The notes under the pieces are model-generated. The model was not told the origin of the DNA and searched no databases. It saw only the letters and a list, made by a program, of their open reading frames with translations. The translations under genes were made by a program, and so were the position numbers. Of a DNA stretch of 64,000 nucleotides, positions 1 through 64,000 are shown in pieces (the first letter of the stretch is position 1; every line of letters starts with the position of its first letter). Source of the stretch: a virus; the IMG/VR virus record IMGVR_UViG_3300005613_000025, positions 27,723 to 91,722 of that record. One strand, given 5' to 3'.

Positions 1-206
1 GTTGATTCGACCTGTTCATTGAATTGATCCATTTTTTGAACACTTGATATTGTGTAATGTATCACATAACCATTCTCATCAAGCATTTCATTTACCTTAT
101 ATGTGGCCTCACCTTCATTATCAGCATCGATCTCCATGGTGACATCTGCGCTCACAATATAATTCTGTTGTAAGTTGTTTTCTATCAGTTTAGTGAATTT
201 TCTCAT
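1..206 (-). CDS. Leader-tagged protein, 3' part outside window
   Basis: Read on the minus strand from ATG at 206, about 68 codons are visible and the frame stays open to base 1, so only the N-terminal part is seen. It begins MRKFTKLIENN, a variant of the leader tag shared by many proteins in this window. The rest is acidic, with no domain I recognise. It is divergent from the gene starting at 285, with AT-rich TATATAT stretches between them. Function unknown; packaging into the capsid is inferred only from the leader. Confidence 0.7.
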   Translation of the reverse strand, partial: MRKFTKLIENNLQQNYIVSADVTMEIDADNEGEATYKVNEMLDENGYVIHYTISSVQKMDQFNEQVES

Positions 207-250
207 AACATATATATTATGTTTCATTTTTACAAAATTCACATTTTAAA

Positions 251-264
251 AAATAATATATACA
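251..264 (+). promoter_or_regulatory. Late-type promoter box
   Basis: AATAATATATACA lies about 20 bases before the ATG at 285 and matches the TTTAATATATA box found before many leader-tagged genes. Function inferred from recurrence. Confidence 0.4.
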
Positions 265-284
265 TCAAAATAAATATCATTAAT

Positions 285-530
285 ATGCAATTCATTAAGA
301 AATTCACCAAATTCAAAGAGTCTGTTATGACTGAAGAGCCAGTTGTAAAACCAGACAGAACAAAAACAAAACCAAGTACAAGACCTCAAAGACCGACACC
401 CTTTCCGACCAAGAGGCCATCTGAACATGACCTACCAAGTCCAAAGGCAACTCAGGATGATGTTATCGATCGGTTCATACAACTTGCGATTGAGAACGAA
501 ATAGATATGAAAAAATATATTAAACAATAA
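285..530 (+). CDS. Small leader-tagged, Pro/Lys-rich protein
   Basis: 81 residues starting MQFIKKFTKFKES, a leader-tag match. I chose the ATG at 285 rather than the upstream one at 219 because the tag then sits at the N-terminus and the TATATA box falls upstream. After the tag comes a disordered, proline-, threonine- and lysine-rich stretch (TRPQRPTPFPTKRP) and a short helical C-terminus. The stop codon shares its last base with the ATG of the next gene at 530, so the two are co-translated. No enzymatic motif. Likely a virion or internal protein; function unknown. Confidence 0.75.
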   Translation: MQFIKKFTKFKESVMTEEPVVKPDRTKTKPSTRPQRPTPFPTKRPSEHDLPSPKATQDDVIDRFIQLAIENEIDMKKYIKQ

Positions 531-2110
531 TGAAGAATTATCAAGAATTCATAAAAGAAGCAGAACTTTCAAAGACAGAGGGTGTACCAGAGGATTGGAT
601 AAGAAAGACCGATGTGAAGGCGCAAAGAGAACTTGGTGTTAGAAAGGATGAGCCGACAGGGCGAGTGCCACACGGTCTACGACCACCACCTGGAATGCCA
701 CCACTACCTCCTGGAACGGAATTGCCTGGACCTCAAACAATGGCTCTTGTTCAGAAAATGAATAGAATGATGCAAAATGTCATGCCCATTTTCAGAAAAT
801 ATGATAAAGATGAGGTTTACCCGAAAATGACTGAAATTGCAATTGAAGCAGTAAAATCTGAATTTCCAAATGTATTGGATAATGTTACACTTGATGTCAA
901 AATGGTTGATATGTTCAAAGTTGCAGAGGAGATGCCAGATATCAAGGAGACTCCAAAGGATCCAAAATCTGAGGAGGAACAAAAAGAAAAAATAGAATCA
1001 GAGGAAGAATCTGAAAATGATGAGGGTTCTGATAATGATTCGAATGAAACCCCAATAGATGATTTTTTAAGATCACCTGAATTGAAAAAAGAGATCGACA
1101 AGGTAAAGTTGATGAATGCCATTTCACAGGGTGAAGGTTTGAACACTAAAATGATATTGCATAGTGATGTTGTAAAGGATGGTTTGAAAGAAATATTCGG
1201 TGATGATTGGCAGATCGTTTTCAATACATATGATGAGATGTCGAAGATACATCTTCAAATGAACTGGTCTCAGTCAATAGATTTCACTGCTAAGAACATG
1301 TCAGATAACTCAGAAGGAATTGCAGGAACAGTTCAAGTTGGTTGGGATGATAATAATGAAGAGGATGGTGATGAACAGACACAAAGTGCAGAGGATATAC
1401 TCAAATCAATTGAGCAAGGTGAATCTTTAAGTGATATGAGTGATGAGATAAGTGACCAACTTGAAGGTGGTAGAGGTAAAATAACCGTAAGAGCGGTTGA
1501 TCTTGCCATGTTGATACATGAAATTGTCAAGGGCATCTATCAATTGGTTGTTGTGAGTGGTATGCAAGTAATGAAAGATGAGAGAACTAAGATGGCTGCC
1601 AAGATGGCAACCGATAGTTTTGCCGATGAGGCAGAAGAGTTCCGATATGGTCCTTACATAGCTGCCGCATTGAGGGATGTTGTGAATAAATGTGACGGAT
1701 CAGATAAATATCCGAATGCAAGACTTTATGTTTTCGGGTTGATGGTTCAGATGGATGCACAGCCATTCTTGGATCTGATGCTTGAAATACTAAAGGAAAG
1801 TGATAGTGCAACTGAGATGGTGCAATCCCTTGTTGATCAGGTCAATGAGATGTTTGATGAATATCAACAAAAAGAAGTTGAATACGATCTTGATAGTGAC
1901 GGGGATGATGATCAGATGATTCCTTCACAATCGGATGAGAAAGAGTATAAGGATATGTCACAATCAGAATTGAAAGAGTTGATCGATATGTATCTTGATT
2001 CGGGAGACTTCGGCGAGATCGAGAAAATAAGACCTTACTTGAAAGAGTCGATCGACATGAGAATATATTTTGAAAGACAAGTGCAAAAAATAAAGGAATC
2101 AAAAAAATGA
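530..2110 (+). CDS. Large leader-tagged acidic protein
   Basis: 526 residues beginning MKNYQEFIKEAELSK, the closest match in the window to the T4 internal-protein leader MKTYQEFIAE. After a Pro-rich segment (residues about 45-65) the protein is strongly acidic, with an EEESENDEGSDNDS run near residue 165 and another Asp/Glu-rich region near the C-terminus. No catalytic motif is visible. It overlaps the 3' end of the preceding small gene by one base and the start of the next gene by four (ATGA). Acidic composition would fit a prohead-core or internal protein, but this is inference. Confidence 0.85.
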   Translation: MKNYQEFIKEAELSKTEGVPEDWIRKTDVKAQRELGVRKDEPTGRVPHGLRPPPGMPPLPPGTELPGPQTMALVQKMNRMMQNVMPIFRKYDKDEVYPKMTEIAIEAVKSEFPNVLDNVTLDVKMVDMFKVAEEMPDIKETPKDPKSEEEQKEKIESEEESENDEGSDNDSNETPIDDFLRSPELKKEIDKVKLMNAISQGEGLNTKMILHSDVVKDGLKEIFGDDWQIVFNTYDEMSKIHLQMNWSQSIDFTAKNMSDNSEGIAGTVQVGWDDNNEEDGDEQTQSAEDILKSIEQGESLSDMSDEISDQLEGGRGKITVRAVDLAMLIHEIVKGIYQLVVVSGMQVMKDERTKMAAKMATDSFADEAEEFRYGPYIAAALRDVVNKCDGSDKYPNARLYVFGLMVQMDAQPFLDLMLEILKESDSATEMVQSLVDQVNEMFDEYQQKEVEYDLDSDGDDDQMIPSQSDEKEYKDMSQSELKELIDMYLDSGDFGEIEKIRPYLKESIDMRIYFERQVQKIKESKK

Positions 2111-4104
2111 AGTTATTCAGATTCAATAATTTTAAGAGTGAAAAATTGATAAATGAGAATGTTGCTCAGGCAAAGAAATTGGCCAAAGATACATATCAAC
2201 TTAACAAGGCTATTGTAAGTTTATCAGATGGTAAGTATAAGACCGATAAAGAAGGTCTTGTGATACTCGATACTGATGGATATCCTGTCGAGCCAAAGGA
2301 TATGGACCAAGAGATAGTTCAAAAAGCGAAAGATTCTGTTTCAGAGATAGAGGTCACTGAGGAAGAACTAAAAGCAGCTGAGAGGTCATCTGCCATGGGT
2401 GTCATTCGTGATATAGTTGGTAAAAAACAAGGATACACATATATGTTCCTTTATTTCAAGTTGGTTGAACAGGTTCCTGATGATATGCTCAAAACAATAA
2501 TGTCAAGGTTGAAACAGAATGGTGATCTTTTGAATCGACTGAGAAGGAATATTTCAAATTACATTGATCCTGAGGTGAAAAACAATTCTGAGCAATTGGT
2601 TGATGATCTTGATGATATTGAAAGATATAGAAAGGCAAAGAAGTTCATCAATGAGTTCACATCAGTGCTCAAAGAAGATTACGCACAAGCGCCACCATAT
2701 TTGAAGGATAAACTTGTTGATGTTGCATCAGCATTTGATGAACTTGGAAAAGATGATTCTGGTAAAATAGATAAGGTAGCGCAAAAAGCATCACAGAAAA
2801 TATTCTTCGATAAGATAAAGCGATATAACACAGTGAGAGAGATGTTGGTTGCTGCTGAGGCTCATCTAAAAGCTGAGGCAAATTCAGGATACACTAAATA
2901 TCTGAAATCAATAAAAGAAGTGAATCGTAAATTCGGAAAATTCGGTGCGGATGCTTTATTTGTTGAAAATGGAATTCTTGTGATGGAGCTCAAATCCTAC
3001 CAGGCAACCAAGAAACTGTGTGGTAACACTGCTTGGTGTATTAAGGATCTATACTATTGGAACAATTATGTTGGTGGAGATACTGTTTATAACAGACAAT
3101 ATGTTATTGTGAATTTCAATTTACCCACATCTGATAGGAAGAGTATGATAGGTGTCACAATAGGACCTAATCAGTCAATATATGCTGCACACTATAAGAA
3201 TGACAATGAGGCCAAACCGTATCTGAAACAAGATCTCAAAGAATTCGAAGATGAGTATGGTCTGCCAGAAGGATCATTGTGGTATTACTTACAACCAATG
3301 GATGAAAACGATATCGAAATGAAAAAGAGAAGGATCAGTGCAAATAGAAATGTCGTGAAAAAAGGAATATCGCTTGACCAATTGAAACAATATGTTGTTG
3401 AAGATGGTGCTGATGTGAATGCTGAAAACGGAGCTCCACTGGACAATGCAGTTGAGGAAGATGATTATGACAAAGTGGAATTTTTGTTGAACAGTGAGGC
3501 AAGTCCGAATTTGAGGACTGAGTTTTCAGCAACTGTGAACAAAGTGAAATCGTTCAAAATATTGAAACTTATGTTGAACAATGGTGCAGAGTTGACGAAA
3601 CACGCATTCAGGCCGATGATGGATGACCGTGATGCTATCAAGTTCTGTCTTGAGAATGGAATGGATCCTGACCTTGGTAAAGGACTTCCTATCCGACAGG
3701 CCATCAAGCGAGGTGATTTGGATCTCATCAAGGTGTTCATTGAGAATGGTGCTACTTGGGGTATGGATGACGGAAGAGCTCAGCGAACAGCATTCGAAAA
3801 AGACCAGATCGGAGTTGCAGAATATCTTGTCGAGAACGGATTCAATAAGCGATTTGATATTGTGATGGATTGGATCGGCATGATAAAATCAATGCACTCT
3901 CCTGACAAAAGATACGAACTTCTTAGTATCTGTCAGGACTGGATAGACCGTAAAAGAGTTGAAATGCAACAAAGTGGATACCGTGACAAGGATTCTGATG
4001 GAAAAACCATTGTCATTGACTATGATCGACTTGTTGAAAAGTATGGAAATTACATGAATTATGTCATAAGTAATGATCCATCTATGTCGAAATTTAAAAA
4101 ATGA
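2107..4104 (+). CDS. Leader-tagged protein with C-terminal ankyrin repeats
   Basis: 665 residues. The N-terminus MKLFRFNNFKSEKLINENV is a leader tag with a second NEN motif. Residues about 270-400 hold a segment with KLCGNTAWCIKD and MIGVTIGP, a pattern I associate with conserved hypothetical proteins of large phages. From about residue 420 onward come ankyrin-like repeats (GADVNAENGAPLDNAVEEDD, then LLNSEASPN, MLNNGAELTKHA, ENGATWG, LVENGF). Ankyrin repeats bind proteins, so delivery of a host-binding effector is conceivable if the tag directs packaging. Overlaps the upstream gene by ATGA. Confidence 0.85.
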   Translation: MKLFRFNNFKSEKLINENVAQAKKLAKDTYQLNKAIVSLSDGKYKTDKEGLVILDTDGYPVEPKDMDQEIVQKAKDSVSEIEVTEEELKAAERSSAMGVIRDIVGKKQGYTYMFLYFKLVEQVPDDMLKTIMSRLKQNGDLLNRLRRNISNYIDPEVKNNSEQLVDDLDDIERYRKAKKFINEFTSVLKEDYAQAPPYLKDKLVDVASAFDELGKDDSGKIDKVAQKASQKIFFDKIKRYNTVREMLVAAEAHLKAEANSGYTKYLKSIKEVNRKFGKFGADALFVENGILVMELKSYQATKKLCGNTAWCIKDLYYWNNYVGGDTVYNRQYVIVNFNLPTSDRKSMIGVTIGPNQSIYAAHYKNDNEAKPYLKQDLKEFEDEYGLPEGSLWYYLQPMDENDIEMKKRRISANRNVVKKGISLDQLKQYVVEDGADVNAENGAPLDNAVEEDDYDKVEFLLNSEASPNLRTEFSATVNKVKSFKILKLMLNNGAELTKHAFRPMMDDRDAIKFCLENGMDPDLGKGLPIRQAIKRGDLDLIKVFIENGATWGMDDGRAQRTAFEKDQIGVAEYLVENGFNKRFDIVMDWIGMIKSMHSPDKRYELLSICQDWIDRKRVEMQQSGYRDKDSDGKTIVIDYDRLVEKYGNYMNYVISNDPSMSKFKK

Positions 4105-4145
4105 GGAAGTGATAATAGAGATATATAAAATAAACATCTCTTTTT

Positions 4146-4859
4146 ATGAACATAATCAGTATAGACCCATCATTGATATCAACTGCAATGGTTGTGAATG
4201 GTAAGATATTCAATTATTGCAGGGAAACAGATGCCACGACCAAAAATGGACTATCTAAGTGGTTCAAGATGGCCGAACAATTATGTGAGTACAAATTCAT
4301 CAGTTATAGAAAATTCAATGGATATTCGGATGGTGAGATAATCAAGTTGATGGATTATGATAGTATAACTCAAATGATAGTTGATGATATCATTGAGAAC
4401 ATTGATGTGATGGAAGAAACCAAATGTGTTATAGAGGGTTATAATTTCGGAGCACAGGTTGGTGATCTACTTGATCTTGTTACCTTTTCCACACTATTGA
4501 GAAAAAAAATATTCGATCAGGTCACTCAAGATATAATAGTTTTCTCTCCAACTCAATTGAAATTGGAAAGCTGTAAACTGACATATCCACCATTTGAACA
4601 GATAGTTGGTGTTAGGAAAAAGAAGATAAAGACAAGTTATAGAAACAATCAAGGAATTGCCGGTGGCAAATTCACCAAAAGAGAAATGCTTTTTTCAATA
4701 TTGGAGAATAAAGAAATTGATACCGATTGGTTCAGTCATATAAAATCAATAAAACAGGATATCACTGAGAGAAAAACAATTCCAAAACCATATGAGGACA
4801 TCAATGATGCCATACTCATGTATCACATCATAGAAAAAAATATGAAAGATAATGTTTGA
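4146..4859 (+). CDS. RuvC-like Holliday junction resolvase
   Basis: 237 residues with an RNase H-fold/RuvC arrangement: MNIISIDPSLIST at the N-terminus supplies the first Asp, CVIEGYNFG near residue 96 the Glu, and DINDAILMYHI near residue 220 the last acidic cluster. Family members cut branched DNA before packaging or during recombination. A basic stretch around residues 155-170 (RKKKIKTSYRNNQG) could contact DNA. The start follows a TATATAAAATAA stretch; the 3' end overlaps the next gene by eight bases. Family assignment is from motif order; I see no closer named homologue. Confidence 0.8.
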   Translation: MNIISIDPSLISTAMVVNGKIFNYCRETDATTKNGLSKWFKMAEQLCEYKFISYRKFNGYSDGEIIKLMDYDSITQMIVDDIIENIDVMEETKCVIEGYNFGAQVGDLLDLVTFSTLLRKKIFDQVTQDIIVFSPTQLKLESCKLTYPPFEQIVGVRKKKIKTSYRNNQGIAGGKFTKREMLFSILENKEIDTDWFSHIKSIKQDITERKTIPKPYEDINDAILMYHIIEKNMKDNV

Positions 4860-5148
4860 AGATGATATGCAAAATCTGCCTATGCAGGATCTCATTGAAA
4901 AATACAAATTGTATCCAGAAGTTGCTTTTGAAGAGGATGATCATGGAATTCTCATAAATGAAACATGGACATCCGATACGGACCAAGACATAATGCTTGA
5001 GAGATTCTATTATTTTGACATATATTTTGCTGAATTCCTTCCAACTGAAATTAAAAAAGAATGTTTCAGTGTGGTTTTGGATATTTATGTGGCTCGTGAG
5101 ATGTATGAGGAAGCTGCAATACTCAGGGATGAGATTCAGCTTTTATAG
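4852..5148 (+). CDS. Small UVR-motif protein
   Basis: 98 residues. The C-terminus REMYEEAAILRDEIQLL matches the UVR motif that UvrB uses to contact UvrC, also found in ClpC/McsA-type proteins. The rest is acidic and unassigned. It overlaps the resolvase gene upstream and converges on the small basic gene ending at 5136, so the two 3' ends overlap. A protein-contact role is inferred from the motif; no catalytic residues are visible. Confidence 0.75.
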   Translation: MFEDDMQNLPMQDLIEKYKLYPEVAFEEDDHGILINETWTSDTDQDIMLERFYYFDIYFAEFLPTEIKKECFSVVLDIYVAREMYEEAAILRDEIQLL

Positions 5149-5318
5149 CTACCACCTCTTTTCTTTCTCTTACAGAACTGTTTCTGTGAAAATCCCTTTG
5201 GATCATTACAGTTTATCGACTTTTTATACTTGACCGACCATCTTTTCTTCATTTTCTTTCGCGGTTGGTTGTACTCTTTCTTCTCGTTGAATTCGTAAAA
5301 GTCCTGTAAGTGTGTCAT
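5136..5318 (-). CDS. Leader-tagged basic peptide with NPKGFSQ motif
   Basis: 60 residues on the minus strand. MTHLQDFYEFNEKK is a leader tag; the remainder is very basic (QPRKKMKKRW) and ends with INCNDPKGFSQKQFC then KRKKRGG. A Cys-NPKGFSQ-Cys pattern recurs in small proteins of other T4-like phages as I remember them, function unknown. The start overlaps the stop of the upstream minus-strand gene (5315-5656) by four bases. A packaged basic, DNA-associated internal peptide is a reasonable inference. Confidence 0.75.
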   Translation of the reverse strand: MTHLQDFYEFNEKKEYNQPRKKMKKRWSVKYKKSINCNDPKGFSQKQFCKRKKRGGSYKS

Positions 5319-5656
5319 TTCTTTTCAACATTTATTATGATCCTGTTTCTATCTCTATCATAGTTTACTGATCCCATATCAAGACCTTTTAATTCAAGTT
5401 CAGATTTCAATTGCTCGATAACTTTCTTTTCTTCAAGTTCTTTCAATTCAAGTTCAAGGTCATTATTTGGCTTTTCGTCCAACTCTTTATCGAATATCTC
5501 TATTGTAAAGTTGTTCTCATCTTTTTTATTCATTTCGATATCGAGAAAAAGCCATTTATCAAATAATTCATCAAGTGTTGACTTTATATCATCTGCATTT
5601 ATGTTGAAATCATTATTGAGGTCAAAGAATTCATTTATAGGTTTCAAGTATTTCAT
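5315..5656 (-). CDS. Leader-tagged acidic protein
   Basis: 113 residues starting MKYLKPINEFFD, a leader tag. The body is rich in Asp, Glu and Asn with a Glu/Lys coiled-coil-like stretch (LELELKELEEKKVIEQLKSE) around residues 70-90. A TTTAATATATAAA late-type box lies 22 bases upstream. Translationally coupled to the basic gene after it (ATGA-type overlap). No known domain. Confidence 0.75.
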   Translation of the reverse strand: MKYLKPINEFFDLNNDFNINADDIKSTLDELFDKWLFLDIEMNKKDENNFTIEIFDKELDEKPNNDLELELKELEEKKVIEQLKSELELKGLDMGSVNYDRDRNRIIINVEKK

Positions 5657-5677
5657 AGGAAATTATTTATTTTTCAG

Positions 5678-5690
5678 TTTATATATTAAA
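5678..5690 (-). promoter_or_regulatory. Late-type promoter box
   Basis: On the minus strand this reads TTTAATATATAAA, upstream of the tagged gene starting at 5656. One of the clearest copies of the recurrent box. Confidence 0.5.
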
Positions 5691-5712
5691 AAATAATACT
5701 TATATTTGTGTT

Positions 5713-6126
5713 ATGAAATCGAACAAGCTTAATAGACACGAATCTCTAAAATTCATTTTCGGTGGTAATTCAACATTTACTTTTAAGAACAACATCACTG
5801 AGAACCGATTCACATATCGAGTGAGAAAACACAAGACAAACGACATTTACTTCGTAAGTGTTTTGACTCAGCCAGATACATACACATTCATCGGATCAAT
5901 TTTCAAAGAAGGAAATTACAGACATTCTGTGAAAAGTAAAATATCATCAAATGCGCAATCTGTGAAAGTTTTTGATTATGTTCTTAGAAAATTGCATACA
6001 GATTCACTGAGTGAGTCCATTGAAGTATGGCACGAGGGTAGATGTGGTCGATGTAACAGAAAATTGACCGTTCCTGAAAGTATCGAGTCAGGATTCGGAC
6101 CGGAATGTATAAGAAGGCAAAAATGA
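5713..6126 (+). CDS. DUF6011-like zinc-binding protein
   Basis: 137 residues. The C-terminus GRCGRCNRKLTVPESIESG followed by FGPEC is the Cys-x2-Cys...Cys signature of DUF6011-type domains common in phage and plasmid proteins, probably a small zinc site. The N-terminal two thirds is beta-rich and unassigned. A TATATTTG box lies at 5701-5708 directly before the ATG, matching a host-type -7 element. Overlaps the next gene (ATGA). Confidence 0.8.
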   Translation: MKSNKLNRHESLKFIFGGNSTFTFKNNITENRFTYRVRKHKTNDIYFVSVLTQPDTYTFIGSIFKEGNYRHSVKSKISSNAQSVKVFDYVLRKLHTDSLSESIEVWHEGRCGRCNRKLTVPESIESGFGPECIRRQK

Positions 6127-6692
6127 TATCATTACTTTTAATCACACTATTATCATATCATTTCATATTTCAATATCGATACCTTCGAGTATTGTCTGAA
6201 TTGAGGTCAATGTCGAGGTGTCATCATTGTTATGTTAAAAAAGATTCATATGATATAAGTTTCAATCAAAAAACTGGTGAGATCCATGCAAAACTCAATG
6301 GTAAATATTGCACATCTTGCCATGAAAAAATAACGAGAAAGAAAAAATTGAACTCACTTCTTTCTAAAAAATTCACATATTACAAAGAAAAGTTCGACCA
6401 ATCCCAATTTGAAAAAAAATTCGATAATATACTACTGTTGTATCTTATTTCAATTTTTATTTTGAGTTTGTTCACTCTAATTTTCATAAGTGATGAGTCA
6501 GGAATCATTTTAAATGTTTACAATTTCGGGAATTGTATATATTGGATCTTTTTAGTGAGAAGGAATTATTTCATAAAGAAAAAGGTCCAAGAACATGACC
6601 GTTCTCAGACCTTAGGGCCAACACTTTTTGCTGACATCCACCACTTTATTTTTAAAAGAATAAAGAAACTTAAAGATTATATTAAGAATTGA
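6123..6692 (+). CDS. Membrane protein with two CxxC pairs
   Basis: 189 residues when started at the ATG overlapping the upstream stop (ATGA); the frame is open further upstream but that would extend into the neighbour. Hydrophobic helix near residues 2-18, then CHHC (about residue 33) and CTSC (about residue 63), which together suggest a zinc ribbon, then two more hydrophobic segments around residues 105-150. Probably an inner-membrane protein with a cytoplasmic zinc domain. Function unknown. Confidence 0.7.
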   Translation: MISLLLITLLSYHFIFQYRYLRVLSELRSMSRCHHCYVKKDSYDISFNQKTGEIHAKLNGKYCTSCHEKITRKKKLNSLLSKKFTYYKEKFDQSQFEKKFDNILLLYLISIFILSLFTLIFISDESGIILNVYNFGNCIYWIFLVRRNYFIKKKVQEHDRSQTLGPTLFADIHHFIFKRIKKLKDYIKN

Positions 6693-6701
6693 AAAAATGT
6701 T

Positions 6702-6709
6702 TATATTTG
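6702..6709 (+). promoter_or_regulatory. Host-type promoter -7 box
   Basis: TATATTTG five bases before the ATG at 6714, matching the Bacteroidetes TAnnTTTG element. The -33 region is weak. Confidence 0.45.
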
Positions 6710-6713
6710 TGAT

Positions 6714-7832
6714 ATGAAAGAACAACTAATTCAACTTATTGAAGAAAAATCACCAGGTTCAATTCCTGTTTACCTCGTTATTCGTGGGTCACACGCATAC
6801 GGAACTAATATCGAAACATCTGATGTTGATTATTCAGGAGTCTTTGTACAAAGCCAAGATTCCATTTATGGGATGTCTTATAAAGAGCAGATCAATGACG
6901 ATACTAATGATATTGTTATTTACGAGATCCGTAGATTCCTTGAACTTCTTGAAAAAAACAATCCAACCATTTTGGAACTTCTCAACACACCTGAGGATTG
7001 TATCATCTATAAACATCCTATCTTTGATGAAATTCTTAAAAATAAAGAGAAATTCATTACTAAGCAATGTGCTAATTCATTTGGTGGTTACGCCAAACAA
7101 CAGATCAGTAAGGCTCGTGGTATGAACAAGAAACAAAACTGGGAGAAACAAAAAGTAACTCGTAAAACACCACTTGATTTTTGTTATATTCACAGAGGAG
7201 AAAAGTCGATGCCACTTTCTGATTTTCTAAAAGAAAAGGCAATGGATCAAAGATTCTGTGGACTTTCAAATGTTCCACATTCACGAGATACTTATGCTCT
7301 TTTCTATGATTTCAAAGAAGAAGAAACTGATGGTGAGATCAAAAACTTTGGATTCAAAGGAATTGCTTTTGAATCATCAAATCAATTGAGACTTTCATCT
7401 ATTCCTAAGAACCTGACACAGACTAGGAATTTCATCGGGTATGTTTCATATAATAAAGATGGATATACTAAACACTGTATTGATTATTCATCTTATCAGA
7501 AATGGCTTGAAGAAAGAAACGAGGCAAGATATGTTGATGTCAAAGGTCACGGACAAATGATCGATGGTAAGAACATGATGCACTGTCGTAGGCTGATGGA
7601 TATGGCAAGAGAAATTGCCGAAGGTAAAGGAATCATTGTAAGGAGACCAAACGCTGATCAACTACTTGATATCAGAAGAGGAAAGGTTGATCTGAAAACT
7701 CTTATTGATCATGTTGAAAGTGAGATCAAAGAGGTAGATAACCTGTTCAAAGAATCAACTTTACCACAATTGGTTGATACAAAATATGTAGAAGAGTTGT
7801 TGGTAAAAATCAGAAAAACTATATATAAATAA
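6714..7832 (+). CDS. Nucleotidyltransferase, polymerase-beta fold
   Basis: 372 residues. VIRGSHAYGTNIETSDVDYSG (residues about 23-43) has the Gly-Ser and two-Asp pattern of the nucleotidyltransferase superfamily, and the overall sequence resembles the 'RNA repair pathway DNA polymerase beta' family found in phages and bacteria. The family is thought to add nucleotides to RNA ends. Further conserved-looking patches include GHGQMIDGKNMMHCRRLMDM near residue 280. Preceded by a good TATATTTG box and followed after one base by a small membrane-anchored protein. Substrate unknown. Confidence 0.8.
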   Translation: MKEQLIQLIEEKSPGSIPVYLVIRGSHAYGTNIETSDVDYSGVFVQSQDSIYGMSYKEQINDDTNDIVIYEIRRFLELLEKNNPTILELLNTPEDCIIYKHPIFDEILKNKEKFITKQCANSFGGYAKQQISKARGMNKKQNWEKQKVTRKTPLDFCYIHRGEKSMPLSDFLKEKAMDQRFCGLSNVPHSRDTYALFYDFKEEETDGEIKNFGFKGIAFESSNQLRLSSIPKNLTQTRNFIGYVSYNKDGYTKHCIDYSSYQKWLEERNEARYVDVKGHGQMIDGKNMMHCRRLMDMAREIAEGKGIIVRRPNADQLLDIRRGKVDLKTLIDHVESEIKEVDNLFKESTLPQLVDTKYVEELLVKIRKTIYK

Positions 7833-7833
7833 A

Positions 7834-8412
7834 ATGATCGAATTCTTAATTTTCATATTTGGTGCCGTTGTAGGATATATTATGAATATACTATATCAAG
7901 AACTTGTTAAATATCTTGGTGTGAGAAAAAACAAGATATTGTTCGATAGTTTACTCACATCAGTTGAAGGAGGTGAAGGTAAATTTGTCAGTAGGCTCGG
8001 TGATTCGATCACCATATTCTTGAAGAAAGGCTCTCATGTTGGAAAATACATCATATATGATAAGACTTCTAGATATGTCAGTATTATTTCTGATAATAAA
8101 GAATTGACCAACTCAAAAAAGGTAAGATTATACTTTCCAAAAGAAACGGTAGTTGATGACCTTATTGATGAGATCGAATATAGATTCCATGAAAACATTG
8201 AAGATTATGTTGTTGTGAGTGGTATAAAAATAGACCGCGAATATCTTGATTCAATGATGAAAAAACAAATGGATAATTTAGATTCAATGTACAGTACATA
8301 CCAAAAAAAGGAAGAAAGTTTCAACATTGATGACATCTTGGATAAGATAAATCAAGTTGGGTTCGAAGGACTTACAGATAAAGAAAAAAACTATTTAAAA
8401 AATATAAAATAA
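7834..8412 (+). CDS. Membrane-anchored protein of unknown function
   Basis: 192 residues with one N-terminal transmembrane helix (IEFLIFIFGAVVGYIMNILY) and a mixed soluble domain. The C-terminus LTDKEKNYLKNIK resembles short tail motifs of several small phage proteins. It sits in a tight run of four genes with intergenic gaps of one or two bases. No recognised family. Confidence 0.75.
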   Translation: MIEFLIFIFGAVVGYIMNILYQELVKYLGVRKNKILFDSLLTSVEGGEGKFVSRLGDSITIFLKKGSHVGKYIIYDKTSRYVSIISDNKELTNSKKVRLYFPKETVVDDLIDEIEYRFHENIEDYVVVSGIKIDREYLDSMMKKQMDNLDSMYSTYQKKEESFNIDDILDKINQVGFEGLTDKEKNYLKNIK

Positions 8413-8413
8413 A

Positions 8414-8596
8414 ATGGACGAATTAAAGGAAATACTTGACGAGAAAACTTTTTATGAACTTGAATTGTTTTTTGCAAATACGAATTTGGACAGAAAAGGG
8501 CGAGAACAGTTGATTGATATCATAAAGAAGGTATCAAATCCAACACTTATTGACCAAGTTTTAAGTTTCAGTGAGGAAATCAAAAGCAATATCTAA
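8414..8596 (+). CDS. Small acidic helical protein
   Basis: 60 residues, predicted mostly helical and acidic, with no recognised motif. Kept because it fills the gap between neighbours exactly: two bases from the upstream stop, and its stop shares a base with the next ATG at 8596. Confidence 0.65.
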   Translation: MDELKEILDEKTFYELELFFANTNLDRKGREQLIDIIKKVSNPTLIDQVLSFSEEIKSNI

Positions 8597-8820
8597 TGTC
8601 TTCATACGAAAAATTACAGAATATCTTCAAAGAGGACGAGAAAAAACTCAGCAGTTCTGGTAGAAAGAGACTCGATGCGATTCTTGGTAAGAAAGAGTCT
8701 GTTGTGAAATGGCAATCATTCAAAGATATTTTTCAAAAATTGAAATCACCTTTTTTAAAATTGGATAGTCTCATTTTCAAAGATCCGCCTAAATACACAA
8801 ATCAATTCAATAAGAGATGA
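8596..8820 (+). CDS. Small lysine-rich protein
   Basis: 74 residues, basic, with a KLSSSGRKRLDAILGKKE segment and no known domain. Overlaps the gene before it by one base and the Nudix gene after it by four, which supports that it is translated. Confidence 0.65.
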   Translation: MSSYEKLQNIFKEDEKKLSSSGRKRLDAILGKKESVVKWQSFKDIFQKLKSPFLKLDSLIFKDPPKYTNQFNKR

Positions 8821-9296
8821 AAAAATTCAATAACAGACCAAATAGATTCGTAACATCTGATTCAGATTCTGGATGGATTAGCAGATCATGTGTTGTGGTT
8901 GCACTTATACATCACGATAATAAAATATTGTGTGTTAAAAGAGGTGATGATATGACACAAAGTGGTAAATGGTGCATGCCGTGTGGATACCTTGATTGGA
9001 ATGAAACCATAGAACAAGCTGTTCACAGAGAAGTGTATGAGGAATCCGGAATATATCTACCGGATATCGAACATGAGTTACATGGTCCTGTTCATATAAA
9101 CTCACATCCTATCGGTAAAAAACAGAACATCACATTTCATTATCATATTGAATTGGATAGTTTGGTCGATTTCAATATTAGTGTTGTTGATCCGGGAGAA
9201 GTTACCGATATTGCATGGGTCGAAAAAGATCACATAACTGAGTATGATTTTGCTTTTAACCATAATAATATAATCAATGAATACTTTAAAGGATAA
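8817..9296 (+). CDS. Nudix hydrolase
   Basis: 159 residues with a complete Nudix box: GYLDWNETIEQAVHREVYEE then SGI (G-x5-E-x7-RE-V-x-EESG) around residues 58-80. Family members hydrolyse nucleoside diphosphates linked to another moiety (dNTPs, NAD derivatives, capped RNA). The Cys-rich 'GKWCMPCGYLDWNE' segment is typical of the subfamily with a conserved Pro-Cys-Gly before the box. Overlaps both neighbours. Exact substrate cannot be told from sequence. Confidence 0.9.
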   Translation: MKKFNNRPNRFVTSDSDSGWISRSCVVVALIHHDNKILCVKRGDDMTQSGKWCMPCGYLDWNETIEQAVHREVYEESGIYLPDIEHELHGPVHINSHPIGKKQNITFHYHIELDSLVDFNISVVDPGEVTDIAWVEKDHITEYDFAFNHNNIINEYFKG

Positions 9297-10122
9297 AAAA
9301 GGATTTCTTAAACTTTTTGACATCAAGATACCAAGAGAGTGTGATTTTGACTATTATATAGATCAATTGTCAAATCTATCAAGATACTCCAATATCAAGG
9401 AACTGGTGGATATATATCACGAGGATGAGTTGAAATATGGTGACCTTTTCGAACTTAGAATGATTCTTTCGAATGAGATCATCAATGAATTGAAAAACAC
9501 ACATGCTTATAATGAAATGTTGATCGATCAACTATCAGGACTTCCTACGAATAAAAGTTATTCATATGACAATGGTATTTATGTTTCGATCGACCTTAGG
9601 TCTGCTAATTTCCAATCTCTGAAAAAGTATGACCAAAGAGGTGAAATTCCAACCAGTTATAGTGAGTTGTTAAGTAATTTCAATTCACCAGAGATATTCA
9701 AGCATTCAAAATATCTCAGACAGGTGATTTTTGGTAATCTGAATCCTAAAAGACAACAACTTGTTCAACGACATATAGTTCAAGAACTTGTAAGAAAATT
9801 GGATTCAGAGAATATTCAAGCAGTGAGAAATGATGAGATAATCATAAAGTTGGAAAGTTATGATGAATATGAATCCAATATAGAACCATATGTTGATTTT
9901 GAAAAGTATCGTGTGAAAATCTTTCAAAATTCAAACTATGATGGATTCAGGATCGAGCGTGAGATAGATAGTGATGGCCGACTTATTTCAAAGGATTTTT
10001 ATGGATTGAACAGGAACATGTTATTTTGGAAGATCAAGGAACTTATAACATTCGAAGAAATAGAAGATCGAGATCTTTATTTCATATCCGAAGGAAAACT
10101 TGCAAAATGGGTCATTGAGTGA
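9277..10122 (+). CDS. Conserved large-phage protein, unknown function
   Basis: 281 residues. The segment VSIDLRSANFQSLKKYDQRG with LRQVIFGNLNPKRQQ (residues about 105-180) resembles proteins I have seen annotated as hypothetical in other very large phages; I cannot name a function. It overlaps the Nudix gene by 20 bases and converges with the minus-strand gene ending at 10112. Confidence 0.75.
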   Translation: MNTLKDKKGFLKLFDIKIPRECDFDYYIDQLSNLSRYSNIKELVDIYHEDELKYGDLFELRMILSNEIINELKNTHAYNEMLIDQLSGLPTNKSYSYDNGIYVSIDLRSANFQSLKKYDQRGEIPTSYSELLSNFNSPEIFKHSKYLRQVIFGNLNPKRQQLVQRHIVQELVRKLDSENIQAVRNDEIIIKLESYDEYESNIEPYVDFEKYRVKIFQNSNYDGFRIEREIDSDGRLISKDFYGLNRNMLFWKIKELITFEEIEDRDLYFISEGKLAKWVIE

Positions 10123-10465
10123 CTTTTATTTGTAATTTTCCATCCATACTGCTGAAATTTTTATGCTGTTTTGTTTCTAAAAGATAATAGCTAACTTCGA
10201 ATCCAATATCATTTAACCTTTTAAAGAATACATCACATTCTTTGTATATCTCTTGCATTTCATTTTGATTTTCATAGATATTCATTGGAACATGTCCTTT
10301 TATTTCATATTTGAATTCCACCAAGTATAAACTCTGCTGTTTCCATCTATTGTGAAGTTTTGCAGTGAACTCATCGACCTCATCTATCAGTTCATATGCA
10401 GCATCATATATCTTGCTGATGTTATCATCTGTTTCATTTTCAAATATGTGTCTGATATGCTTCAT
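10112..10465 (-). CDS. Leader-tagged protein
   Basis: 117 residues beginning MKHIRHIFENE, a leader tag. The body alternates helix- and strand-forming segments (YLVEFKYEIKGHVPMNIYE) and has no recognised domain. Its 3' end overlaps the convergent gene by about ten bases. Confidence 0.7.
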   Translation of the reverse strand: MKHIRHIFENETDDNISKIYDAAYELIDEVDEFTAKLHNRWKQQSLYLVEFKYEIKGHVPMNIYENQNEMQEIYKECDVFFKRLNDIGFEVSYYLLETKQHKNFSSMDGKLQIKVTQ

Positions 10466-10520
10466 TTTTATTTCTATTTCTATTTTTGTATATAACCAGC
10501 TAGCTGTTTATACAGTAGTT

Positions 10521-10736
10521 CTATTTTTTTCTGTAATGATCTATGATATCACGACCATTTACTAACTCATCTGGTGCATTCTTTATTTTTGAATCTTCGC
10601 AATTGTGAGATACCTTATATTTTCTTTTCACCTTTTCAATGATCTTCACTGGTGTTATCATATTATTGTACCAATATTCTATCAATACAACATCACCTTC
10701 ATTGAAATAACTTTTATATTCGAGTAAATGTCTCAT
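10521..10736 (-). CDS. Small leader-tagged protein, SH3-like beta segment
   Basis: 71 residues beginning MRHLLEYKSYFNEGD, a leader tag followed at once by VVLIEYWYNNMITPVKIIEK, which looks like a small beta-barrel of about 50 residues. It overlaps the end of the upstream nuclease-like gene by about 20 bases. Function unknown. Confidence 0.7.
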   Translation of the reverse strand: MRHLLEYKSYFNEGDVVLIEYWYNNMITPVKIIEKVKRKYKVSHNCEDSKIKNAPDELVNGRDIIDHYRKK

Positions 10737-11622
10737 AATTCTGTAAATTTTTAAGAACCTGTTCTCGGTTGTTCATTATATATCTGATGACATCAGGTCT
10801 TATTTTATTTCCCACATATCCGAAGACTTCGGTCGAAAATTTGGTTTCCTCTGGATTCTTGGCCAATTTTCTGAGTTCTTCTGTCGAAACTTTTGGAAGT
10901 ATCACTCTTGAAATATTATGAACTTGTTTATCAGTGTATGTGGAATTTATTGCAAGCTGATACTGTTTTATCCAACCACCTTTACCAGCTACCGTATTGC
11001 CTGTAAGTACGAAATTACCCATTTGTTCTTTTGTGAAATAATGCATTATTATCTCGGTCTCGTCAGAGTTGGGATGTGCGATCAACCAACCATTAACATC
11101 TTTTGATATGATATCCCATATTTCTTTTTTCAATTGATAATCATCTGAATGAAATACCTTACCAAGCGATTCATATCCACCTATTTCATCTTTGTAATCA
11201 GAAAGTATTGATTCATATGATCCTAATTGTACTCTTTCGTTTTCATCTCTGTAAAATTTGACTGAAATATTCTCACCATTAACGGTGATATCGTATTTAC
11301 TACCCCTTTTGGTCAATGTGCCACCATAAACACCACATAAGAACCCCTCAAAATTATGTCCTCTGATATCCTGGTGTTTTATAAGTGAGTCAAAATAATC
11401 TGCAAATCTCACCTTATCGTGTGTTTCTTGATAATCTAGATCTATATTTTCCCCAAGTTTAAAGAATTCACCCTTTGTTTTCATTATGATCCTTTTTATA
11501 ACTTGTGATGATTTTTCCTTAGGTAATGGAATCGAACCATATAAGTGTAATAATTTACCCATAAGATCGTCATACTCACTATCATGTGATTCAAACAATT
11601 GAAAACTCACTAAATTCTTCAT
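10714..11622 (-). CDS. Leader-tagged protein with possible PD-(D/E)XK nuclease core
   Basis: 302 residues beginning MKNLVSFQLFESHD, a leader tag. Residues about 90-125 read NFEGFLCGVYGG, then SKYDITVNGENISVKFY: a Glu in a helix, then D-x(n)-(I)xVK on two strands, the order of a PD-(D/E)XK nuclease active site. The rest is unassigned. If both readings are right this is a capsid-packaged nuclease, possibly acting on host DNA after injection. A late-type box lies seven bases upstream of the start. Nuclease call is tentative. Confidence 0.7.
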   Translation of the reverse strand: MKNLVSFQLFESHDSEYDDLMGKLLHLYGSIPLPKEKSSQVIKRIIMKTKGEFFKLGENIDLDYQETHDKVRFADYFDSLIKHQDIRGHNFEGFLCGVYGGTLTKRGSKYDITVNGENISVKFYRDENERVQLGSYESILSDYKDEIGGYESLGKVFHSDDYQLKKEIWDIISKDVNGWLIAHPNSDETEIIMHYFTKEQMGNFVLTGNTVAGKGGWIKQYQLAINSTYTDKQVHNISRVILPKVSTEELRKLAKNPEETKFSTEVFGYVGNKIRPDVIRYIMNNREQVLKNLQNYETFTRI

Positions 11623-11628
11623 ATTATC

Positions 11629-11640
11629 TATATATTAAAT
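11629..11640 (-). promoter_or_regulatory. Late-type promoter box
   Basis: Minus-strand TTTAATATATAG directly upstream of the tagged gene starting at 11622. Confidence 0.5.
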
Positions 11641-11650
11641 TAAATTTTCA

Positions 11651-11658
11651 TATATTTG
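11651..11658 (+). promoter_or_regulatory. Host-type promoter -7 box
   Basis: TATATTTG five bases before the ATG at 11663. It is back to back with the minus-strand late-type box, so divergent genes carry different promoter classes. Confidence 0.45.
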
Positions 11659-11662
11659 TATT

Positions 11663-12052
11663 ATGAAGGATTATCCTCTTTTTATTACTTTGGTCAGATA
11701 TTATCGAGATAAAACAACATCTCATAATTTCAAACAAGGCAAGCTGTCGATAGCTGAACTTGTTCTCACCGAAGATGGCCAATTATATTTACATCAATCT
11801 GATAATAATGTGATAACCATGAATTCCCCAGAAAAACTTGCTGAATCAAGATGCATCATATATTACTCATGGGTAAATTTAGATCAAATTAAATATGTTC
11901 ATGATTATTGTGAAATGTTGTCAGATGAAAAAGAATGGTTGGTCGGTCACACATACACAAAGGAGTTCATGGCATCTGTGATCAAAGATTTCAGAAAATA
12001 TAAATTGAAACTCATCACCGGTGATCTTGATATCGAAAAGATAAAGTTTTAA
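11663..12052 (+). CDS. Phage protein of unknown function
   Basis: 129 residues without a leader tag. Starts MKDYPLFITLVRYYRD; mixed alpha/beta with no motif I can assign. Has its own TATATTTG box and converges on the phoH gene with a four-base 3' overlap. Confidence 0.7.
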   Translation: MKDYPLFITLVRYYRDKTTSHNFKQGKLSIAELVLTEDGQLYLHQSDNNVITMNSPEKLAESRCIIYYSWVNLDQIKYVHDYCEMLSDEKEWLVGHTYTKEFMASVIKDFRKYKLKLITGDLDIEKIKF

Positions 12053-12819
12053 ACTTTGTATCTTTTCATTATATCGATCAAAAATGGATCCCGCACAATG
12101 TCATCTTCTGTGAATTCAACTATTCCGACACCATCCATCTCTTTGAATCTTTCTATGGCATCAACGAGTCCATTTTTTTCATTTTTATTTAATTTGATAT
12201 CACATTGTTCTGGATCACCACATATTACCATTTTTGAGTTTTCACCTAATCTTGAAATGAAAGTTTTCATTTCAGAAACAGTAAGGTTCTGTGCTTCATC
12301 CAATAAACAATAAGTGCCGATAGGCTCATTGTTCTCATCGTATTTTCCAAAAGTTGTTCCTCTCATGAAATTAACAACCTTATCATTGACAACATTACTT
12401 CCCTTTAAGAATTTTCTAACTTTGCTTCCGACCATCTTATCCAAGTTATCATAGAAATGGTCAAAATAATTGGTTATCTTATCTTGAAGGTCGCCAGGCA
12501 ATGCACCCAATGATTTTGGAGAAACTTCAATTATAGGAGTGGTCAACATCATATCTCCAATTCTAAAATCATCTGACTTCAATAATTCCAATCCTGTTTT
12601 CAAGGCAATGAAAGTTTTTCCTGATCCTGGACTTCCAGTTACGAATGTTATTCTATTTTCTTTTATCGTATTGGCCAATTGTTTTTGCTTTTGGTTCTTG
12701 AACTTACAATTGATCTTGAAATTCAGATTCATCAATTGTCTCATTTCATCAGCTCTGATATCTTCCATTTCGTTCAAAGCATCTTGTAATTCTTGTTTCT
12801 TGGTTCTTCGTCTAGCCAT
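12049..12819 (-). CDS. phoH: PhoH-family ATPase
   Basis: 256 residues from the ATG at 12819 (MARRRTKKQELQ); the frame can be extended nine codons to a TTG inside the upstream gene but the ATG is preferred. FVTGSPGSGKTFIALKTG near residue 70 is the Walker A loop and TYCLLDEAQNLT near residue 175 the Walker B segment, with a MVICGDPEQ sensor segment after it. PhoH proteins are RecA/SF1-like ATPases common in large phages; their role is thought to lie in RNA handling. Lies between tagged genes. Confidence 0.9.
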   Translation of the reverse strand: MARRRTKKQELQDALNEMEDIRADEMRQLMNLNFKINCKFKNQKQKQLANTIKENRITFVTGSPGSGKTFIALKTGLELLKSDDFRIGDMMLTTPIIEVSPKSLGALPGDLQDKITNYFDHFYDNLDKMVGSKVRKFLKGSNVVNDKVVNFMRGTTFGKYDENNEPIGTYCLLDEAQNLTVSEMKTFISRLGENSKMVICGDPEQCDIKLNKNEKNGLVDAIERFKEMDGVGIVEFTEDDIVRDPFLIDIMKRYKV

Positions 12820-12832
12820 GTAATTGATTTTT

Positions 12833-13267
12833 TTAATAGTTGTCAAACAGAAAATCTCTCAATTTACTGCCTTTCAATTCGATACCATAATATGATTTTC
12901 TTAATATTGTCGTTTCAATTATCTCACCATCATATGGGAAGTATATCCATGAATGCTGTCGCCATACACTATCATCAATACCTAAGGCCCATCCTGTCAT
13001 CAATGAAATTTCATCTGGTGAATTGTTCTGATCCATCCAATTCTCATAGAATGTTGCAGAATTTCTATGACATTTTGATGGATCCATCTCATACAATATG
13101 ACTGAATAATCATCTGAATCGTAAAAATCACCTGATCCGATCAATTGTTCGATGTCTTCTTCAAAAACTTGATTCACTTGATCACCATCGTGCTCCAATA
13201 ATATTGATTCAAGCTCTTTGAATCTATTGAATGATTCGTATTTTTTTATTGTTTTATCATCTTTCAT
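12833..13267 (-). CDS. Leader-tagged protein
   Basis: 144 residues from ATG 13267, giving MKDDKTIKKYESFNRFKELE, a leader tag displaced by a few residues; an ATG seven codons upstream also exists. The C-terminal half (SLMTGWALGIDDSVWRQHSW) resembles a small globular domain with several Trp residues. It overlaps the upstream SprT-fusion gene by 11 bases. Function unknown. Confidence 0.7.
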   Translation of the reverse strand: MKDDKTIKKYESFNRFKELESILLEHDGDQVNQVFEEDIEQLIGSGDFYDSDDYSVILYEMDPSKCHRNSATFYENWMDQNNSPDEISLMTGWALGIDDSVWRQHSWIYFPYDGEIIETTILRKSYYGIELKGSKLRDFLFDNY

Positions 13268-14312
13268 AGAATCCAGCAAATAATTCATGTTGTGTCAGAT
13301 AATTGTAATGATCATCTTTCATATATTTTGGATTTATCAAAAATCCTTTCAAGTATATATCAAGTGGCTCAATTGACCCTCCTGATTTTTCTCTTTCATT
13401 TAAAAATTTTCTTCCTTTCAGTGAATGTTTTATTACTTTTGTTATAAGAAATTCTTCACGCTCTCGTTTCATATTCATTCCCTGTTCATATCCTCTACCT
13501 ATTGAATATCCCCAGTTATATGGTACTATTTTATATTTCTGTTTCAATTTGTCTTGATCGAATATGAAAACAACTGATTGCCATTTTTTTGCATATTCAA
13601 CATCTCTTGTAAGTGATATTCCTCTCATCCACCAAGAATCATCATATCCTGGCATGTCATCTTTCAGTCTTTTACCACCTGGCCAAGTTCTTTGAAATCC
13701 ATAGCAGTCCAATCTGTTCAATTCAAGTGCATTGATAGCATACTTTGCTTCAAGTGCGTGATAAAGGTCAGCTCTTGACACTTCTTCTGTGATATATTCA
13801 GAGAATCTTATCACCTTTGGATTCATTTTGAAATCAAGTAAGTAATCTTCGTTGAATTTACCACCACCACACTTTGAACATGATAATTTGTTCTTTGGCT
13901 TTATGTTCTTATAGAACTTTTTATGACATGTTCTGCACTCAGCTATCCATTTTGCAACATTGTCCATATTCACACTTGAAAGTGGTGTGCATTCTTTTGC
14001 ATTGCAACCTATTTCTTTTGCAATTCGTTGCCACTTACTATCATGGTTTGATTTCTTACCTCTATTATTGAAGTCAATTGCGTGTGCTATCTCATGCAAT
14101 ATCGTGTTCTTTATTCTATCAAGTGATGTTTCATTCTTGGTCAATTTTCTTGATAGTATGATTTGTTTATATCGATAGTTACATCTTGCAAAATAAAATT
14201 TCTGATTGTCTTTCATTTCACGATCGTTACCGAATTTGAATGTCCAATCACTCAGTCCATGTTGTCTTAGCATGGAATCTCCCATTTTTTTTATTTTGTT
14301 CAGGTCCATCAT
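13257..14312 (-). CDS. SprT-like metallopeptidase fused to a second, tag-bearing domain
   Basis: 351 residues. HEIAHAIDF at residues 73-81 is a zinc-protease HExxH motif of SprT type, followed by a zinc ribbon (CRTC, CSKCGGG, about residues 126-150). From residue 163 the sequence restarts with MNPKVIRFSEYITEE, which looks like a leader tag inside the protein, followed by a domain with WWMRGISLTRDVEYAKKW and VVFIFDQDKLKQKYKIVPYN, resembling ADP-ribosyltransferase-like phage proteins (weak impression). An internal ATG at 13826 could express the second domain alone. SprT proteins act in protein-DNA crosslink removal. Confidence 0.8.
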   Translation of the reverse strand: MMDLNKIKKMGDSMLRQHGLSDWTFKFGNDREMKDNQKFYFARCNYRYKQIILSRKLTKNETSLDRIKNTILHEIAHAIDFNNRGKKSNHDSKWQRIAKEIGCNAKECTPLSSVNMDNVAKWIAECRTCHKKFYKNIKPKNKLSCSKCGGGKFNEDYLLDFKMNPKVIRFSEYITEEVSRADLYHALEAKYAINALELNRLDCYGFQRTWPGGKRLKDDMPGYDDSWWMRGISLTRDVEYAKKWQSVVFIFDQDKLKQKYKIVPYNWGYSIGRGYEQGMNMKREREEFLITKVIKHSLKGRKFLNEREKSGGSIEPLDIYLKGFLINPKYMKDDHYNYLTQHELFAGFYER

Positions 14313-14322
14313 ATTATTTCAA

Positions 14323-15048
14323 TCATATTATTTCAACATCAATTGCGCTAGTCAGTTCGATAACTATTGATGACAAGTCATTTGTTCTGAATATGCCGAT
14401 GAATACCCGATTTCTGATCCTGCTAGTGAACACTGGAAAGGTTTCTCCTGGGTTTCGGACCCATGTTATATCTTTTAATTCTTCCCATAGTTTATTCATC
14501 ATACTTTTTTTGATTTTATCTGATGTTATAACTAAATGATTTCTATCCAGATTCTTAGTGTGATTGATAGACATATCCTTCAAATTGAATTCTTTTTCAA
14601 GATATTCTGTAAATAACTTTTTATTGAGTGTCAAAGTGTTGTCTTTAATAGAGAATGAATTCGATGCTTTATCCCACCATTTTTCGAAAATGAACAGGAT
14701 AGCGATCTTATTCATGTTTTCGAAATTTACCCATACCTTATCGAAATTATCTTCGATCTTGCCTATACTTTCTTTTATGAGTTCGACTATTTTCAGGCTG
14801 TTACTCATTTGATTTATAACTCTATCAACATCACTGACAGATTTTGCGAACATGTTCGATTCACCTATCTGTTTATCAAGTGTCACTAAAATGAGATGCT
14901 CTTGATTTTCGTATTTTATCTCATAATCGGTCAATTCATCCTCGACATCCAACATAGCTTCATTTACGAGTGTACGCAACTTTCTTTTCATTTCTACCTT
15001 ATCTTTAAGGTCACTGGATTCATTGAACTGACTGAATTTGTGTATCAT
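14323..15048 (-). CDS. Leader-tagged protein
   Basis: 241 residues beginning MIHKFSQFNESSDLKDK, a clear leader tag. The body is alternately charged and helical in the first half, with strands near the end (FTSRIRNRVFIGIF). No recognised domain. A late-type box is 22 bases upstream. Confidence 0.75.
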   Translation of the reverse strand: MIHKFSQFNESSDLKDKVEMKRKLRTLVNEAMLDVEDELTDYEIKYENQEHLILVTLDKQIGESNMFAKSVSDVDRVINQMSNSLKIVELIKESIGKIEDNFDKVWVNFENMNKIAILFIFEKWWDKASNSFSIKDNTLTLNKKLFTEYLEKEFNLKDMSINHTKNLDRNHLVITSDKIKKSMMNKLWEELKDITWVRNPGETFPVFTSRIRNRVFIGIFRTNDLSSIVIELTSAIDVEII

Positions 15049-15070
15049 TTATCAATTTTATTTTGTTACT

Positions 15071-15083
15071 CTATATATTAAAA
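15071..15083 (-). promoter_or_regulatory. Late-type promoter box
   Basis: Minus-strand TTTTAATATATAG upstream of the tagged gene starting at 15048. Confidence 0.5.
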
Positions 15084-15112
15084 CCAAACTACAATAACCA
15101 ACTATAATTCAC

Positions 15113-16783
15113 ATGTCAATAAGGAGAGATGTAAATAAATATAAGCCAAGAAAAGAGCAACAAGAGTGTTTGGATTTCATTGATTCAAATTATAAGAAAA
15201 ATCCACAGGATAAGATATATCTTTTGGATCTTCCAGTAGGTGTGGGAAAGTCACATCTTGCTATGATGATATCACAATGGTATTTTGATAATGTTAACAG
15301 GATGGCAAGAGTTGATGTCATCACGAATTCAAAGATATTGCAGGATCAATATTCATCGACCTATAATTCAATTCAAGACCTGAAAGGAAAGGATAACTAT
15401 GAATGTAAAGAATATGGATGTTCCTGTGCGCAAGGTGCAGAGTTCAATAAATTGAATAAGACGAAATGTGATGATTGTCCTTATCAGTATGCAAGAGAGT
15501 CATTCATAAATGGTAAAATTTCATTGACCAACTTTTATCTTTATGTACTTTATGCACTTTACATACCAAAGGTGTTGGAAAATAGAGCAGCATCTGTTCT
15601 TATAGTCGATGAGGCTCATTCATTTGATGAGGTCATGAGTAATTTCATATCAGTAAAGATAACTGAGAAAACCATTAAAAAGATGAAACTCACCGATGAG
15701 AGGAAAATGCTAAGTGAGTTGAAGTCGGTCAAGACGATATCAGAATATATCAAATTCTTGAAGAAGCTTGAAAAAACAATTTCAAATTCAATGAATGACA
15801 TTACACGATCAATGATGGGCAGATCACGAAGCATCACAAAAGATAAAAGAAGTGTTAAATTATCAGTGATACTGGAAAAAGGTCCGAACAGTGATGTGAA
15901 AATGATGAATCTCATATCTGACCTTGATCAGTTGAGATCAAAGATCGAGATATTTTTAAAAGAGTATGAGAATGATCCTGACAATTGGATATTGGAATCA
16001 AATTGGAATGAAAAGACCAAGAAGGTTGAACTTTCACTTGAGCCGATATGGGCCTATGAATATCTTGATAAATATGTTTTCTCAAAATACGATATGGTCT
16101 TTCTCATGTCAGGAACAATATTGAACAAATCTCTTTTCTGTGAAATAAATGGCCTCGATGTTGATCGGTCAGTATATTACTCGATCAATTCACCATTTGA
16201 AGTAAGTAAAAGACCTATATTTTATATGCCGCTTGGTAAAATGTCATATAAACAAAAAGAAACAACATTCAAGAATTACATACCATATATACATAAGATA
16301 CTGAAAAAGTACAATGATAAGAAGGGGATCATCCACACAAATTCCTTTGAATTGTCAAAATGGATCGAGGATTCAGTCAAGGATGATAGATTGATGTTCC
16401 ATGATTCATCAAATAAAGATCAGGTCCTGAACGAACATTATGACTCTACTAAGCCGTCAGTGATTGTCTCACCATCAATGGATACCGGTGTAAGCTTCGA
16501 TGATGATAAGGCAAGATTTCAGATCATTGCAAAGGTTCCATATCCTACACTCGCATCTAAAAAGAACAAGATGCGTCAAAAAATGAAACCTGATTGGTAC
16601 ATATGGAGAACCGTGTCCGGCTTGATACAAATGACCGGAAGAGCTGTAAGATCAGTGGATGATCATGCCGATACAATTATAATAGATGGAGGATTCGGTG
16701 ATGTAATGAGATTCAGTTCACATTTTTTACCGAAATGGTTTCAAAATGCAATAAGATCGGTCAATATCAAAACAAAAGTTTGA
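15113..16783 (+). CDS. DinG/XPD-type superfamily 2 helicase
   Basis: 556 residues. DLPVGVGKSHLAMM near residue 42 is Walker A; SVLIVDEAHSFDEV near residue 162 is the DEAH box; C-terminal motifs are GIIHTNSFE, VSPSMDTGVSFDDD and QMTGRAVRSVDDH. Between motifs I and II, Cys residues in YECKEYGCSCAQG and KCDDCPY are placed like the iron-sulphur cluster ligands of DinG/XPD helicases. These are 5'-3' DNA helicases that unwind repair or replication intermediates. Closely follows a divergent tagged gene and converges on another. Confidence 0.85.
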   Translation: MSIRRDVNKYKPRKEQQECLDFIDSNYKKNPQDKIYLLDLPVGVGKSHLAMMISQWYFDNVNRMARVDVITNSKILQDQYSSTYNSIQDLKGKDNYECKEYGCSCAQGAEFNKLNKTKCDDCPYQYARESFINGKISLTNFYLYVLYALYIPKVLENRAASVLIVDEAHSFDEVMSNFISVKITEKTIKKMKLTDERKMLSELKSVKTISEYIKFLKKLEKTISNSMNDITRSMMGRSRSITKDKRSVKLSVILEKGPNSDVKMMNLISDLDQLRSKIEIFLKEYENDPDNWILESNWNEKTKKVELSLEPIWAYEYLDKYVFSKYDMVFLMSGTILNKSLFCEINGLDVDRSVYYSINSPFEVSKRPIFYMPLGKMSYKQKETTFKNYIPYIHKILKKYNDKKGIIHTNSFELSKWIEDSVKDDRLMFHDSSNKDQVLNEHYDSTKPSVIVSPSMDTGVSFDDDKARFQIIAKVPYPTLASKKNKMRQKMKPDWYIWRTVSGLIQMTGRAVRSVDDHADTIIIDGGFGDVMRFSSHFLPKWFQNAIRSVNIKTKV

Positions 16784-17188
16784 TCATTTGAAGCTATCGA
16801 ATCGAACTATACTGGATTCATTCTTCTTCTTTTTCTCAATTGCCTTTCTCAATCCTTCTGGAAGCTTCTTTTGTTTTGCAGTTAATCCTTTTGATTTTCC
16901 TTCTTCTTTATCTTCCATTGAATCTTCGATCGCTTTTCCTCTTGATTTCTCATACTTAGAGATTTTCTTGTTCTTATCGAGGTCAGCTTTTTTTGGATTT
17001 TTCAATCCTGATTTTTCGTACGATACTTCGTTCTTTTTCTTTTCATCAACCTCGACAACTTCTGATGCCTCAGACTCACAGGTATCACAACCTTCTTCTT
17101 CAAGTTCGGATATTTCATCCTCTTCTTCGTATTCGTCTTCAAATTCTGGTTCTACATAGAATTTTTCAAATTTAGTGAGGTGTTTCAT
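16784..17188 (-). CDS. Leader-tagged acidic/basic protein
   Basis: 134 residues beginning MKHLTKFEKFYVE, a leader tag, then a highly acidic stretch (FEDEYEEEDEISELEEE) and a Lys-rich C-terminal half with LTAKQKKLPEGLRKAIEKKK. The split charge pattern suggests a disordered scaffolding or internal protein. Its stop abuts the helicase stop. A TATATATATT stretch lies upstream. Confidence 0.75.
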   Translation of the reverse strand: MKHLTKFEKFYVEPEFEDEYEEEDEISELEEEGCDTCESEASEVVEVDEKKKNEVSYEKSGLKNPKKADLDKNKKISKYEKSRGKAIEDSMEDKEEGKSKGLTAKQKKLPEGLRKAIEKKKKNESSIVRFDSFK

Positions 17189-17257
17189 AATAAAAGATTT
17201 AATTTTAATGTATATATATTATTCTAAAAATAGAAAATGTGATTTTATATATATTTC

Positions 17258-18490
17258 ATGAAAAAAATTTTCGATTATTACCAGTTCATAAATGAGTCGA
17301 AATATGTGAAGGTTCCATTTGTTTTCTCAATAGATTTCGGAAAAACAATAAGAAAAATAGATGAGTTGATCGGAACAGATGTTGCCAATAAATTACTTGA
17401 TAGAACAATCGATTTCAGGTCGGATATTTCTTTGATCGACCTATCAGATGATCCGAACATGGTTGAATTCACAACTGCAGATAAAATATCACAAAAGTTC
17501 AATACAACTGATTTTGTCCTATTAGGTCTTAATATATCACCTTTGGTCTATTCTGGATCTAAAATTTACAATGAACAAAGATCCAAGATGAGGATAGGAA
17601 AATTCCTTAAAAAAATATTAGGTGCTGATATCAATGACCAAGAAGTTGAAAAGTTCTCAAAGGCATATGAATCACAGAATCGAGAAGATTCAAAATATTT
17701 CGAGATATATCGAGGAGTTGATATCAAAATAGGTTATGATACTGAAAATTTTGTTGAAGCGGGATCAAGTGAGTTGCACAATTCATGCATGAATGATCGA
17801 TTTTATGAATTGGAATTCTTTCTTGGGTGTCCTGTCATGTTACTTACTTTGAAACAGAATGAAAAGATATGTGCAAGAGCGCTTATTTGGGAAGTTGAGG
17901 TTATTGATAGGTCAGGAACTTTATCCGGCAAATCCAAAAAATACAATTTCATGGATCGTGTGTATTACATTGATACAAAAGACCTATACAGGTTTCAGAG
18001 ATGGTCCAAGGAAAATAAAGTGTTGTACAAGAGCGATAATAAAACAGGCCCATTCGAAAAAATAACAATGCCTGATGGAACACAAACATTTCTGAATATG
18101 AAATGTGAGATAAAAATCGATCTTGATGAGTGGCTTGATATAGATAATCCTTATATGGTTCCTTACATTGACACTCTCTGCCATGGTCAGAAAAATCAAC
18201 TTAGTAATTTCATACCATCAGATGGAAAATATTATGTGTTTCAAGAAACAGATGGTACCGTATTGGTGCAATCGAATATGAAAGATGTAAATGGTGAAAG
18301 AATACCGGAATCAGAATCACACAATTATGTGATGTCGAATTATCAGCAAGGACTTGTTCATGTAGATGATGTCGAATATGTTGAATATGAAGCTGATGGA
18401 AAAATTATGAAAGATCCGATTGATATAGAAGTTCTTAAACAGTCTGATGATTTTAAACAAATAGATAATAAATGGATAAAAGTCAAGTAA
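17258..18490 (+). CDS. Leader-tagged large protein
   Basis: 410 residues beginning MKKIFDYYQFINESKYVK, a leader tag. Residues about 175-260 (SSELHNSCMNDR, KQNEKICARALIWEVE, then FMDRVYYIDTKDLYRFQRW) form a pattern I recognise as recurring in hypothetical proteins of T4-like phages, with no function known to me. The C-terminal part is repetitive in Asp/Val. A TTTTATATATATTTC stretch precedes the ATG. Confidence 0.8.
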   Translation: MKKIFDYYQFINESKYVKVPFVFSIDFGKTIRKIDELIGTDVANKLLDRTIDFRSDISLIDLSDDPNMVEFTTADKISQKFNTTDFVLLGLNISPLVYSGSKIYNEQRSKMRIGKFLKKILGADINDQEVEKFSKAYESQNREDSKYFEIYRGVDIKIGYDTENFVEAGSSELHNSCMNDRFYELEFFLGCPVMLLTLKQNEKICARALIWEVEVIDRSGTLSGKSKKYNFMDRVYYIDTKDLYRFQRWSKENKVLYKSDNKTGPFEKITMPDGTQTFLNMKCEIKIDLDEWLDIDNPYMVPYIDTLCHGQKNQLSNFIPSDGKYYVFQETDGTVLVQSNMKDVNGERIPESESHNYVMSNYQQGLVHVDDVEYVEYEADGKIMKDPIDIEVLKQSDDFKQIDNKWIKVK

Positions 18491-18499
18491 AATGTTAGA

Positions 18500-19132
18500 A
18501 TGATGCTTGATAAAATAAAAGAAAATTTCAAATACAGTGAATCAATTCACGGATCATTTTATTATTTGAATGAATCAAAAATCAATAAACACATTTTTGA
18601 TGTAAATGTTCTGAGCTTTAAAAACTTCTACGCCAACCTCATACTTTATGTGAATGATAACATATTCGAACTGGGCGACGAATCTATTGAAGAATTGAGA
18701 AGCTTAATGGATCAAAATGACATAGACAGTAAGTATTACAGGAACTCTTTTTTTGGAAAAAAACTGATGAACAAATATCACAGTATCAATAGAGAGGATC
18801 AAAGAGGAATGAAAATGGGAAACATGGTCATACAGATCGGACGGGAGATAATGGAATCAGTGAGACATAACTATCATGATGTTACATGTATTGATACAGA
18901 CATGATAATCTCTGAGTCAACAATAGAAATTGACATAGAATTACCAATTGAGAAGGAAAAATACGAATGTATCAGGTTTATAAATGCAAAAAGGTATGTC
19001 TTTAAGGAGTATGGAGAATCAGAGATCAAAGTAAGAGGGTACACCAGAAGAGACCTTCAGAAAACCTTGGGTTACCAACAAGAAATGATGAAATTATTAA
19101 GAAAGCAAAAGCTTAAAAAAATCTTAGAATGA
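18500..19132 (+). CDS. Phage protein of unknown function
   Basis: 210 residues, mostly helical, Lys/Glu-rich C-terminus. Two adjacent ATG codons offer starts; I keep the first. It overlaps the small Cys-rich gene after it by four bases. No recognised family. Confidence 0.7.
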   Translation: MMLDKIKENFKYSESIHGSFYYLNESKINKHIFDVNVLSFKNFYANLILYVNDNIFELGDESIEELRSLMDQNDIDSKYYRNSFFGKKLMNKYHSINREDQRGMKMGNMVIQIGREIMESVRHNYHDVTCIDTDMIISESTIEIDIELPIEKEKYECIRFINAKRYVFKEYGESEIKVRGYTRRDLQKTLGYQQEMMKLLRKQKLKKILE

Positions 19133-19323
19133 AAAAAAGATGTGAAACATGTGCTCATTTTAGAGAATACTTCCATATGGATACAATATATTCGGACGAG
19201 TATATATGTAAATTACATGGGGACTCTGCACTCATAACACATCCTGATACACAATGTTGTGAGAAGCATATAAGTGATTTAGGTCACAAACGAAAAGAAA
19301 AATTAAAAAAACTTCTTGATTGA
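19129..19323 (+). CDS. Small Cys-rich, probably zinc-binding protein
   Basis: 64 residues with CETCAHF near the N-terminus, a Cys at about residue 27 (YICKLHG) and QCCEKH at about residue 45, a likely zinc site. C-terminus is basic. ATGA overlap with the previous gene and a 31-base gap to the thioredoxin gene. Role unknown. Confidence 0.7.
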   Translation: MKKRCETCAHFREYFHMDTIYSDEYICKLHGDSALITHPDTQCCEKHISDLGHKRKEKLKKLLD

Positions 19324-19354
19324 TTTCTATTATAATAGAAAAATATAAATTAAA

Positions 19355-19675
19355 ATGGCAGAATCAGTAACAGATAATAACTTCTCAGAATTCATCCAGA
19401 ATAAAGTAGTTCTGGTGGATGTATTCACAACTTGGTGTGGACCATGTAAGATGCTAGGACCTATCATAGAAGATGTTTCAAATCACTACGAGAATGATGA
19501 AAAAGTGAGTATAGGAAAGATGAATGGTGAGGAAAACAGAGAAACTATCACACAACTACAAGTGAGAAATGTTCCTACGATCATATTTTATAAGGATGGT
19601 CAAGAAGTTGAGAGAAAAGTGGGTGTTGTTCAAAAAAGTGAATTGATCAATATCATTGATAATCTTAAAGATTAG
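19355..19675 (+). CDS. Thioredoxin
   Basis: 106 residues, the usual length. WCGPCK at residues 27-32 is the redox active site, VRNVPTIIFYKDG near residue 70 carries the cis-proline. Reduces disulphides in the cytoplasm; a phage copy would supply electrons to ribonucleotide reductase (an NrdB gene lies at the right edge of this window) or serve as a polymerase partner. The plain explanation is reductant supply. Confidence 0.95.
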   Translation: MAESVTDNNFSEFIQNKVVLVDVFTTWCGPCKMLGPIIEDVSNHYENDEKVSIGKMNGEENRETITQLQVRNVPTIIFYKDGQEVERKVGVVQKSELINIIDNLKD

Positions 19676-19680
19676 TCTAA

Positions 19681-20235
19681 ATGGATGAGTTCTTAGAGAT
19701 ATTGAACGACCATTCGATAATAACGATGAGTTATAATTCATCATATGAAATAAAGGTCAACAGCTTTATCAAGTATTTTTACAATGATCCTACATTTTTC
19801 TCGGATATGGATATCGATGAGATATTTGAGAAACTGAATGAAAAAAAGTTCAATCGATCTATTGTGATATCATCGATAGTTGGTAATGAGAAAACAATAG
19901 TCATAGATCTACCATCATTGCATCTACCAGATGGTTTGCCTCTTAATTCGAGAAATCAACATAAAACTCTGATGCACCGATTATCTGAACTTATTTTCAT
20001 TAATGATGAAATAAAATGGAGGTTCATAATTCTCTCACATAAATATACATCTTTTGGCAAGCATAATATTTTAGGTGGTGAGCAGCTTTTATATCACTCA
20101 CATCATGTGCTCGATATTGATGAAGATATCAACATAATCAAATCCAGAAATTTCTCACCGAAATATCTTGAAAAATCAGATAAATTACTTAGAAAGATCA
20201 AATTGAATGACATACTCAATGAAACTGAAAAATAA
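19681..20235 (+). CDS. Phage protein of unknown function
   Basis: 184 residues beginning MDEFLEILNDHSI. A long internal stretch (GNEKTIVIDLPSLHLPDG) looks like a folded alpha/beta domain but I cannot name it. The smpB start lies inside its last codons, so the two are translationally coupled. Confidence 0.7.
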   Translation: MDEFLEILNDHSIITMSYNSSYEIKVNSFIKYFYNDPTFFSDMDIDEIFEKLNEKKFNRSIVISSIVGNEKTIVIDLPSLHLPDGLPLNSRNQHKTLMHRLSELIFINDEIKWRFIILSHKYTSFGKHNILGGEQLLYHSHHVLDIDEDINIIKSRNFSPKYLEKSDKLLRKIKLNDILNETEK

Positions 20236-20656
20236 AAAAGCATATTTTGACTTTGATATAGAACAAGAATATGTTTGTGGTATCAAACTTGTTGGATCCG
20301 AGGTCAAATCCGTTAGAATGAAGATGATATCATTCTCAGACTCATATGTTCTGATAGATAATGAGAATCAGGTGATCCTTAGAAATCTCAGTATTGCAAA
20401 ATATGAGAATGCATCATTTGACAATCACGATGAGAAGCGGGATAGGATACTTCTTTTGAATAAAAAGGAGATTGAAAAGATATCTCACTCACAGATGGCA
20501 AAGAACCTTTCTATCATTCCTCTTGAAATATTCACAAAAGGAACACTTATAAAAGTGAAGATAGGTCTTGGCCGTGGTAAAAAGAAGTATGATAAGAGGA
20601 ATTCAATTAAGGAAAAGGACATAGAAAGAGAAGTAAAAAGAAATGAGAAAAATTGA
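20219..20656 (+). CDS. smpB: SsrA-binding protein SmpB
   Basis: 145 residues from ATG 20219; an ATG four codons earlier is possible. The sequence follows SmpB throughout: NKKAYFDFDIEQEYVCGIKL, VGSEVKSVR, FSDSYV, HDEKRDRILLLNKKEIEKI, then a basic tail GRGKKKYDKRNSIKEKDIER. SmpB delivers tmRNA to stalled ribosomes. Phage copies are uncommon. It overlaps the upstream gene by 17 bases and lies about 530 bases before a structured non-coding RNA. It may act with host tmRNA or with a phage-encoded partner. Confidence 0.93.
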   Translation: MKLKNKKAYFDFDIEQEYVCGIKLVGSEVKSVRMKMISFSDSYVLIDNENQVILRNLSIAKYENASFDNHDEKRDRILLLNKKEIEKISHSQMAKNLSIIPLEIFTKGTLIKVKIGLGRGKKKYDKRNSIKEKDIEREVKRNEKN

Positions 20657-21017
20657 TATTGAATTTGGTGATGTAACATCTGAGTTCTTGGACAGAAGTA
20701 GTATAATGGCTCGAAGTCTTATAAAACAACTTATACGAGAAGGTATAAACAAAGATTTCTCATCAGTTCTACTATCACCTGGTGTCATATTAGAGGTCGA
20801 TTTTCCAAGATACAGTTTGATACCATCCGAAAATCAATCAACCGGTCAAATAATGATGATAGGTATGTGTGATGGTTTTTTCATATTCAAGGATATGGTT
20901 GGATTTTTAGACCATTCACATCAAGCATGTTTATTTGACACATATGATATTCAAGTAGTATCAAGTATGATATTGAAAGATATCAGAATGAAAAAAATGA
21001 AAGATATACTTAATTAA
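20643..21017 (+). CDS. Phage protein of unknown function
   Basis: 124 residues beginning MRKIDIEFGDVTSEF, overlapping the 3' end of smpB by 14 bases. The middle (SPGVILEVDFPRYSLIPSE) suggests a beta-rich fold. No recognised family; adjacency to smpB is the only clue. Confidence 0.65.
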   Translation: MRKIDIEFGDVTSEFLDRSSIMARSLIKQLIREGINKDFSSVLLSPGVILEVDFPRYSLIPSENQSTGQIMMIGMCDGFFIFKDMVGFLDHSHQACLFDTYDIQVVSSMILKDIRMKKMKDILN

Positions 21018-21127
21018 GATTCCTCGGATTGTTCATTTTTACCTTCTTCCTTTGTCTTATCAAAGTTTTCAGAGCTTATCACAACCAATTTATTTATTTC
21101 AACATCTGAACCGTTCTCGGTTTTCAC
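21014..21127 (-). CDS. Possible 37-codon acidic peptide, GTG start
   Basis: On the minus strand an open frame starting GTG AAA ACC encodes about 37 residues rich in Glu, Lys and Ser (ENGSDVEINKLVVISSENF, then DKTKEEGKNEQSEES). TTATATATAAGTG precedes the start, like the late-type boxes. Its stop overlaps the stop of the plus-strand gene. Coordinates may be off by one. Low support: short and non-ATG. Confidence 0.35.
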   Translation of the reverse strand: MKTENGSDVEINKLVVISSENFDKTKEEGKNEQSEES

Positions 21128-21154
21128 TTATATATAAAAAAATAAAAATAAAAT

Positions 21155-21185
21155 TTTGGTGGTAAACTTTTAATATATATATTTG
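21155..21185 (+). promoter_or_regulatory. Host-type promoter for the structured RNA
   Basis: TTTG at 21155-21158 and TATATTTG at 21178-21185, spaced by 19 bases: a textbook Bacteroidetes promoter. Transcription would begin near 21191, just before the structured RNA. Confidence 0.7.
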
Positions 21186-21189
21186 TATA

Positions 21190-21770
21190 ACAATTGAGAG
21201 TCAATTAATAGACACTTGGAATTCTCACACTGAGATAGGCCGTCGCATTAAAACGGGGTTGTTTTATAAAATAAAACTATACGTGATGTAACCCGTGGCT
21301 GAATCCCTTTCTTGGATGTGGGTGAAAATCCCACCGAAAGTGTCTTTAAAGAACTTGGTTAATAATTTTTATCTCTTTTATAAACCCTGGTTTGAGATTA
21401 CTTTCAATTATAATATTATAATATAGATATAATAAAAAAATAAAGAGGTCTTTTGTGTTAGTATATGGTAAGTGTAACTTTCACAGATGATATATGATTT
21501 AGATAAAATATATAATTGAATTATATATGAATAGCTTACCTTGATGTGTCTATGATGGTATGACACATCAATAAGATGAAACCATTATGGAGAGTTGAAT
21601 ACGGCAAAACGGGACATTGCCAAACCAAGGGACATTAGAGTAGCTCATATTCTTTTGTCTTTTAAGATAAAGTCCAAGTGGTCAGACCACAAAAGTTAAA
21701 CGAACATCAAGTTCAAGGTTTTAGGCTTTAGACCTAGTTTAACAGAAGTTCCACAACTCTCCATTTATTT
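21190..21770 (+). ncRNA. Large structured non-coding RNA, class unassigned
   Basis: This 780-base gap between genes has no good ORF but is full of long perfect helices. Pairs seen: AGACACTT 21210-21217 with 21338-21345; ACGGG...CCCGT 21253/21292; GTTTTAT/ATAAAAC hairpin 21261-21277; GTGGG/CCCAC 21318-21334; ATCTC/GAGAT 21371-21398; GGTAAG/CTTACC 21467/21535; TTGATGTGTC/GACACATCAA 21541-21571; TGGAGAGTTG 21588-21597 with CAACTCTCCA 21754-21763; GTGGT/ACCAC 21679-21690. It has its own host-type promoter. Candidates: an ornate large phage RNA, a group I-like ribozyme (P4-like AAACGGGG; AAGATAAAGTCC resembles the conserved P7 strand), or a tmRNA-like molecule. Confidence 0.75.
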
Positions 21771-21796
21771 TGCAACAATTTTAAAATCAATATAAA

Positions 21797-22195
21797 ATGA
21801 CACTTAAAGAACAGATCAAAAAAGATTTCATGGCAGCTTTCAAAGCAAAGCAAACTCTGAAAAAACAATTGCTATCAACCATCAAAGGTGAGATTGAAAC
21901 ACAGGAGAAATCAGGTGTTGAGATGACAGATGACCAGGTTGAGAAGATCCTACAGAAATTCAAAAAGAATCTTGAGCAATCATTGAGTGTGAGAGATGAT
22001 GAATCAACCAGAGAGGAATTGAACATTGTATCTAAATATCTTCCTGAGGAATTGTCAGAGGAGGCCATTCGTGAAAAGGTGTCACAACTCATTTCCAGTG
22101 GAGTTGGACACATTGGACAGATCATGAAAGAATTTTCAAATGTTCCTTGTGATAAAAAGGTTGTATCACAGGTTGCAAGAGAGATGCTTCAGTGA
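21797..22195 (+). CDS. YqeY/GatB-tail-like protein
   Basis: 132 residues. The sequence follows the YqeY family: MTLKEQIKKDFMAAFKAKQ, then STIKGEIETQEKSG, IVSKYLPEELSEEAIREKV and IGQIMKEFSN. The family resembles the C-terminal tRNA-contacting domain of the amidotransferase subunit GatB. Its cellular role is unclear, though a link to tRNA is suspected. It starts 33 bases after the structured RNA and ends before a strong terminator, so RNA and protein may share a transcript. Confidence 0.85.
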   Translation: MTLKEQIKKDFMAAFKAKQTLKKQLLSTIKGEIETQEKSGVEMTDDQVEKILQKFKKNLEQSLSVRDDESTREELNIVSKYLPEELSEEAIREKVSQLISSGVGHIGQIMKEFSNVPCDKKVVSQVAREMLQ

Positions 22196-22219
22196 TATCG
22201 ATTTTTTTTGAGATGAGAG

Positions 22220-22248
22220 ACCGGATTGAAAATCAATCCGGTTTTTTT
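22220..22248 (+). terminator. Rho-independent terminator
   Basis: ACCGGATTGA / TCAATCCGGT stem with a three-base loop followed by seven T, 24 bases after the YqeY-like gene. Confidence 0.9.
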
Positions 22249-22259
22249 ATATATATGAC

Positions 22260-23336
22260 ATGGCAAAAGAGTTCAAAACAATAGATGAGTTTGTAAGTTA
22301 CCTCAGGTCAAGGAATAGAGAATCCAATATCAATGTCCGCAAAGGAGAAATATATTCAATCGGTGATGTTAGAATGTATAATGATGATATCGATAAAGTG
22401 CCTTTTAAGTTTGAATTTGTAGATGGGTATATTGATGTATCAAATAATGATCTAATGAGTTTTGAATTTCTTCCTGAAGATGCAAAATCCTATGATATAT
22501 CAGGCAATCCAGGAGTTACCGGTATCTTAAAAGAGATAACTGATAAATGTTCACACTGGACATTCAAAAAAATATACAACCAACTCATACAGAATTGTCT
22601 TATCAATGATGTCTGGGTGGATGGTGTAACAAATCTTGAGATCATCGAAGAAATTTGGAAAGAAACAAAAAATGACATTTATTTGGAGGATAAAAATGGA
22701 TTCATGTCAAGATACTACAAATTACTTGACTCGAATGACATCGATCTTCTGGCGGATTATTATGATGTCACAGGTGACATATGGTCAAGTGATGATATAT
22801 TGAAAAAGATATTTGACAAATTCGCTTCAGATAAATCAAATGAAAGAATTTTGAATTTCAGAATCTTATCAGTTCTCATGTCAAATGATGAGGATAGCAA
22901 GATCAAAGACCTTATAGTGAAAAGTGGTTATGAGAAAGTATTGCCTTATATTTCATTATCTGAAAGACAAGATGAAGAAAAGAACATTCAAAAGGTGATA
23001 TACCTGTTAGGTAAAAAAGTAACTCGTGGTGAGAAAACAATACAACGCGATGAGGAAAATGAGTGTCTTGTTTTCAATGCATCATACGAGTTCATAGAAA
23101 ATGATCAAGGTCTGTTCAAGAAGCAATTGAATATTGAAAGATTGATGAAGGTGGACATATACGATGCATCTGACCTTCAGATCATTAACATGATGAAGAT
23201 GAGATCAAGATTCCAACAGGATGTTGAAACATATTTCATATGGGTTCCAAAAGGATCATTCGATGAATACATAGAAACGAATGATATTCCCGATTATATC
23301 CTTGATCTCATAGATAAAAAGAAAACAAGAACATGA
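22260..23336 (+). CDS. Phage protein of unknown function
   Basis: 358 residues without a leader tag. The N-terminal third includes VSNNDLMSFEFLPEDAKSYD, resembling a single leucine-rich-repeat-like turn; the rest is helical and charged. It overlaps the tagged gene after it by four bases. No family assigned. Confidence 0.75.
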   Translation: MAKEFKTIDEFVSYLRSRNRESNINVRKGEIYSIGDVRMYNDDIDKVPFKFEFVDGYIDVSNNDLMSFEFLPEDAKSYDISGNPGVTGILKEITDKCSHWTFKKIYNQLIQNCLINDVWVDGVTNLEIIEEIWKETKNDIYLEDKNGFMSRYYKLLDSNDIDLLADYYDVTGDIWSSDDILKKIFDKFASDKSNERILNFRILSVLMSNDEDSKIKDLIVKSGYEKVLPYISLSERQDEEKNIQKVIYLLGKKVTRGEKTIQRDEENECLVFNASYEFIENDQGLFKKQLNIERLMKVDIYDASDLQIINMMKMRSRFQQDVETYFIWVPKGSFDEYIETNDIPDYILDLIDKKKTRT

Positions 23337-23980
23337 AATCATTTAAACAATTCAATGAATCGAATCAGGAATCTCTTCCATACCTTAATATCAAGGATGG
23401 GAAGTATAAATATGATTATTCTAAGATGTCAGTTGATGACCTTAATAGACAATTTGACTTTCATAGAGAAAAACATATTGAAATGGAAGATTCAGATCCT
23501 GAATTATCAAAACATCATCTTAATATGATGAGACAAATACACACTAAATTGATAAATTCGCAAAAGAAGCAAAGAGCTAAGAAAAGACAAGATGATATTG
23601 CTCAACATAAAGAAAGGATAACTGATATCTTTCAAGATATGATAGACGAGGATCTTACTGATTTCAGTATTAAAACCTTCAGTCATACCGGTGAGTTCGG
23701 AGTAATTCGTGACGAATCGATTTACAGAACGATACTTGTTGGAATGACGATGGAAATAATGAACAGTTCAGATAGTGCATTCATTGAGACTGAGCATTTC
23801 AGCGGATTTACGAATTTCGATGGTATGTATGAAAAGCTTGGATTTTTAAAGAAATTCGATCAGATACAAAAAGTGTTGAAGGATGCAGGGTATGATTTTA
23901 CTTTCACATGCGAAGTTGATATAAATGAAGATGAAACTTCTAAAATTCATGTGAAAGGTTTCTGTGCATTGAAAAAATAG
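23333..23980 (+). CDS. Leader-tagged protein
   Basis: 215 residues beginning MKSFKQFNESNQESLPYL, one of the cleanest leader tags. The middle is a basic helix (KKQRAKKRQDDIAQHKE, about residues 78-95); the last 80 residues appear folded. ATGA overlap with the gene before it. Function unknown. Confidence 0.8.
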   Translation: MKSFKQFNESNQESLPYLNIKDGKYKYDYSKMSVDDLNRQFDFHREKHIEMEDSDPELSKHHLNMMRQIHTKLINSQKKQRAKKRQDDIAQHKERITDIFQDMIDEDLTDFSIKTFSHTGEFGVIRDESIYRTILVGMTMEIMNSSDSAFIETEHFSGFTNFDGMYEKLGFLKKFDQIQKVLKDAGYDFTFTCEVDINEDETSKIHVKGFCALKK

Positions 23981-24004
23981 TTATATTTGTAAAAAATAAA
24001 TTAA

Positions 24005-24394
24005 ATGCACTCAATACAAGTTTATCTATTGGACAAAAAAGAAATAAGAGGTGAAAAGATCAGATCCGTAACAGAAGGTGAAAGTTCGGATATAAAATTC
24101 ACCAAAATGGGTGAAGGTATCTTAGCAACTACTCACATTCCAAAATTCAAAGAATTCAGAAAAGGAAAGACAATAGCCAAGATCGAAACAGATTATTTTG
24201 GAGGATCTGGTGAGCAATCTGCCAAACTTTATGTTGATGGAGTCAAGAAGTATGATGAATCAGATGTTTTTGATTATTCAAAAACTCCTATCAATGATGT
24301 TCTCAAAATGATGGGTGTTGTTAAAAAAACAGGTATGGATGAATTTGATACTATCGGACTTGGGAAATTTAGAACAAATCAAGATTTCGAATGA
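24005..24394 (+). CDS. Phage protein of unknown function
   Basis: 129 residues beginning MHSIQVYLLDKKEIRG. A TATATTTG box at 23982-23989 precedes it. Last bases overlap the next start (ATGA). First of a run of overlapping genes that includes IF-3. No family assigned. Confidence 0.7.
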   Translation: MHSIQVYLLDKKEIRGEKIRSVTEGESSDIKFTKMGEGILATTHIPKFKEFRKGKTIAKIETDYFGGSGEQSAKLYVDGVKKYDESDVFDYSKTPINDVLKMMGVVKKTGMDEFDTIGLGKFRTNQDFE

Positions 24395-24867
24395 AAGATA
24401 AGGTATTGAAAATTGTAAATGACGAAGAATTCCAAAAACATTTCAATAAGTGGAACTTTTTTGATTATGAGGGAACCTTAGAAAATGAATTAGGACATTT
24501 GCCATATTCCAAGGATCTTTCATTGAGAAAACCTGGTCAGATATTCTTATTTGAGAATTTTCAAGATAGTGATTATCAAATAATACATTATCCAACATTA
24601 GCAGTTTTCTTAGACTATATTCCGTGTGATCAAACCGTTGAAATTGAGTATTCACCTATCAAAAGAAATCATCAATTAAAGAAAAACGAATATCTCGAAG
24701 CAGAGATAAGAAGAGATGCACAATGGCATAATTATCATTTGATATATGGTGTTTGGAATTCTTATCCAACTTGGAAAGAATTAAGAAGAGCATATGAAAG
24801 AACATGGTGGTTCCATAAAACAAAAAAACAAAAAAGAAATATAAAGATCAATCAAATTTTTAAATGA
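24391..24867 (+). CDS. Phage protein of unknown function
   Basis: 158 residues with many aromatic residues and a Trp-rich C-terminal third (WHNYHLIYGVWNSYPTWKEL), followed by a basic tail. Translationally coupled on both sides by four-base overlaps; immediately precedes infC. Confidence 0.7.
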   Translation: MKDKVLKIVNDEEFQKHFNKWNFFDYEGTLENELGHLPYSKDLSLRKPGQIFLFENFQDSDYQIIHYPTLAVFLDYIPCDQTVEIEYSPIKRNHQLKKNEYLEAEIRRDAQWHNYHLIYGVWNSYPTWKELRRAYERTWWFHKTKKQKRNIKINQIFK

Positions 24868-25373
24868 GAAAAAACACAGAGCACAAACTCAATAATCAAG
24901 TAAGATTTCCAAAAGTAAGAGTTATCGGTGATGGTGACGGTGAGATAATGTCATCTTATGATGCATTTCAACTTGCAAAATCACAGGACAAAGACCTTAT
25001 ACTCATATCAGAAAAGGCAGATCCGCCTGTTGTGAAAATAGAAGAGTATAGCAAATTCATCTATGATCAGAAACAGCGTGAGAAAAAGATGAAAAAGAAC
25101 CAAAAGCGGGTCGAGATGAAAGAATTGAAACTGAGTGTGAATATTGCAGAACATGACCTCATGGTAAAGGCAAAAAAAGGTGAAGAGTTTCTCAAAAAGG
25201 GAAATAAGATCAAATGCACTTTGATGATGAAGGGCCGACAGAACCAGAACAAACAACAAGGAGAGGTTGTCATGTTGAAATTCGCAGATATTCTTTCTGA
25301 CATCGGTGTTCCTGAGTATCTTCCAAAATTACAGGGAAATAAATGGCAAATGACTCTGAAGCCAAAGCAATGA
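24864..25373 (+). CDS. infC: Translation initiation factor IF-3
   Basis: 169 residues, close to the bacterial length of about 175-180. N-domain: LNNQVRFPKVRVIGDGDGE and LILISEKADPPVVKIEEYSK; linker: FIYDQKQREKKMKKNQKRVE; C-domain: MKELKLSVNIAEHDLMVKAK and KIKCTLMMKGRQ. IF-3 binds the 30S subunit and checks the start codon and initiator tRNA. A phage copy could shift start-site choice toward phage mRNA; an initiator-type tRNA is also encoded at 62986-63061. Both ends overlap neighbours by four bases. Confidence 0.95.
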   Translation: MRKNTEHKLNNQVRFPKVRVIGDGDGEIMSSYDAFQLAKSQDKDLILISEKADPPVVKIEEYSKFIYDQKQREKKMKKNQKRVEMKELKLSVNIAEHDLMVKAKKGEEFLKKGNKIKCTLMMKGRQNQNKQQGEVVMLKFADILSDIGVPEYLPKLQGNKWQMTLKPKQ

Positions 25374-25684
25374 ACTTAAATGAACCTTTTTTCATTCTTT
25401 ATTTGAATGTTGATGGAATGAGTCAGCAATTTATCGATGAATATACTTCACAGTGTTCAAAGACCTTATCACATCAAGGTATAGTATCATTTGTTATTCC
25501 TGTAAGAAATCAGGAAACAAAATTCGAATGTGTTTGGAAAGGTTCAAAAGAAGATCCGCAGAATTTCGATTTTATGGTCGAAAAAATGAACAAATTATTT
25601 AAAATGATGAGTGATGGTATTGATAATGATACCATTACAAGGAAAGTAAGACAATTCACACTTGAAAATATTCTAAATGAGTGA
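25370..25684 (+). CDS. Phage protein of unknown function
   Basis: 104 residues from the ATG overlapping the infC stop; an earlier in-frame ATG at 25343 lies inside infC and is less likely. Compact alpha/beta sequence (FFILYLNVDGMSQQFIDEY, VSFVIPVRNQETKFECVW). Coupled to infC, but no family assigned. Confidence 0.7.
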   Translation: MNLNEPFFILYLNVDGMSQQFIDEYTSQCSKTLSHQGIVSFVIPVRNQETKFECVWKGSKEDPQNFDFMVEKMNKLFKMMSDGIDNDTITRKVRQFTLENILNE

Positions 25685-26072
25685 CATTTCAGAAAAAGTA
25701 AAAAATGAAGGTGACCACCATGAATTCAATTATAGAGGATTCAGATGCTCTATGATCAGAAATGCTTTTTCCACATGGTGTGGTTATATTGATATACCAT
25801 CAGATTATGATGGAGATATCAACCATATACATGTTCATGGTGGTATCACCTATGATCAAGTGGATGGTGATATAAGAACAATTGGGTTTGATTGTGCTCA
25901 TGCAGGAGATCGTGTGCCTTTTTATGATCATATCGGATTATATGATAGTGGAATTTACCGAGATAAACAATTCGTGATAGGTGAACTAAGATCAGTTGTT
26001 GATCAATTGATGAATATCGACTTTTTCATCAGATATTCAAGAAATAAGACATTGAAGTTTTTAAAGGAATGA
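25677..26072 (+). CDS. Conserved phage protein with HGGIT/DCAH motif
   Basis: 131 residues. WCGYIDIPSDYDG, then HVHGGITYD and IGFDCAHAGDRVP form a His/Asp/Cys-rich set that I recognise from small hypothetical proteins in many phages; it looks like a catalytic or metal-binding centre of unknown activity. Overlaps the previous gene by eight bases. Confidence 0.8.
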   Translation: MSDISEKVKNEGDHHEFNYRGFRCSMIRNAFSTWCGYIDIPSDYDGDINHIHVHGGITYDQVDGDIRTIGFDCAHAGDRVPFYDHIGLYDSGIYRDKQFVIGELRSVVDQLMNIDFFIRYSRNKTLKFLKE

Positions 26073-26093
26073 TTATATTTGAAAAAAAAGAAA

Positions 26094-26240
26094 ATGGAAT
26101 ATAACTATATTGAAGAATTGAAAGAATCGGTATCTGAATCAAAATATTTTGATATCTGTGTAATGGAAGAAGAGTATTTTCAACAACTTGAAATAGAAAA
26201 TATCATAGAAAAAGAAAAAAGCGATGAAAGTTACATTTGA
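26094..26240 (+). CDS. Small acidic protein
   Basis: 48 residues beginning MEYNYIEELKESVSESK, rich in Glu and Tyr. Found by reading the gap between neighbours; it follows a TATATTTG box (26074-26081) and overlaps the next gene by 17 bases. No motif. Confidence 0.55.
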   Translation: MEYNYIEELKESVSESKYFDICVMEEEYFQQLEIENIIEKEKSDESYI

Positions 26241-26526
26241 TAATATAGAAAGTATAATTGAAAATCTACCCTTGGATCAGAACACAAAAGATAAAATGGT
26301 TGAAAACTCAAGAATAATAACGAGCTTCAGAGATCATTTGTGTGATTGTGACGGTCTAACAAAAGAGGAGGCCGAGAAAATGATACAGAATGTTACTACA
26401 TCTTCATTTGATGGATCAGTAGAATCCATAAATGAATCACTCGTTAAATTTGCAAGAGAAAAGAATTTCAAAGATGTTGATAAGATTGAAAAATCATTGA
26501 ATTATTTTAAAAATGTCAAGCGATAA
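26224..26526 (+). CDS. Small helical protein
   Basis: 100 residues, helical and charged, with one CDC motif (HLCDCDGLTKEEAEKM). Overlaps genes on both sides. Function unknown. Confidence 0.7.
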   Translation: MKVTFDNIESIIENLPLDQNTKDKMVENSRIITSFRDHLCDCDGLTKEEAEKMIQNVTTSSFDGSVESINESLVKFAREKNFKDVDKIEKSLNYFKNVKR

Positions 26527-27028
26527 ATTCATATCCAAACTTAGAAAGCTAAAGATGAAGGTTGTCTTTGGTGAGGTTGAGTTCAATATATCGCGTGATA
26601 AATTAAAAGAATTCAAAAAAAGCAAAGAGTTCAAAATATACAAAAAACATTATCAAGGCGAGGTTATAACAGGATCAACTGTCCTTTTGGTATATGATAT
26701 GTTGTTAAGATATCCAGTCGATATCGACATTCTTGATACGCTATCAAGAGATACCGACATTGTTAGAGGTGAATATCCATCGGATTTTCCTGATGGATAC
26801 CGTGGTTCAGTGAAACACCAATTCGGTAAAATATTCAAAGATTTTATTTATGTTGATCTCTTTGAACCTAAAACTGATGGTCATACTGAGATCGATGGTA
26901 TAAAATTTGACAATGTTCTAAATGTATTGAAATCCAAGATACGTCTTATCGAAAGGTCATCATCGATGACACAAAGAAACAAACACATAAATGATATTTC
27001 ACATATTTTCACTAAATTTGATATATGA
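26513..27028 (+). CDS. Nucleotidyltransferase-fold protein
   Basis: 171 residues. ITGSTVLLVYDMLLRYPVDI followed by DIL gives the Gly-Ser then Asp-x-Asp signature of minimal nucleotidyltransferases (residues about 53-77), and YVDLFE near residue 120 could supply the third acid. The substrate is unknown. Sits between small genes and a nucleic-acid ligase with four-base overlap, so a role in RNA or protein modification is plausible. Confidence 0.65.
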   Translation: MSSDKFISKLRKLKMKVVFGEVEFNISRDKLKEFKKSKEFKIYKKHYQGEVITGSTVLLVYDMLLRYPVDIDILDTLSRDTDIVRGEYPSDFPDGYRGSVKHQFGKIFKDFIYVDLFEPKTDGHTEIDGIKFDNVLNVLKSKIRLIERSSSMTQRNKHINDISHIFTKFDI

Positions 27029-27657
27029 AATATGAAAATTACAGATATCTTTATCCACCAAGGCCAAAGAATGCCATACCTCCATCTGAGCTGAAAGGAT
27101 ATGATAATAATATACTATTTGCACAGCCAAAACTCAATGGGTCAAATTGTGTGATATTCACCAACGGCACTGAGTGTCATATGATGAATAGACATTATCA
27201 GAGAATGTCAAATTTTAAAATATCGAAAAATGAGATAATCAGCACATTCAAACCCAATGGAAAGTGGATCGTTCTCAATGGTGAGTATATGAACAAGTCA
27301 AAGCGTGATGAAAGGAATGAGTTGTTCAATCACAAGTTTGTTCTATTTGATTGTCTTGTCATTGATAATAAATATCTAGTTGGTAAAACATTCAAACAAC
27401 GAGTTGATATCATTGAGAAATTCAATGATATTGGTTCAAATATCGAACATCTTGATAGATTGTCTGAAAACATATATAGAGTGAGAACATATAATGAACA
27501 CTTTACTGAACTATTTGAGAAGTTGATAGAAGTTGATATGATGGAAGGTCTTGTTCTGAAAAGAAAACGAGCAAGACTTGAGACCGGATACAATGAATTG
27601 AATAACACAAAAACTCAGTTAAAGTGTAGAAAGCCTACAAAAAATTATCACTTTTGA
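27025..27657 (+). CDS. ATP-dependent RNA/DNA ligase
   Basis: 210 residues with the covalent nucleotidyltransferase motifs in order: PKLNGSN (motif I; Lys near residue 37 takes the AMP), VLNGEYMN (III), KFVLFDCLV (IIIa), MEGLVLKRK (IV) and QLKCRKP (V). It is a minimal catalytic core without an obvious C-terminal domain, closer in size to small RNA ligases than to replicative DNA ligases. Neighbouring nucleotidyltransferase and HAD phosphatase genes suggest a nucleic-acid end-repair cassette. Confidence 0.88.
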   Translation: MKYENYRYLYPPRPKNAIPPSELKGYDNNILFAQPKLNGSNCVIFTNGTECHMMNRHYQRMSNFKISKNEIISTFKPNGKWIVLNGEYMNKSKRDERNELFNHKFVLFDCLVIDNKYLVGKTFKQRVDIIEKFNDIGSNIEHLDRLSENIYRVRTYNEHFTELFEKLIEVDMMEGLVLKRKRARLETGYNELNNTKTQLKCRKPTKNYHF

Positions 27658-28053
27658 ATGAAAATATATTTAGATTTTGATGGAACTGTTGTTGAACACA
27701 TGTATCCTGAAATTGGAAAAATAAATCCAGGATCTTTGGATGTAATACAAAAATTACACGATGCTGGTCACGAAATAATAATAAACACGATGCGTGCTGA
27801 TATGAGAAACGGTACACTACAACAGGCACTGTACTTCCTCAACTCAATACCTTACTGTAATATCAAGTTTGAAAAGTTCTGTGCATCAAAAGTTGATCCT
27901 GATGAATGGGTAACCCCAAATAAAGAAATGGAAAAGATATACATTGATGACATTGCACACGGAATCCCACTCAGAGACGGATTCCATGTAGGTTCAAAAA
28001 TGGTTGATTGGCAAGAACTGAATAGACAATTTACAGATAATAATATTTATTGA
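27658..28053 (+). CDS. HAD-superfamily phosphatase
   Basis: 131 residues. MKIYLDFDGTVVEH has the DxDGT nucleophile motif; IIINTMRAD is the second segment and KIYIDDIAHGIPL the acidic third motif. Directly abuts the ligase gene, so removal of 3' phosphates or 2',3'-cyclic phosphates from RNA is possible, but small HAD enzymes act on many substrates. Confidence 0.85.
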   Translation: MKIYLDFDGTVVEHMYPEIGKINPGSLDVIQKLHDAGHEIIINTMRADMRNGTLQQALYFLNSIPYCNIKFEKFCASKVDPDEWVTPNKEMEKIYIDDIAHGIPLRDGFHVGSKMVDWQELNRQFTDNNIY

Positions 28054-28538
28054 TGAAGAAGGAATTAAGAAAACTCAAATTATTTGAACTTGGTATAGGA
28101 GAATGGCCATATACTACCTCCTACGAATCGATGAAAGATGTGGTTGATCGAAATCTTGATGGGTGTGTTATCAAGACAAGTGATGATTGCCCAGATTCTT
28201 ATGTTTTCATTCAAGGGGGAAAGTATATTATGGAGCAGGATAAAAAAAATGACGCTTTATGGGTCAGATGGGATGGTCTTTGGTCCATTTTTTCAAATGA
28301 CTTTTCTTTGGAACATAGTGACATTCAAGCAATTATAAAGTTCCTGGTGGAACAACATCTCAAATCAAAGGTAGGAACACCAAAATACGACTATCCGAAT
28401 TCAACATCTGAGGTGGAACAACATCTCAAATCAAAGGTAGGAACACCTGGTCTTCATATCAATTACACCATTGAAGGGGTGGAAAAACATCTCAAATCAA
28501 AGGTAGGAACACCCCAGGAATCTACTTGGTACAACTGA
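28053..28538 (+). CDS. Array-linked protein, copy 1
   Basis: 161 residues from ATG 28053, overlapping the HAD stop. Residues 1-105 are about three quarters identical by eye to the protein at 37339 (both have LRKLKLxELGIxEWPYxTSY and SIFSNDFSLE). From VEQHLKSKVGTP onward the reading frame runs through three repeats of a CRISPR-like array; because the period is 66 bases it stays in frame and ends in spacer 3. The conserved upstream part is probably the functional protein, the repeat-coded tail a by-product. Family unknown. Confidence 0.75.
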   Translation: MKKELRKLKLFELGIGEWPYTTSYESMKDVVDRNLDGCVIKTSDDCPDSYVFIQGGKYIMEQDKKNDALWVRWDGLWSIFSNDFSLEHSDIQAIIKFLVEQHLKSKVGTPKYDYPNSTSEVEQHLKSKVGTPGLHINYTIEGVEKHLKSKVGTPQESTWYN

Positions 28539-28579
28539 ACACCGGTGGAACAACATCTCAAATCAAAGGTAGGAACATC
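28346..28579 (+). CRISPR. CRISPR-like array 1: four repeats, three spacers
   Basis: Four 36-base repeats (start GGTGGAACAACATCTC, end GGTAGGAACACC) at 28346-28381, 28412-28447, 28478-28513 and 28544-28579. All three spacers are exactly 30 bases and unrelated to one another. Repeat 3 has one change; repeat 4 has a changed 3' end (ATCC), as terminal CRISPR repeats often do. The repeat ends GGTG/CACC can pair. The array begins inside the 3' end of the gene at 28053. No cas1/cas2 nearby. A coding-repeat explanation is possible for this array alone because 66 is a multiple of three. Confidence 0.75.
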
Positions 28580-28725
28580 CGATTGGGTCACGCGGATCCT
28601 GAGTTGAAAAAATTAGTGGATAATTGAACTCGTGAAAGACTATCAATAGTATCAACATCTGAAAGCCCAAACAACTTTGACAGATATTTTCAATAGAATT
28701 TAAAACTGTTAAAAATATAAAAAAA

Positions 28726-29451
28726 ATGGATTTAGGAAAAGATTTTAGAAAATTTGCCAATTCTGAAGGAATTGCATCAACAACATTGGACTCAATAGAA
28801 GCGTCACTTACACCTTATATTCTTGAAGAACGAGAAATGAGAGCAACTCAGATCGATATATTTTCAAGATTGATGAGAGATAGAATTCTTTGGGTAAGTG
28901 GTGTGGTTGATCAAAGAATGTCTGATGTTGTTCAGGCACAACTTCTATACTTGGACCAAGCAGAAAAGAAAGATATCAATATGTATATCAATTCACCAGG
29001 TGGTTCTGTTATGAACGGTCTTGGTATTTATGATGTTATGAATTATATCTCATGTGATGTTGCAACTATGAACTTGGGTATGTGTGCAAGTATGGGATCG
29101 GTTCTTCTGTCAAGTGGTGCCAAAGGTAAACGATCATCTTTGATATACTCAAGAGTTATGACACACCAAGTAAGTAGTGGAAATCAAGGCGTGATTGAAG
29201 ATACTAGAATATCACAAATAGAAAGTGAAAAGTATAATTACATACTATTCAGAATATTGGCAAAGAATTGTGGTAAAACATTTGATGAGATGTTAGATTC
29301 GTCAAGAAGAGATAAGTGGTTTAATTCACAGGAGGCTCTTAATTTTGGACTAATTGATGAGGTAATAGGAATTGAAAAAAACAATGGAATTGAGAACTTA
29401 TTGGAGGGATTTGATTCATATTATAAAAAAGAGGTTTTAGGAAAATTTTAA
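28726..29451 (+). CDS. clpP: ClpP-type serine protease
   Basis: 241 residues. INSPGGSVMNGLGIYD, then MCASMGSVLLSSG (catalytic Ser near residue 122), VMTHQVSSGNQG (His near residue 147) and SRRDKWFN with the Asp: the full ClpP triad in family order. ClpP forms a barrel that degrades proteins fed by a Clp ATPase; no ATPase gene is visible here, so it may use the host's. In phages ClpP-like enzymes also act as prohead proteases, but those are usually fused to or beside capsid genes; here it is not. Confidence 0.9.
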   Translation: MDLGKDFRKFANSEGIASTTLDSIEASLTPYILEEREMRATQIDIFSRLMRDRILWVSGVVDQRMSDVVQAQLLYLDQAEKKDINMYINSPGGSVMNGLGIYDVMNYISCDVATMNLGMCASMGSVLLSSGAKGKRSSLIYSRVMTHQVSSGNQGVIEDTRISQIESEKYNYILFRILAKNCGKTFDEMLDSSRRDKWFNSQEALNFGLIDEVIGIEKNNGIENLLEGFDSYYKKEVLGKF

Positions 29452-30527
29452 TCATTTCCAAGCCAATCATACCAATTTGTCCATTCTTCTTTGTAAACAT
29501 AATCTGGGGCGGATGGTAAACGAATGAACTCTTCTGGTTTATTTTTACACCATTCTCTCCATTCTTTATTTGTGTTGATATTCAAACTTCTTGAAATTTT
29601 TCTAGCTTCATTAAAATTCATGTAAAATTCTTTACTTTTACTTCTCTGATTGCTGAATAGATATTCCGACCATTTGAAGTTTTCATAGTATCTCTCTGGT
29701 TTTTTCGGTAAAAAATCAGATAATGTGTTTTCTTTCGATTTCTTTCTATACTCAGCGACGGTAATCTTACCGTAATTTTCTTTTATCCATATTTTAGCCG
29801 ATTCAAAATCAAGATAATCATTACCTTTCCTTATTTTAGATTCATATCCTATAAAATCCTCCCACTCAAACAATTCTTTATAGATATTTTTAGGATTCTT
29901 CGGTATAAATAAAGGAATTTCTTTACACCTTCTAAAATCCATAGAATTTTTAAAATCAAAGTTCTCTTTCAGATATTTTTTAGCTTCTTCGTAACTCAAA
30001 TAAATATCTTTTCTATTATGTGCATGTATATTTCCTGTTCCTAGATAATCTCCCCAGTATGTCCAATCTGGAAAAACTTTATTAGGAGCCTTTGGGAGAA
30101 AATCGGGAAATTTTTTCATTTTTGACCATTTTTTGTAGTCAATCATTCTTGTTACCCATTCAGGTTTATTTAATTTCAGCCAAGTTTTACACTCATCAAA
30201 TGACTTATTATATTTGTTAAACATTTTACCATCACCACCGTCTGTAAGATTTACAAGATTGCATTTTTCTCTGTATTCCTTAATTGTCTCGGTTTCAACT
30301 TTTTTCCATAATTCTTGACTTGACACTTTCAAAACCTTAATACCAACATCACTACCTTTGGAAACAACACTTTTTATCCAAGATGATTTATAGCTTGTTC
30401 TTCTTTTATCATTTTTGTGATCTCTTATTCTCTTTTTTGGATTATCGGTTTTACCAATGTATCTTATTTCATCCTCTTTACCTATTTCATAGAGTCCATA
30501 TATGTATGTAATTTTGCAACTGTTCAT
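29448..30527 (-). CDS. GIY-YIG homing endonuclease
   Basis: 359 residues from ATG 30527; 15 more codons could be added upstream. IYGLYEIGKEDEIRYIGKT then NPKKRIRDH is the GIY-YIG catalytic domain with the usual Arg. The rest carries four degenerate repeats of about 60 residues, each ending near a Trp-rich motif (WTYWGDYLG, WEDFIGYE, WSEYLF, WTNWYDWLG), which look like DNA-binding repeat units. Free-standing selfish endonucleases of this kind are common in T4-like phages. Its stop overlaps the clpP stop. Confidence 0.88.
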   Translation of the reverse strand: MNSCKITYIYGLYEIGKEDEIRYIGKTDNPKKRIRDHKNDKRRTSYKSSWIKSVVSKGSDVGIKVLKVSSQELWKKVETETIKEYREKCNLVNLTDGGDGKMFNKYNKSFDECKTWLKLNKPEWVTRMIDYKKWSKMKKFPDFLPKAPNKVFPDWTYWGDYLGTGNIHAHNRKDIYLSYEEAKKYLKENFDFKNSMDFRRCKEIPLFIPKNPKNIYKELFEWEDFIGYESKIRKGNDYLDFESAKIWIKENYGKITVAEYRKKSKENTLSDFLPKKPERYYENFKWSEYLFSNQRSKSKEFYMNFNEARKISRSLNINTNKEWREWCKNKPEEFIRLPSAPDYVYKEEWTNWYDWLGND

Positions 30528-30580
30528 TAAACTAATGTATATTTTTTCATATACTATATATAAAAAAACCACTTCCCTAT

Positions 30581-30760
30581 ATGGAAATAAATGAGAATAT
30601 CAAGAAATCAAAAAGAAAATATGGTGATAGATACAATAAAGAGAATGTAAATGTTCAATTGAATCGAGAATTGATAAATAAATTGAAAGAGAAATTGAAT
30701 AAAGAGAAAAGCATCAAATCTCATATTGAGGAATTGATAGAAAAAGATATCTTAAAATGA
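30581..30760 (+). CDS. Small ribbon-helix-helix-like protein
   Basis: 59 residues found in the gap: a basic N-terminus then VNVQLNRELINKLKEKLNKE and SIKSHIEELIEKDILK, a strand-helix-helix layout like MetJ/Arc-type DNA-binding proteins. Overlaps the methyltransferase start by ATGA. Could regulate the methyltransferase or the adjacent endonuclease gene; inference only. Confidence 0.65.
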   Translation: MEINENIKKSKRKYGDRYNKENVNVQLNRELINKLKEKLNKEKSIKSHIEELIEKDILK

Positions 30761-31491
30761 TAGAATTGAATAGAATATTCAACGAAGATTGTCGTGAAAC
30801 CATGTCAAGGATGGGTGATGATTCGATCGATCTTGTATTGACCTCACCACCATATAATATGATGACACAGGTCAAATATAACAAGTATATACGAAGGGTA
30901 TCACCAAAACACAGATCCAACAAATATCTTGATTTCAATGATGGATTGAAACCTGATGAATTTTATCGGACACACTCAGAGATACTTAAAGAACTTTTAA
31001 GGGTCTCTAAGTGTGTTCTTTATAATTTTCAGATTGTGAGTGGTTCAAAAGAAGCTTTCTTCAAGATAATAGGAGAATTCAATACTTATATCAAGGATAT
31101 AATAATATGGGATAAATGTAGGTCTCTTCCTGCAAGTAGAGAAAAAATATTGAACGCAGGATATGAGATGATACTTGTCATGGAGAACGACCAACATTTA
31201 GGTAGAACAATTCAAAATGCTCAATTTGCAAGATGTGAATTGGATAACATCCTAAGAATTGAAAGAAAAAAAGTTGTCATCGATGGTGAAAAACACAACG
31301 CTGTCTATCCAGAAGAACTTTGTCGTATCTTGATAGATGCGTTCTCCAAAGAGAACGATATTGTTTATGATCCGTTCAGTGGTACAGGAACCACATTGAA
31401 AATAGCAAAGGAAAGAAATAGGAATTTTATTGGAAGTGAAGTTTCAAGTGAATATTGTAAATTGATTGAAAAAAGGATAAGTCTGATTTAA
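30757..31491 (+). CDS. DNA methyltransferase, TSPPY type
   Basis: 244 residues. VLTSPPYNMM near residue 30 is the catalytic motif IV, and YDPFSGTGTTLKIAKERNRN near residue 207 the AdoMet-binding motif, in the order of the beta class. TSPPY is typical of N4-cytosine enzymes, but some N6-adenine enzymes have it too. No partner restriction enzyme is visible, so it probably protects phage DNA from host restriction. Translationally coupled to the small RHH-like gene. Confidence 0.9.
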   Translation: MIELNRIFNEDCRETMSRMGDDSIDLVLTSPPYNMMTQVKYNKYIRRVSPKHRSNKYLDFNDGLKPDEFYRTHSEILKELLRVSKCVLYNFQIVSGSKEAFFKIIGEFNTYIKDIIIWDKCRSLPASREKILNAGYEMILVMENDQHLGRTIQNAQFARCELDNILRIERKKVVIDGEKHNAVYPEELCRILIDAFSKENDIVYDPFSGTGTTLKIAKERNRNFIGSEVSSEYCKLIEKRISLI

Positions 31492-31497
31492 TATATA
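31487..31497 (+). promoter_or_regulatory. Late-type promoter box
   Basis: TTTAATATATA immediately after the methyltransferase coding region and about 20 bases before the Nudix start at 31518. Confidence 0.45.
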
Positions 31498-31517
31498 ATG
31501 AAATCATACTTATCAAT

Positions 31518-32087
31518 ATGCAAAGATTTTCAAAGCTAAAACCAAAAACAGAATTCGAACCAAAAAAGGATGATGTTGTCTTCAAGACAGATCATATGTC
31601 ATTGATCGAGTATGAAGGATGGTCAATAGTAGATGAGCCTGATATGGTTGTTTGTATCATATACCTTATTCAAGAAAATCTTTTCATACTCAGACATGAG
31701 TATATACCAACATTCAAATATTGTGAAGGCCAGGAGTATCACATGACCGTATTGAGTGGTACAATGGAAAGAGGGGAAGATCCAAAGGTAACTTTATTGA
31801 GAGAAATTGAAGAAGAGGCCGGTATAGTAATATCTCCCGATATAGAGATAGAATTTGAAAAGCCTCTTTTTGTGTCGAAAGGCAATACTGCTAAATACCA
31901 CCCTGCAATAATAACATTGACCGAAAGTGATTATCACGAGATAATTCCACCAACTGATGGATCGAATGCAGAGAAGAAAAGTAAAACCGTAAAACTTGAA
32001 ACGAGATACTTGAATTCAATAAACTCATCAGATCTGATAACTGAATACATGCTCGATAAGTTCAAAAAATTCATAAATTTCCAATGA
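31518..32087 (+). CDS. Nudix hydrolase, ADP-ribose pyrophosphatase-like
   Basis: 189 residues. LSGTMERGEDPKVTLLREIE then EEAGI is a full Nudix box near residue 95. Length and the preceding strand pattern fit the ADP-ribose/NAD-derivative branch more than the MutT branch, but the substrate cannot be fixed from sequence. Second Nudix in the window (the other is at 8817) with little similarity outside the box. Confidence 0.9.
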   Translation: MQRFSKLKPKTEFEPKKDDVVFKTDHMSLIEYEGWSIVDEPDMVVCIIYLIQENLFILRHEYIPTFKYCEGQEYHMTVLSGTMERGEDPKVTLLREIEEEAGIVISPDIEIEFEKPLFVSKGNTAKYHPAIITLTESDYHEIIPPTDGSNAEKKSKTVKLETRYLNSINSSDLITEYMLDKFKKFINFQ

Positions 32088-32115
32088 AACATTTAAATCG
32101 GAAATTATGTTTGAT

Positions 32116-32128
32116 TTTTTAATATATA
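32116..32128 (+). promoter_or_regulatory. Late-type promoter box
   Basis: TTTTTAATATATAA about 22 bases before the tagged gene at 32150. Confidence 0.5.
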
Positions 32129-32149
32129 ATAAAAATTGATGTAATGATA

Positions 32150-33031
32150 ATGAAAAAATTGAAATATTTTGGTGAATTTGTAAATGAAAATTATAACCAA
32201 TCATTAAATGAGGGTTTATTTGGTAAATTATTTGATTGGGCTGGTGGCATTTTAAAACTTGGAAAAGTTAAGAAAGCATTAGAGACATATGAAAAAGAGT
32301 TAATAGGCAACATTCAAGTTGATATGACTGATGAAAATGAAGACAAAATGGGCATCTTTGCAAAGATATTAAAGAAAGAATTCGAAATTGAGATAGCAAA
32401 GAAAAATAAACAAAATACAGAAGAATTTAAAAAACAATTAAATTTATTGAAAGAGGAAGAAAAAAATATAAAAGAATTTTTAGATAATGAAATTTCACAA
32501 GCAATAAAAAAGAAACCAAATATTAAATATAAAGCTACTAAACTTAAACTTGAAATGAATAAGAAAGGTATAGAAGCTAAAAGAAAGATATTGGAAAAAT
32601 TTCAAAAAGATGAAAAATACAAAGGAATATCATCGATAAGTGCTAAGCTAAAAGATATTAAAAATATTGAAAACAAAATGAATTCAGAATTGGCTAAAAT
32701 CGATAATATATCTAAAGGATATCAACCAGGTGATGTGGTTAAATATAAGTCTAAGGATGGTGGTGAAAATATAATATTAATAACAAAAGTCGAAAACGAT
32801 GATAGGGGTGAAATCAAAGATATAATGGCAAAAACATTAAAAGAAGGTGATGGAGAATTAAGAACTGAAAAAGAAATGCAAGAAAAAGATTCTTTTACAC
32901 CTATTAGAAATAATATTGGCGAAAAGATAACAGATGAAAAGGAATTATCAGATTTATTTGGTGGTGAAGAAGGTAGTTTAGATAAATATAAAGAATATAA
33001 AGAAAAAAATATAATAAAGTCTAAAGATTAA
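32150..33031 (+). CDS. Leader-tagged coiled-coil protein
   Basis: 293 residues from ATG 32150 (MKKLKYFGEFVNENYNQ), a leader tag followed by a second motif SLNEGLFGKLFD. The middle is a long Lys/Glu helix, probably coiled coil (residues about 60-190); the end holds a short strand-rich section (PGDVVKYKSKDGGENIILIT) like a small SH3-type barrel. It is noticeably more A-rich than neighbours. Function unknown. Confidence 0.78.
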   Translation: MKKLKYFGEFVNENYNQSLNEGLFGKLFDWAGGILKLGKVKKALETYEKELIGNIQVDMTDENEDKMGIFAKILKKEFEIEIAKKNKQNTEEFKKQLNLLKEEEKNIKEFLDNEISQAIKKKPNIKYKATKLKLEMNKKGIEAKRKILEKFQKDEKYKGISSISAKLKDIKNIENKMNSELAKIDNISKGYQPGDVVKYKSKDGGENIILITKVENDDRGEIKDIMAKTLKEGDGELRTEKEMQEKDSFTPIRNNIGEKITDEKELSDLFGGEEGSLDKYKEYKEKNIIKSKD

Positions 33032-33033
33032 TT

Positions 33034-33279
33034 ATGAAACATTTAAAAAGATTCAATGAAAGTATCAAGAATGAAATAATATCACACCTATCAGAAAAAG
33101 AAGGAGATATTGATTCAGAGGAGATACAAAATGTTTTTGATATACTCAATGAGTATGATGATGATCTGACCGGATTGACATCAATTGACAGTAAATTGAT
33201 ATCAAGATTATTGGATGATAAACGAATCATTTCAAGGATCGAGGCTGATGATTCTTTTAGTGATCCATTTGAATTTTAA
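33034..33279 (+). CDS. Small leader-tagged acidic protein
   Basis: 81 residues beginning MKHLKRFNES, the tag in its purest form, then an acidic helical body. Two bases separate it from the upstream tagged gene. Being so short, it may be little more than tag plus cargo peptide. Confidence 0.75.
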   Translation: MKHLKRFNESIKNEIISHLSEKEGDIDSEEIQNVFDILNEYDDDLTGLTSIDSKLISRLLDDKRIISRIEADDSFSDPFEF

Positions 33280-33329
33280 ACTTTTTGTAAATAACATATA
33301 TAATCATTCAAATTATTAATATTACTGAA

Positions 33330-33800
33330 ATGAAAAATTATGTTACAAAAAAGGGATATGACCAACTACAATCTCAACTTGATAAACTTGTTCGTGTAGA
33401 TGCACGAGAGGCAATTGAAATGATAGCAGATGCCAAGGACAAAGGTGATCTTTCTGAGAATGCTGAGTATGAAGCTGCAAAAGCTTATCAAGAATCGGTT
33501 CAAATAAAAATACACCAACTTTCTGAAAAATTGAGAAACAGTGAGATAATTTCGACTCCGAAAGATGTCACATCTGTTGGTATGTTGACACAAGTTGAAT
33601 TGAAAAATCACACGAACGGTCAGAACATGATCTGGTCATTGGTTCCAGAGAATGAAATAGATATTAAAAATGGTAAGATATCATTCAATTCTCCGATAGC
33701 TGCCGGACTGATAGGAAGAAAGGTGGGTGAGATGGTTGATGTGAAAGTTCCTGTTGGTGAGATGCGATTTGAAATACTCGCCATCAAACCACACCTTTGA
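33330..33800 (+). CDS. greA: Transcription elongation factor GreA
   Basis: 156 residues, the family length. N-terminal coiled coil with the tip AKDKGDLSENAEYEAAKAYQ (residues about 48-68), whose acidic residues enter the RNA polymerase secondary channel, then the C-terminal domain with ISFNSPIAAGLIGRKVGE. GreA rescues backtracked RNA polymerase. A phage copy could favour phage transcription or alter pausing. Preceded by an AT-rich leader with CATATATAATC. Confidence 0.95.
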   Translation: MKNYVTKKGYDQLQSQLDKLVRVDAREAIEMIADAKDKGDLSENAEYEAAKAYQESVQIKIHQLSEKLRNSEIISTPKDVTSVGMLTQVELKNHTNGQNMIWSLVPENEIDIKNGKISFNSPIAAGLIGRKVGEMVDVKVPVGEMRFEILAIKPHL

Positions 33801-33836
33801 TTTTTTTAATTCAAAAAAAATTCATATATTAGTGGT

Positions 33837-34274
33837 ATGAAAAAATTCAGTTTTGACATACATGGAGTGATTGATGCGACCCCTGATATGTTTTCATTCC
33901 TGACATCAATATTGGTTGATTCTGGTTGTGAGGTACATATTCTTACTGGTGGATCTTGGAACGAACAACTTGAATCACAATTACGAGAAATGAACATAAA
34001 ATGGACACATAGTTTCTCTGTGTATGACCATCTCATAGAAAATAACACACCAACAAAAGGACATGTTGAATTTCCTGATGGGACGGTTCAAAAAAAATTT
34101 ATTGATGGATATTGGGATAAAGTGAAGGGTGAATATTGTAAGAAACATAATATTGACCTTCATATTGATGATACTCTGATATATAATGATTTCTTTTCTA
34201 CGCCATTCGCAAGGTTCTGGTCACATAATAACAAACCAAAGGCAAAACATAAAGATGTGAGATTATTGAAATGA
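33837..34274 (+). CDS. HAD-like phosphatase
   Basis: 145 residues. MKKFSFDIHGVIDATPDMF resembles the HAD motif I with the second Asp replaced (DIHGV), followed by HILTGGS and IDLHIDDTLIYND (motif IV acids). Loss of the general-acid Asp may mean changed or lost activity. Convergent with the tagged gene ending at 34278. Confidence 0.7.
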   Translation: MKKFSFDIHGVIDATPDMFSFLTSILVDSGCEVHILTGGSWNEQLESQLREMNIKWTHSFSVYDHLIENNTPTKGHVEFPDGTVQKKFIDGYWDKVKGEYCKKHNIDLHIDDTLIYNDFFSTPFARFWSHNNKPKAKHKDVRLLK

Positions 34275-34277
34275 ATA

Positions 34278-34559
34278 TCAATTTCCACTGAAAGAGTCAG
34301 AAAATTTTCCACCTTCTACCCACTTTCCCTTTTTATCATCCCAGTTCACATAATTGACATCTGGGTTTTTTCTTATGAATTCGACATATTTTTCTGCCTT
34401 TTCATCTTCACTCTTTTTTAAAAGATCGTTATAAATTTTTCTTTTTGCCGGGTGTTTATCTATGATACCCAAAGCTTCTTCTCGAGATTTCTTACCGAAT
34501 CCTAAGAAACCTTCATTTGTTGGATTTTCAAAAGATTCAAATGTTGTCAAATGCTTCAT
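34278..34559 (-). CDS. Small leader-tagged protein
   Basis: 93 residues beginning MKHLTTFESFENPTNEG, a leader tag followed by FLGFGKKSREEA. The second half is charged and Trp-containing. A late-type box lies 22 bases upstream. Confidence 0.75.
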   Translation of the reverse strand: MKHLTTFESFENPTNEGFLGFGKKSREEALGIIDKHPAKRKIYNDLLKKSEDEKAEKYVEFIRKNPDVNYVNWDDKKGKWVEGGKFSDSFSGN

Positions 34560-34580
34560 TTCAAAATAATATATTTTTAA

Positions 34581-34592
34581 TTATATATTAAG
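34581..34592 (-). promoter_or_regulatory. Late-type promoter box
   Basis: Minus-strand CTTAATATATAA upstream of the tagged gene starting at 34559. Confidence 0.5.
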
Positions 34593-34610
34593 TTAAAAAT
34601 ACCTTTATTT

Positions 34611-35012
34611 TCAAATTTCAGATAAAACTTGCCTATCATATTCTGATAGGCTTTCTATTCCATGTAAATTTATTTTATCCAATACTATATCAACCGTCAA
34701 ATTAGAATTTATATAATCTTGTTTTATGAGATCGAATTCAGTATCATCAAAGTCAATATTGTCAGTGATGACATCGAATGTTACATCGTTGAACTCAAAT
34801 TTGATCTCATTGTCAAAAAATACATTGATGAAGAAATCCAGATCGGTTTCGTTAATATACACATAAGATATTAAATGGTCAGTAGATACCCATTTATCCA
34901 ATGTGTCGCCTGGCATATTATGAAGTTTTTCTAAAATTGTAATAGGCAAATTATTTTCGATGAAAGAAATCCTTTTTTTGGTTTCAAATATGTCGAACCT
35001 ATAGAACCTCAT
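34611..35012 (-). CDS. Leader-tagged acidic protein
   Basis: 133 residues beginning MRFYRFDIFETKKR, a leader-tag variant. The body is Asp-rich, with alternating strands (INETDLDFFINVFFDNEIKF). Overlaps the stop of the CAP-domain gene by four bases. Function unknown. Confidence 0.7.
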   Translation of the reverse strand: MRFYRFDIFETKKRISFIENNLPITILEKLHNMPGDTLDKWVSTDHLISYVYINETDLDFFINVFFDNEIKFEFNDVTFDVITDNIDFDDTEFDLIKQDYINSNLTVDIVLDKINLHGIESLSEYDRQVLSEI

Positions 35013-35641
35013 CTTAATTGAGCGAAATTTTGCACGAACTTAATGTTTTGGCAATTATCAACCTGAACGACAGCGACAATATTCCATTTTTCATTGAAAA
35101 TGTTTTTTCTGTGACCTTTGTTATCATTGTTGCTATCAATTATGAATTGTAACATCGTATCGATAACTTCATCACTTGTGGAGATATTCTCACCCCATGA
35201 TAAATGATCGGTTTGTGAGTTATCGATGTGCTTGATCGAATCATTTTTTTCATTTTGTTTGAAGTTATGATTCTTCATTGTATTATACATCGTGGTGTCG
35301 AATTTGAGAGGAGATACTGGTGAAACGGTATCTAGAAAAGAAATGGTCTCATCAATATCTCGAATTATGTTTCGTTTTTCAAATTTTTCAGATTGTGATG
35401 TTTTAAAAGATACCATGATATTTTCTGATATCTTTTTCTTCAATTCATCGACCAAACTCATCGTATTGTTTTGGTTCTCATACTCAAGTTCTTTATTTTT
35501 AAGTGAGTCGAGCATTGGTATGAATGATCTAGGTGATGTTCTGATTTGATTTATAAGGTTCAACATTTTAACTTCTTCGATTGTCTGTGTGAAAGAAACA
35601 AATGGAAGTATGATCAAAAGAAGTGTCAGTGATTTTTTCAT
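35009..35641 (-). CDS. Exported CAP-domain protein
   Basis: 210 residues. MKKSLTLLLIILPFVSFTQT is a convincing signal peptide. The mature part follows the CAP/SCP fold: LNLINQIRTSPRSFIPMLDS, LKFDTTMYNTMKN, HLSWGENIST, then GHRKNIFNEKWNIVAVVQV. CAP proteins are secreted and often act on membranes or as proteases. An exported CAP protein is unusual for a phage. The start is uncoupled, but its 3' end overlaps a tagged gene by four bases. Confidence 0.8.
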   Translation of the reverse strand: MKKSLTLLLIILPFVSFTQTIEEVKMLNLINQIRTSPRSFIPMLDSLKNKELEYENQNNTMSLVDELKKKISENIMVSFKTSQSEKFEKRNIIRDIDETISFLDTVSPVSPLKFDTTMYNTMKNHNFKQNEKNDSIKHIDNSQTDHLSWGENISTSDEVIDTMLQFIIDSNNDNKGHRKNIFNEKWNIVAVVQVDNCQNIKFVQNFAQLR

Positions 35642-35683
35642 ACTTTAAATATATGAAATATTTTTAACATATCCAAAAAGATG

Positions 35684-36802
35684 TCATCTGCGTTTAACTC
35701 GTTTTTTCTTGAAATCTTCACAACCACCAGCCTTGCATGTCGAAAAAATTGTCGTTACAGGATTATTATTTATTGAATTTTTGCTCTTTTTCGTTTTTTT
35801 GGATTTTTTCTTTTTACCATATACTTTTGTCATCATCAGGTCATATAATATAACGGAGCTTTTATCATTATCAATATCAAACACTGGATCCTTTGCCTCT
35901 ATATCTTCATCAAAATCCGTGAAATATATTTTGATATTTACATATCTGGCTTCAGGATCTTGCTCTTGTGATGAACCTAATTCACCTTTACCCTGTTCAT
36001 ATAATATGTTTTGGTCAATCATTGGCAATCCTTTCTCTGGAACACCTTTTCCCTTTAAAAATTCTACTATTTCAGATCTTACTTTGTTATTTCTTACAGT
36101 CGATAATCCTTTATTATCACCAGAAACTCCTAAATTCATTAACTTTTTTGATAAATTTTCAGAAACTCTTTGTTTATCTGTTGATGATTCTATTTCAATT
36201 TTCAATATGGTACCACCAGATGAATTTAACAATTCTAAAGTCCTGTGTATATTTTCCTTGAATTTTTCTGTAATATCAAATGAACCGATCTCGAAAGCTT
36301 CTTTTGATTTTACATCTATGTCCAATGAATCAAACGCAATTTGAATATCTTTTTCCAATTTTTTTTCTTTATATAAGTTATCAATATCTTTATTCAAGGT
36401 ATCTATATCTATCGATGAAATGGCCCAACCATTTCTCAATTTTTCTCTGATCTCGTTCAGATCAGAAACTTTTTGAGTTCTGAATCTTTCTCCTTTTTTG
36501 AAATTATCAAGTCTTAATATGACCTCATCTGCATTTTTTTCAATTTTTTTAGCAGCATCTTCCATACCATGTTTCTCCAATTCAGATATAATTGATTTTT
36601 TCTTTTGCTCATCTTTTAAAATGTTTTCAATTTGAGCAGCATTATCTCTTAATTTTTCTTTGTTCTGTGCAATACTATAATCGGAAAGAACACCGGTCAG
36701 AAGTCCAATGCTCAAAAGTATCTCTTTCAAGCCTTCATTCAATGATTCGGACTTTGTTATTTTTGATTCGATAATGAACTGATTATATCTCTTAACTCTC
36801 AT
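35684..36802 (-). CDS. Large leader-tagged protein
   Basis: 372 residues from ATG 36802 (MRVKRYNQFIIESKITK), a leader tag; an ATG two codons earlier is possible. A hydrophobic stretch follows (LKEILLSIGLLTGVLSDYSI). The last third has LSTVRNNKVRSEIVEFLKGK and EARYVNIKIYF, faintly reminiscent of OmpA-type peptidoglycan-binding domains, and a Lys-rich end. A long open frame on the opposite strand is a shadow. Confidence 0.78.
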   Translation of the reverse strand: MRVKRYNQFIIESKITKSESLNEGLKEILLSIGLLTGVLSDYSIAQNKEKLRDNAAQIENILKDEQKKKSIISELEKHGMEDAAKKIEKNADEVILRLDNFKKGERFRTQKVSDLNEIREKLRNGWAISSIDIDTLNKDIDNLYKEKKLEKDIQIAFDSLDIDVKSKEAFEIGSFDITEKFKENIHRTLELLNSSGGTILKIEIESSTDKQRVSENLSKKLMNLGVSGDNKGLSTVRNNKVRSEIVEFLKGKGVPEKGLPMIDQNILYEQGKGELGSSQEQDPEARYVNIKIYFTDFDEDIEAKDPVFDIDNDKSSVILYDLMMTKVYGKKKKSKKTKKSKNSINNNPVTTIFSTCKAGGCEDFKKKRVKRR

Positions 36803-36805
36803 AAA

Positions 36806-36819
36806 CATATATATTAAAT
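36806..36819 (-). promoter_or_regulatory. Late-type promoter box
   Basis: Minus-strand ATTTAATATATATG directly before the tagged gene starting at 36802. Confidence 0.5.
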
Positions 36820-36844
36820 TTCAGATCACTTAATTTTTTTTTAT

Positions 36845-36852
36845 TATATTTG
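36845..36852 (+). promoter_or_regulatory. Host-type promoter -7 box
   Basis: TATATTTG five bases before the ATG at 36857, opening the operon that ends in CRISPR-like array 2. Confidence 0.45.
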
Positions 36853-36856
36853 TTTT

Positions 36857-37342
36857 ATGAAAATGACATCAAAACAACTATTGGATAGACACGATGAGAT
36901 AAAGGACCGTATCTCAAAAAAGTATGGATTTTTTCTTTATTTTCTTTTACAGAACATTTTCAACATCTCGAAACTTGAAGAACTTGTCGAGTCAAAAGGA
37001 TTCAGTGTGAAAAGAAAAAAAGTTGGATATGATATATTATCTGAAATATATGATGGTGAGAAACATATCGGTCTTATACAATCAACTGCCGGTTGGCCAA
37101 CCATTGAACTTTTAAAGTTCAAAGGAAACAAAAAAATTGCAAGATCACTTGCCGAGTCTGATATTATCATAGAACCGGTTGAAGGATATCATAGGATCCT
37201 TGATTGGCACGATGTGTGTGGTAAATTACATATATTGGCCGGTGGTCAGATAATACTGAATTCTCTGCCCCATGAACTTAAAGATCAACATGTTTCAAAA
37301 TTCATAAATGATAATAATTTAACATCTTTAATAGGGAAATGA
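36857..37342 (+). CDS. Phage protein of unknown function
   Basis: 161 residues, mixed alpha/beta, no recognised family. Starts MKMTSKQLLDRHDEIK. It overlaps the array-linked gene after it by four bases; the copy-1 module has a HAD gene in this position instead, so the partner gene is not conserved. Confidence 0.72.
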   Translation: MKMTSKQLLDRHDEIKDRISKKYGFFLYFLLQNIFNISKLEELVESKGFSVKRKKVGYDILSEIYDGEKHIGLIQSTAGWPTIELLKFKGNKKIARSLAESDIIIEPVEGYHRILDWHDVCGKLHILAGGQIILNSLPHELKDQHVSKFINDNNLTSLIGK

Positions 37343-37725
37343 AACAACAACTCAGAAAACTAAAGCTTTATGAATTGGGTATTGCTGAATGGCCTTATGC
37401 GACCTCCTATGAAGAGATGAAAGAAGTGGTCGAGCGTAACTTGGAAGGATGTGTTATCAAGACATCCGATGAGTATCCAGGTTCTTATTTTTTCACGCAA
37501 GGAAAAAAGGTTATCATGGAACAAAATCAAAAAAATGATGTTCTATGGGTGAGGTATGATGGGTTTTGGTCCATTTTTTCAAACGACTTTTCCTTGGAAA
37601 GGACTGACATTCAAGCAATTATAAAGTTCCTGGTGGAACAACACCTCAAATCAAAGATAGGAACACCGGCTAGCACCTTCACTCATTTCAGTAAGCGGTG
37701 GAACAACACCTCAAATCAAAGATAG
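37339..37725 (+). CDS. Array-linked protein, copy 2
   Basis: 128 residues, paralogue of the protein at 28053 over residues 1-110 (LRKLKLYELGIAEWPYATSY, SIFSNDFSLERTDIQAIIKF). The frame enters the first repeat of array 2 as VEQHLKSKIGTP, but spacer 1 here is 29 bases, so the next repeat is read out of frame and the protein stops inside it. This loss of frame argues that the repeats are DNA or RNA elements rather than protein repeats. Family unknown. Confidence 0.75.
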   Translation: MKQQLRKLKLYELGIAEWPYATSYEEMKEVVERNLEGCVIKTSDEYPGSYFFTQGKKVIMEQNQKNDVLWVRYDGFWSIFSNDFSLERTDIQAIIKFLVEQHLKSKIGTPASTFTHFSKRWNNTSNQR

Positions 37726-37864
37726 GAACACCCCGCATTCATCTCGTTGGCGAAGTAGTTGTGGTGGAACAACACCTCAAATCAAAGATAGGAACACCAT
37801 GGCTTAGGTCACAAAGAGTTAACGGGCAGGTGGAACAACATCTCAGATAAAGGTAATATAAGGA
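37632..37864 (+). CRISPR. CRISPR-like array 2: four repeats, three spacers
   Basis: Repeats of 36 bases (start GGTGGAACAACACCTC, end GATAGGAACACC) at 37632-37667, 37697-37732 and 37763-37798 are identical; the fourth from 37829 keeps only about the first 17 bases and then degenerates. Spacers are 29, 30 and 30 bases, unrelated to each other and to array 1, and near 50% G+C against about one third for the window. The repeat differs from array 1 at only two positions, so both arrays could be served by one processing system. Starts within the gene at 37339. Confidence 0.8.
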
Positions 37865-37867
37865 TTC

Positions 37868-38227
37868 TTATCCTCTCGGAATCTTCATATCAGATACAAT
37901 ATCAACTTTGAAAGCAAATCCACTATCGTCCTGTGAATAACTTGTGTTTGAATCATAATCACCACCGAATGTTGCAGGTCTTGGTGCATTCATTTTTCTG
38001 ATCTTTTCCTGTCTTTCTCTTTCAATTCGTTGATCTTCCAACCTACAAAGTTCCGCGTATGACATATCACCTTTCGGATCATTCGGTGCATGTTGTGTCT
38101 GTGTGTATGTATCTGATTGTGGTTTATAACCATACTTCCTTAATAGTTGTTCTTTCTCCCACTCCTGTATATCAGCAGGTCTTACTTCATCAGTTTGTTG
38201 GTCAATAATTCTAACTTGCGCTCTCAT
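37868..38227 (-). CDS. Probable structural protein
   Basis: 119 residues beginning MRAQVRIIDQQTDEVRPADI; Gln-, Arg- and Asp-rich, partly disordered, no leader tag. A late-type box directly precedes it, which suggests a virion or assembly role. Ends just after CRISPR-like array 2. Confidence 0.7.
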   Translation of the reverse strand: MRAQVRIIDQQTDEVRPADIQEWEKEQLLRKYGYKPQSDTYTQTQHAPNDPKGDMSYAELCRLEDQRIERERQEKIRKMNAPRPATFGGDYDSNTSYSQDDSGFAFKVDIVSDMKIPRG

Positions 38228-38232
38228 AATAT

Positions 38233-38245
38233 GTATATATTAAAA
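38233..38245 (-). promoter_or_regulatory. Late-type promoter box
   Basis: Minus-strand TTTTAATATATAC before the gene starting at 38227. Confidence 0.5.
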
Positions 38246-38258
38246 ACCAGAATCGAAA

Positions 38259-38272
38259 TTTAATATATACAC
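38259..38272 (+). promoter_or_regulatory. Late-type promoter box
   Basis: TTTAATATATACAC directly before the ATG at 38276; divergent to the box at 38233. Confidence 0.5.
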
Positions 38273-38275
38273 ATT

Positions 38276-39553
38276 ATGGAAAAGAAATTGTTACCATACC
38301 TGGTTGTCATATCAGGTCTTTCAGTTACATTATCAGCAGCGTTCTATTCGATAACAGGTCTTGGTAAAATGTTTGCCGGTGCTTCGATGCAAGTAATGAT
38401 AATGGTCGGATCTCTTGAAATTGCAAAACTGGTACTTGCCTCATTGATATATCAATATTGGAAAGATATTTCCAATTGGTTGAGATTCTATTATATTATT
38501 GCTGTTTTCGTTCTGATGGCAATCACATCAGGAGGTATTTATGGATACTTATCTGCAGCTTATTCAGAAACAAAGAATAAAATGACAAACATTGATAAAC
38601 GAATTGAAGTTCTTGATACTAAAAGAAGCATGTTCTCAGAGAAATTGGCATCATATCAGGTAGAAAAAGATATGAATAACGAACGGATAAACCAACTCAC
38701 AGAAGGTCTTTCAAATAACAAGATACAATACAAGGACCGTGAAACTGGACAGATAATAACAACAACATCATCATCTAACAGAAAGGCATTTGAAAAGCAA
38801 CTTGAGTCTGCACAACAAAGAAGGGATGTAATAAATGAGAATATCACCGCAATGACAGATTCGATATCAAATATAGATATCAAAAAGCTTGAGATCGAGA
38901 CGAATTCAGATATAGCATCTGAGATAGGTCCGTTGAAGTACATAGCCGAACTTACGGGTAGGACAATTGATCAGGTTGTCAATTGGTTCATACTTGCATT
39001 GATGTTTGTTTTCGACCCATTGGCAGTTTCACTTATAATAGGAGCAAATATGATATTTTCAAAGATATCAAGTGAAAAGGAAAAAGAGAAGATCGCTGAG
39101 AACATTGATGAGAAAATTGCAGAATTCAAGAAAAAGGAAGATGAGTTCAAAGAGTTTGAGAAGAATTACAGTGATAAGTTGAATGATATCGAGAACCGTG
39201 AAAAAGAGATTGAAAAGATCAAGCAGGAAATTGAATCCAAGAAATCACAACTTGATGAATCAAATACTGAAATGTCCGAGTCGATAAAAAATGAAAGAAG
39301 ACGGCTGCAGAACATTGAGTACGATCTCACAGAGGAAAGAGCAAAGTTCAAAGAAGAAAGGGACAAATACAAACATATTGTAGAAAATCTCGAGAGTGAA
39401 AAACAGAAAATAGAAGAAGAAAAAAAGAAACTTGAATTTCAAAAACAAGATCTGAAAAGACTTGATGATGAGATCAAAAAGTGGGAATCAACACATTGGA
39501 AAATGAGAAGAGGTAAATATCCAGAATCTGCCATTGTGAATGAAAAGAAATGA
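38276..39553 (+). CDS. Membrane and coiled-coil protein of T4-like phages
   Basis: 425 residues. Three hydrophobic segments in the first 95 residues (LPYLVVISGLSVTLSAAFYS, MQVMIMVGSLEIAKLVLASL, YYIIAVFVLMAITSGGIYGY), a fourth after GPLKYIAELTGRTIDQVVNW (LALMFVFDPLAVSLIIGAN), and a long Glu/Lys coiled coil from residue 260. The pattern recurs in hypothetical proteins of T4-like marine phages. Possibly a membrane-anchored assembly or lysis-timing factor; function not established. Confidence 0.8.
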   Translation: MEKKLLPYLVVISGLSVTLSAAFYSITGLGKMFAGASMQVMIMVGSLEIAKLVLASLIYQYWKDISNWLRFYYIIAVFVLMAITSGGIYGYLSAAYSETKNKMTNIDKRIEVLDTKRSMFSEKLASYQVEKDMNNERINQLTEGLSNNKIQYKDRETGQIITTTSSSNRKAFEKQLESAQQRRDVINENITAMTDSISNIDIKKLEIETNSDIASEIGPLKYIAELTGRTIDQVVNWFILALMFVFDPLAVSLIIGANMIFSKISSEKEKEKIAENIDEKIAEFKKKEDEFKEFEKNYSDKLNDIENREKEIEKIKQEIESKKSQLDESNTEMSESIKNERRRLQNIEYDLTEERAKFKEERDKYKHIVENLESEKQKIEEEKKKLEFQKQDLKRLDDEIKKWESTHWKMRRGKYPESAIVNEKK

Positions 39554-40324
39554 TCAAGAATCAACAGAAGCTCCTTTTGACATATAATCTTCATAATCGA
39601 ACATTACATGCTTGACCATATTCTTATCAATTCTTCCTTTATTGGTCTGTTTATTAAAATATGCAACTACATGCATCTCATCATATTGTGGCATGAAAAT
39701 GGTCATGTATATGTGTGTGATATCTGGATCATCAGCCTCTGGACTTACTTCGAGATATTTATTGAAGAATTCTTTATCCATTCCTTTTTCGATATAAAAC
39801 TCTCTCAATTCTTCTATGAATTTTTTCAATTCGGTCGGATTATTTGAAAATTCCTGATAAAATTTAGCAACATCAGGATTGTTATGTTTTCTTTTTATGT
39901 GAAGTAACAACTTTAAAACGCCAGACTTACCATATTTGACCTGTGTTCCAGGATATCTACTGAGTTCAACATTTTGGAATTCATAATCAGTACCATCAAG
40001 GAATATTTTCAATCGATCATCAAAAAGTTGAATGTCAGAATTTATTTCCGATATGAATTTTTTCAGTTCATCGAATGAAAAATTCTCTTTATAATCATAG
40101 GTCTTTGAGAAAAAAATCTTTGAATGAACATATTCCCCGTCAATATAATTCCAATTTGTAGATATCGAGAAAAGTTCATCTATGAGTTCATCAAAATAAT
40201 CTTCAATGAGTTCTTTTTTTATAGCCTCCTTTTTGACCAGATCTTGATACTCTTGGGTATCTTCAAATCTGGCAGCGTATTGCCATTTTTTATTCTCAGT
40301 GATGAATCTTATATAACTTTTCAT
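39554..40324 (-). CDS. Leader-tagged protein
   Basis: 256 residues beginning MKSYIRFITENKKWQYAARF, a leader tag. The body is helical with a beta-rich end (ITHIYMTIFMPQYDEMHVVAYF). Its stop abuts that of the upstream membrane protein. A late-type box lies five bases before the start. Function unknown. Confidence 0.75.
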   Translation of the reverse strand: MKSYIRFITENKKWQYAARFEDTQEYQDLVKKEAIKKELIEDYFDELIDELFSISTNWNYIDGEYVHSKIFFSKTYDYKENFSFDELKKFISEINSDIQLFDDRLKIFLDGTDYEFQNVELSRYPGTQVKYGKSGVLKLLLHIKRKHNNPDVAKFYQEFSNNPTELKKFIEELREFYIEKGMDKEFFNKYLEVSPEADDPDITHIYMTIFMPQYDEMHVVAYFNKQTNKGRIDKNMVKHVMFDYEDYMSKGASVDS

Positions 40325-40328
40325 ATAT

Positions 40329-40341
40329 GTATATATTAATT
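40329..40341 (-). promoter_or_regulatory. Late-type promoter box
   Basis: Minus-strand AATTAATATATAC upstream of the tagged gene starting at 40324. Confidence 0.45.
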
Positions 40342-41121
40342 CTAAACAAAGATTTTTTTCAGATCGATCTTGGATGTTATTTCGATCACAGATTCATCTT
40401 TTTTCAAAGAATATTCACTCATATGTTTGAATATCGATATTATATCTTTGATACGATTCTTTTCGTCCTTACTGATGTCATTGGTGAAAACTTCTAAGAG
40501 ATTGTCTATTTCTGAATAGGAGAGTTTATTCTTATGTCCAAGAAAATAAACGAAATCATAGTTCATTGACTCGTATTTTTTTACCATGTTCTGATCTGAC
40601 ATACTCAGTAGAAATTCTGTGAGTGAGTTCTCAGCACCTATTGATGGCACAGAATACCGAAATCCATCTATTATGAATTCTTTTGTTGTTTCATTATAAT
40701 ATTTCATAATGTTATTGTCCAATGGCATGTAATTGAAATTTTCAGGACCGAATTCAACTTCACATCGTTGCCCATATTCATCTTTATACTCGATCATTAT
40801 TGGTCTTTTATTCGTGAATTTTGCAATTTCCAAGAAAATAAAAACAATATCAGCACTTTTAATGTCATCAAATGTGTAACCGTCACTCAATATGGCGCAT
40901 TTTTCAACAACCCTTTTCAATTTTTCGATGACCATTGATACTGAATCCAATGTAAAATCATATTCGTATTCAATGATATCTTCCATATCGGCCTTTCTTA
41001 TTGATATCTCAAAATCGTCTTTGTAAAAAACTCCTCTGGTCGGGAGATTTCGAGTGTTTATCACTTTTCTTTTATTTATTACCTGTAATAGTATATTTGA
41101 GAGATTCATAAAGTAATTCAT
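40342..41121 (-). CDS. T4 gp26-like baseplate protein, copy 1
   Basis: 259 residues. INTRNLPTRGVFYKDDFEIS then IRKADMEDIIEYE resembles the N-terminal motif of T4 gp26-type baseplate hub proteins ('LP..G.FY...', membrane-proximal hub assembly). A second member is at 51354. The start overlaps the end of the upstream tagged gene by about 50 bases; a later ATG four codons in would reduce this a little. Baseplate role inferred by family resemblance. Confidence 0.7.
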   Translation of the reverse strand: MNYFMNLSNILLQVINKRKVINTRNLPTRGVFYKDDFEISIRKADMEDIIEYEYDFTLDSVSMVIEKLKRVVEKCAILSDGYTFDDIKSADIVFIFLEIAKFTNKRPIMIEYKDEYGQRCEVEFGPENFNYMPLDNNIMKYYNETTKEFIIDGFRYSVPSIGAENSLTEFLLSMSDQNMVKKYESMNYDFVYFLGHKNKLSYSEIDNLLEVFTNDISKDEKNRIKDIISIFKHMSEYSLKKDESVIEITSKIDLKKIFV

Positions 41122-41833
41122 TGTTTTTTATCGTATCATATATCTTATCATATATATCTTTAACATCATCATTCATGTCACATTTTACTGAAACACGACC
41201 ATCATTGAAACTTATATCAATATCAATTGTACCATCTGAGAACATGTGCAGTTCATTTGGAAACGACCATTCCAGTGATGCAATATCAACATGCTCATAC
41301 TCTATATTACTTATCAATTTGGTGAATTCAAGATCAGTCATTCGGTAACGACTCACGACATCATTTACAATTTGAATTTTATCACTGAATATATCATTCA
41401 TTATTTTTTCAGTATGGTCCATTATGACCTCGAATATCGAATCTAGCAATCTGAGCTTTAAAAATGTATCCTCATCTGTTATCATTATGTACTGGTCATT
41501 TGATAGTTGTTGCATGAACTCTGCAACTTTATAAACACCATCAGCTTGTTTATCTATTATTATCTGAATGTCATCCAGGTCACTTTGGTTCAGAAATTCA
41601 GTTTTTTCATAATCACGGTGATCCATTTTGAAAATGATACCATTCGGTGATTTACCATCCTCATATTGTGTGTAAATGTCCCAATATAGATTCACCTTTT
41701 CTGTTTCGGGAATTGCAAAATCCAACCTCACTGAGAGAAAGTCTTCAACTATTTCACTTAATTGATCCAAGTAATTGAACATCGACTCGGAAATAAACTC
41801 TGAATATTTTAATAATTTCTTGTTAGGGGCCAT
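41072..41833 (-). CDS. Leader-tagged protein
   Basis: 253 residues. MAPNKKLLKYSEFISESMF carries the leader tag a few residues in; the other tagged proteins start nearer to it, so the N-terminal MAPN may be an extension. Alternating helices and strands, no recognised domain. Divergent from the methyltransferase at 41855 with TATATATAAAA between them. Confidence 0.72.
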   Translation of the reverse strand: MAPNKKLLKYSEFISESMFNYLDQLSEIVEDFLSVRLDFAIPETEKVNLYWDIYTQYEDGKSPNGIIFKMDHRDYEKTEFLNQSDLDDIQIIIDKQADGVYKVAEFMQQLSNDQYIMITDEDTFLKLRLLDSIFEVIMDHTEKIMNDIFSDKIQIVNDVVSRYRMTDLEFTKLISNIEYEHVDIASLEWSFPNELHMFSDGTIDIDISFNDGRVSVKCDMNDDVKDIYDKIYDTIKNNELLYESLKYTITGNK

Positions 41834-41854
41834 TATAACGGTATATATAAAAAT

Positions 41855-42580
41855 ATGAACGGTGAAATTATTCTTGGTGACGCATTTGATGTTATAAAAA
41901 ACATTGAAAATAGATCAGTTGACCTCATACTCACAGACCCACCATATAATATTTCAAAGCAATCATGTTTTAATAAGAGTGATTATCATTTCAAGTTCAG
42001 TCAGATGAGCCACGATTTTGGTGAATGGGATCATAACGAGATAGATATTTATGCATTGTTCAAAGAATTTTACAGAGTGCTGAGAAAGGGAGGTACAGTA
42101 ATAATGTTCTATGATATTTGGAAAGCAGATCTTGTCAAGGCGGCGGCAGAAAAGGCAAATTTCAAACAGCCAAGAATAGGTCAATGGTTGAAGAACAATC
42201 CAGTGCCAATAAATTCAAAGAGAAATTATCTGTCGAATGCGTCTGAATATTTTTTCATGTTCGTAAAATCTGGAAAACCAACCTTCAAATCTGAATATGA
42301 TAATGCCATATACCGACATGCTCTGTGTCACGGACATGAGAGAACGAAACATACTACACAGAAGCCACTTAATCTGTTCAAAGAACTCATTGAAAAACAC
42401 AGCAATGTCGATGATCTTGTACTTGACACTTTCTCAGGATCCGGTACAACGGCAGTTGCCTGTGAACATCTCAATAGAAGATACATATGTGTTGAGAAAA
42501 ATAAGGAATATTTTGATATTTCAAATACAAGATTAAACAATATGATCACTGATACATATAAAGAAAAAAATAACAATTAG
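41855..42580 (+). CDS. DNA adenine methyltransferase, DPPY type
   Basis: 241 residues. LILTDPPYNIS near residue 30 is catalytic motif IV of an N6-adenine enzyme and LVLDTFSGSGTTAVACEHLN near residue 190 the AdoMet-binding motif I, beta-class order. LRKGGTVIMFYDIW lies between. Likely protects phage DNA or marks replication; no cognate nuclease seen. Little similarity to the enzyme at 30757 beyond motifs. Confidence 0.92.
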   Translation: MNGEIILGDAFDVIKNIENRSVDLILTDPPYNISKQSCFNKSDYHFKFSQMSHDFGEWDHNEIDIYALFKEFYRVLRKGGTVIMFYDIWKADLVKAAAEKANFKQPRIGQWLKNNPVPINSKRNYLSNASEYFFMFVKSGKPTFKSEYDNAIYRHALCHGHERTKHTTQKPLNLFKELIEKHSNVDDLVLDTFSGSGTTAVACEHLNRRYICVEKNKEYFDISNTRLNNMITDTYKEKNNN

Positions 42581-42582
42581 AT

Positions 42583-42993
42583 ATGTCATTCAAAGTAAAA
42601 AATTCACAATTATCGAATGAGGCACTTGGTGTTCTCAATTCATTGATCGAAATGAATATCAATGCAACTTCTGCTTTCAAGCTTGCAAGGATAGTAAAGC
42701 ACCTTTCATCCATTGTTGAGGATAAGATCAACGCTGAAAAAAGAATATACCAAAAGTATGTTGAGCGTGATGAATCGGGAAATCCAATCGTACCAAAGGA
42801 CAATGATGGTAATCCAATTGAAGGATCAGTCGCTATCAGTGACATGAATGCCTTTTCAAATGAGATGAACCAGCTTTTGGCAATTGAGAGTGAGGTTCCG
42901 TTTGAAAAGATAAATTTTCAGGATCTCGATCTGAAAACAGCAAAGGTTAAGGATATGTTGAAAATAGAATTTCTTTTTTCAGACCTTTCTTAA
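42583..42993 (+). CDS. Conserved phage protein, probable structural or assembly role
   Basis: 136 residues, beginning MSFKVKNSQLSNEALGVLNS and ending in QDLDLKTAKVKDMLKIEFLF. The ending resembles short conserved phage proteins of unknown role, sometimes placed among tail assembly genes. Separated by two bases from the methyltransferase; followed by a strong terminator. Confidence 0.75.
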   Translation: MSFKVKNSQLSNEALGVLNSLIEMNINATSAFKLARIVKHLSSIVEDKINAEKRIYQKYVERDESGNPIVPKDNDGNPIEGSVAISDMNAFSNEMNQLLAIESEVPFEKINFQDLDLKTAKVKDMLKIEFLFSDLS

Positions 42994-43305
42994 TATCAAC
43001 ATGTTATTTGTTCTTATGACCTGCCAACCGGCAGGTTTTTTTCTTTCAAATATATCATAACAGATATTCATCCATTTTCTTGCATCATAGAATTCTGTGT
43101 TGGTTGCATAAGCGGTCATTATCTGTGTGATATTACTATTTCGATTAAGAAATCGGTCAACTTTTTTTTGAAAAATATTGAAAAGTGAGAAAAGATTTAT
43201 CTTATTTTTCGAATTATCCAATCGGATTATCTCCAAACAGATAGTGGTTTTATTGATTTCTTTGATATCAAGTGAAAAATTAACATTATCGATATTTTCT
43301 ATCAT
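42979..43305 (-). CDS. Phage protein of unknown function
   Basis: 108 residues on the minus strand with a basic, strand-rich C-terminus (PAGWQVIRTNNMLILRKV). Converges on the gene ending at 42993 with a 15-base overlap. The strand opposite its 3' part carries the terminator of that gene. No family assigned. Confidence 0.65.
   Translation of the reverse strand: MIENIDNVNFSLDIKEINKTTICLEIIRLDNSKNKINLFSLFNIFQKKVDRFLNRNSNITQIMTAYATNTEFYDARKWMNICYDIFERKKPAGWQVIRTNNMLILRKV
43019..43042 (+). terminator. Rho-independent terminator
   Basis: ACCTGCC / GGCAGGT stem with a four-base loop and seven T. It lies within the coding region of the minus-strand gene 42979-43305, so one stretch of DNA serves both. 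Confidence 0.85.
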
Positions 43306-43352
43306 CTTAAAGGATCAATTTTTTTATATATAAGAAAACTTAATATCCGATA

Positions 43353-44801
43353 ATGTCTGCAACTTACTCGATCAATATTGGCAACACAACAGAGGCCGTG
43401 TCATTCAACAATATCTCTGCCATGTTGAATGGTTTGCCCAACAATACAAACCGACAAATCACCCCAAGAGATGTTAGAAATGCTGTTTTCTCGAACTGGG
43501 AAATGACAATTTTCAAATACACCACGGCAGGAACAAATGAATATATCGGTATTGACAGAGATGATATCAAAGATAAGATATTCATCGGTAAAAAGAAACT
43601 GAATACAACAAACATAATTTCAAATACATTGGCATCATCTGATGTTGATATTTTCTTTTATAACACGAAAAGTGATACTGCACCCTCACAGACAACTAAA
43701 ATTCAATTTTTAGGAGGTGATGATACATCAATACATCAGTATGCTCCATATCTATCGGTTCAAAAGGTTGCAGGTCTGACACCATCACTTTCATTGACAC
43801 TTGCACACACCAATCCGTTCGGTGGTGACTTTAACTTTCAAGCTGGGAATGATGGAAGAATATCTTTGAACAACTTGGTATTCCCATCAGTGAATGAGTT
43901 ATCCTTGATGGGTAGCAATCAAGTGATATCAACCGATAGGTTCTTAGTGAGAACACAAGCAGGATTCGTAGAGTTGAAAACTGCAAGTTTCTCATCAGCA
44001 ACACTTCCAACATTCACAGATTCAATGCCAACACCAGTGGATTTTGGAGGAATTCCGGCTGGTTCAACATTTTCGAATGTTCCACTTGAAGAAATGATAA
44101 GACAGATGCTTTATCCATATCTTGGCCCACTTGCATCAATTCTTATAACAAATTCTGTAAGAGAGAGAAATCATGTTGCATCTGATATAGTAAATTATGA
44201 ATATACACTCACAAAGCGAACTGCTCCTGTGACATCTCAGATAACATTTGATGGTGCAACACCGCCGATCGCACCGGTAGTTGGTCCATCGATCGGTGGA
44301 TCATCATTTGTGACAAATACATATACTGCATCACAGACATTGACGAATGCTCAGATACAGAACTCTACATCAGGAACCTTTACATTCTCTGTTATTGTAA
44401 CAGATGGAACACAGTCAAGCACAGCATCACAACAGGTCAATTATGTTTATCCTTATTATTATGGATTCTCTCCAACAACCAGTTCACCAGCAGCTCAGAT
44501 CGCATCTGGAACATTCAGTAAACTGATAGATGTTTATGCAAGTCAATCAGTTGCACTTGCTGGAACAGGATACTTACACTTTTGTTATCCTGAAACATAT
44601 GGAGATATCAATGAGATATATGATAGTAATGGATTCTTATTATATCAAGGAGGATCTGCGTCCACCTCATGGACATATTCAACCGTTGGTGGTGTGAGTT
44701 CAGAACTTGGTCTTTGGTCAGGTGTTACATATAGGATATACAGAACAACCTCACAGGTTACAATACCATTACCATCAGAACTTTATGAATTCAATTTTTA
44801 A
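43353..44801 (+). CDS. Virion structural protein, baseplate or fibre type
   Basis: 482 residues, Thr/Ser/Asn-rich and low in Lys, with the composition of virion proteins. NRQITPRDVRNAVFSNWE near residue 40 resembles a phage baseplate/fibre connector motif. The second half has an immunoglobulin-like segment (TFSVIVTDGTQSSTASQQVN, residues about 345-365). First of two adjacent structural genes. A TTTTATATATAAG stretch lies upstream. Confidence 0.8.
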   Translation: MSATYSINIGNTTEAVSFNNISAMLNGLPNNTNRQITPRDVRNAVFSNWEMTIFKYTTAGTNEYIGIDRDDIKDKIFIGKKKLNTTNIISNTLASSDVDIFFYNTKSDTAPSQTTKIQFLGGDDTSIHQYAPYLSVQKVAGLTPSLSLTLAHTNPFGGDFNFQAGNDGRISLNNLVFPSVNELSLMGSNQVISTDRFLVRTQAGFVELKTASFSSATLPTFTDSMPTPVDFGGIPAGSTFSNVPLEEMIRQMLYPYLGPLASILITNSVRERNHVASDIVNYEYTLTKRTAPVTSQITFDGATPPIAPVVGPSIGGSSFVTNTYTASQTLTNAQIQNSTSGTFTFSVIVTDGTQSSTASQQVNYVYPYYYGFSPTTSSPAAQIASGTFSKLIDVYASQSVALAGTGYLHFCYPETYGDINEIYDSNGFLLYQGGSASTSWTYSTVGGVSSELGLWSGVTYRIYRTTSQVTIPLPSELYEFNF

Positions 44802-44817
44802 AAAATAAACAAATGAT

Positions 44818-46296
44818 ATGCCAAACATAATAGAAGGATTTTTTCTTGGAAATGCAACACCGATCGACACAAGAATAGTTGCACAAAATGCAACAGAGAG
44901 ACTGAATATTCAATATAAATACGATGGTCTGAAAGTATTTCAGACCGATACAAGAGAATCTTGGGTGTGGAATCAATCGATACCTGATTGGGAATTGGAA
45001 GGATCAGGAACATTGACCGGTTTGGGTGATCCAAATTATGTTGCAAAATGGGCATCAACAGGATCACTTACAGCATCCAACATATATATAGATCCTTCAA
45101 ATAACAATATCGGTGTGGGAACAACCTCTCCACAATCAATTCTACAATTGAACTCATCAACAACTCAGCCTTTCAATATCAATAATTCATCGGATGGAAT
45201 TGGTATATCTTATAACTGGCGGTATCAATCAGGAAATAATGTTCACAATGCTGCTCAAGGATCCGTAAAGGTTGAGATGATGTCACAAGGATCAAGTTTT
45301 CTTGTATCAACAAGACAGAGTGGTGATCCAGGATCAGATTTTCATGATCTTTTTTGGATCAACCGAGAATCAGGTAGTGAGGGATGGAATATTTTGAAAT
45401 CACCACAGAGTGGTAACTTCATAAATGGTAAAACAATATTTGATAATCAATTCTTCCAAACAGGAGATCCAGTTATTACATATTCAAAACCACAACATGT
45501 TTATGTTGATCAATCATTCAGAACCAATTCTGCCGAACACGAGTCTGTTACGAAATTGACCTTTGAGGTCAGTGGTTTTATTAACATAATAACAAGACAA
45601 TTTGGTGCAACAAGACTTAACAATACACTACCGGTTGCTACAACACAACAAGGCGTTTCGACAACATATACACTTAATGCAACAGATAGGAATATAATAC
45701 TTGACTTAAAAACTGCAACACCGATGATAATAAACTTGGGTGATATCAATACAAATAATACAGATAATGTTGGTCGTGTGTTGGATGTTTCTGTTCATAG
45801 CTCAAATTCAAGTAATGGTCAAGTAAGTTTTACAGCAACACAGGATATAGTTGATATCAACGGAAATTCAACTGACCTTACTTTGAGACCAGGGGAATCT
45901 ACAAAATTGATAGCAAGTGTTCAATCCGGTGTTGTGAAATGGCAAATATTACACAGAGTTAATCGAAAACCATATAAATCATATGTTGCAAAATTATCAC
46001 AATCTGGAACTTCTGCACCAACTGCTACTGTAATGGAGAATACATTTACAACGAATCCGACATTTACGAGAATACCTACCGGTAGATACAATTTAGAAAT
46101 AACAGGTGCTTTCCCTTTGGACAAAACATTTGTAATGATAAAATCGATCAGTGGTGGTCTAACAACCAATGTTTACACATTCGAAGCTTTAAGACAGGAT
46201 GTTGATAAAATACTTATACTTTCAAGAAATGAATCAAACTTACTTGCCGATAGTTTATTAAATGATACTGAAATAGAAATAAGGGTATATTATTGA
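44818..46296 (+). CDS. Tail fibre or structural adhesin-like protein
   Basis: 492 residues. GDPNYVAKWASTGSLTASNI then YIDPSNNNIGVGTTSPQS is the repeat-like motif of phage and Bacteroidetes fibre or adhesin proteins that end in an intramolecular chaperone; here the C-terminus is instead a compact beta-rich domain. Ser, Thr and Asn are abundant. Likely host-recognition or tail-associated. Ends seven bases inside the convergent gene. Confidence 0.8.
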   Translation: MPNIIEGFFLGNATPIDTRIVAQNATERLNIQYKYDGLKVFQTDTRESWVWNQSIPDWELEGSGTLTGLGDPNYVAKWASTGSLTASNIYIDPSNNNIGVGTTSPQSILQLNSSTTQPFNINNSSDGIGISYNWRYQSGNNVHNAAQGSVKVEMMSQGSSFLVSTRQSGDPGSDFHDLFWINRESGSEGWNILKSPQSGNFINGKTIFDNQFFQTGDPVITYSKPQHVYVDQSFRTNSAEHESVTKLTFEVSGFINIITRQFGATRLNNTLPVATTQQGVSTTYTLNATDRNIILDLKTATPMIINLGDINTNNTDNVGRVLDVSVHSSNSSNGQVSFTATQDIVDINGNSTDLTLRPGESTKLIASVQSGVVKWQILHRVNRKPYKSYVAKLSQSGTSAPTATVMENTFTTNPTFTRIPTGRYNLEITGAFPLDKTFVMIKSISGGLTTNVYTFEALRQDVDKILILSRNESNLLADSLLNDTEIEIRVYY

Positions 46297-46967
46297 TCCA
46301 ATTTCTCGAACCACCAATTGAAATAGATGAAATTCTCATTCCTCAGAACATATTGATCGCCTTCATATGAAATATGTATCCTATCATTATATGATTTCAG
46401 AACTTCAACTTCAGCACCTTGTTTTATTTTCATCATTTTACCATCCAATGAAGAATAACAAATAACATGGTCTCTCATCAATTTGAACTTACCTGTCTGT
46501 GGTTTTAAAAATGTCTGTATCGTCTTTATTAAGAATCCTTTCAACCTTTTGACCCATATATGTGTCTGAATAAGAGAAGTGTCAGTGAACACCTCTGAAA
46601 TAACTTGTGCATTACCCAATATATCTTTTATCACACCCCAATATTCTTCTTCATCAATATTGAAACTTATATAAACATCATATGTGAAATTTGCATTTCT
46701 TGTTATTCTGATTATCTTAAGAGATTGAACATTCTGGTCATCAAGTGATAATCTTGATTTCAGATTCTTGTATGCAGCAGATCCACCAAGTGATTTATGT
46801 ATGTCTCCGATACGGGAAAGAGCCTGCCTTATCATATCCTGATGTTTATCAAATGCATCGATCGAAAGTTCAGGGTTCTGAACCCACATGGCAGGCTGGA
46901 CAGCATCAGGATTGAACCGTTGCAAGTTGAATTCAGTGAATTCTCTGATGAGTTTTGGTCTTTTCAT
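46290..46967 (-). CDS. Leader-tag-like protein next to structural genes
   Basis: 225 residues beginning MKRPKLIREFTEFNLQRFNP, a tag-like start with an extended linker. The C-terminal quarter (GAEVEVLKSYNDRIHISYEG) looks like a small beta-barrel. A TTTTTAATATATATT box precedes the start. Possibly a virion protein of the same tagged set. No domain recognised. Confidence 0.7.
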   Translation of the reverse strand: MKRPKLIREFTEFNLQRFNPDAVQPAMWVQNPELSIDAFDKHQDMIRQALSRIGDIHKSLGGSAAYKNLKSRLSLDDQNVQSLKIIRITRNANFTYDVYISFNIDEEEYWGVIKDILGNAQVISEVFTDTSLIQTHIWVKRLKGFLIKTIQTFLKPQTGKFKLMRDHVICYSSLDGKMMKIKQGAEVEVLKSYNDRIHISYEGDQYVLRNENFIYFNWWFEKLDQ

Positions 46968-46969
46968 TT

Positions 46970-46986
46970 TAATATATATTAAAAAT
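46970..46986 (-). promoter_or_regulatory. Late-type promoter box
   Basis: Minus-strand ATTTTTAATATATATT upstream of the gene starting at 46967. Confidence 0.5.
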
Positions 46987-46999
46987 CAATTTTGCTAAA

Positions 47000-47302
47000 A
47001 TGAGAATTCTTAAATTCAACGAACAAGTGGAAAACATGTCATCAGAGAGAATAGATGAAATAACCGAAGAGTTAACTTTGATGTCAGAATATATCAATGA
47101 GAAAAAAGAATTCTTTGATCAGGTATTGAACGAACTTGATCAGTTCAAAAGTGACAATTCGAACAAGATAGACCAGATCGATGAAACTATCAAGAACATG
47201 CAATTGATAAACAGTACATTTGATGACCTATCTGATAAGTTGGATAATTGCATGGTTGAATTGAAAAGTTACAAAGACGAAGGAAGGCAATATTTGTACT
47301 AA
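47000..47302 (+). CDS. Small leader-tagged coiled-coil protein
   Basis: 100 residues beginning MRILKFNEQVENM, a leader tag, followed by an almost uninterrupted helix with coiled-coil spacing. It precedes the DNA polymerase gene by 24 bases on the same strand. Function unknown. Confidence 0.72.
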   Translation: MRILKFNEQVENMSSERIDEITEELTLMSEYINEKKEFFDQVLNELDQFKSDNSNKIDQIDETIKNMQLINSTFDDLSDKLDNCMVELKSYKDEGRQYLY

Positions 47303-47326
47303 ACATTTGACATTCAATTCATTATA

Positions 47327-48841
47327 ATGTCTATGTTAATAGACACAGAATACTTAAGCCGCTCACAGAAACTGGTATGTTCATATATTGACTCTGCCGG
47401 TGAGATCAAATTGAAATACTTTGATTTCACAACACCTATGAAATATGTGACATGTGATGATACAGACCCACAGAAACACCCAACATACAGATCTTGGGAT
47501 GATAAGGCAGTGAAGCAGGTCATGACAAATAGACCTGATAGATACGCCATATATGAATTCTTGGATCAACAGGATGAAAAAACAAAAGATGAGATATTCG
47601 GATTTCACACACCGAACATATATTTTGTCGATATCGAGACCGAGATAGATCCTGCAACTGGTGCATACTCACAACCTGATGATCCGAATGGTAGGATCAT
47701 ATCTGTTTCGGTTGTTTATGATGAAAAGATAATTCTGATGGGATTGAAAGATATGCCAGATGACATGCAAAAAAGAATTGAAAAGAATACGAATGAATAT
47801 TTCAATGATGGTGTTGAATATAAGCTCAAATATGTCAAATTCCAAGATGAATTTGATATGTTGTGGACCTTCTTCAACAAAATGACCGTAAAGATGCCAC
47901 TCATCACTGGTTGGAACTTCCTCAACTTCGACTGGAGATATCTTGTGAACAGAGCAAGAAAGCTCACAAAGACGGTCAATAATCAAACAATGATAATTGA
48001 TCCTAAGATAAGTTCACATACAAGAAGACTCAGAACATTGTTCGGAACAGATTATGAGGTTCCTATGCATAGGATGGTATTTGATTACATGCAACTTTAT
48101 GAAGTTGCAGATACATCTATCAAAGTGAAAGAATCATCCTCACTTGACTTTGTTTCTTCGAAATTGGTCGGTGTTGAAAAGATCAAATATAATGGGTCAC
48201 TTCAAAAATTATATGAAGATGATTTTGAAACTTTCATGTATTATAACGCAGTTGACTCGGCATTGGTTCAAAAGATACACCAATCAAAGAATTACATATC
48301 GATCATATTTGCAATTTCATCATTGTCACAGATAAAAGTAACAGATGTTGTATCTCAGATGAACAATGCACTTGCATCACTTGCCATCACCGAAGGTGTT
48401 CTCAGAGGCAGATTCAGAGAAATGCAGAATGTGGTTCTTTTCAAAGATGAGAATTTCTCATCACAATCTGCGAAAGGAATTGCAGGTGGATATGTGATGG
48501 ATCCAGTTCAAGGTATGAACCTTTGGGTTGCCTGTTATGACTTTGCAAGTCTTTATCCCACGACCATGGATCAATTCTTCATTGCACCTGAAACATTCGT
48601 TGGTGTTCAGGGAGAAGATAAAGCATATTGTTTCAACGGTAATAAGAGAACAAAGATAGATAAGACGATACATGTGGTCTGCAACAATGGATGTGTTTTC
48701 AAAAAAGAACTTACTCCAACTCTTAAGATGATCAAAGATGTTTATGCCGACAGAAAAAAGAACAAAAAGATAATGATGCAGAAAAAAGAAGAACTTAACA
48801 AAGTTCTTCACGAAATCCAAAAATTGGAAGCCACTATTTGA
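47327..48841 (+). CDS. Family B DNA polymerase, N-terminal half only
   Basis: 504 residues against about 900 for T4 gp43. The 3'-5' exonuclease motif IYFVDIETE (Asp 102, Glu 104) and TGWNFLNFDWRYL are present, as is polymerase motif A, CYDFASLYPTT near residue 404. The protein then ends in a Lys/Glu helix (KKEELNKVLHEIQKLEATI) before the NSxYG and DTDS motifs, neither of which is found anywhere in this window. The position matches a site where gp43 is split into two polypeptides in some T4-like phages. The other half is presumably elsewhere in the genome. Confidence 0.9.
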   Translation: MSMLIDTEYLSRSQKLVCSYIDSAGEIKLKYFDFTTPMKYVTCDDTDPQKHPTYRSWDDKAVKQVMTNRPDRYAIYEFLDQQDEKTKDEIFGFHTPNIYFVDIETEIDPATGAYSQPDDPNGRIISVSVVYDEKIILMGLKDMPDDMQKRIEKNTNEYFNDGVEYKLKYVKFQDEFDMLWTFFNKMTVKMPLITGWNFLNFDWRYLVNRARKLTKTVNNQTMIIDPKISSHTRRLRTLFGTDYEVPMHRMVFDYMQLYEVADTSIKVKESSSLDFVSSKLVGVEKIKYNGSLQKLYEDDFETFMYYNAVDSALVQKIHQSKNYISIIFAISSLSQIKVTDVVSQMNNALASLAITEGVLRGRFREMQNVVLFKDENFSSQSAKGIAGGYVMDPVQGMNLWVACYDFASLYPTTMDQFFIAPETFVGVQGEDKAYCFNGNKRTKIDKTIHVVCNNGCVFKKELTPTLKMIKDVYADRKKNKKIMMQKKEELNKVLHEIQKLEATI

Positions 48842-48866
48842 ATGTTTTTGAAAAAAATTGAAATAT

Positions 48867-49868
48867 TCAATTGAACATTTTCTTGTAAAGATCAGGAGCA
48901 GTTTCAATATCAAGAACTTTGGCCTTTATTGTTTCAATGTTGTTGTTTATTGCCTTTTGTAATCTGTGATGACCATCAAGTATCATTCCCCAACTACCAT
49001 CTTGTTTCTTAACTATTATTATCGGATAGTCTAAAATGGCTCTTTGAACACGGTCTAATGTTGCCTTATCTTTCTTGTCTTTATGAATTGACAGATCAGC
49101 TATTTCACTGACAGGTATCTCGGTGATATCAACATCTTTAAGATGATCTTCAACATCATGTATTGTTATTGTTTCTGACCTGCCATCAATATCCATTGTC
49201 CAACTAGTCGATCGGTAATTGTCATTTTCATTTTTCAATATCTTATTGAGTGTGTATGGTGATGGAAAATATCCGATCTCTTTAGTTGTTTTTTTCACAT
49301 TATTATAAAGATTCGTATAAAACCTATCATAACTTTTGAATATGTGATTTCTGTCACTATCAACATAATCGATCACTCTTCTGGATTCGATGAAATCAAG
49401 TATATCTCTCACATTGAATCTAGAACAGGCACCTCCGATAACTGCATTTTTCGGAAATACACCGAATCCTTTCTCACCTTCTGAAAATTCAACATCTTTG
49501 AAAATGTTCAATTCTGGATTCAATTTCAATAGTTCATTGAATATGATATCTGTTATCTCCTCATCATTTATGAAAATACCTGATAGATTCTCAATATGTT
49601 CTTCATCCATATTGAACGGCATTTTCCATTTATTTGACAATCCAGACACACCTGATGTTTTTTCAAGCTCTTCTGCCGGAAAGTGTGTTTTAAAATAAAT
49701 ATCCTCCTGTGGATCATCTTTAGAATTCCTTCTCAGATTGTCAAGTAATGCAATGACCCTATCAAGATCGCCTTGTTTCATTGATTGTTCCAGCTTTTCA
49801 ATGTCATCGTGAAATTTGTGTGGAATTATTTCTTTTTGAAACTTTTCGAATAACTTTAAATATCTCAT
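48867..49868 (-). CDS. Leader-tagged protein with ParB-like C-terminal domain
   Basis: 333 residues beginning MRYLKLFEKFQKEIIP, a leader tag. From about residue 250, VSEIADLSIHKDKKDK..., YPIIIVKKQDGSWGMILDGH then HRLQKAINNN match the ParB/sulfiredoxin-like fold with its DGHHR nucleotide-binding motif. Such domains occur in ParB, nucleases and modifying enzymes. If capsid-packaged, it would enter the host with the DNA. The start is followed upstream by the TnpB-like gene. Confidence 0.8.
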   Translation of the reverse strand: MRYLKLFEKFQKEIIPHKFHDDIEKLEQSMKQGDLDRVIALLDNLRRNSKDDPQEDIYFKTHFPAEELEKTSGVSGLSNKWKMPFNMDEEHIENLSGIFINDEEITDIIFNELLKLNPELNIFKDVEFSEGEKGFGVFPKNAVIGGACSRFNVRDILDFIESRRVIDYVDSDRNHIFKSYDRFYTNLYNNVKKTTKEIGYFPSPYTLNKILKNENDNYRSTSWTMDIDGRSETITIHDVEDHLKDVDITEIPVSEIADLSIHKDKKDKATLDRVQRAILDYPIIIVKKQDGSWGMILDGHHRLQKAINNNIETIKAKVLDIETAPDLYKKMFN

Positions 49869-49886
49869 AAAATATAAATTTTAATT

Positions 49887-51164
49887 TTAAACATATAAAT
49901 AACTTTGATGATTTATATAACCCACCAAAGACTTACCTGTTTTAAATTTACTGAAAACAACTCCTGTTGAAACCCGGTATCTCATTCCCAGATTTTTTAT
50001 AAAACTAAATAATTCTTTCCAAGTCTTAAAATCATCCAAATTAAATTTGTCCTTCCATTGGCTCTTTAATTCTTCTTTTAATTTTAATTCTGGGTAGAAT
50101 TGTTTAGTTTTTTTAATTATACATTCAAATCCTCTACGCCCAATTTCTAAACTTGCGTTTACTGGATCATCGAAATTCCATTGAAGATTTCCAATGAAAC
50201 TTGAATAAGCTGGATTAACTCGATAGAGTTTTTGTCCATTCATGGAACATCTTTTTTCTAAATTATTAATTAATATTTCTCTTTTCCATAAATTTTTGTT
50301 CTTTCTATTATATCTTGTATTTCCTTTAAAACTTAGATCTTCTATAAATATAAATTTACACCCAAATTTCTTTGAAATTTCACTTATATCCTTAGATATT
50401 TCGAGGATTTCGTGGTTTAATTTATTATTTAGTGATTTAAATTTTGGATTAGAACTTGAAACTCCTAAACCAATTATTTTATCAGTTAATTTTCTAACTG
50501 AGTAAAGTTTTGTATGGATGATTTTATCATCTTCTTTAATGGAAATTCCAATATATTCTGGATTTAAATCGATTCCTAAATATCTATTTTCGTTTAAATT
50601 TATAGTTTCTTTGGTTTCTTCAAAACTTATAAGTAAGTGTTTATCAGTTAGTTTGACTGAATAAGTTATTGGAGTTTCCATTAAATTATAGAATTCTTTA
50701 TATGATCCTCTTAATTTAGGAATTTGGAGTTCAAAATGTTCTTTTCTTGAATGTTTATAGATTATTTTATCATTAAATAAATCCAGTTTAAATTTTCTAT
50801 TACCACCATTAGCCTTTTCACCAAAGATATTCAGTGGTAATAATTTATTCTCCTTATAAACTTCCTTACTAATTAAACCTTTTAGATATCTAACCATATT
50901 TAACTTCCCACCAAAGATAACTTTATTTTCTCCATTTCTTTTTAAGATTTGTTTAGCTTCGTTGATAGAACACTGACGTGTCCAAGCATCCAAGTTATCT
51001 ATGTTATTTAATTCTTTATGTAGAACTCTTATGTCTTTTTCGGGTGTTCCTTCTTTTAATCTGTTATATGAATACCTAACCAAACTTGAGTATTCTCGTC
51101 TTAAATCATTCAAGAATAATTTAAATTCATCACTGGATTTATAAGGAATTTTAAGAGTTAGCAT
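49887..51164 (-). CDS. TnpB/Cas12-like RuvC nuclease without zinc finger
   Basis: 425 residues. RuvC-like motifs in TnpB/Cas12 order: YLGIDLNPEYIGISI (Asp 199), KFIFIEDLSFKGNTR (Glu 275), and FDDPVNASLEIGRRGFE with an Asp near 332. RVNPAYSSFIGNLQW stands where TnpB has its Cys4 zinc finger, which is absent here, as in a branch of TnpB-like proteins from Firmicutes and phages. TnpB and Cas12 cut DNA guided by RNA. No transposase or element ends are seen beside it; the only candidate guide sources in the window are the two CRISPR-like arrays. A late-type box precedes the start. Confidence 0.82.
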   Translation of the reverse strand: MLTLKIPYKSSDEFKLFLNDLRREYSSLVRYSYNRLKEGTPEKDIRVLHKELNNIDNLDAWTRQCSINEAKQILKRNGENKVIFGGKLNMVRYLKGLISKEVYKENKLLPLNIFGEKANGGNRKFKLDLFNDKIIYKHSRKEHFELQIPKLRGSYKEFYNLMETPITYSVKLTDKHLLISFEETKETINLNENRYLGIDLNPEYIGISIKEDDKIIHTKLYSVRKLTDKIIGLGVSSSNPKFKSLNNKLNHEILEISKDISEISKKFGCKFIFIEDLSFKGNTRYNRKNKNLWKREILINNLEKRCSMNGQKLYRVNPAYSSFIGNLQWNFDDPVNASLEIGRRGFECIIKKTKQFYPELKLKEELKSQWKDKFNLDDFKTWKELFSFIKNLGMRYRVSTGVVFSKFKTGKSLVGYINHQSYLYV

Positions 51165-51168
51165 ATAT

Positions 51169-51180
51169 CTATATATTAAA
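51169..51180 (-). promoter_or_regulatory. Late-type promoter box
   Basis: Minus-strand TTTAATATATAG five bases before the TnpB-like gene. Confidence 0.5.
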
Positions 51181-51353
51181 ATCTTAAACTCACTTTTAGT
51201 TATTATTAAAACTTAAATAATTTAAATGACATAAGTTATTATTGTTATTTATAAATAACAACATTATATATTACATTTTAAAAATTATTTTTCAAACTAA
51301 GCAAGAGAAATGCAATATAAACATATATATTGCTAAAAAATAATCATTAATAT

Positions 51354-52292
51354 ATGACGCAATCACAAATGTCTCAAGAAGAATACCTTAGACAACACCT
51401 TTCAGGTATTCCAAACAACACACAGAATAAAATGGACGATTTTGTAAAGAATGTAAATTCTGAAAAGAAATCCGGATCAAGAACTGAAGATCTTCAATAC
51501 CTGAGTTTTGATATAAAACAACTACCATGTGGTGACTTTTATCCAGAGGGAACTGTTCTAATGGTCAGAGCTGCTCAGGTAAGAGAAATACAATCATATT
51601 CAATGGTCGATGATAATAACTTTTATGATGTTGTAGATAAAATGAATGACATGTTGGCAGCTTGTGTACGGTTGAAAAATCCAGATGGGTCAATTGCAAC
51701 ATACCTTAACATAAAAGACCAAGATAGATTGTATCTTATCTTTTTGATAAGAGAACTTACATTCCAAAAAGGAAATTCACTCACAGTGAAATCAGAATGT
51801 GCATGTGGTAAATTGGTCGAGGTTGAGCTTAAGCGTGAGAACTTTATTTTCCATCAGATAGATGAAAAGTTGGATCAATACTATGATAAAAGAAATGCAT
51901 CATTCTTCTTTGAAACTGTGAATGGTAAAGAATATAGAATGACACCACCTACAATAGGACTTCAAAAATCATTTGCAGACTATATCGTGAAGGAGAATAA
52001 TGAGAAAAGAAAGCCGAATCTAGCATTTCTGAAGATAATTCCTTTTCTGATAGGTGAAAGAAATAATATCACATATGATGGCATCAGATCAAAATTGACA
52101 GAATTTGAGAAAATAGACGATATCAGTTTTCAATTTTTGAATGCGGCAGTTGGTAAAATGACCTTCGGTATCAAAGAACTCAGAAAAACATGTGAGTGTG
52201 GTTTGGAGGTCCACACTGAAATGGCCTTTCCCAACGGAGCGTCAGGTCTTTTCGTTATTCATGATGCCTTTGAAACCCTTATTAAAAAATAA
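51354..52292 (+). CDS. T4 gp26-like baseplate protein, copy 2
   Basis: 312 residues. LSFDIKQLPCGDFYPEGTVL matches the gp26-family start seen also at 40342, then MLAACVRLKNPDGSIATYLN. SECACGKLVEVEL and TCECGLEVHTEM are paired CxC/CxCG sites that probably bind zinc. Longer than copy 1. Part of the baseplate hub by family resemblance. About 190 bases upstream are AT-rich with a perfect inverted repeat (TTGTTATTTATAAATAACAA at about 51241-51260) and no gene. Confidence 0.78.
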   Translation: MTQSQMSQEEYLRQHLSGIPNNTQNKMDDFVKNVNSEKKSGSRTEDLQYLSFDIKQLPCGDFYPEGTVLMVRAAQVREIQSYSMVDDNNFYDVVDKMNDMLAACVRLKNPDGSIATYLNIKDQDRLYLIFLIRELTFQKGNSLTVKSECACGKLVEVELKRENFIFHQIDEKLDQYYDKRNASFFFETVNGKEYRMTPPTIGLQKSFADYIVKENNEKRKPNLAFLKIIPFLIGERNNITYDGIRSKLTEFEKIDDISFQFLNAAVGKMTFGIKELRKTCECGLEVHTEMAFPNGASGLFVIHDAFETLIKK

Positions 52293-52512
52293 ACTTCAAA
52301 TACTCAAACATTATTCTGGATTGAATGAACAGGCCATTGATCGATGGCCTTTCTGGCAATACGAAGAGAATATAACAATCATCAATGAGTTGGTAGATGA
52401 GGAAGAGCAAGCGCAGAAGAAACAGCAAGAAGAGCAAGGTCAGTCTATGCCTAATTTCAACCCCTCTTCGTATATGAATCAAATGAACAGTATGGCGAGC
52501 AAGTTCAAGTGA
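52261..52512 (+). CDS. Probable small baseplate/tail assembly protein
   Basis: 83 residues from ATG 52261, overlapping the gp26-like gene by 32 bases in another frame. LKPLLKNKLQILKHYSGLNE and WPFWQYEENITIINELVDEE, then a Gln/Glu-rich tail. Position fits small hub-assembly proteins that follow gp26-type genes, possibly made by frameshift from the upstream gene, although no strong slippery site stands out (ATTAAAAAATAAAC is the nearest A-run). Confidence 0.65.
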   Translation: MMPLKPLLKNKLQILKHYSGLNEQAIDRWPFWQYEENITIINELVDEEEQAQKKQQEEQGQSMPNFNPSSYMNQMNSMASKFK

Positions 52513-52551
52513 TGTCTTTGAGAGGCCTGTTAAATAATAATACATACATGT

Positions 52552-54201
52552 ATGATACTTGATGAAGCGGTTGATATATCTACTAAGAATAATAAAAAGT
52601 TGAAACATTACAAGAATCTCGGATATGATGTTTCAATGGATATTATTTGTGTGAATGTAGAAGATCTACCACGATCGATTTCGATATCTGTAAAGGTCAA
52701 GTGTGATTATTGTGATAAAGTTCATGATAGAAAATTAGTTGACTATAACAGAATAGTTGATAAAAGTGGAAGTGGTAAATATGCATGTTCTCGTAAATGC
52801 GGTGTTTTAAAATTCAAAGAAACAATTGCTGATATTGAAAAGAAACCACATGTGAACAAGGGTAAGAAAATACCACCTGAAAAGCTTGATAAGATAAATG
52901 AAAAACGAAAAAAAACAAATTTAAAAAAGTATGGCACTGAGCATGTATTACAAAATGAAAGTGTCAAAGAAAAGTTTAAAAGAACAAATATCGATAGGTA
53001 TGGTGTTGATAATTATTCAAAAACTCAAGAATTTTTAGAAAAACAACAACAGACCTGTATAGAGAAATATAATGAAAAACACATATCACAAATAGAAAGT
53101 GTCAAAGAGAAAATAAAGAAAACCAATCTCAGTAGATATGGTGTGACGACTACATTACAAACTAAAGAATCGATCGAAAGTAGAAACAGAAAATTCAGAG
53201 ATGAAGAATTCAGAAAGAACTTTGATATAAGTAATGATGAAAATTATATCAAGTATATCGGTGATTCTGTATCATTATTTCTTTGTGATATGAACAAAGG
53301 ACATGAATTTGAGATAAAATATGATAATTATCGAAGTAGAAAGAAGTTCAATATACCGTTATGCACGACATGTTACCCTATTTCAGAGCTCATATCAATA
53401 AAAGAAAGGCAACTAAGTGAATTCATATCAAGTATATATGACGGAGAGATAATATCAAATTATAGGGATAAATTTGAAATAGATATATTTTTACCTGATA
53501 TGAATTTAGGATTTGAGTTCAATGGTTTATATTGGCATTCTGACTCATATAGGCCAAAATCATATCATTTAGATAAGAAAAATCATTTTTTAGACAGAGG
53601 TATTACGATATTCAATATTTGGGAGGATGATTGGACCTATAATAATGAAATTATTCGATCACAGATACAGAATTTACTTAAAAAAAGCAAAAGAATATTT
53701 GCAAGGAAATGTCATGTTCGAAAAATAGACATAAACATCTCAAAAAAATTCTTGAACGAGAATCATATACAAGGATTCAACAGATCGAAAATAAAAGTTG
53801 GTCTTTTCTTTAATAATGAGTTAGTTTCAATTATGACATTTGATAAGTTCGAAGGAAGAAAGAAAATGAAGGATGGTGAGTGGAACTTATCTAGATTCTG
53901 TAACAAGTTAGGTGTTTCTGTTGTAGGTGGTGCATCCAAATTACTGAATTTTTTCATCAATGAATTCGAACCCAAAAGGATCATTTCATATGCTGATAAG
54001 GATTGGTCGAGTGGAAATCTTTATGAAAAGCTTGGATTTGAGAAGGTATATGAAACCAAACCTGACTATAAGTATCTTGTAGGTGATAAAAGAAAACATA
54101 AATCAAATTTTAAAAATTCTTTGACAGGCACAAAAGAGTCACTACTTGATATACCAAAAGTATATGATTGTGGTAAAATGAAATTCGAACTTATCATTTG
54201 A
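52552..54201 (+). CDS. Homing endonuclease-like protein, copy 1
   Basis: 549 residues. N-terminal CDYCDK...CSRKCG zinc-like region and repeated KYG modules (LKKYGTEHVLQNESVKEKFK, DRYGVDNYSKTQEF, EKYNEKHISQIESVKEK, SRYGVTTTLQTKES), then FEIDIFLPDMNLGFEFNGLY and WHSDSYRPKSYHLDKKNHFL, a PD-(D/E)XK/EDxHD-type catalytic core, and a C-terminal acetyltransferase-like domain (LVSIMTFDKFEGRKKMKDGE). Resembles large endonucleases that are selfish elements in T4-like phages. Paralogue at 55874. Confidence 0.8.
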   Translation: MILDEAVDISTKNNKKLKHYKNLGYDVSMDIICVNVEDLPRSISISVKVKCDYCDKVHDRKLVDYNRIVDKSGSGKYACSRKCGVLKFKETIADIEKKPHVNKGKKIPPEKLDKINEKRKKTNLKKYGTEHVLQNESVKEKFKRTNIDRYGVDNYSKTQEFLEKQQQTCIEKYNEKHISQIESVKEKIKKTNLSRYGVTTTLQTKESIESRNRKFRDEEFRKNFDISNDENYIKYIGDSVSLFLCDMNKGHEFEIKYDNYRSRKKFNIPLCTTCYPISELISIKERQLSEFISSIYDGEIISNYRDKFEIDIFLPDMNLGFEFNGLYWHSDSYRPKSYHLDKKNHFLDRGITIFNIWEDDWTYNNEIIRSQIQNLLKKSKRIFARKCHVRKIDINISKKFLNENHIQGFNRSKIKVGLFFNNELVSIMTFDKFEGRKKMKDGEWNLSRFCNKLGVSVVGGASKLLNFFINEFEPKRIISYADKDWSSGNLYEKLGFEKVYETKPDYKYLVGDKRKHKSNFKNSLTGTKESLLDIPKVYDCGKMKFELII

Positions 54202-54232
54202 ACATCATTATTGGATAAAATTGAGTTTTTAT

Positions 54233-55012
54233 TTATAATATGGATTCATTTGTTAAGTTTAAATCCTCTAAGATATTTTCGATATTTTCATACTCATAAA
54301 ATGGTATCCTTATTAATTTAATTTTCTTTGATTGACAATATTTGTTTTTAATTCTATCATTTTCTCTCATATATTCTAAGTTTCCCTCCCCAAAATATTC
54401 ATTTTCCACAAAGTGATGTTCACCATCATACTCAATGCACATATTTAATTCCGGTAAATAAAAATCAAATCTCAATTTTTTAACTCTCTTACAATCTTCA
54501 AATTCATAATTTCTTTTGAATGTAATATTCAGATTTTCCAAAAAAAATTTAATTCTATCTTCGCCTCTTGATGTAGAATTACACTGTGAACATCCATGTC
54601 CATATTCATGAAAATAAAGATATTGAGTAAAATCACCGTGATTTGGACAAACTATATTGATAAAACCTTTTGTAACTGATAAATCTTTATACTCGTATTT
54701 ATTATTATGTATCTTTTTGAGATTCTCTAATCTTTCTGAACTTAGTTGAATTAGTTTGTGTTTTTCTCTGGCACATGCATCACATCCTTGTTTCATGTGT
54801 ATATGATTGGTGGCTCTTATTAATATCTCACCGTGATTTGGACAAATTATAATTATTTTACTTCTTACATTTTTGAATTCAGTTTTTGAATAATCGAATT
54901 TATTCCCATGTATTTCTATGCAGTTATTAATGAATTCTTTTTGTTTTAGCCTTTTCATCTTTAATTTTTTGTCTTTTTCTATAAGTCTGTTCCATTCTTT
55001 TACAAGATCCAT
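54233..55012 (-). CDS. DUF723/VSR-like homing endonuclease
   Basis: 259 residues from ATG 55012 (MDLVKEWNRL); 20 more codons are open upstream. Two DUF723-type repeats (NKFDYSKTEFKNV...ICPNHGEIL...GCDAC; NKYEYKDLSV...VCPNHGDF...GCSQC) with Cys residues, then a catalytic domain RFDFYLPELNMCIEYDGEHH and RENDRIKNKYCQSKKIKLIR of VSR/PD-(D/E)XK type. Repeats probably bind DNA. Freestanding selfish endonuclease between structural genes. Confidence 0.82.
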   Translation of the reverse strand: MDLVKEWNRLIEKDKKLKMKRLKQKEFINNCIEIHGNKFDYSKTEFKNVRSKIIIICPNHGEILIRATNHIHMKQGCDACAREKHKLIQLSSERLENLKKIHNNKYEYKDLSVTKGFINIVCPNHGDFTQYLYFHEYGHGCSQCNSTSRGEDRIKFFLENLNITFKRNYEFEDCKRVKKLRFDFYLPELNMCIEYDGEHHFVENEYFGEGNLEYMRENDRIKNKYCQSKKIKLIRIPFYEYENIENILEDLNLTNESIL

Positions 55013-55216
55013 TACAATATTTTTTGTCTGTTCTTCCACTAAGAATTGAATTATTACAATTTCTATATTCACATACTTTCATATAATATATATTAGATTG
55101 TATGTCTCCTTTTTGAAAAAAGTCATTTTTTTTATAGAATATATAATAGAGACATATATAAAAAAGATATATAAATTATAACTATTAAATAGTTAAAAAA
55201 AATTATAAAAAAAAGA

Positions 55217-55843
55217 ATGTGCCCATTACCACACTTTACTCAACTTCAGATGACCGGTAGTCCTGGTGGACCAGGTACTAATCCGCAAGAACCAATATAC
55301 CAGAATTTATTTGAGATAACATTCATCTTACCGACCATATTACAAGCACAAGGTCGAGATCCTGTTCTTTTATTACAACAGGCAACTAAAATTGACCTTG
55401 AAAAGACAAATAAGGATATAGGTGTGAAGGACCAAAGATTCAAGTACACCACAAGAGCATTCTTGGAAGCAGGTCCTGCTGAAACACACATTTCCGACCT
55501 TTCAATAAGTTTCAATGTGAACCAGAACCAACAAGGATCAATGGAAGTTTGGAATACACTGAGAGCTTGGTATGACCTTGCTTGGAACTCACAGAACGGT
55601 TTCATCAGTTATAAGGCATCAACAATCGGAACTATTATTGTGAACCAACATGATAAACAAGGACTTGTTCTTAGAAGAGTAACATTTAAGAACTGTCAGT
55701 TGAAATCTGTTACATCTCCAAGTATGGATTGGGGATCGAAGGATATATTCAGTGCTGATGCTACATTCGTGGCTGATTACTGGATTGACGAGTATATTGA
55801 TAACAACTTTACAGTTTCTCCACCATTTATTGCTGGATACTAA
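55217..55843 (+). CDS. Tail tube-like protein
   Basis: 208 residues. NPQEPIYQNLFEITFILPTI then a beta-rich body (GSMEVWNTLRAWYDLAWNSQ, TFKNCQLKSVTSPSMDWGSK) fits the gp19/gp54-type tube and baseplate-tube family of contractile phages. It lies between two homing endonuclease genes. Upstream (55073-55216) is AT-rich with repeated ATATATA. I cannot tell tube subunit from tube-cap component. Confidence 0.75.
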   Translation: MCPLPHFTQLQMTGSPGGPGTNPQEPIYQNLFEITFILPTILQAQGRDPVLLLQQATKIDLEKTNKDIGVKDQRFKYTTRAFLEAGPAETHISDLSISFNVNQNQQGSMEVWNTLRAWYDLAWNSQNGFISYKASTIGTIIVNQHDKQGLVLRRVTFKNCQLKSVTSPSMDWGSKDIFSADATFVADYWIDEYIDNNFTVSPPFIAGY

Positions 55844-55873
55844 TCCTCATATAATTTTTCTCATATAAATTAA

Positions 55874-57409
55874 ATGATGGATTTCAATAAGATGACAAAG
55901 GAAGAAATATTTCTTTTTTGTAAGAAAAGAAATTTCAAAATACCTGATACTGATATTCATGATATCATAGATAAAAAATATGATTTTGACATTTCTTGGA
56001 AAGCAAAGTTATATCTTTATGTTAATGATAATGACTCACCAAATAAATGTTATTGTGGTAAATTCACAAAGTTCATATCAACAACAAAGGGATTTCGCGA
56101 ATTCTGCTCGCCTAAATGTGCCAGAAATTCAAAAAAGGTAAAGGATAAAATAAATGATACAGTGAAAAGGAAATATGGTGTCGATAATGTGATGATGTCT
56201 GATACCATTAAAGAAAATTATAAGAATGCAATTCTTTCAAAATATGGTGTTGATAACATTTCAAAGATAAGATCTGTAAAGCAAAAAAAACAGGAAAAAA
56301 TGTTATCTAAGTATGGAGTTAAATATAATTCACAGAGACCAGATGTTAAGAAGTCACTTTCAAACAAAATGTCTGAGTATAATAATAACAGTAATACACA
56401 TAGACATATTGACCATTGGGTTTCAAAGTTGAATAATTTAGGACTCACATTCTCATCAAAAGAAGTTGGATCGATAATTGAAATTGAGTGTCCAGCAAAA
56501 AAACACCTATTTAAAATTCACAAAACCACATTCAATGATAGGATTTTGAATGGAACACCGATATGCACGGTCTGTAATCCAGTAAACGACTTCAAATCGC
56601 ACAAAGAAATTGAGGTTTATAATTTTATCAGTGATGTATATAACGGTGAAATAATTCAATCATATAGAGATGGTTTGGAAGTTGATATCTACATACCAGA
56701 GTTAAAATTAGGATTTGAATTCAATGGATTATATTGGCATTCAGAAATATACAAGGATAAAAATTACCATAAGAACAAATCAGAGTATTTTAAGGAGAAA
56801 GGAATACGAATAATTCACATATGGGAGGATGATTGGATATATAGTAGAAATATAATAGAAAATCAAATAAAAAACTTAATTGGACTCTCAGATAAAATAT
56901 ATGCGAGAAAATGCCAAGTAAAAAAATTAAGTGAGGTTAATGTTGTTAGAGAATTTTTAAACAAAAATCACATACAAGGTTTTGTAGCTTCTAAAGTGAA
57001 GATAGGACTATATCATGGTGATTGCTTAGTATCAGTAATGACATTTGATAAATTCGAGGGCAGGAAGAAAATGATGGATGGTGAGTGGAATCTATCTAGG
57101 TTTTGTAATTTGAGTGGTTATTCTGTGGTCGGTGGATTTTCTAAGTTACTGAAATTTTTCATTGATAATGAAAATGTCAACAGAGTAATATCCTATTCTG
57201 ATTCATCATGGAGTTATGGCCATGTTTACCGGAAAAATAGATTTTCAATACAAAGTTTGATCAGACCTGATTATAAGTATATAGTTGACAATAAGAGACT
57301 CAATAAGTCATCATTTCGGAAATCCATGACCGGTATATCAGAGAATAAACTTGATTTCAATAAAATATGGGATTGTGGTAAAATAAAGTGGTGTTTAGAC
57401 TTAAAGTAA
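55874..57409 (+). CDS. Homing endonuclease-like protein, copy 2
   Basis: 511 residues, paralogue of 52552. An N-terminal part with CYCGKFTKFISTTKGFREFC, KYG repeats (VKRKYGVDNVMMSDTIKENY, SKYGVDNISKIRSV, SKYGVKYNSQRPDV), the core VDIYIPELKLGFEFNGLYWH, and the same C-terminal domain (VSVMTFDKFEGRKKMMDGEW). Catalytic segment and C-terminus are more alike than the N-terminus. Flanking the tail tube gene with copy 1 suggests spread of one element within the structural region. Confidence 0.8.
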   Translation: MMDFNKMTKEEIFLFCKKRNFKIPDTDIHDIIDKKYDFDISWKAKLYLYVNDNDSPNKCYCGKFTKFISTTKGFREFCSPKCARNSKKVKDKINDTVKRKYGVDNVMMSDTIKENYKNAILSKYGVDNISKIRSVKQKKQEKMLSKYGVKYNSQRPDVKKSLSNKMSEYNNNSNTHRHIDHWVSKLNNLGLTFSSKEVGSIIEIECPAKKHLFKIHKTTFNDRILNGTPICTVCNPVNDFKSHKEIEVYNFISDVYNGEIIQSYRDGLEVDIYIPELKLGFEFNGLYWHSEIYKDKNYHKNKSEYFKEKGIRIIHIWEDDWIYSRNIIENQIKNLIGLSDKIYARKCQVKKLSEVNVVREFLNKNHIQGFVASKVKIGLYHGDCLVSVMTFDKFEGRKKMMDGEWNLSRFCNLSGYSVVGGFSKLLKFFIDNENVNRVISYSDSSWSYGHVYRKNRFSIQSLIRPDYKYIVDNKRLNKSSFRKSMTGISENKLDFNKIWDCGKIKWCLDLK

Positions 57410-57434
57410 AAAGACCTCATACGAGGTCTTTTTT
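57408..57434. terminator. Bidirectional terminator
   Basis: GACCTC / GAGGTC stem with a four-base loop, flanked by a run of A on one side and T on the other, between convergent genes. Confidence 0.85.
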
Positions 57435-58241
57435 CATTTCAACATCTTTTCCGAAAACGACCACATCAACCTTATTTTCAATCTTCATCAAAGGTGGTAG
57501 ATCAACTGAATCAACAACCCATCTTTCGATCATCAGATCGGGATCCTTTCTTGCGATGTGTTTCTTTGGCAATTTTTCCAACTCATCAGTAGTGAATTTT
57601 CTCAGAATTCGTTTTCTTTGAACATATGTGCCTCTTTTGAAAAATGCGGGATAATCATTCCAATTCACACCCTTTTCAAACAACATTTCCTGTTTTTCAC
57701 TACCATTCTTCTTGTCGAGTTGTTTGTGTGAATAAAATGAAGATGCTGCCATTGTGATCGAGTTCTTAGTAGCATCTTTTTCTCTCCACAAAAATGTGTT
57801 AACAGCTTCATCCAAAGTTGGAACATTGAAAACCCTGCAATCAAATCTTGGCCATTTGTCAGACTTCTCAGGTAGATATTCTACCAACTTCTTATTGAAG
57901 AAAACTGAAGCCATTGCAGAAAGATCAGAAACCATCTTGAAATATCTACCATCAAAGTAAATAGATGATTTTGGATCATCAACATACCACATAAGAGTGA
58001 TCTCATCACTTTGTGTGTAACCACAATTTGCGTTTGTTTCTTTCACAAGGTACTTTGTGAGTTCGATCATCAACATGGACAATCTTTCATCATAAGGTCT
58101 TTTCAATCCTTTTGTGAATTTTGAGAATCCTTTACCATCTAATCTGGCAATTACTGGAATTCGTGGAAGTAATTTGATTCCACAAGTTTGGTTCTCGTAA
58201 AACTTCATACGGTCCCCGAAGAGGTCTTTTTCTTTTTTCAT
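57417..58241 (-). CDS. Thg1-like tRNA 3'-5' polymerase
   Basis: 274 residues from ATG 58241; a TTG 19 codons upstream could extend it. IPVIARLDGKGFSKFTKGLK then PYDERLSMLMIELTKYLVKE and NCGYTQSDEITLM are the Thg1 palm motifs with the two metal-binding Asp/Glu residues. The family adds nucleotides to RNA 5' ends; eukaryotic members add G to tRNA-His, bacterial and phage members repair truncated 5' ends. A tRNA cluster lies next upstream on the same strand, which fits a role in finishing or repairing tRNA. Confidence 0.92.
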   Translation of the reverse strand: MKKEKDLFGDRMKFYENQTCGIKLLPRIPVIARLDGKGFSKFTKGLKRPYDERLSMLMIELTKYLVKETNANCGYTQSDEITLMWYVDDPKSSIYFDGRYFKMVSDLSAMASVFFNKKLVEYLPEKSDKWPRFDCRVFNVPTLDEAVNTFLWREKDATKNSITMAASSFYSHKQLDKKNGSEKQEMLFEKGVNWNDYPAFFKRGTYVQRKRILRKFTTDELEKLPKKHIARKDPDLMIERWVVDSVDLPPLMKIENKVDVVVFGKDVEMKKDLV

Positions 58242-58335
58242 ATCTTTTTTCTTTTTTTTCTCAAATCTCTTTGAAATTTTTTCACCACCTTTTGACAAAG
58301 AAAAATGATATGTTTATTAAATTATTTTATCGTTA

Positions 58336-58343
58336 CAAATATA
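58336..58343 (-). promoter_or_regulatory. Host-type promoter -7 box
   Basis: Minus-strand TATATTTG about 95 bases before the Thg1-like start, in a 200-base gap with no other gene. Confidence 0.5.
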
Positions 58344-58446
58344 AGAAGTTTTTTTGAATTATGAAAATTATTGATAAATTCTTTCCTCTATCATTTTCAA
58401 AAACTTTGAATCTTGATTAATGCTCATTGAATTTAAGTAACATTGA

Positions 58447-58919
58447 CTATATATTAAATTTAATTCTATATTTCCATATAAGATTATTGAACTCTGTTTC
58501 AATCGATTCTGGTAAGACAATACCATATTCTTTGAATGTTTCATATATCTCATATTTTGTGAATGTTCCTTCCCCGATTCCTTGACACCACATATCACAC
58601 CAAAGACCCCATCCTTTTTTACCCATCATGACACCATAAAGTAGATTAGGATGACAAGTTTTAGGAATTCCAGTTTTCTTGAAAAGTCCATTTTCATATT
58701 CTTTGAAAGCAACTTTACCATCTGATGAGTTTGGATCATACTCTATCTTTATTTCAGAACCACAAAATGTGATAAGTCCTGATCGATAAAGCTTCAGATA
58801 AAATGAAAACATCTTATTGAATTTTTCCTTGTGATTACTTCTTTTGCGTTGTTTTCTTGATCCAACACGCTTTTTTGTTTGTTCTATTCTTTTTAGCTTA
58901 TCGCCCCCAAGTCTTCCAT
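58447..58919 (-). pseudogene. Conserved phage gene with apparent frameshift at a G5 run
   Basis: From ATG 58812 the frame gives 121 residues (MFSFYLKLYRSGLITFCGSE...). But the same frame continues upstream without a stop (GGDKLKRIEQTKKRVGSRKQ, RKRSNHKEKFNK), while an ATG at 58919 (MEDLG) feeds that sequence only if one extra base is read at the run of five G (58904-58908 on the plus strand). The joined protein would be about 157 residues. Either the run lost a base, or the ribosome slips by -1 at TTGGGGGC, or the sequence has a homopolymer error. The shorter ATG start may also be used. Function unknown. Confidence 0.6.
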
Positions 58920-58941
58920 GATTTCTTTGATTTTACTTTTG

Positions 58942-59017
58942 TGGAGGTTATGGAATTCGAATCCATCTGATTTCCGCTTTGCAAAAGCGGTGACCACTCC
59001 AAGCAGTCCCAACCCCC
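58942..59017 (-). tRNA. tRNA-Ala (TGC)
   Basis: Acceptor GGGGGTT/AACCTCC with a G-T pair, D arm with GG, anticodon arm CCGCT-TTTGCAA-AGCGG, T arm ATGGA-TTCGAAT-TCCAT. CCA is not encoded, so it needs host CCA addition. Confidence 0.92.
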
Positions 59018-59022
59018 TTATT

Positions 59023-59097
59023 TGGAGCAAAATGTGGGATTCGAACCCCGTCCCCGCATTGGAAGTGCGGTGCTTTGCCAGTTAAGCTACATCTTGC
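59023..59097 (-). tRNA. tRNA-Gly (TCC)
   Basis: Acceptor GCAAGAT/ATTTTGC, anticodon arm CCGCA-CTTCCAA-TGCGG, T loop TTCGAAT, and an encoded CCA end. Five bases from tRNA-Ala. Confidence 0.93.
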
Positions 59098-59107
59098 TTA
59101 TTATCAG

Positions 59108-59188
59108 TAGGCGAGGTGGGATTTGAACCCACGTTTCCAACGTACCACTACGAATATCCAAGGTATAAGCTTGGCTCGGTACTCGCCC
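59108..59188 (-). tRNA. Aberrant tRNA-like element, TAT anticodon loop, no D arm
   Basis: Acceptor GGGCGAG/CTCGCCT and T arm GTGGG-TTCAAAT-CCCAC are normal, and CCAAG-CTTATAC-CTTGG is a perfect anticodon-type arm with TAT. But only seven bases lie between acceptor and this arm, leaving no D arm, and about 25 bases form the variable region. GTACC and GGTAC flank the arm and can pair. Could be a degenerate gene or a functional tRNA mimic. Confidence 0.55.
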
Positions 59189-59189
59189 A

Positions 59190-59224
59190 TAAAAAAACCC
59201 AGTCAAACTAAGTCTGACTGGGTT
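59190..59224 (-). terminator. Rho-independent terminator
   Basis: Minus-strand AACCCAGTCA / TGACTGGGTT stem followed by seven T. It ends transcripts of the 23-residue peptide gene at 59252. Confidence 0.92.
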
Positions 59225-59251
59225 ACATTAATTCTTTAACTTTGAATTACT

Positions 59252-59323
59252 TTACATAACACAGCCATTGACTGACGCTCCCGCGCCGCCTCCGATTATC
59301 GCTATGTTAGTTATTGTTTTCAT
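59252..59323 (-). CDS. Tiny 23-residue peptide gene
   Basis: ATG at 59323 encodes 23 residues: MKTITNIAIIGGGAGAS then VNGCVM. Much richer in G+C and glycine than its surroundings. It is a complete transcription unit: late-type box at 59339-59350 and host-type box at 59380 upstream, strong terminator 28 bases downstream. A Gly-rich hydrophobic centre and a Cys near the C-terminus recall signalling or modified peptides, but function is unknown. A second such unit is at 62802. Confidence 0.6.
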   Translation of the reverse strand: MKTITNIAIIGGGAGASVNGCVM

Positions 59324-59338
59324 TGTTAATTATATTAT

Positions 59339-59350
59339 CTATATATTAAA
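59339..59350 (-). promoter_or_regulatory. Late-type promoter box
   Basis: Minus-strand TTTAATATATAG before the peptide gene; the flanking AAAAAGTTTT is also shared with the copy at 63080. Confidence 0.55.
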
Positions 59351-59379
59351 AAGTTTTTCTCTCTTTTTTCTTTCTTTTA

Positions 59380-59387
59380 CAAAAGTA
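59380..59387 (-). promoter_or_regulatory. Host-type promoter -7 box
   Basis: Minus-strand TACTTTTG, a TAnnTTTG match, upstream of the peptide gene. Confidence 0.4.
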
Positions 59388-59398
59388 AGGATTATTTT

Positions 59399-59653
59399 TT
59401 AAACTGCCAATTTTAGTTTTGTGATCAATTCATTTTTCATTTTTTCAATATCACTTTCATTCTCAATTTCTACATATGAACATCGTCTTGATACTTTAAA
59501 GGCTGATACTTTTACTTTATCGTCTTCCAAAGAAACATAAACTGAGTTTCCTTTTTTATTTTGAAATCCAATGTAAACTGGATTTAAACCAGGTGTGTTT
59601 TGAAATCCAAGATTAATAACTTCGAGTACTGTAAGTGCAAATAGATTTTTCAT
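59399..59653 (-). CDS. Small phage protein of unknown function
   Basis: 84 residues beginning MKNLFALTVLEVINLGFQNT, then a short beta-rich domain (GNSVYVSLEDDKVKVSAFKV). The first residues are a faint tag match only. Own host-type promoter upstream. No family. Confidence 0.7.
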   Translation of the reverse strand: MKNLFALTVLEVINLGFQNTPGLNPVYIGFQNKKGNSVYVSLEDDKVKVSAFKVSRRCSYVEIENESDIEKMKNELITKLKLAV

Positions 59654-59669
59654 GTTTGTTTTATTTCAA

Positions 59670-59677
59670 CAAATATA
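59670..59677 (-). promoter_or_regulatory. Host-type promoter -7 box
   Basis: Minus-strand TATATTTG before the gene starting at 59653, with a TTG about 20 bases further upstream. Confidence 0.5.
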
Positions 59678-59784
59678 AGGATAACTTTTCAATTAACCAA
59701 TTATTTCCGAGGAACCATCTATTCTGATAAACAAGGTCGTTTATTTCTATTGTAACTATTTACATTTCTTTAATTGTTTTTGTT

Positions 59785-60096
59785 TTATGGTCTTCCGCTA
59801 TGATTTGTGTGAAAATCGTTCTTTTCATATTTGAATTCTAGCCAACTTCCTTCTCTTTGATCATGTTTCATTTCAACAGAAGTCCACCCAGCTTGTAGAT
59901 AACTATCTCTGATGAAATTAAAGTGAGAGCCATTCATACCACTTAAACCACTCAAACCACTCAAAGAAATAACACAATGAATTCCATTAGATCTGTATAT
60001 TCCTTTTTTGGTTCTGATTATCCTATCAATAACCTCTTCATATTTCTTAGCCTCTTCTCTAAGTTCTTCATTTAATTCTTCGGGTCTTACTGCCAT
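59785..60096 (-). CDS. Small phage protein of unknown function
   Basis: 103 residues. A repeat ISLSGLSGLSGMNGSHFN in the middle is unusual (three SGL/SGM units); flanks are charged helix and a Trp-containing end. Own promoter at 60112. No family. Confidence 0.7.
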   Translation of the reverse strand: MAVRPEELNEELREEAKKYEEVIDRIIRTKKGIYRSNGIHCVISLSGLSGLSGMNGSHFNFIRDSYLQAGWTSVEMKHDQREGSWLEFKYEKNDFHTNHSGRP

Positions 60097-60111
60097 TTTC
60101 TCTAATTTTTA

Positions 60112-60119
60112 CAAATATA
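60112..60119 (-). promoter_or_regulatory. Host-type promoter -7 box
   Basis: Minus-strand TATATTTG before the gene starting at 60096. Confidence 0.5.
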
Positions 60120-60122
60120 ATC

Positions 60123-60326
60123 TTATTTAATTATTAACCAAAAAATAAAAGTTAAAATAGTATAGGATATGAATCCAGTTATCACTTTTGATATCCTACT
60201 GTCATTTTTGGAAGTGTTTATCCTTTCACCAAATGGCGTAAATATTTTATCATTATCTAATCCAAATGATAGAAAATATGATAACACCAAACCAACAATT
60301 GTCCATATAATAAATCCAATTAACAT
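60123..60326 (-). CDS. Small membrane protein
   Basis: 67 residues with two transmembrane helices (LIGFIIWTIVGLVLSYFLSF and VITGFISYTILTFIFWLIIK) joined by a polar loop. Possibly an inner-membrane effector; no homology recognised. Confidence 0.72.
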   Translation of the reverse strand: MLIGFIIWTIVGLVLSYFLSFGLDNDKIFTPFGERINTSKNDSRISKVITGFISYTILTFIFWLIIK

Positions 60327-60338
60327 TTTTCTAAATTT

Positions 60339-61076
60339 TTAACATTGATAACTTTTTCTTAATTCATTTGAAACAATCTCAAAATATCTTGATCTCAATA
60401 ATTTCAAATAAGTTTCATTATCCATTCCATAGTTTCCAATAGCCCACATGTCATTATATTCAATAACAACATTTTCACCACTTTCTAAAATACCTACATC
60501 AATTGTATATGCTGTTGGAAACTTATCTTCATTCTTATAAACAACCTCTAAAAGTTCGATTTCGTCCGGAAAAGTAAAAATATTACCGGAATAGTTTCGT
60601 ATGTCAATTACTTTATCTCGATAAATATAACACCTCCATTCAGATTCAATAGGTGAATAAAATGGTTTATATGCCATAACCTTTGTATCATCAGGTATAT
60701 TGGAAATCGAAGTATAAATAGATTCATCAATCACAAACCCTGTGAATAATTTGATATCAAATGGTTTGATAAATAGTTTTTCACCTGATTTGGATCTATC
60801 TTTGGCTTGTTTTAGAGTTATGGTTTCAAATTTTCTGTTTGAATTTTCCGGCAACCGAACATCACTCAATCCAATTCTTGAAAAGACCATGTTCATGAAC
60901 TCAACCGAACCAACAAATAGATTATTTCTTATTAGATTGTCAAATCTACCACTTTCAACTTCTTCAAATGTTACGAATTTATAACTTTGAGCAGTATCTA
61001 TTGCTCCATACATTGCACAAGCAACATCAAAATGATGTGGTAGTTTCTTATCTGAATCTGATTGTAAGTATATCAT
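60339..61076 (-). CDS. ATP-grasp-like protein
   Basis: 245 residues. LFIKPFDIKLFTGFV, SEWRCYIYRDKVIDIRNYSG and YTIDVGILESGENVVIEYND then WAIGNYGMD follow the ATP-grasp pattern of DUF4343-type proteins (Lys for ATP, then acidic metal ligands in the IEYND segment). Such enzymes ligate amino acids or peptides; the substrate is unknown. ATG overlaps the next upstream stop by one base. Confidence 0.8.
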   Translation of the reverse strand: MIYLQSDSDKKLPHHFDVACAMYGAIDTAQSYKFVTFEEVESGRFDNLIRNNLFVGSVEFMNMVFSRIGLSDVRLPENSNRKFETITLKQAKDRSKSGEKLFIKPFDIKLFTGFVIDESIYTSISNIPDDTKVMAYKPFYSPIESEWRCYIYRDKVIDIRNYSGNIFTFPDEIELLEVVYKNEDKFPTAYTIDVGILESGENVVIEYNDMWAIGNYGMDNETYLKLLRSRYFEIVSNELRKSYQC

Positions 61077-61288
61077 TATTGAACTCTATATCTTGTGCTA
61101 GGGTAAACAGGTCTTATGTAAAAAGATATATTGCCGAACTTTTCTCTATACTTTTTCTTTACCTCTTCTATGAAGTCAGAACTATTACTACCAAATGGTC
61201 TTGGTTCTGACCAGAACTCCCAATCAAGTCCTAAAAATCTAACACCAATTATAATGTGGGTGAAACTTTGTTTCCAAATACTTTCCAT
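61076..61288 (-). CDS. Small phage protein
   Basis: 70 residues with many aromatic and basic residues (LGLDWEFWSEPRPFGSNSSD). Couples to the ATP-grasp gene by a one-base overlap. Function unknown; could be a substrate or partner of that enzyme. Confidence 0.68.
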   Translation of the reverse strand: MESIWKQSFTHIIIGVRFLGLDWEFWSEPRPFGSNSSDFIEEVKKKYREKFGNISFYIRPVYPSTRYRVQ

Positions 61289-61296
61289 TTTTTTTT

Positions 61297-61587
61297 TCAG
61301 TTTAAAATCTTATTTAATTTATTTGATCTATCATATTTCGGATGAATCTGATTCAGATGTTTTTCCATTGCCACAAAGTCAATATCTCCAGTGATGAAAT
61401 ATTCTTTATGAATGTCAATTGCAATTTTCAAAACTCCAATTTTGAAAAGAGTATCTTTATCAGGATAAGTTCCTGGATATTCTTCCTCTTCTTTTACCTG
61501 TCCATAAAGGTCAGATATAAGCAATTTATTTGAATTTCCATACAAATTCATAAGTATATCCCGTGCTCCTTTTAACTTCTTTTTCAT
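61297..61587 (-). CDS. Small phage protein
   Basis: 96 residues, Lys-rich, helical, no motif. Four-base overlap with the upstream gene at 61584. Confidence 0.7.
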   Translation of the reverse strand: MKKKLKGARDILMNLYGNSNKLLISDLYGQVKEEEEYPGTYPDKDTLFKIGVLKIAIDIHKEYFITGDIDFVAMEKHLNQIHPKYDRSNKLNKILN

Positions 61588-61829
61588 TTTAATATACTTT
61601 TAAGTTTCAGCTCTCTTAATTTATCTTTATCAATCGTAATATCGTCCTCATCAATAAATTCACCACAAAATATACCTGTATGATATTCAACAATAAGGTA
61701 TTTACCCATATCTTTTACATGATGTATCAAAGCTTTTTCTCCAAACTTTTCACGAATATATGGACCTAAGATAGGATCCAAAGATTTCCTGAATTCAGAT
61801 TCTTTCTTTATTGATTTTATAAAATCCAT
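61584..61829 (-). CDS. Small phage protein
   Basis: 81 residues. EYHTGIFCGEFIDEDDITID suggests a short beta domain. Overlaps the next gene by four bases; four bases from the gene upstream. Function unknown. Confidence 0.7.
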   Translation of the reverse strand: MDFIKSIKKESEFRKSLDPILGPYIREKFGEKALIHHVKDMGKYLIVEYHTGIFCGEFIDEDDITIDKDKLRELKLKSILK

Positions 61830-61832
61830 TTT

Positions 61833-62087
61833 TTAATATTTAAAATATTGAAATAAATCAACAGCCTCATTCTCGGTATATTCAGTGTTGAATAAAATAT
61901 GATCGATGAATTTATTGTCTGTTTCTTTGGCGAAATATGTAGGATATTTATCTTCTAACTGTGTGTAAAAATACATTGACTCTCTTAGAGAGATTTTATT
62001 GCTGAACAGTTTGTCTAAAATATCAACAATTTCTTTGTCAGCCATAACTGAACCAGTCTCCCAAAACTCTTCTTTGTAATTTATCAT
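61833..62087 (-). CDS. Small phage protein
   Basis: 84 residues, helical and acidic, no recognised domain. First gene of a run of five on the minus strand, with a host-type box upstream. Confidence 0.7.
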   Translation of the reverse strand: MINYKEEFWETGSVMADKEIVDILDKLFSNKISLRESMYFYTQLEDKYPTYFAKETDNKFIDHILFNTEYTENEAVDLFQYFKY

Positions 62088-62092
62088 CTTGA

Positions 62093-62100
62093 CAAAGATA
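62093..62100 (-). promoter_or_regulatory. Host-type promoter -7 box
   Basis: Minus-strand TATCTTTG right before the gene starting at 62087. Confidence 0.45.
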
Positions 62101-62160
62101 AGGAAAAATTATTAAATATTAGTTTTTTAGTATATATAAACTTTACAAAATGACTTTTTG

Positions 62161-62236
62161 TACTCGGTATGGGTGACGATCCCATCTTTTTCCCGTGAAA
62201 GGGGAATGTCCTCAAACCAACATAGACGAACCGAGC
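62161..62236 (-). tRNA. tRNA-Glu (TTC), atypical T loop
   Basis: Acceptor GCTCGGT/ACCGAGT, D arm with GG, anticodon arm TTCCC-CTTTCAC-GGGAA. The T loop is ATCGTCA, lacking the normal TTC start and A58, so the gene may be degenerate. No CCA encoded. Confidence 0.8.
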
Positions 62237-62244
62237 ATATTAGG

Positions 62245-62326
62245 TTGGTAGGGAGGGATTCGAACCCCCGAACTCAGAGAGAGATGTTTTACAGACATCC
62301 TGCTTTAGCCACTTGCATACCTACCA
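62245..62326 (-). tRNA. tRNA-Tyr (GTA)
   Basis: Acceptor TGGTAGG/CCTACCA, anticodon arm GATGT-CTGTAAA-ACATC, a long class II variable arm, T loop TTCGAAT. CCA only partly encoded. Confidence 0.88.
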
Positions 62327-62334
62327 ATATTTTG

Positions 62335-62408
62335 TAGTCCGTACGGGATTCGAACCCGTGATCTTTTGGTTGAAAACCAAACGTGTTAGGCCACTACACT
62401 AACGGACC
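62335..62408 (-). tRNA. tRNA-Glu (TTC), second copy
   Basis: Acceptor GGTCCGT/ACGGACT, anticodon arm TTTGG-TTTTCAA-CCAAA, T loop TTCGAAT. Sequence differs from the copy at 62161 but has the same anticodon. Confidence 0.9.
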
Positions 62409-62415
62409 ATTTTCA

Positions 62416-62511
62416 GTGGGAAACGAAGGAATTGAACCTCTAAACTCCATACCAGTCACTATTTTGTTAACGGAGAAGGGTTTTACAGACCCTTTGTGAC
62501 AACGCTTCCCA
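62416..62511 (-). tRNA. Aberrant tRNA-like element, GTA anticodon loop, no normal D arm
   Basis: Acceptor TGGGAAG/TTTCCCA, anticodon-type arm AGGGT-CTGTAAA-ACCCT identical in loop to tRNA-Tyr at 62245. Only 11 bases lie between acceptor and this arm; the variable region is about 40 bases; the T arm is weak (TTCAATT loop). GTCAC before and GTGAC after the arm can pair, as GTACC/GGTAC do in the element at 59108. Confidence 0.5.
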
Positions 62512-62517
62512 TATTTT

Positions 62518-62718
62518 TCAAATTTCAATCCAACGAATCAAAAGTTTTGCATCCATTTCTGGTAGAAAATCTGCTTCACCCATATCATCTGTTGGTATTA
62601 CAAAATTGACATCACCTAAGCTTGTCTCAGTTTTGTAATAAGCAGAACCCATTCGGATCATTTGAAAATTTGCGATTGGTTTCTCTTTATAAAGTACTTT
62701 TTTTATTTCATTTTTCAT
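62518..62718 (-). CDS. Small phage protein
   Basis: 66 residues (NEIKKVLYKEKPIANFQMIR then MGSAYYKTETSLGDVNFVIP). The C-terminus is beta-rich with acidic MGEADFLPEMDA. Sits between tRNA genes and the terminator of the 32-residue peptide gene. No family. Confidence 0.68.
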   Translation of the reverse strand: MKNEIKKVLYKEKPIANFQMIRMGSAYYKTETSLGDVNFVIPTDDMGEADFLPEMDAKLLIRWIEI

Positions 62719-62744
62719 TTTATTTTTATTAATTTTTTAACAAC

Positions 62745-62777
62745 AAAAAAACCCATCAACTTTTTAGTTGATGGGTT
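62745..62777 (-). terminator. Rho-independent terminator
   Basis: Minus-strand AACCCATCAACT / AGTTGATGGGTT stem, four-base loop, T run, closing the 32-residue peptide unit. Confidence 0.92.
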
Positions 62778-62801
62778 CTCAGTTACTTTATGTTTTTATA
62801 C

Positions 62802-62900
62802 TTAACTAAAGCACATAGTCTCATCAACTACAAGGTTTCCCTCATATTCATACTCATAAGCCTCATAAGACAATACTGATATGTTGTTGATGTTAGACAT
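62802..62900 (-). CDS. Tiny 32-residue peptide gene
   Basis: ATG at 62900 encodes 32 residues: MSNINNISVLSYEAYEYEYE then GNLVVDETMCFS. Like the unit at 59252 it is a stand-alone gene with its own promoter and terminator and has one Cys close to the C-terminus. The Tyr/Glu-rich centre is unusual. Function unknown. Confidence 0.6.
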   Translation of the reverse strand: MSNINNISVLSYEAYEYEYEGNLVVDETMCFS

Positions 62901-62936
62901 TTTACTTTTTATTTTCTTTTGTTTTTAATTCTTTTA

Positions 62937-62968
62937 CAAATATAAGGTAGATTTTTTAATCTACCAAA
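62937..62968 (-). promoter_or_regulatory. Host-type promoter with inverted repeat in the spacer
   Basis: Minus-strand TTTG, 20-base spacer, TATATTTG. The spacer holds the inverted repeat GGTAGATT / AATCTACC (62946-62965), which could be an operator. Drives the 32-residue peptide gene. Confidence 0.65.
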
Positions 62969-62985
62969 TTTATTTTATTTTTTTG

Positions 62986-63061
62986 TAGCGGGGACAGGAT
63001 TCGAACCTGTGACCTCCGGGTTATGAGCCCGGCTAGCTGACCTGACTGCTAACACCCCGCA
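62986..63061 (-). tRNA. tRNA-Met (CAT), initiator type
   Basis: Anticodon arm CCGGG-CTCATAA-CCCGG has three consecutive G-C pairs next to the loop, and position 1-72 is a T-T mismatch; both mark initiator tRNA. T arm ACAGG-TTCGAAT-CCTGT. No CCA. A late-type box lies just upstream (63080). tRNA-Ile with a modified CAT anticodon is the alternative. Confidence 0.85.
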
Positions 63062-63079
63062 ATGTTTATTTTATATTCT

Positions 63080-63091
63080 CTATATATTAAA
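63080..63091 (-). promoter_or_regulatory. Late-type promoter box
   Basis: Minus-strand TTTAATATATAG upstream of the initiator-type tRNA. Confidence 0.5.
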
Positions 63092-63106
63092 AAGTTTTCT
63101 TCCCTT

Positions 63107-63292
63107 TTAAAAAAGTGAAGAAAAAAATCCGACACTGAATGCAACACCTAAAATTGATAGTGTTTGAACAATAATGAAAATTACAAATATCAAATTAGGA
63201 ACTTCCATCATTCTTTTTTTCTCAACCAATTTATCAAAATTATTGATACCGATGATCGGCATCAGAATATTCCAATGTTTAAAATTTTTCAT
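63107..63292 (-). CDS. Small membrane protein
   Basis: 61 residues with one hydrophobic helix (PNLIFVIFIIVQTLSILGVA). Preceded by a host-type box. Lies between NrdB and the tRNA-Met. Function unknown. Confidence 0.7.
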   Translation of the reverse strand: MKNFKHWNILMPIIGINNFDKLVEKKRMMEVPNLIFVIFIIVQTLSILGVAFSVGFFSSLF

Positions 63293-63296
63293 AACA

Positions 63297-63304
63297 CAAA
63301 TATA
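63297..63304 (-). promoter_or_regulatory. Host-type promoter -7 box
   Basis: Minus-strand TATATTTG before the gene starting at 63292. Confidence 0.45.
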
Positions 63305-63315
63305 GGAAAAATCAT

Positions 63316-64000
63316 TTAAAAATCAAATTCATCATAGGATTCATCATCGACATCCTGTTTGAATGCTCCAACGGTGTAACTATCTATTTCTGTTTCCTGT
63401 GGTGCGTTCTGTACAGAAGAGCTATCACCGGTCCATTGGTTGATCCATGTTATAGGGTTTTTAACTTTATCGAATATTGGTTTCAGGCCGATTATTTTCA
63501 TTCTGTTGTTTGTAAGCCATTGCATATATTGTGTGAGTATCTCAGCGTTCAATCCGATCATTGATCCATCTTTGAAAAGGTAGTTTGCCCATTCCATTTC
63601 TTCTTTTGCAGCATCTTCATACATTTTAATAACAATATCTTCACAATCTTCTGCAATTTTTTGAAATCCTTCCTCCCATTCATTTTTAAGTGTTTTCAAA
63701 AGGAATGAAGTGAATCCCATATGAAGGTTCTCATCTCGATTGATCAATGAAATGATCTTGGCGTTCCCTTCCATTTTCTTGTTCTGTGCAAAACAATATG
63801 AACAAGCAAAACTTACATAGAATCTTATACCTTCGAGAATATTGATCGAGACCAATGTCAGATAAAGTTTCTTTTTCTTATCGTATTCAGTTTCATTGGG
63901 TATATCATTTATAAGTTGATCATAGTAATATGTCACGGACGATGCTCTTTTGAGTATCTCCTCATCTTTCATTATTGAATCAAATACTTCAGATGGATCT
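63316..64000 (-). CDS. nrdB: Ribonucleotide reductase class I beta subunit, C-terminal part
   Basis: The frame is open to base 64000, so the N-terminal part lies outside. ILEGIRFYVSFACSYCFAQN and LINRDENLHMGFTSFLL give the late Glu, Glu and His ligands of the di-iron centre, and DVDDESYDEFDF is the usual C-terminal tail that binds the alpha subunit. The enzyme makes deoxynucleotides for phage DNA; the thioredoxin at 19355 could supply electrons. Confidence 0.93.
   Translation of the reverse strand, partial: DPSEVFDSIMKDEEILKRASSVTYYYDQLINDIPNETEYDKKKKLYLTLVSINILEGIRFYVSFACSYCFAQNKKMEGNAKIISLINRDENLHMGFTSFLLKTLKNEWEEGFQKIAEDCEDIVIKMYEDAAKEEMEWANYLFKDGSMIGLNAEILTQYMQWLTNNRMKIIGLKPIFDKVKNPITWINQWTGDSSSVQNAPQETEIDSYTVGAFKQDVDDESYDEFDF

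Follow-up and report, generated by a model that had tools for sequence, protein, structure and literature searches.

Why should about two dozen proteins of one phage, with unrelated bodies, begin with the same short N-terminal leader of 10-19 residues? We addressed this question in a 64,000-nt window (the whole stretch of DNA analysed), part of a 91.7-kb record from a Mahaphage-type huge phage. The T4-like (gp23-like) major capsid protein is 67% identical over the full alignment to LR756502 and LR745206, relatives that come from 642- and 635-kb phages. The closest capsid proteins are those of 634-735 kb Bacteroidetes phages, which places the record in the Mahaphage lineage; a DNA-level search of part of the window against a phage collection gave zero matches. 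A first-pass annotation had read the leaders on about two dozen proteins as likely T4-type capsid-targeting tags. All seven starts that it quoted are present (genes at 33034, 530, 23333, 14323, 34278, 39554 and 48867), and its count holds: the window has 22-24 genes with a leader, none of them beyond 49.9 kb, and several more lie in the 27.7 kb upstream in the same record. The leader reads M-K-x-[LIFY]-x-x-[FY] and then has a hydrophobic-x-Glu site; examples are MKHLKRFNES and MKYIKEYEEFLLEA. The genes are listed below, with arrows at the predicted cuts; W01 and W02 are complete relatives.

285..530, + strand: tagged small protein beginning MQFIKKFTKFKES, first of a three-gene tagged operon; motif of the TTAATATA type 31 nt upstream; mechanical ORF opens earlier, at 219
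530..2110, + strand: tagged 526-aa protein, MKNYQEFIKE↓A, nearest to T4 IpII/IpIII (MKTYQEFIAE↓A); counterparts begin MKNFSKFLEE (W01) and MKNFKDFMNEE (W02); no relatives found in IMG/VR
2107..4104, + strand: tagged 665-aa protein with weak ankyrin repeats, leader MKLFRFNNFKSEKLINE↓N; site kept in three phages (LINE↓N, LTE↓N, LNE↓N)
5136..5318, - strand: tagged, MTHLQDFYEFNE
5315..5656, - strand: tagged, MKYLKPINEFF; promoter-like motif at -33
10112..10465, - strand: tagged with a weak profile score, MKHIRHIFE↓N
10521..10736, - strand: tagged 71-aa protein, MRHLLEYKSYFNE↓G; tag kept in W01 and W02
10714..11622, - strand: tagged, MKNLVSFQLFE↓S; promoter-like motif at -16
12833..13267, - strand: tagged, MKDDKTIKKYESF; start 7 codons within the longest ORF
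14323..15048, - strand: tagged, MIHKFSQFNE↓S (start quoted as MIHKFSQFNESS); promoter-like motif at -33
16784..17188, - strand: tagged acidic protein, MKHLTKFEKF; promoter-like motif at -33
17258..18490, + strand: tagged 410-aa protein, MKKIFDYYQFINE↓S; large phage-specific family with a tentative GNAT-like core
23333..23980, + strand: tagged, MKSFKQFNE↓S
28053..28538, + strand: possible tag, MKKELRKLKLFE↓L; N-terminus resembles that of the gene at 37339
32150..33031, + strand: tagged, MKKLKYFGEFVNE↓N, second site QSLNE↓GL; promoter-like motif upstream
33034..33279, + strand: tagged, top-scoring leader, MKHLKRFNE↓S
34278..34559, - strand: tagged, MKHLTTFESFENPTNE↓GFLGF (start MKHLTTFESFE); promoter-like motif at -32
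34611..35012, - strand: possible tag missed by the refined profile, MRFYRFDIFE↓T; body with a weak DUF6576 match
35684..36808, - strand: tagged, MFMRVKRYNQFIIE↓SKITKSESLNE↓GLK
37339..37725, + strand: possible tag, MKQQLRKLKLYE↓L; N-terminus resembles that of the gene at 28053
39554..40324, - strand: T4-like leader missed by the refined profile, MKSYIRFITE↓N (start quoted as MKSYIRFITENK); promoter-like motif at -15
41072..41833, - strand: tagged, MAPNKKLLKYSEFISE↓S
46290..46967, - strand: tagged, MKRPKLIREFTEFN; W01 and W02 orthologues begin alike (LILEFTEFN); promoter-like motif at -15
48867..49868, - strand: tagged, MRYLKLFE↓KFQK (start quoted as MRYLKLFEKFQK); ParB-like 'DGHHRLQKA' motif seen by eye in the C-terminal part; one partial relative in IMG/VR

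The three-gene operon keeps its order and leaders in W01 (280620, 280913, 282386) and W02 (252558, 251044, 249113). Nearly all of the window's cargo was left without a family by Pfam. For the 17258..18490 protein, a PDB fold search gave only weak GNAT-like matches, none with E <0.001, and its viral matches are mainly uncharacterised phage proteins.

The N-terminal profile scan suggested in the first-pass annotation was run, and the leader is enriched both in the fragment and in complete relatives. The seed profile was built from this fragment only, W01 and W02 being outside its construction. At a score of at least 8 it selects 117/988 N-termini (11.8%) in W01 and 102/956 (10.7%) in W02, whereas internal-Met controls give 0.94% and 0.97% (p 2e-47 and 5e-39) and shuffled N-termini 1.5% and 1.3%. 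With a refined profile, 188/988 proteins are tagged in W01 and 157/956 in W02. At a refined score of at least 7, this record has 20/137 tagged N-termini vs 9/559 internal-Met starts (Fisher p 5e-9), in part a circular result, as the seeds were taken from this same record. Records outside the refinement carry the tag at 12% (W04 and W05) and 5-8% (W03), and around 80 related capsid genes it occurs on 171/1676 proteins at 59/80 loci, against 0.38% of internal Met. Some leaders are missed by automatic calls, because gene 219-530 probably begins at 285. Roughly one-sixth of the proteins in the fragment and its largest-genome relatives bear one short address label, predicted to be removable. Expectation-maximization (EM) free motif discovery on the fragment's N-termini was overfitted and discarded, and a translation-start artefact is ruled out by the shuffled, internal-Met and other-phage controls.

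Strong leaders of every class have L/I at position 4 (~95%) and F/Y at position 7 (>80%), residues that the profile itself favours. A Phi-x-E site lies within 22 residues in 295/332 tagged proteins vs 702/1716 (41%) untagged ones, and in tagged proteins it is followed by Ser in 35% (P1'). About 11% of strongly tagged proteins have no Phi-x-E in the 22 residues searched, and NE-S enrichment is absent from W03 leaders (KYLKLYENF). Predicted capsid protein sites read [I/L/M]xE or LYE then N (16/16 distinct sites), and predicted protease N-terminal sites read Phi-x-E↓N/S in nearly all of 50. The leader ends in the same kind of site as the conserved INE↓N that closes the N-terminal extension of the capsid protein, and in one W01 protein (W01_80294) a leader ending ...SFNE↓ runs, at this same point, straight into a capsid N-arm and is colinear there with the capsid sequence ...TINE↓NAYVNATTAGMGGV. 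The AlphaFold model of the 17258..18490 protein has a mean pLDDT of 84, with residues 1-14 below 50; the leader, its sole long low-confidence stretch, is predicted to be disordered.

The tagged genes also have in common a promoter-like motif, TTAATATA, which occurs upstream of portal and tail genes and precedes other virion structural genes. Among genes with free upstream DNA, the motif is found at 61-75% of tagged and 16-20% of untagged genes. Some genes that bear it are not obviously virion genes (methyltransferases, a DnaB-like helicase), and when genes having the motif were compared by PHROG with those lacking it, the outcome was mixed and only suggestive. The prohead protease gene, which the first-pass annotation had proposed to look for, was found and is T4-like (phrog_207 head maturation protease, 5e-29). 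Its S77 Pfam match (PF03420) is below the curated cut-off in this record and lineage; PF03420 is present in 12/12 comparison records. By these profile matches, a gp21-type prohead protease is encoded.

We consider it highly probable that the leader is a greatly expanded capsid-targeting sequence that works like that of T4 and is cut by the prohead protease. Late in infection, tagged proteins would be produced alongside head proteins. The amphipathic leader, with its hydrophobic residue 4 and aromatic residue 7, would bind the scaffold core, and the core-bound protein would become built into the prohead. The T4-type protease, whose gene adjoins that of the major capsid protein, would cut behind the leader's terminal Glu, at [FILVY]-x-E↓S/N/A/G; the capsid protein and the protease itself would be freed at sites of this same kind. 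Cargo released in this way would stay in the head until ejection, when it would pass with the DNA into the next cell. The device would apply to roughly 150-190 proteins per genome in these huge, uncultivated Bacteroidetes phages. Packaging in the head appears well supported, if indirectly, and the label's most likely function is to load proteins into the virus head, so that they could accompany the DNA into a new host cell.

Could the leader instead be the last recognisable part of one fast-duplicating gene family? There is a real paralogous family of the ILLDLxDDGF type (DxGF), with 64/73 members tagged, which accounts for 42/188 tagged proteins in W01 and 22/157 in W02, and tagged genes do cluster (85 adjacent pairs vs 36 expected). 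However, 146 and 135 tagged proteins fall outside this family, and tagged bodies include LRR, GluRS, NFACT-R, SET, RNA ligase, VWA, DHH and ankyrin proteins, with known domains starting past the leader (GluRS at residue 27, NFACT-R at 23, SET at 34, DHH at 30). The original claim of no other similarity is mostly borne out (178 BLAST clusters in W01, 147 in W02), except in the one paralogous family, and a single gene family was rejected as an explanation for all but DxGF proteins. The tag is retained in 43/55 reciprocal-best orthologues at a body identity of ~45%, vs 17/369 tagged partners of untagged genes. Shared ancestry alone, very improbable in our view, is already contradicted by orthologues with the same body with and without the leader: in a clean gain/loss pair, MKHLRKFEEL-DYSTYMSAADKL is matched by M-NYSTYISAAEKL, which has no leader upstream, and a member of another family (L260) begins directly at the body. 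The chance is slighter still that the leader is a 5' coding element for translation, an A-rich start in AT-rich Bacteroidetes phages whose peptide has no role. Leaders are Lys-rich and their codons are slightly biased to AAA and TTA, but shuffled N-termini score far lower, the peptide MKHLK is encoded by nine DNA versions, and the aromatic and Glu positions are constrained. The leader is also absent in other Bacteroidetes phages (MA9V-2 3/263, PTm1 1/109, refined score at least 7). MA9V-2, a cultivated Chryseobacterium phage of the gp23 lineage, has one gene beginning MKTFTYFINE↓A, at 166687, a short way upstream from the protease gene.

A sorting signal for a replication compartment, membrane or assembly site in the infected cell, rather than the head, would equally be expected to be N-terminal, modular and conserved, and tagged enzymes (GluRS, RNA ligase, DHH, SET) could act during infection. 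We nevertheless think it unlikely, as it leaves unexplained the protease-like Phi-x-E end and its match to the predicted capsid and protease sites, the chimera of leader and capsid N-arm, and the promoter-like motif common with structural genes. Less easily set aside, though still doubtful, is the view that the packaged, tagged proteins serve as structural or core components, most of them not being ejected as effectors. Small basic proteins with a capsid N-arm after the leader or Phi-x-E site look structural, as does the tagged operon kept in three phages, and the T4 core proteins gp22 and gp67 are likewise cut (PMC9026906). Against this, only 20-42% of tagged genes have a match in the closest relatives, vs 47-49% of untagged genes, which fits accessory cargo.

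If the leader is a capsid-targeting sequence, what might it deliver? An 'injected arsenal', as the first-pass annotation put it, is what we infer for the tagged proteins. It seems reasonably probable that the largest known phages deliver ~150-190 different cleavable cargo proteins per genome with their DNA, an injected proteome far larger than that of T4 and possibly one reason for very large heads and genomes. On that reading, the delivered set includes RNA ligases, a tRNA synthetase, a SET-domain protein, NFACT-R proteins and families of >40 copies. The leader would provide a sequence rule marking which of the mostly unknown Mahaphage genes act as virion cargo, and therefore probably act in the first minutes of infection. 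About one-sixth of unannotated Mahaphage genes would become a testable set, in which new counter-defence proteins acting on the immunity of Bacteroidetes could be sought. The rule also hints at a purpose for the larger head volume and additional genes of the largest phages, and the leaders may double as loading tags for very large capsids.

Among known systems, encapsulin cargo-loading peptides are likewise short terminal peptides that put unrelated cargo into an HK97-fold shell, but they are C-terminal, uncleaved and independent of a phage protease. The Mahaphages (634-735 kb) and Lak phages of Al-Shayeb et al. 2020 (PMC7162821), in whose genomes the tag was measured, have the same capsid lineage and Bacteroidetes hosts; the main text of that paper contains no word beginning 'inject'. 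Lak phage is without this leader and has recurrent leaders of its own, KxLYESIMKSxSKxxKKKLNE and xKxLxESLFDD. phiKZ-type phages (SPN3US, 201phi2-1) resemble the present case in their huge head, many different cargo proteins with N-terminal propeptides, and a gp21-like protease that cuts after Glu, as predicted here (PMC9026906, PMC7411985). Their cuts fall at S/A-x-E, their capsid families differ from the Mahaphage type, and the portions of these papers drawn on here describe no common short leader.

T4 is the closest parallel. In its capsid-targeting sequence, hydrophobic residue 4, aromatic residue 7 and the Phi-x-E end are functional, and positions 4 and 7 are the targeting determinants in IPIII (PMC9026906). 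IPI-III and Alt, cut by gp21, have an N-terminal leader of ~10-19 residues with these same features and a Glu end at 9-13, alongside a T4-type protease, a gp23-like capsid protein and unrelated bodies, as here. Of the proposal of T4-type targeting, the capsid-targeting half gains indirect support from the protease, capsid site, promoter-like motif and modularity, whereas the sequence is T4-like in a minority of leaders; the likeness appears to lie mostly in architecture. A profile with MKNYQEFIKE among its seeds ranks T4 IpII/IpIII high and one without it does not, and the idea that the fragment's profile finds T4 internal proteins unaided was rejected once this T4-like seed was left out. The consensus here is MK[HY][LI]Kx[FY]NES or MK[YH][LI]KxYxxFES, in phage-specific dialects. 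Packaging here is predicted, and some cargo forms paralogous families. The tag count does far exceed that of T4, as first proposed: 5/269 T4 proteins, IpII and IpIII among them, match a generic pattern, and the refined profile selects 157-188 here. Only a handful of T4 proteins are known to be tagged, compared with ~150-190 profile-predicted ones per genome in these phages.

The first-pass annotation had read a leader shared by unrelated proteins (a short M-K-x-[LIFY]-x-x-[FY] peptide, then hydrophobic-x-Glu, here Phi-x-E) as a likely capsid-targeting tag cut by a prohead protease, whose gene was to be found. The window spans positions 27723-91722 of an IMG/VR virus record of 91,722 bases. A candidate lies in the 27.7 kb of the record left of the window (analysed as L002 and L003), followed by the capsid gene:

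L002:1573-3768, 731 aa, containing a head maturation protease domain (phrog_207, E 5e-29)
L002:3809-5614, 601-aa T4-type major capsid protein (phrog_138)

Several homing endonuclease genes occur, some flanking head genes (window 52552-54201 and 55874-57409; L002:366-1505 and L002:5777-7759). Six tRNA genes (Ala, Gly, Glu, Tyr, Glu, Met) occupy window 58941-63060 on the minus strand, a stretch with no clear leader-bearing genes. By tblastn, the nearest capsid protein matches come from uncultured phages of 642, 635, 636 and 735 kb, with alignment identities of 67, 67, 55 and 54%, respectively. As these genome lengths match those of the largest Mahaphages (634, 636, 642 and 735 kb; Bacteroidetes are the predicted hosts; PMC7162821), the record is, by its capsid sequence, a fragment of a huge phage. 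Genome-wide questions were therefore put to the complete relatives LR756502 (W01) and LR745206 (W02), analysed in full; W03, W04, W05 and the Lak phage were analysed in part.

All seven leader starts quoted initially are present in the window. A seed profile of 17 leaders, all from the record and with the start Met given zero score, was scanned over W01 and W02 as held-out genomes, and the proposed scan of N-termini revealed enrichment in both. At scores of at least 8 it found 117 of 988 N-termini in W01, versus 0.94% of internal-Met stretches (Fisher p 2e-47), and 102 of 956 in W02, versus 0.97% (Fisher p 5e-39); shuffled N-termini gave 1.5% and 1.3%. A refined profile, trained on W01, W02 and the record (score of at least 7), tags 188 proteins in W01 (19%), 157 in W02 (16%) and 20/137 in the record. 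Outside the refinement set it tags 30/253 in W04, 25/211 in W05, 13/237 and 9/115 in W03, and 6/241 in the Lak phage. Near 80 related capsid genes, 171 of 1676 proteins are tagged, in 59 of the loci, versus 0.38% of internal Met. The count is far above that of T4 (2/269), as had been suggested, and other T4-type phages give 3/263 (MA9V-2), 1/109 (PTm1) and 1/107 (RaK2). Gene calls were mechanical and the longest ORF sometimes begins too early, so some leaders were missed; window gene 219-530, for example, should start at 285, and its leader was overlooked.

Two leader shapes, MK[HY][LI]K-x-[FY]-N-E-S (83 strong cases) and MK[YH][LI]K-x-[YF]-x-x-F-x-E/S (213), seem equivalent, since orthologues swap them on one body (MKYINSYKLFEES in W01_44127, MRHLKRFNES in W02_133378). 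Phi-x-E falls inside the first 22 residues of 295/332 tagged versus 702/1716 untagged proteins, with Ser immediately after it in 35% versus 8%. Dialects are phage-specific (KYILEYEEFLLEA in W05; IKKFKLFEA and IKTFDEFINES in W04). MKHLK has nine DNA versions in W01, one dominant, and codon use near the genome average, so the conserved unit seems to be the peptide rather than the DNA; recent copying is an additional contributor to this likeness.

The tag is conserved yet modular. Reciprocal-best W02 partners are tagged for 43/55 tagged W01 genes versus 17/369 untagged ones (p 6e-34); orthologous bodies share ~45% identity, and leaders 53%, versus 32% for random tagged pairs. Of 77 families with at least five members, 58 are wholly untagged and 5 are at least 60% tagged. 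One protein carries the tag in six phages (MKHLRKFEELDYSTYMSAADKL) and cleanly lacks it in four others (MNYSTYISAAEKL or MKYSTYIAAAERL), in whose upstream frame the leader was sought and not found. Most relatives of window gene 17258-18490 bear the leader (e.g. MLKKYTDFLFES, MKLHKYDQFLTES), and one (L260) starts directly at the body, MFYSPRLTN. AlphaFold (35 sequences) models this body confidently (mean pLDDT 84), and the score drops below 50 over residues 1-14, which coincide exactly with the leader.

Known domains begin behind the leader, at residue 23 in an NFACT-R protein, 34 in SET, 30 in DHH and 27 in the glutamyl-tRNA synthetase of the 735-kb phage. In the latter (LR756501, L105:13267-14895), a 26-residue leader-like extension, MKKMELKNLTEFEQFRLLMKES..., precedes the catalytic domain. 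In many relatives the NFACT-R RNA-binding-domain protein is encoded 3' of the capsid gene (L056:2508-2897, for instance), and 30/37 family members score as tagged. The tag also occurs on a T4-type RNA ligase, a VWA/metallopeptidase and a 2H phosphoesterase-exonuclease. Paralogues sharing the motif IxDILLDLxDDGF (46 in W01, 27 in W02; 64/73 tagged) form a family that sits mostly in islands (W01 L013-L015, about 10-42 kb; also W02); no member was detected in the record. Tagged genes cluster, with 85 adjacent pairs versus 36 expected in W01 and 59 versus 26 in W02.

The 85 capsid proteins examined from the lineage give 16 distinct local sequences, and in every one Glu closes the N-terminal extension and Asn follows, as INE|N (bar, presumed cut) in 12; nearly all of 50 prohead proteases have Phi-x-E|N/S near their own N-terminus. 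These cut sites are predictions, based on conservation and on the T4 gp21 rule, cleavage after L/I-x-E, as outlined in PMC9026906. In the 81-aa W01_80294, leader MKHLKNYKSFNE precedes DATANASTAGMGGVSPAQPGVLPG; the capsid protein reads TINE NAYVNATTAGMGGVVSPQPGTLPG at the matching point, and the leader occupies the exact place of the capsid extension. In its counterpart W02_93266 and three other small proteins (W01_542908, W02_554784, W03b 73552), all basic like W01_80294, the capsid N-arm segment (GMGxV...GSGD) likewise follows a leader or a Phi-x-E site.

For genes preceded by free DNA, the 45 nt before the start contain TTAATATA or TAATATATA in 35/57 tagged versus 51/308 untagged genes in W01 (p 1.5e-11), 37/54 versus 46/286 in W02 (p 3e-14) and 6/8 versus 8/41 in the record (p 0.004); shuffled upstream controls gave 2-7%. 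The T4 late promoter is TATAAATA, and by analogy we read the motif as a late promoter. Its strict form also precedes untagged W01 genes for the portal (222545), a baseplate-like protein (105387) and collagen-like fibres (125251, 557500, 564022), all but the portal being named by eye, and several proteins of this set have leader-like starts that the profile missed. PHROG tables of motif-bearing versus motif-free genes point in the same direction, but are mixed.

In T4, according to PMC9026906, internal proteins carry propeptides of 10-19 residues that bind the prohead core, with residues 4 and 7 serving targeting and 8 and 10 processing. Every part of this scheme visible in sequence is also present in these huge phages, which makes it probable that the leader is an expanded capsid-targeting system. 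It would bind the prohead core and then be cut after Glu, as in T4 internal proteins; passage of the cargo into the host would be a natural consequence, one step further removed. Part of the tagged set likely has a structural or core role. We consider it improbable that the leader instead sorts proteins to a place in the infected cell, such as a compartment. For capsid targeting the load is physically reasonable, as one copy of each tagged W01 protein totals ~3.8 MDa, little compared with the protein bolus of >40 MDa described for the 240-kb phage SPN3US (PMC7411985).

The likeness to T4 is architectural, in that a profile built without a T4-like seed fails to rank T4 IpII/IpIII high. Within T4, 61.1 (18966-19130; MKTFKEFIKED) and the gp2 DNA end protector (gene 2, 76061-76885; MAIFQIINES) also start like the capsid-targeting leader. 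The Lak phage (MK250024; L119-L128, L285-L301) is without this leader, yet has its own recurrent N-termini, KxLYESIMKSxSKxxKKKLNE (LNE end), weakly enriched in a held-out part of the genome, and xKxLxESLFDD (ESLFDD end), which are possibly an independent leader dialect.
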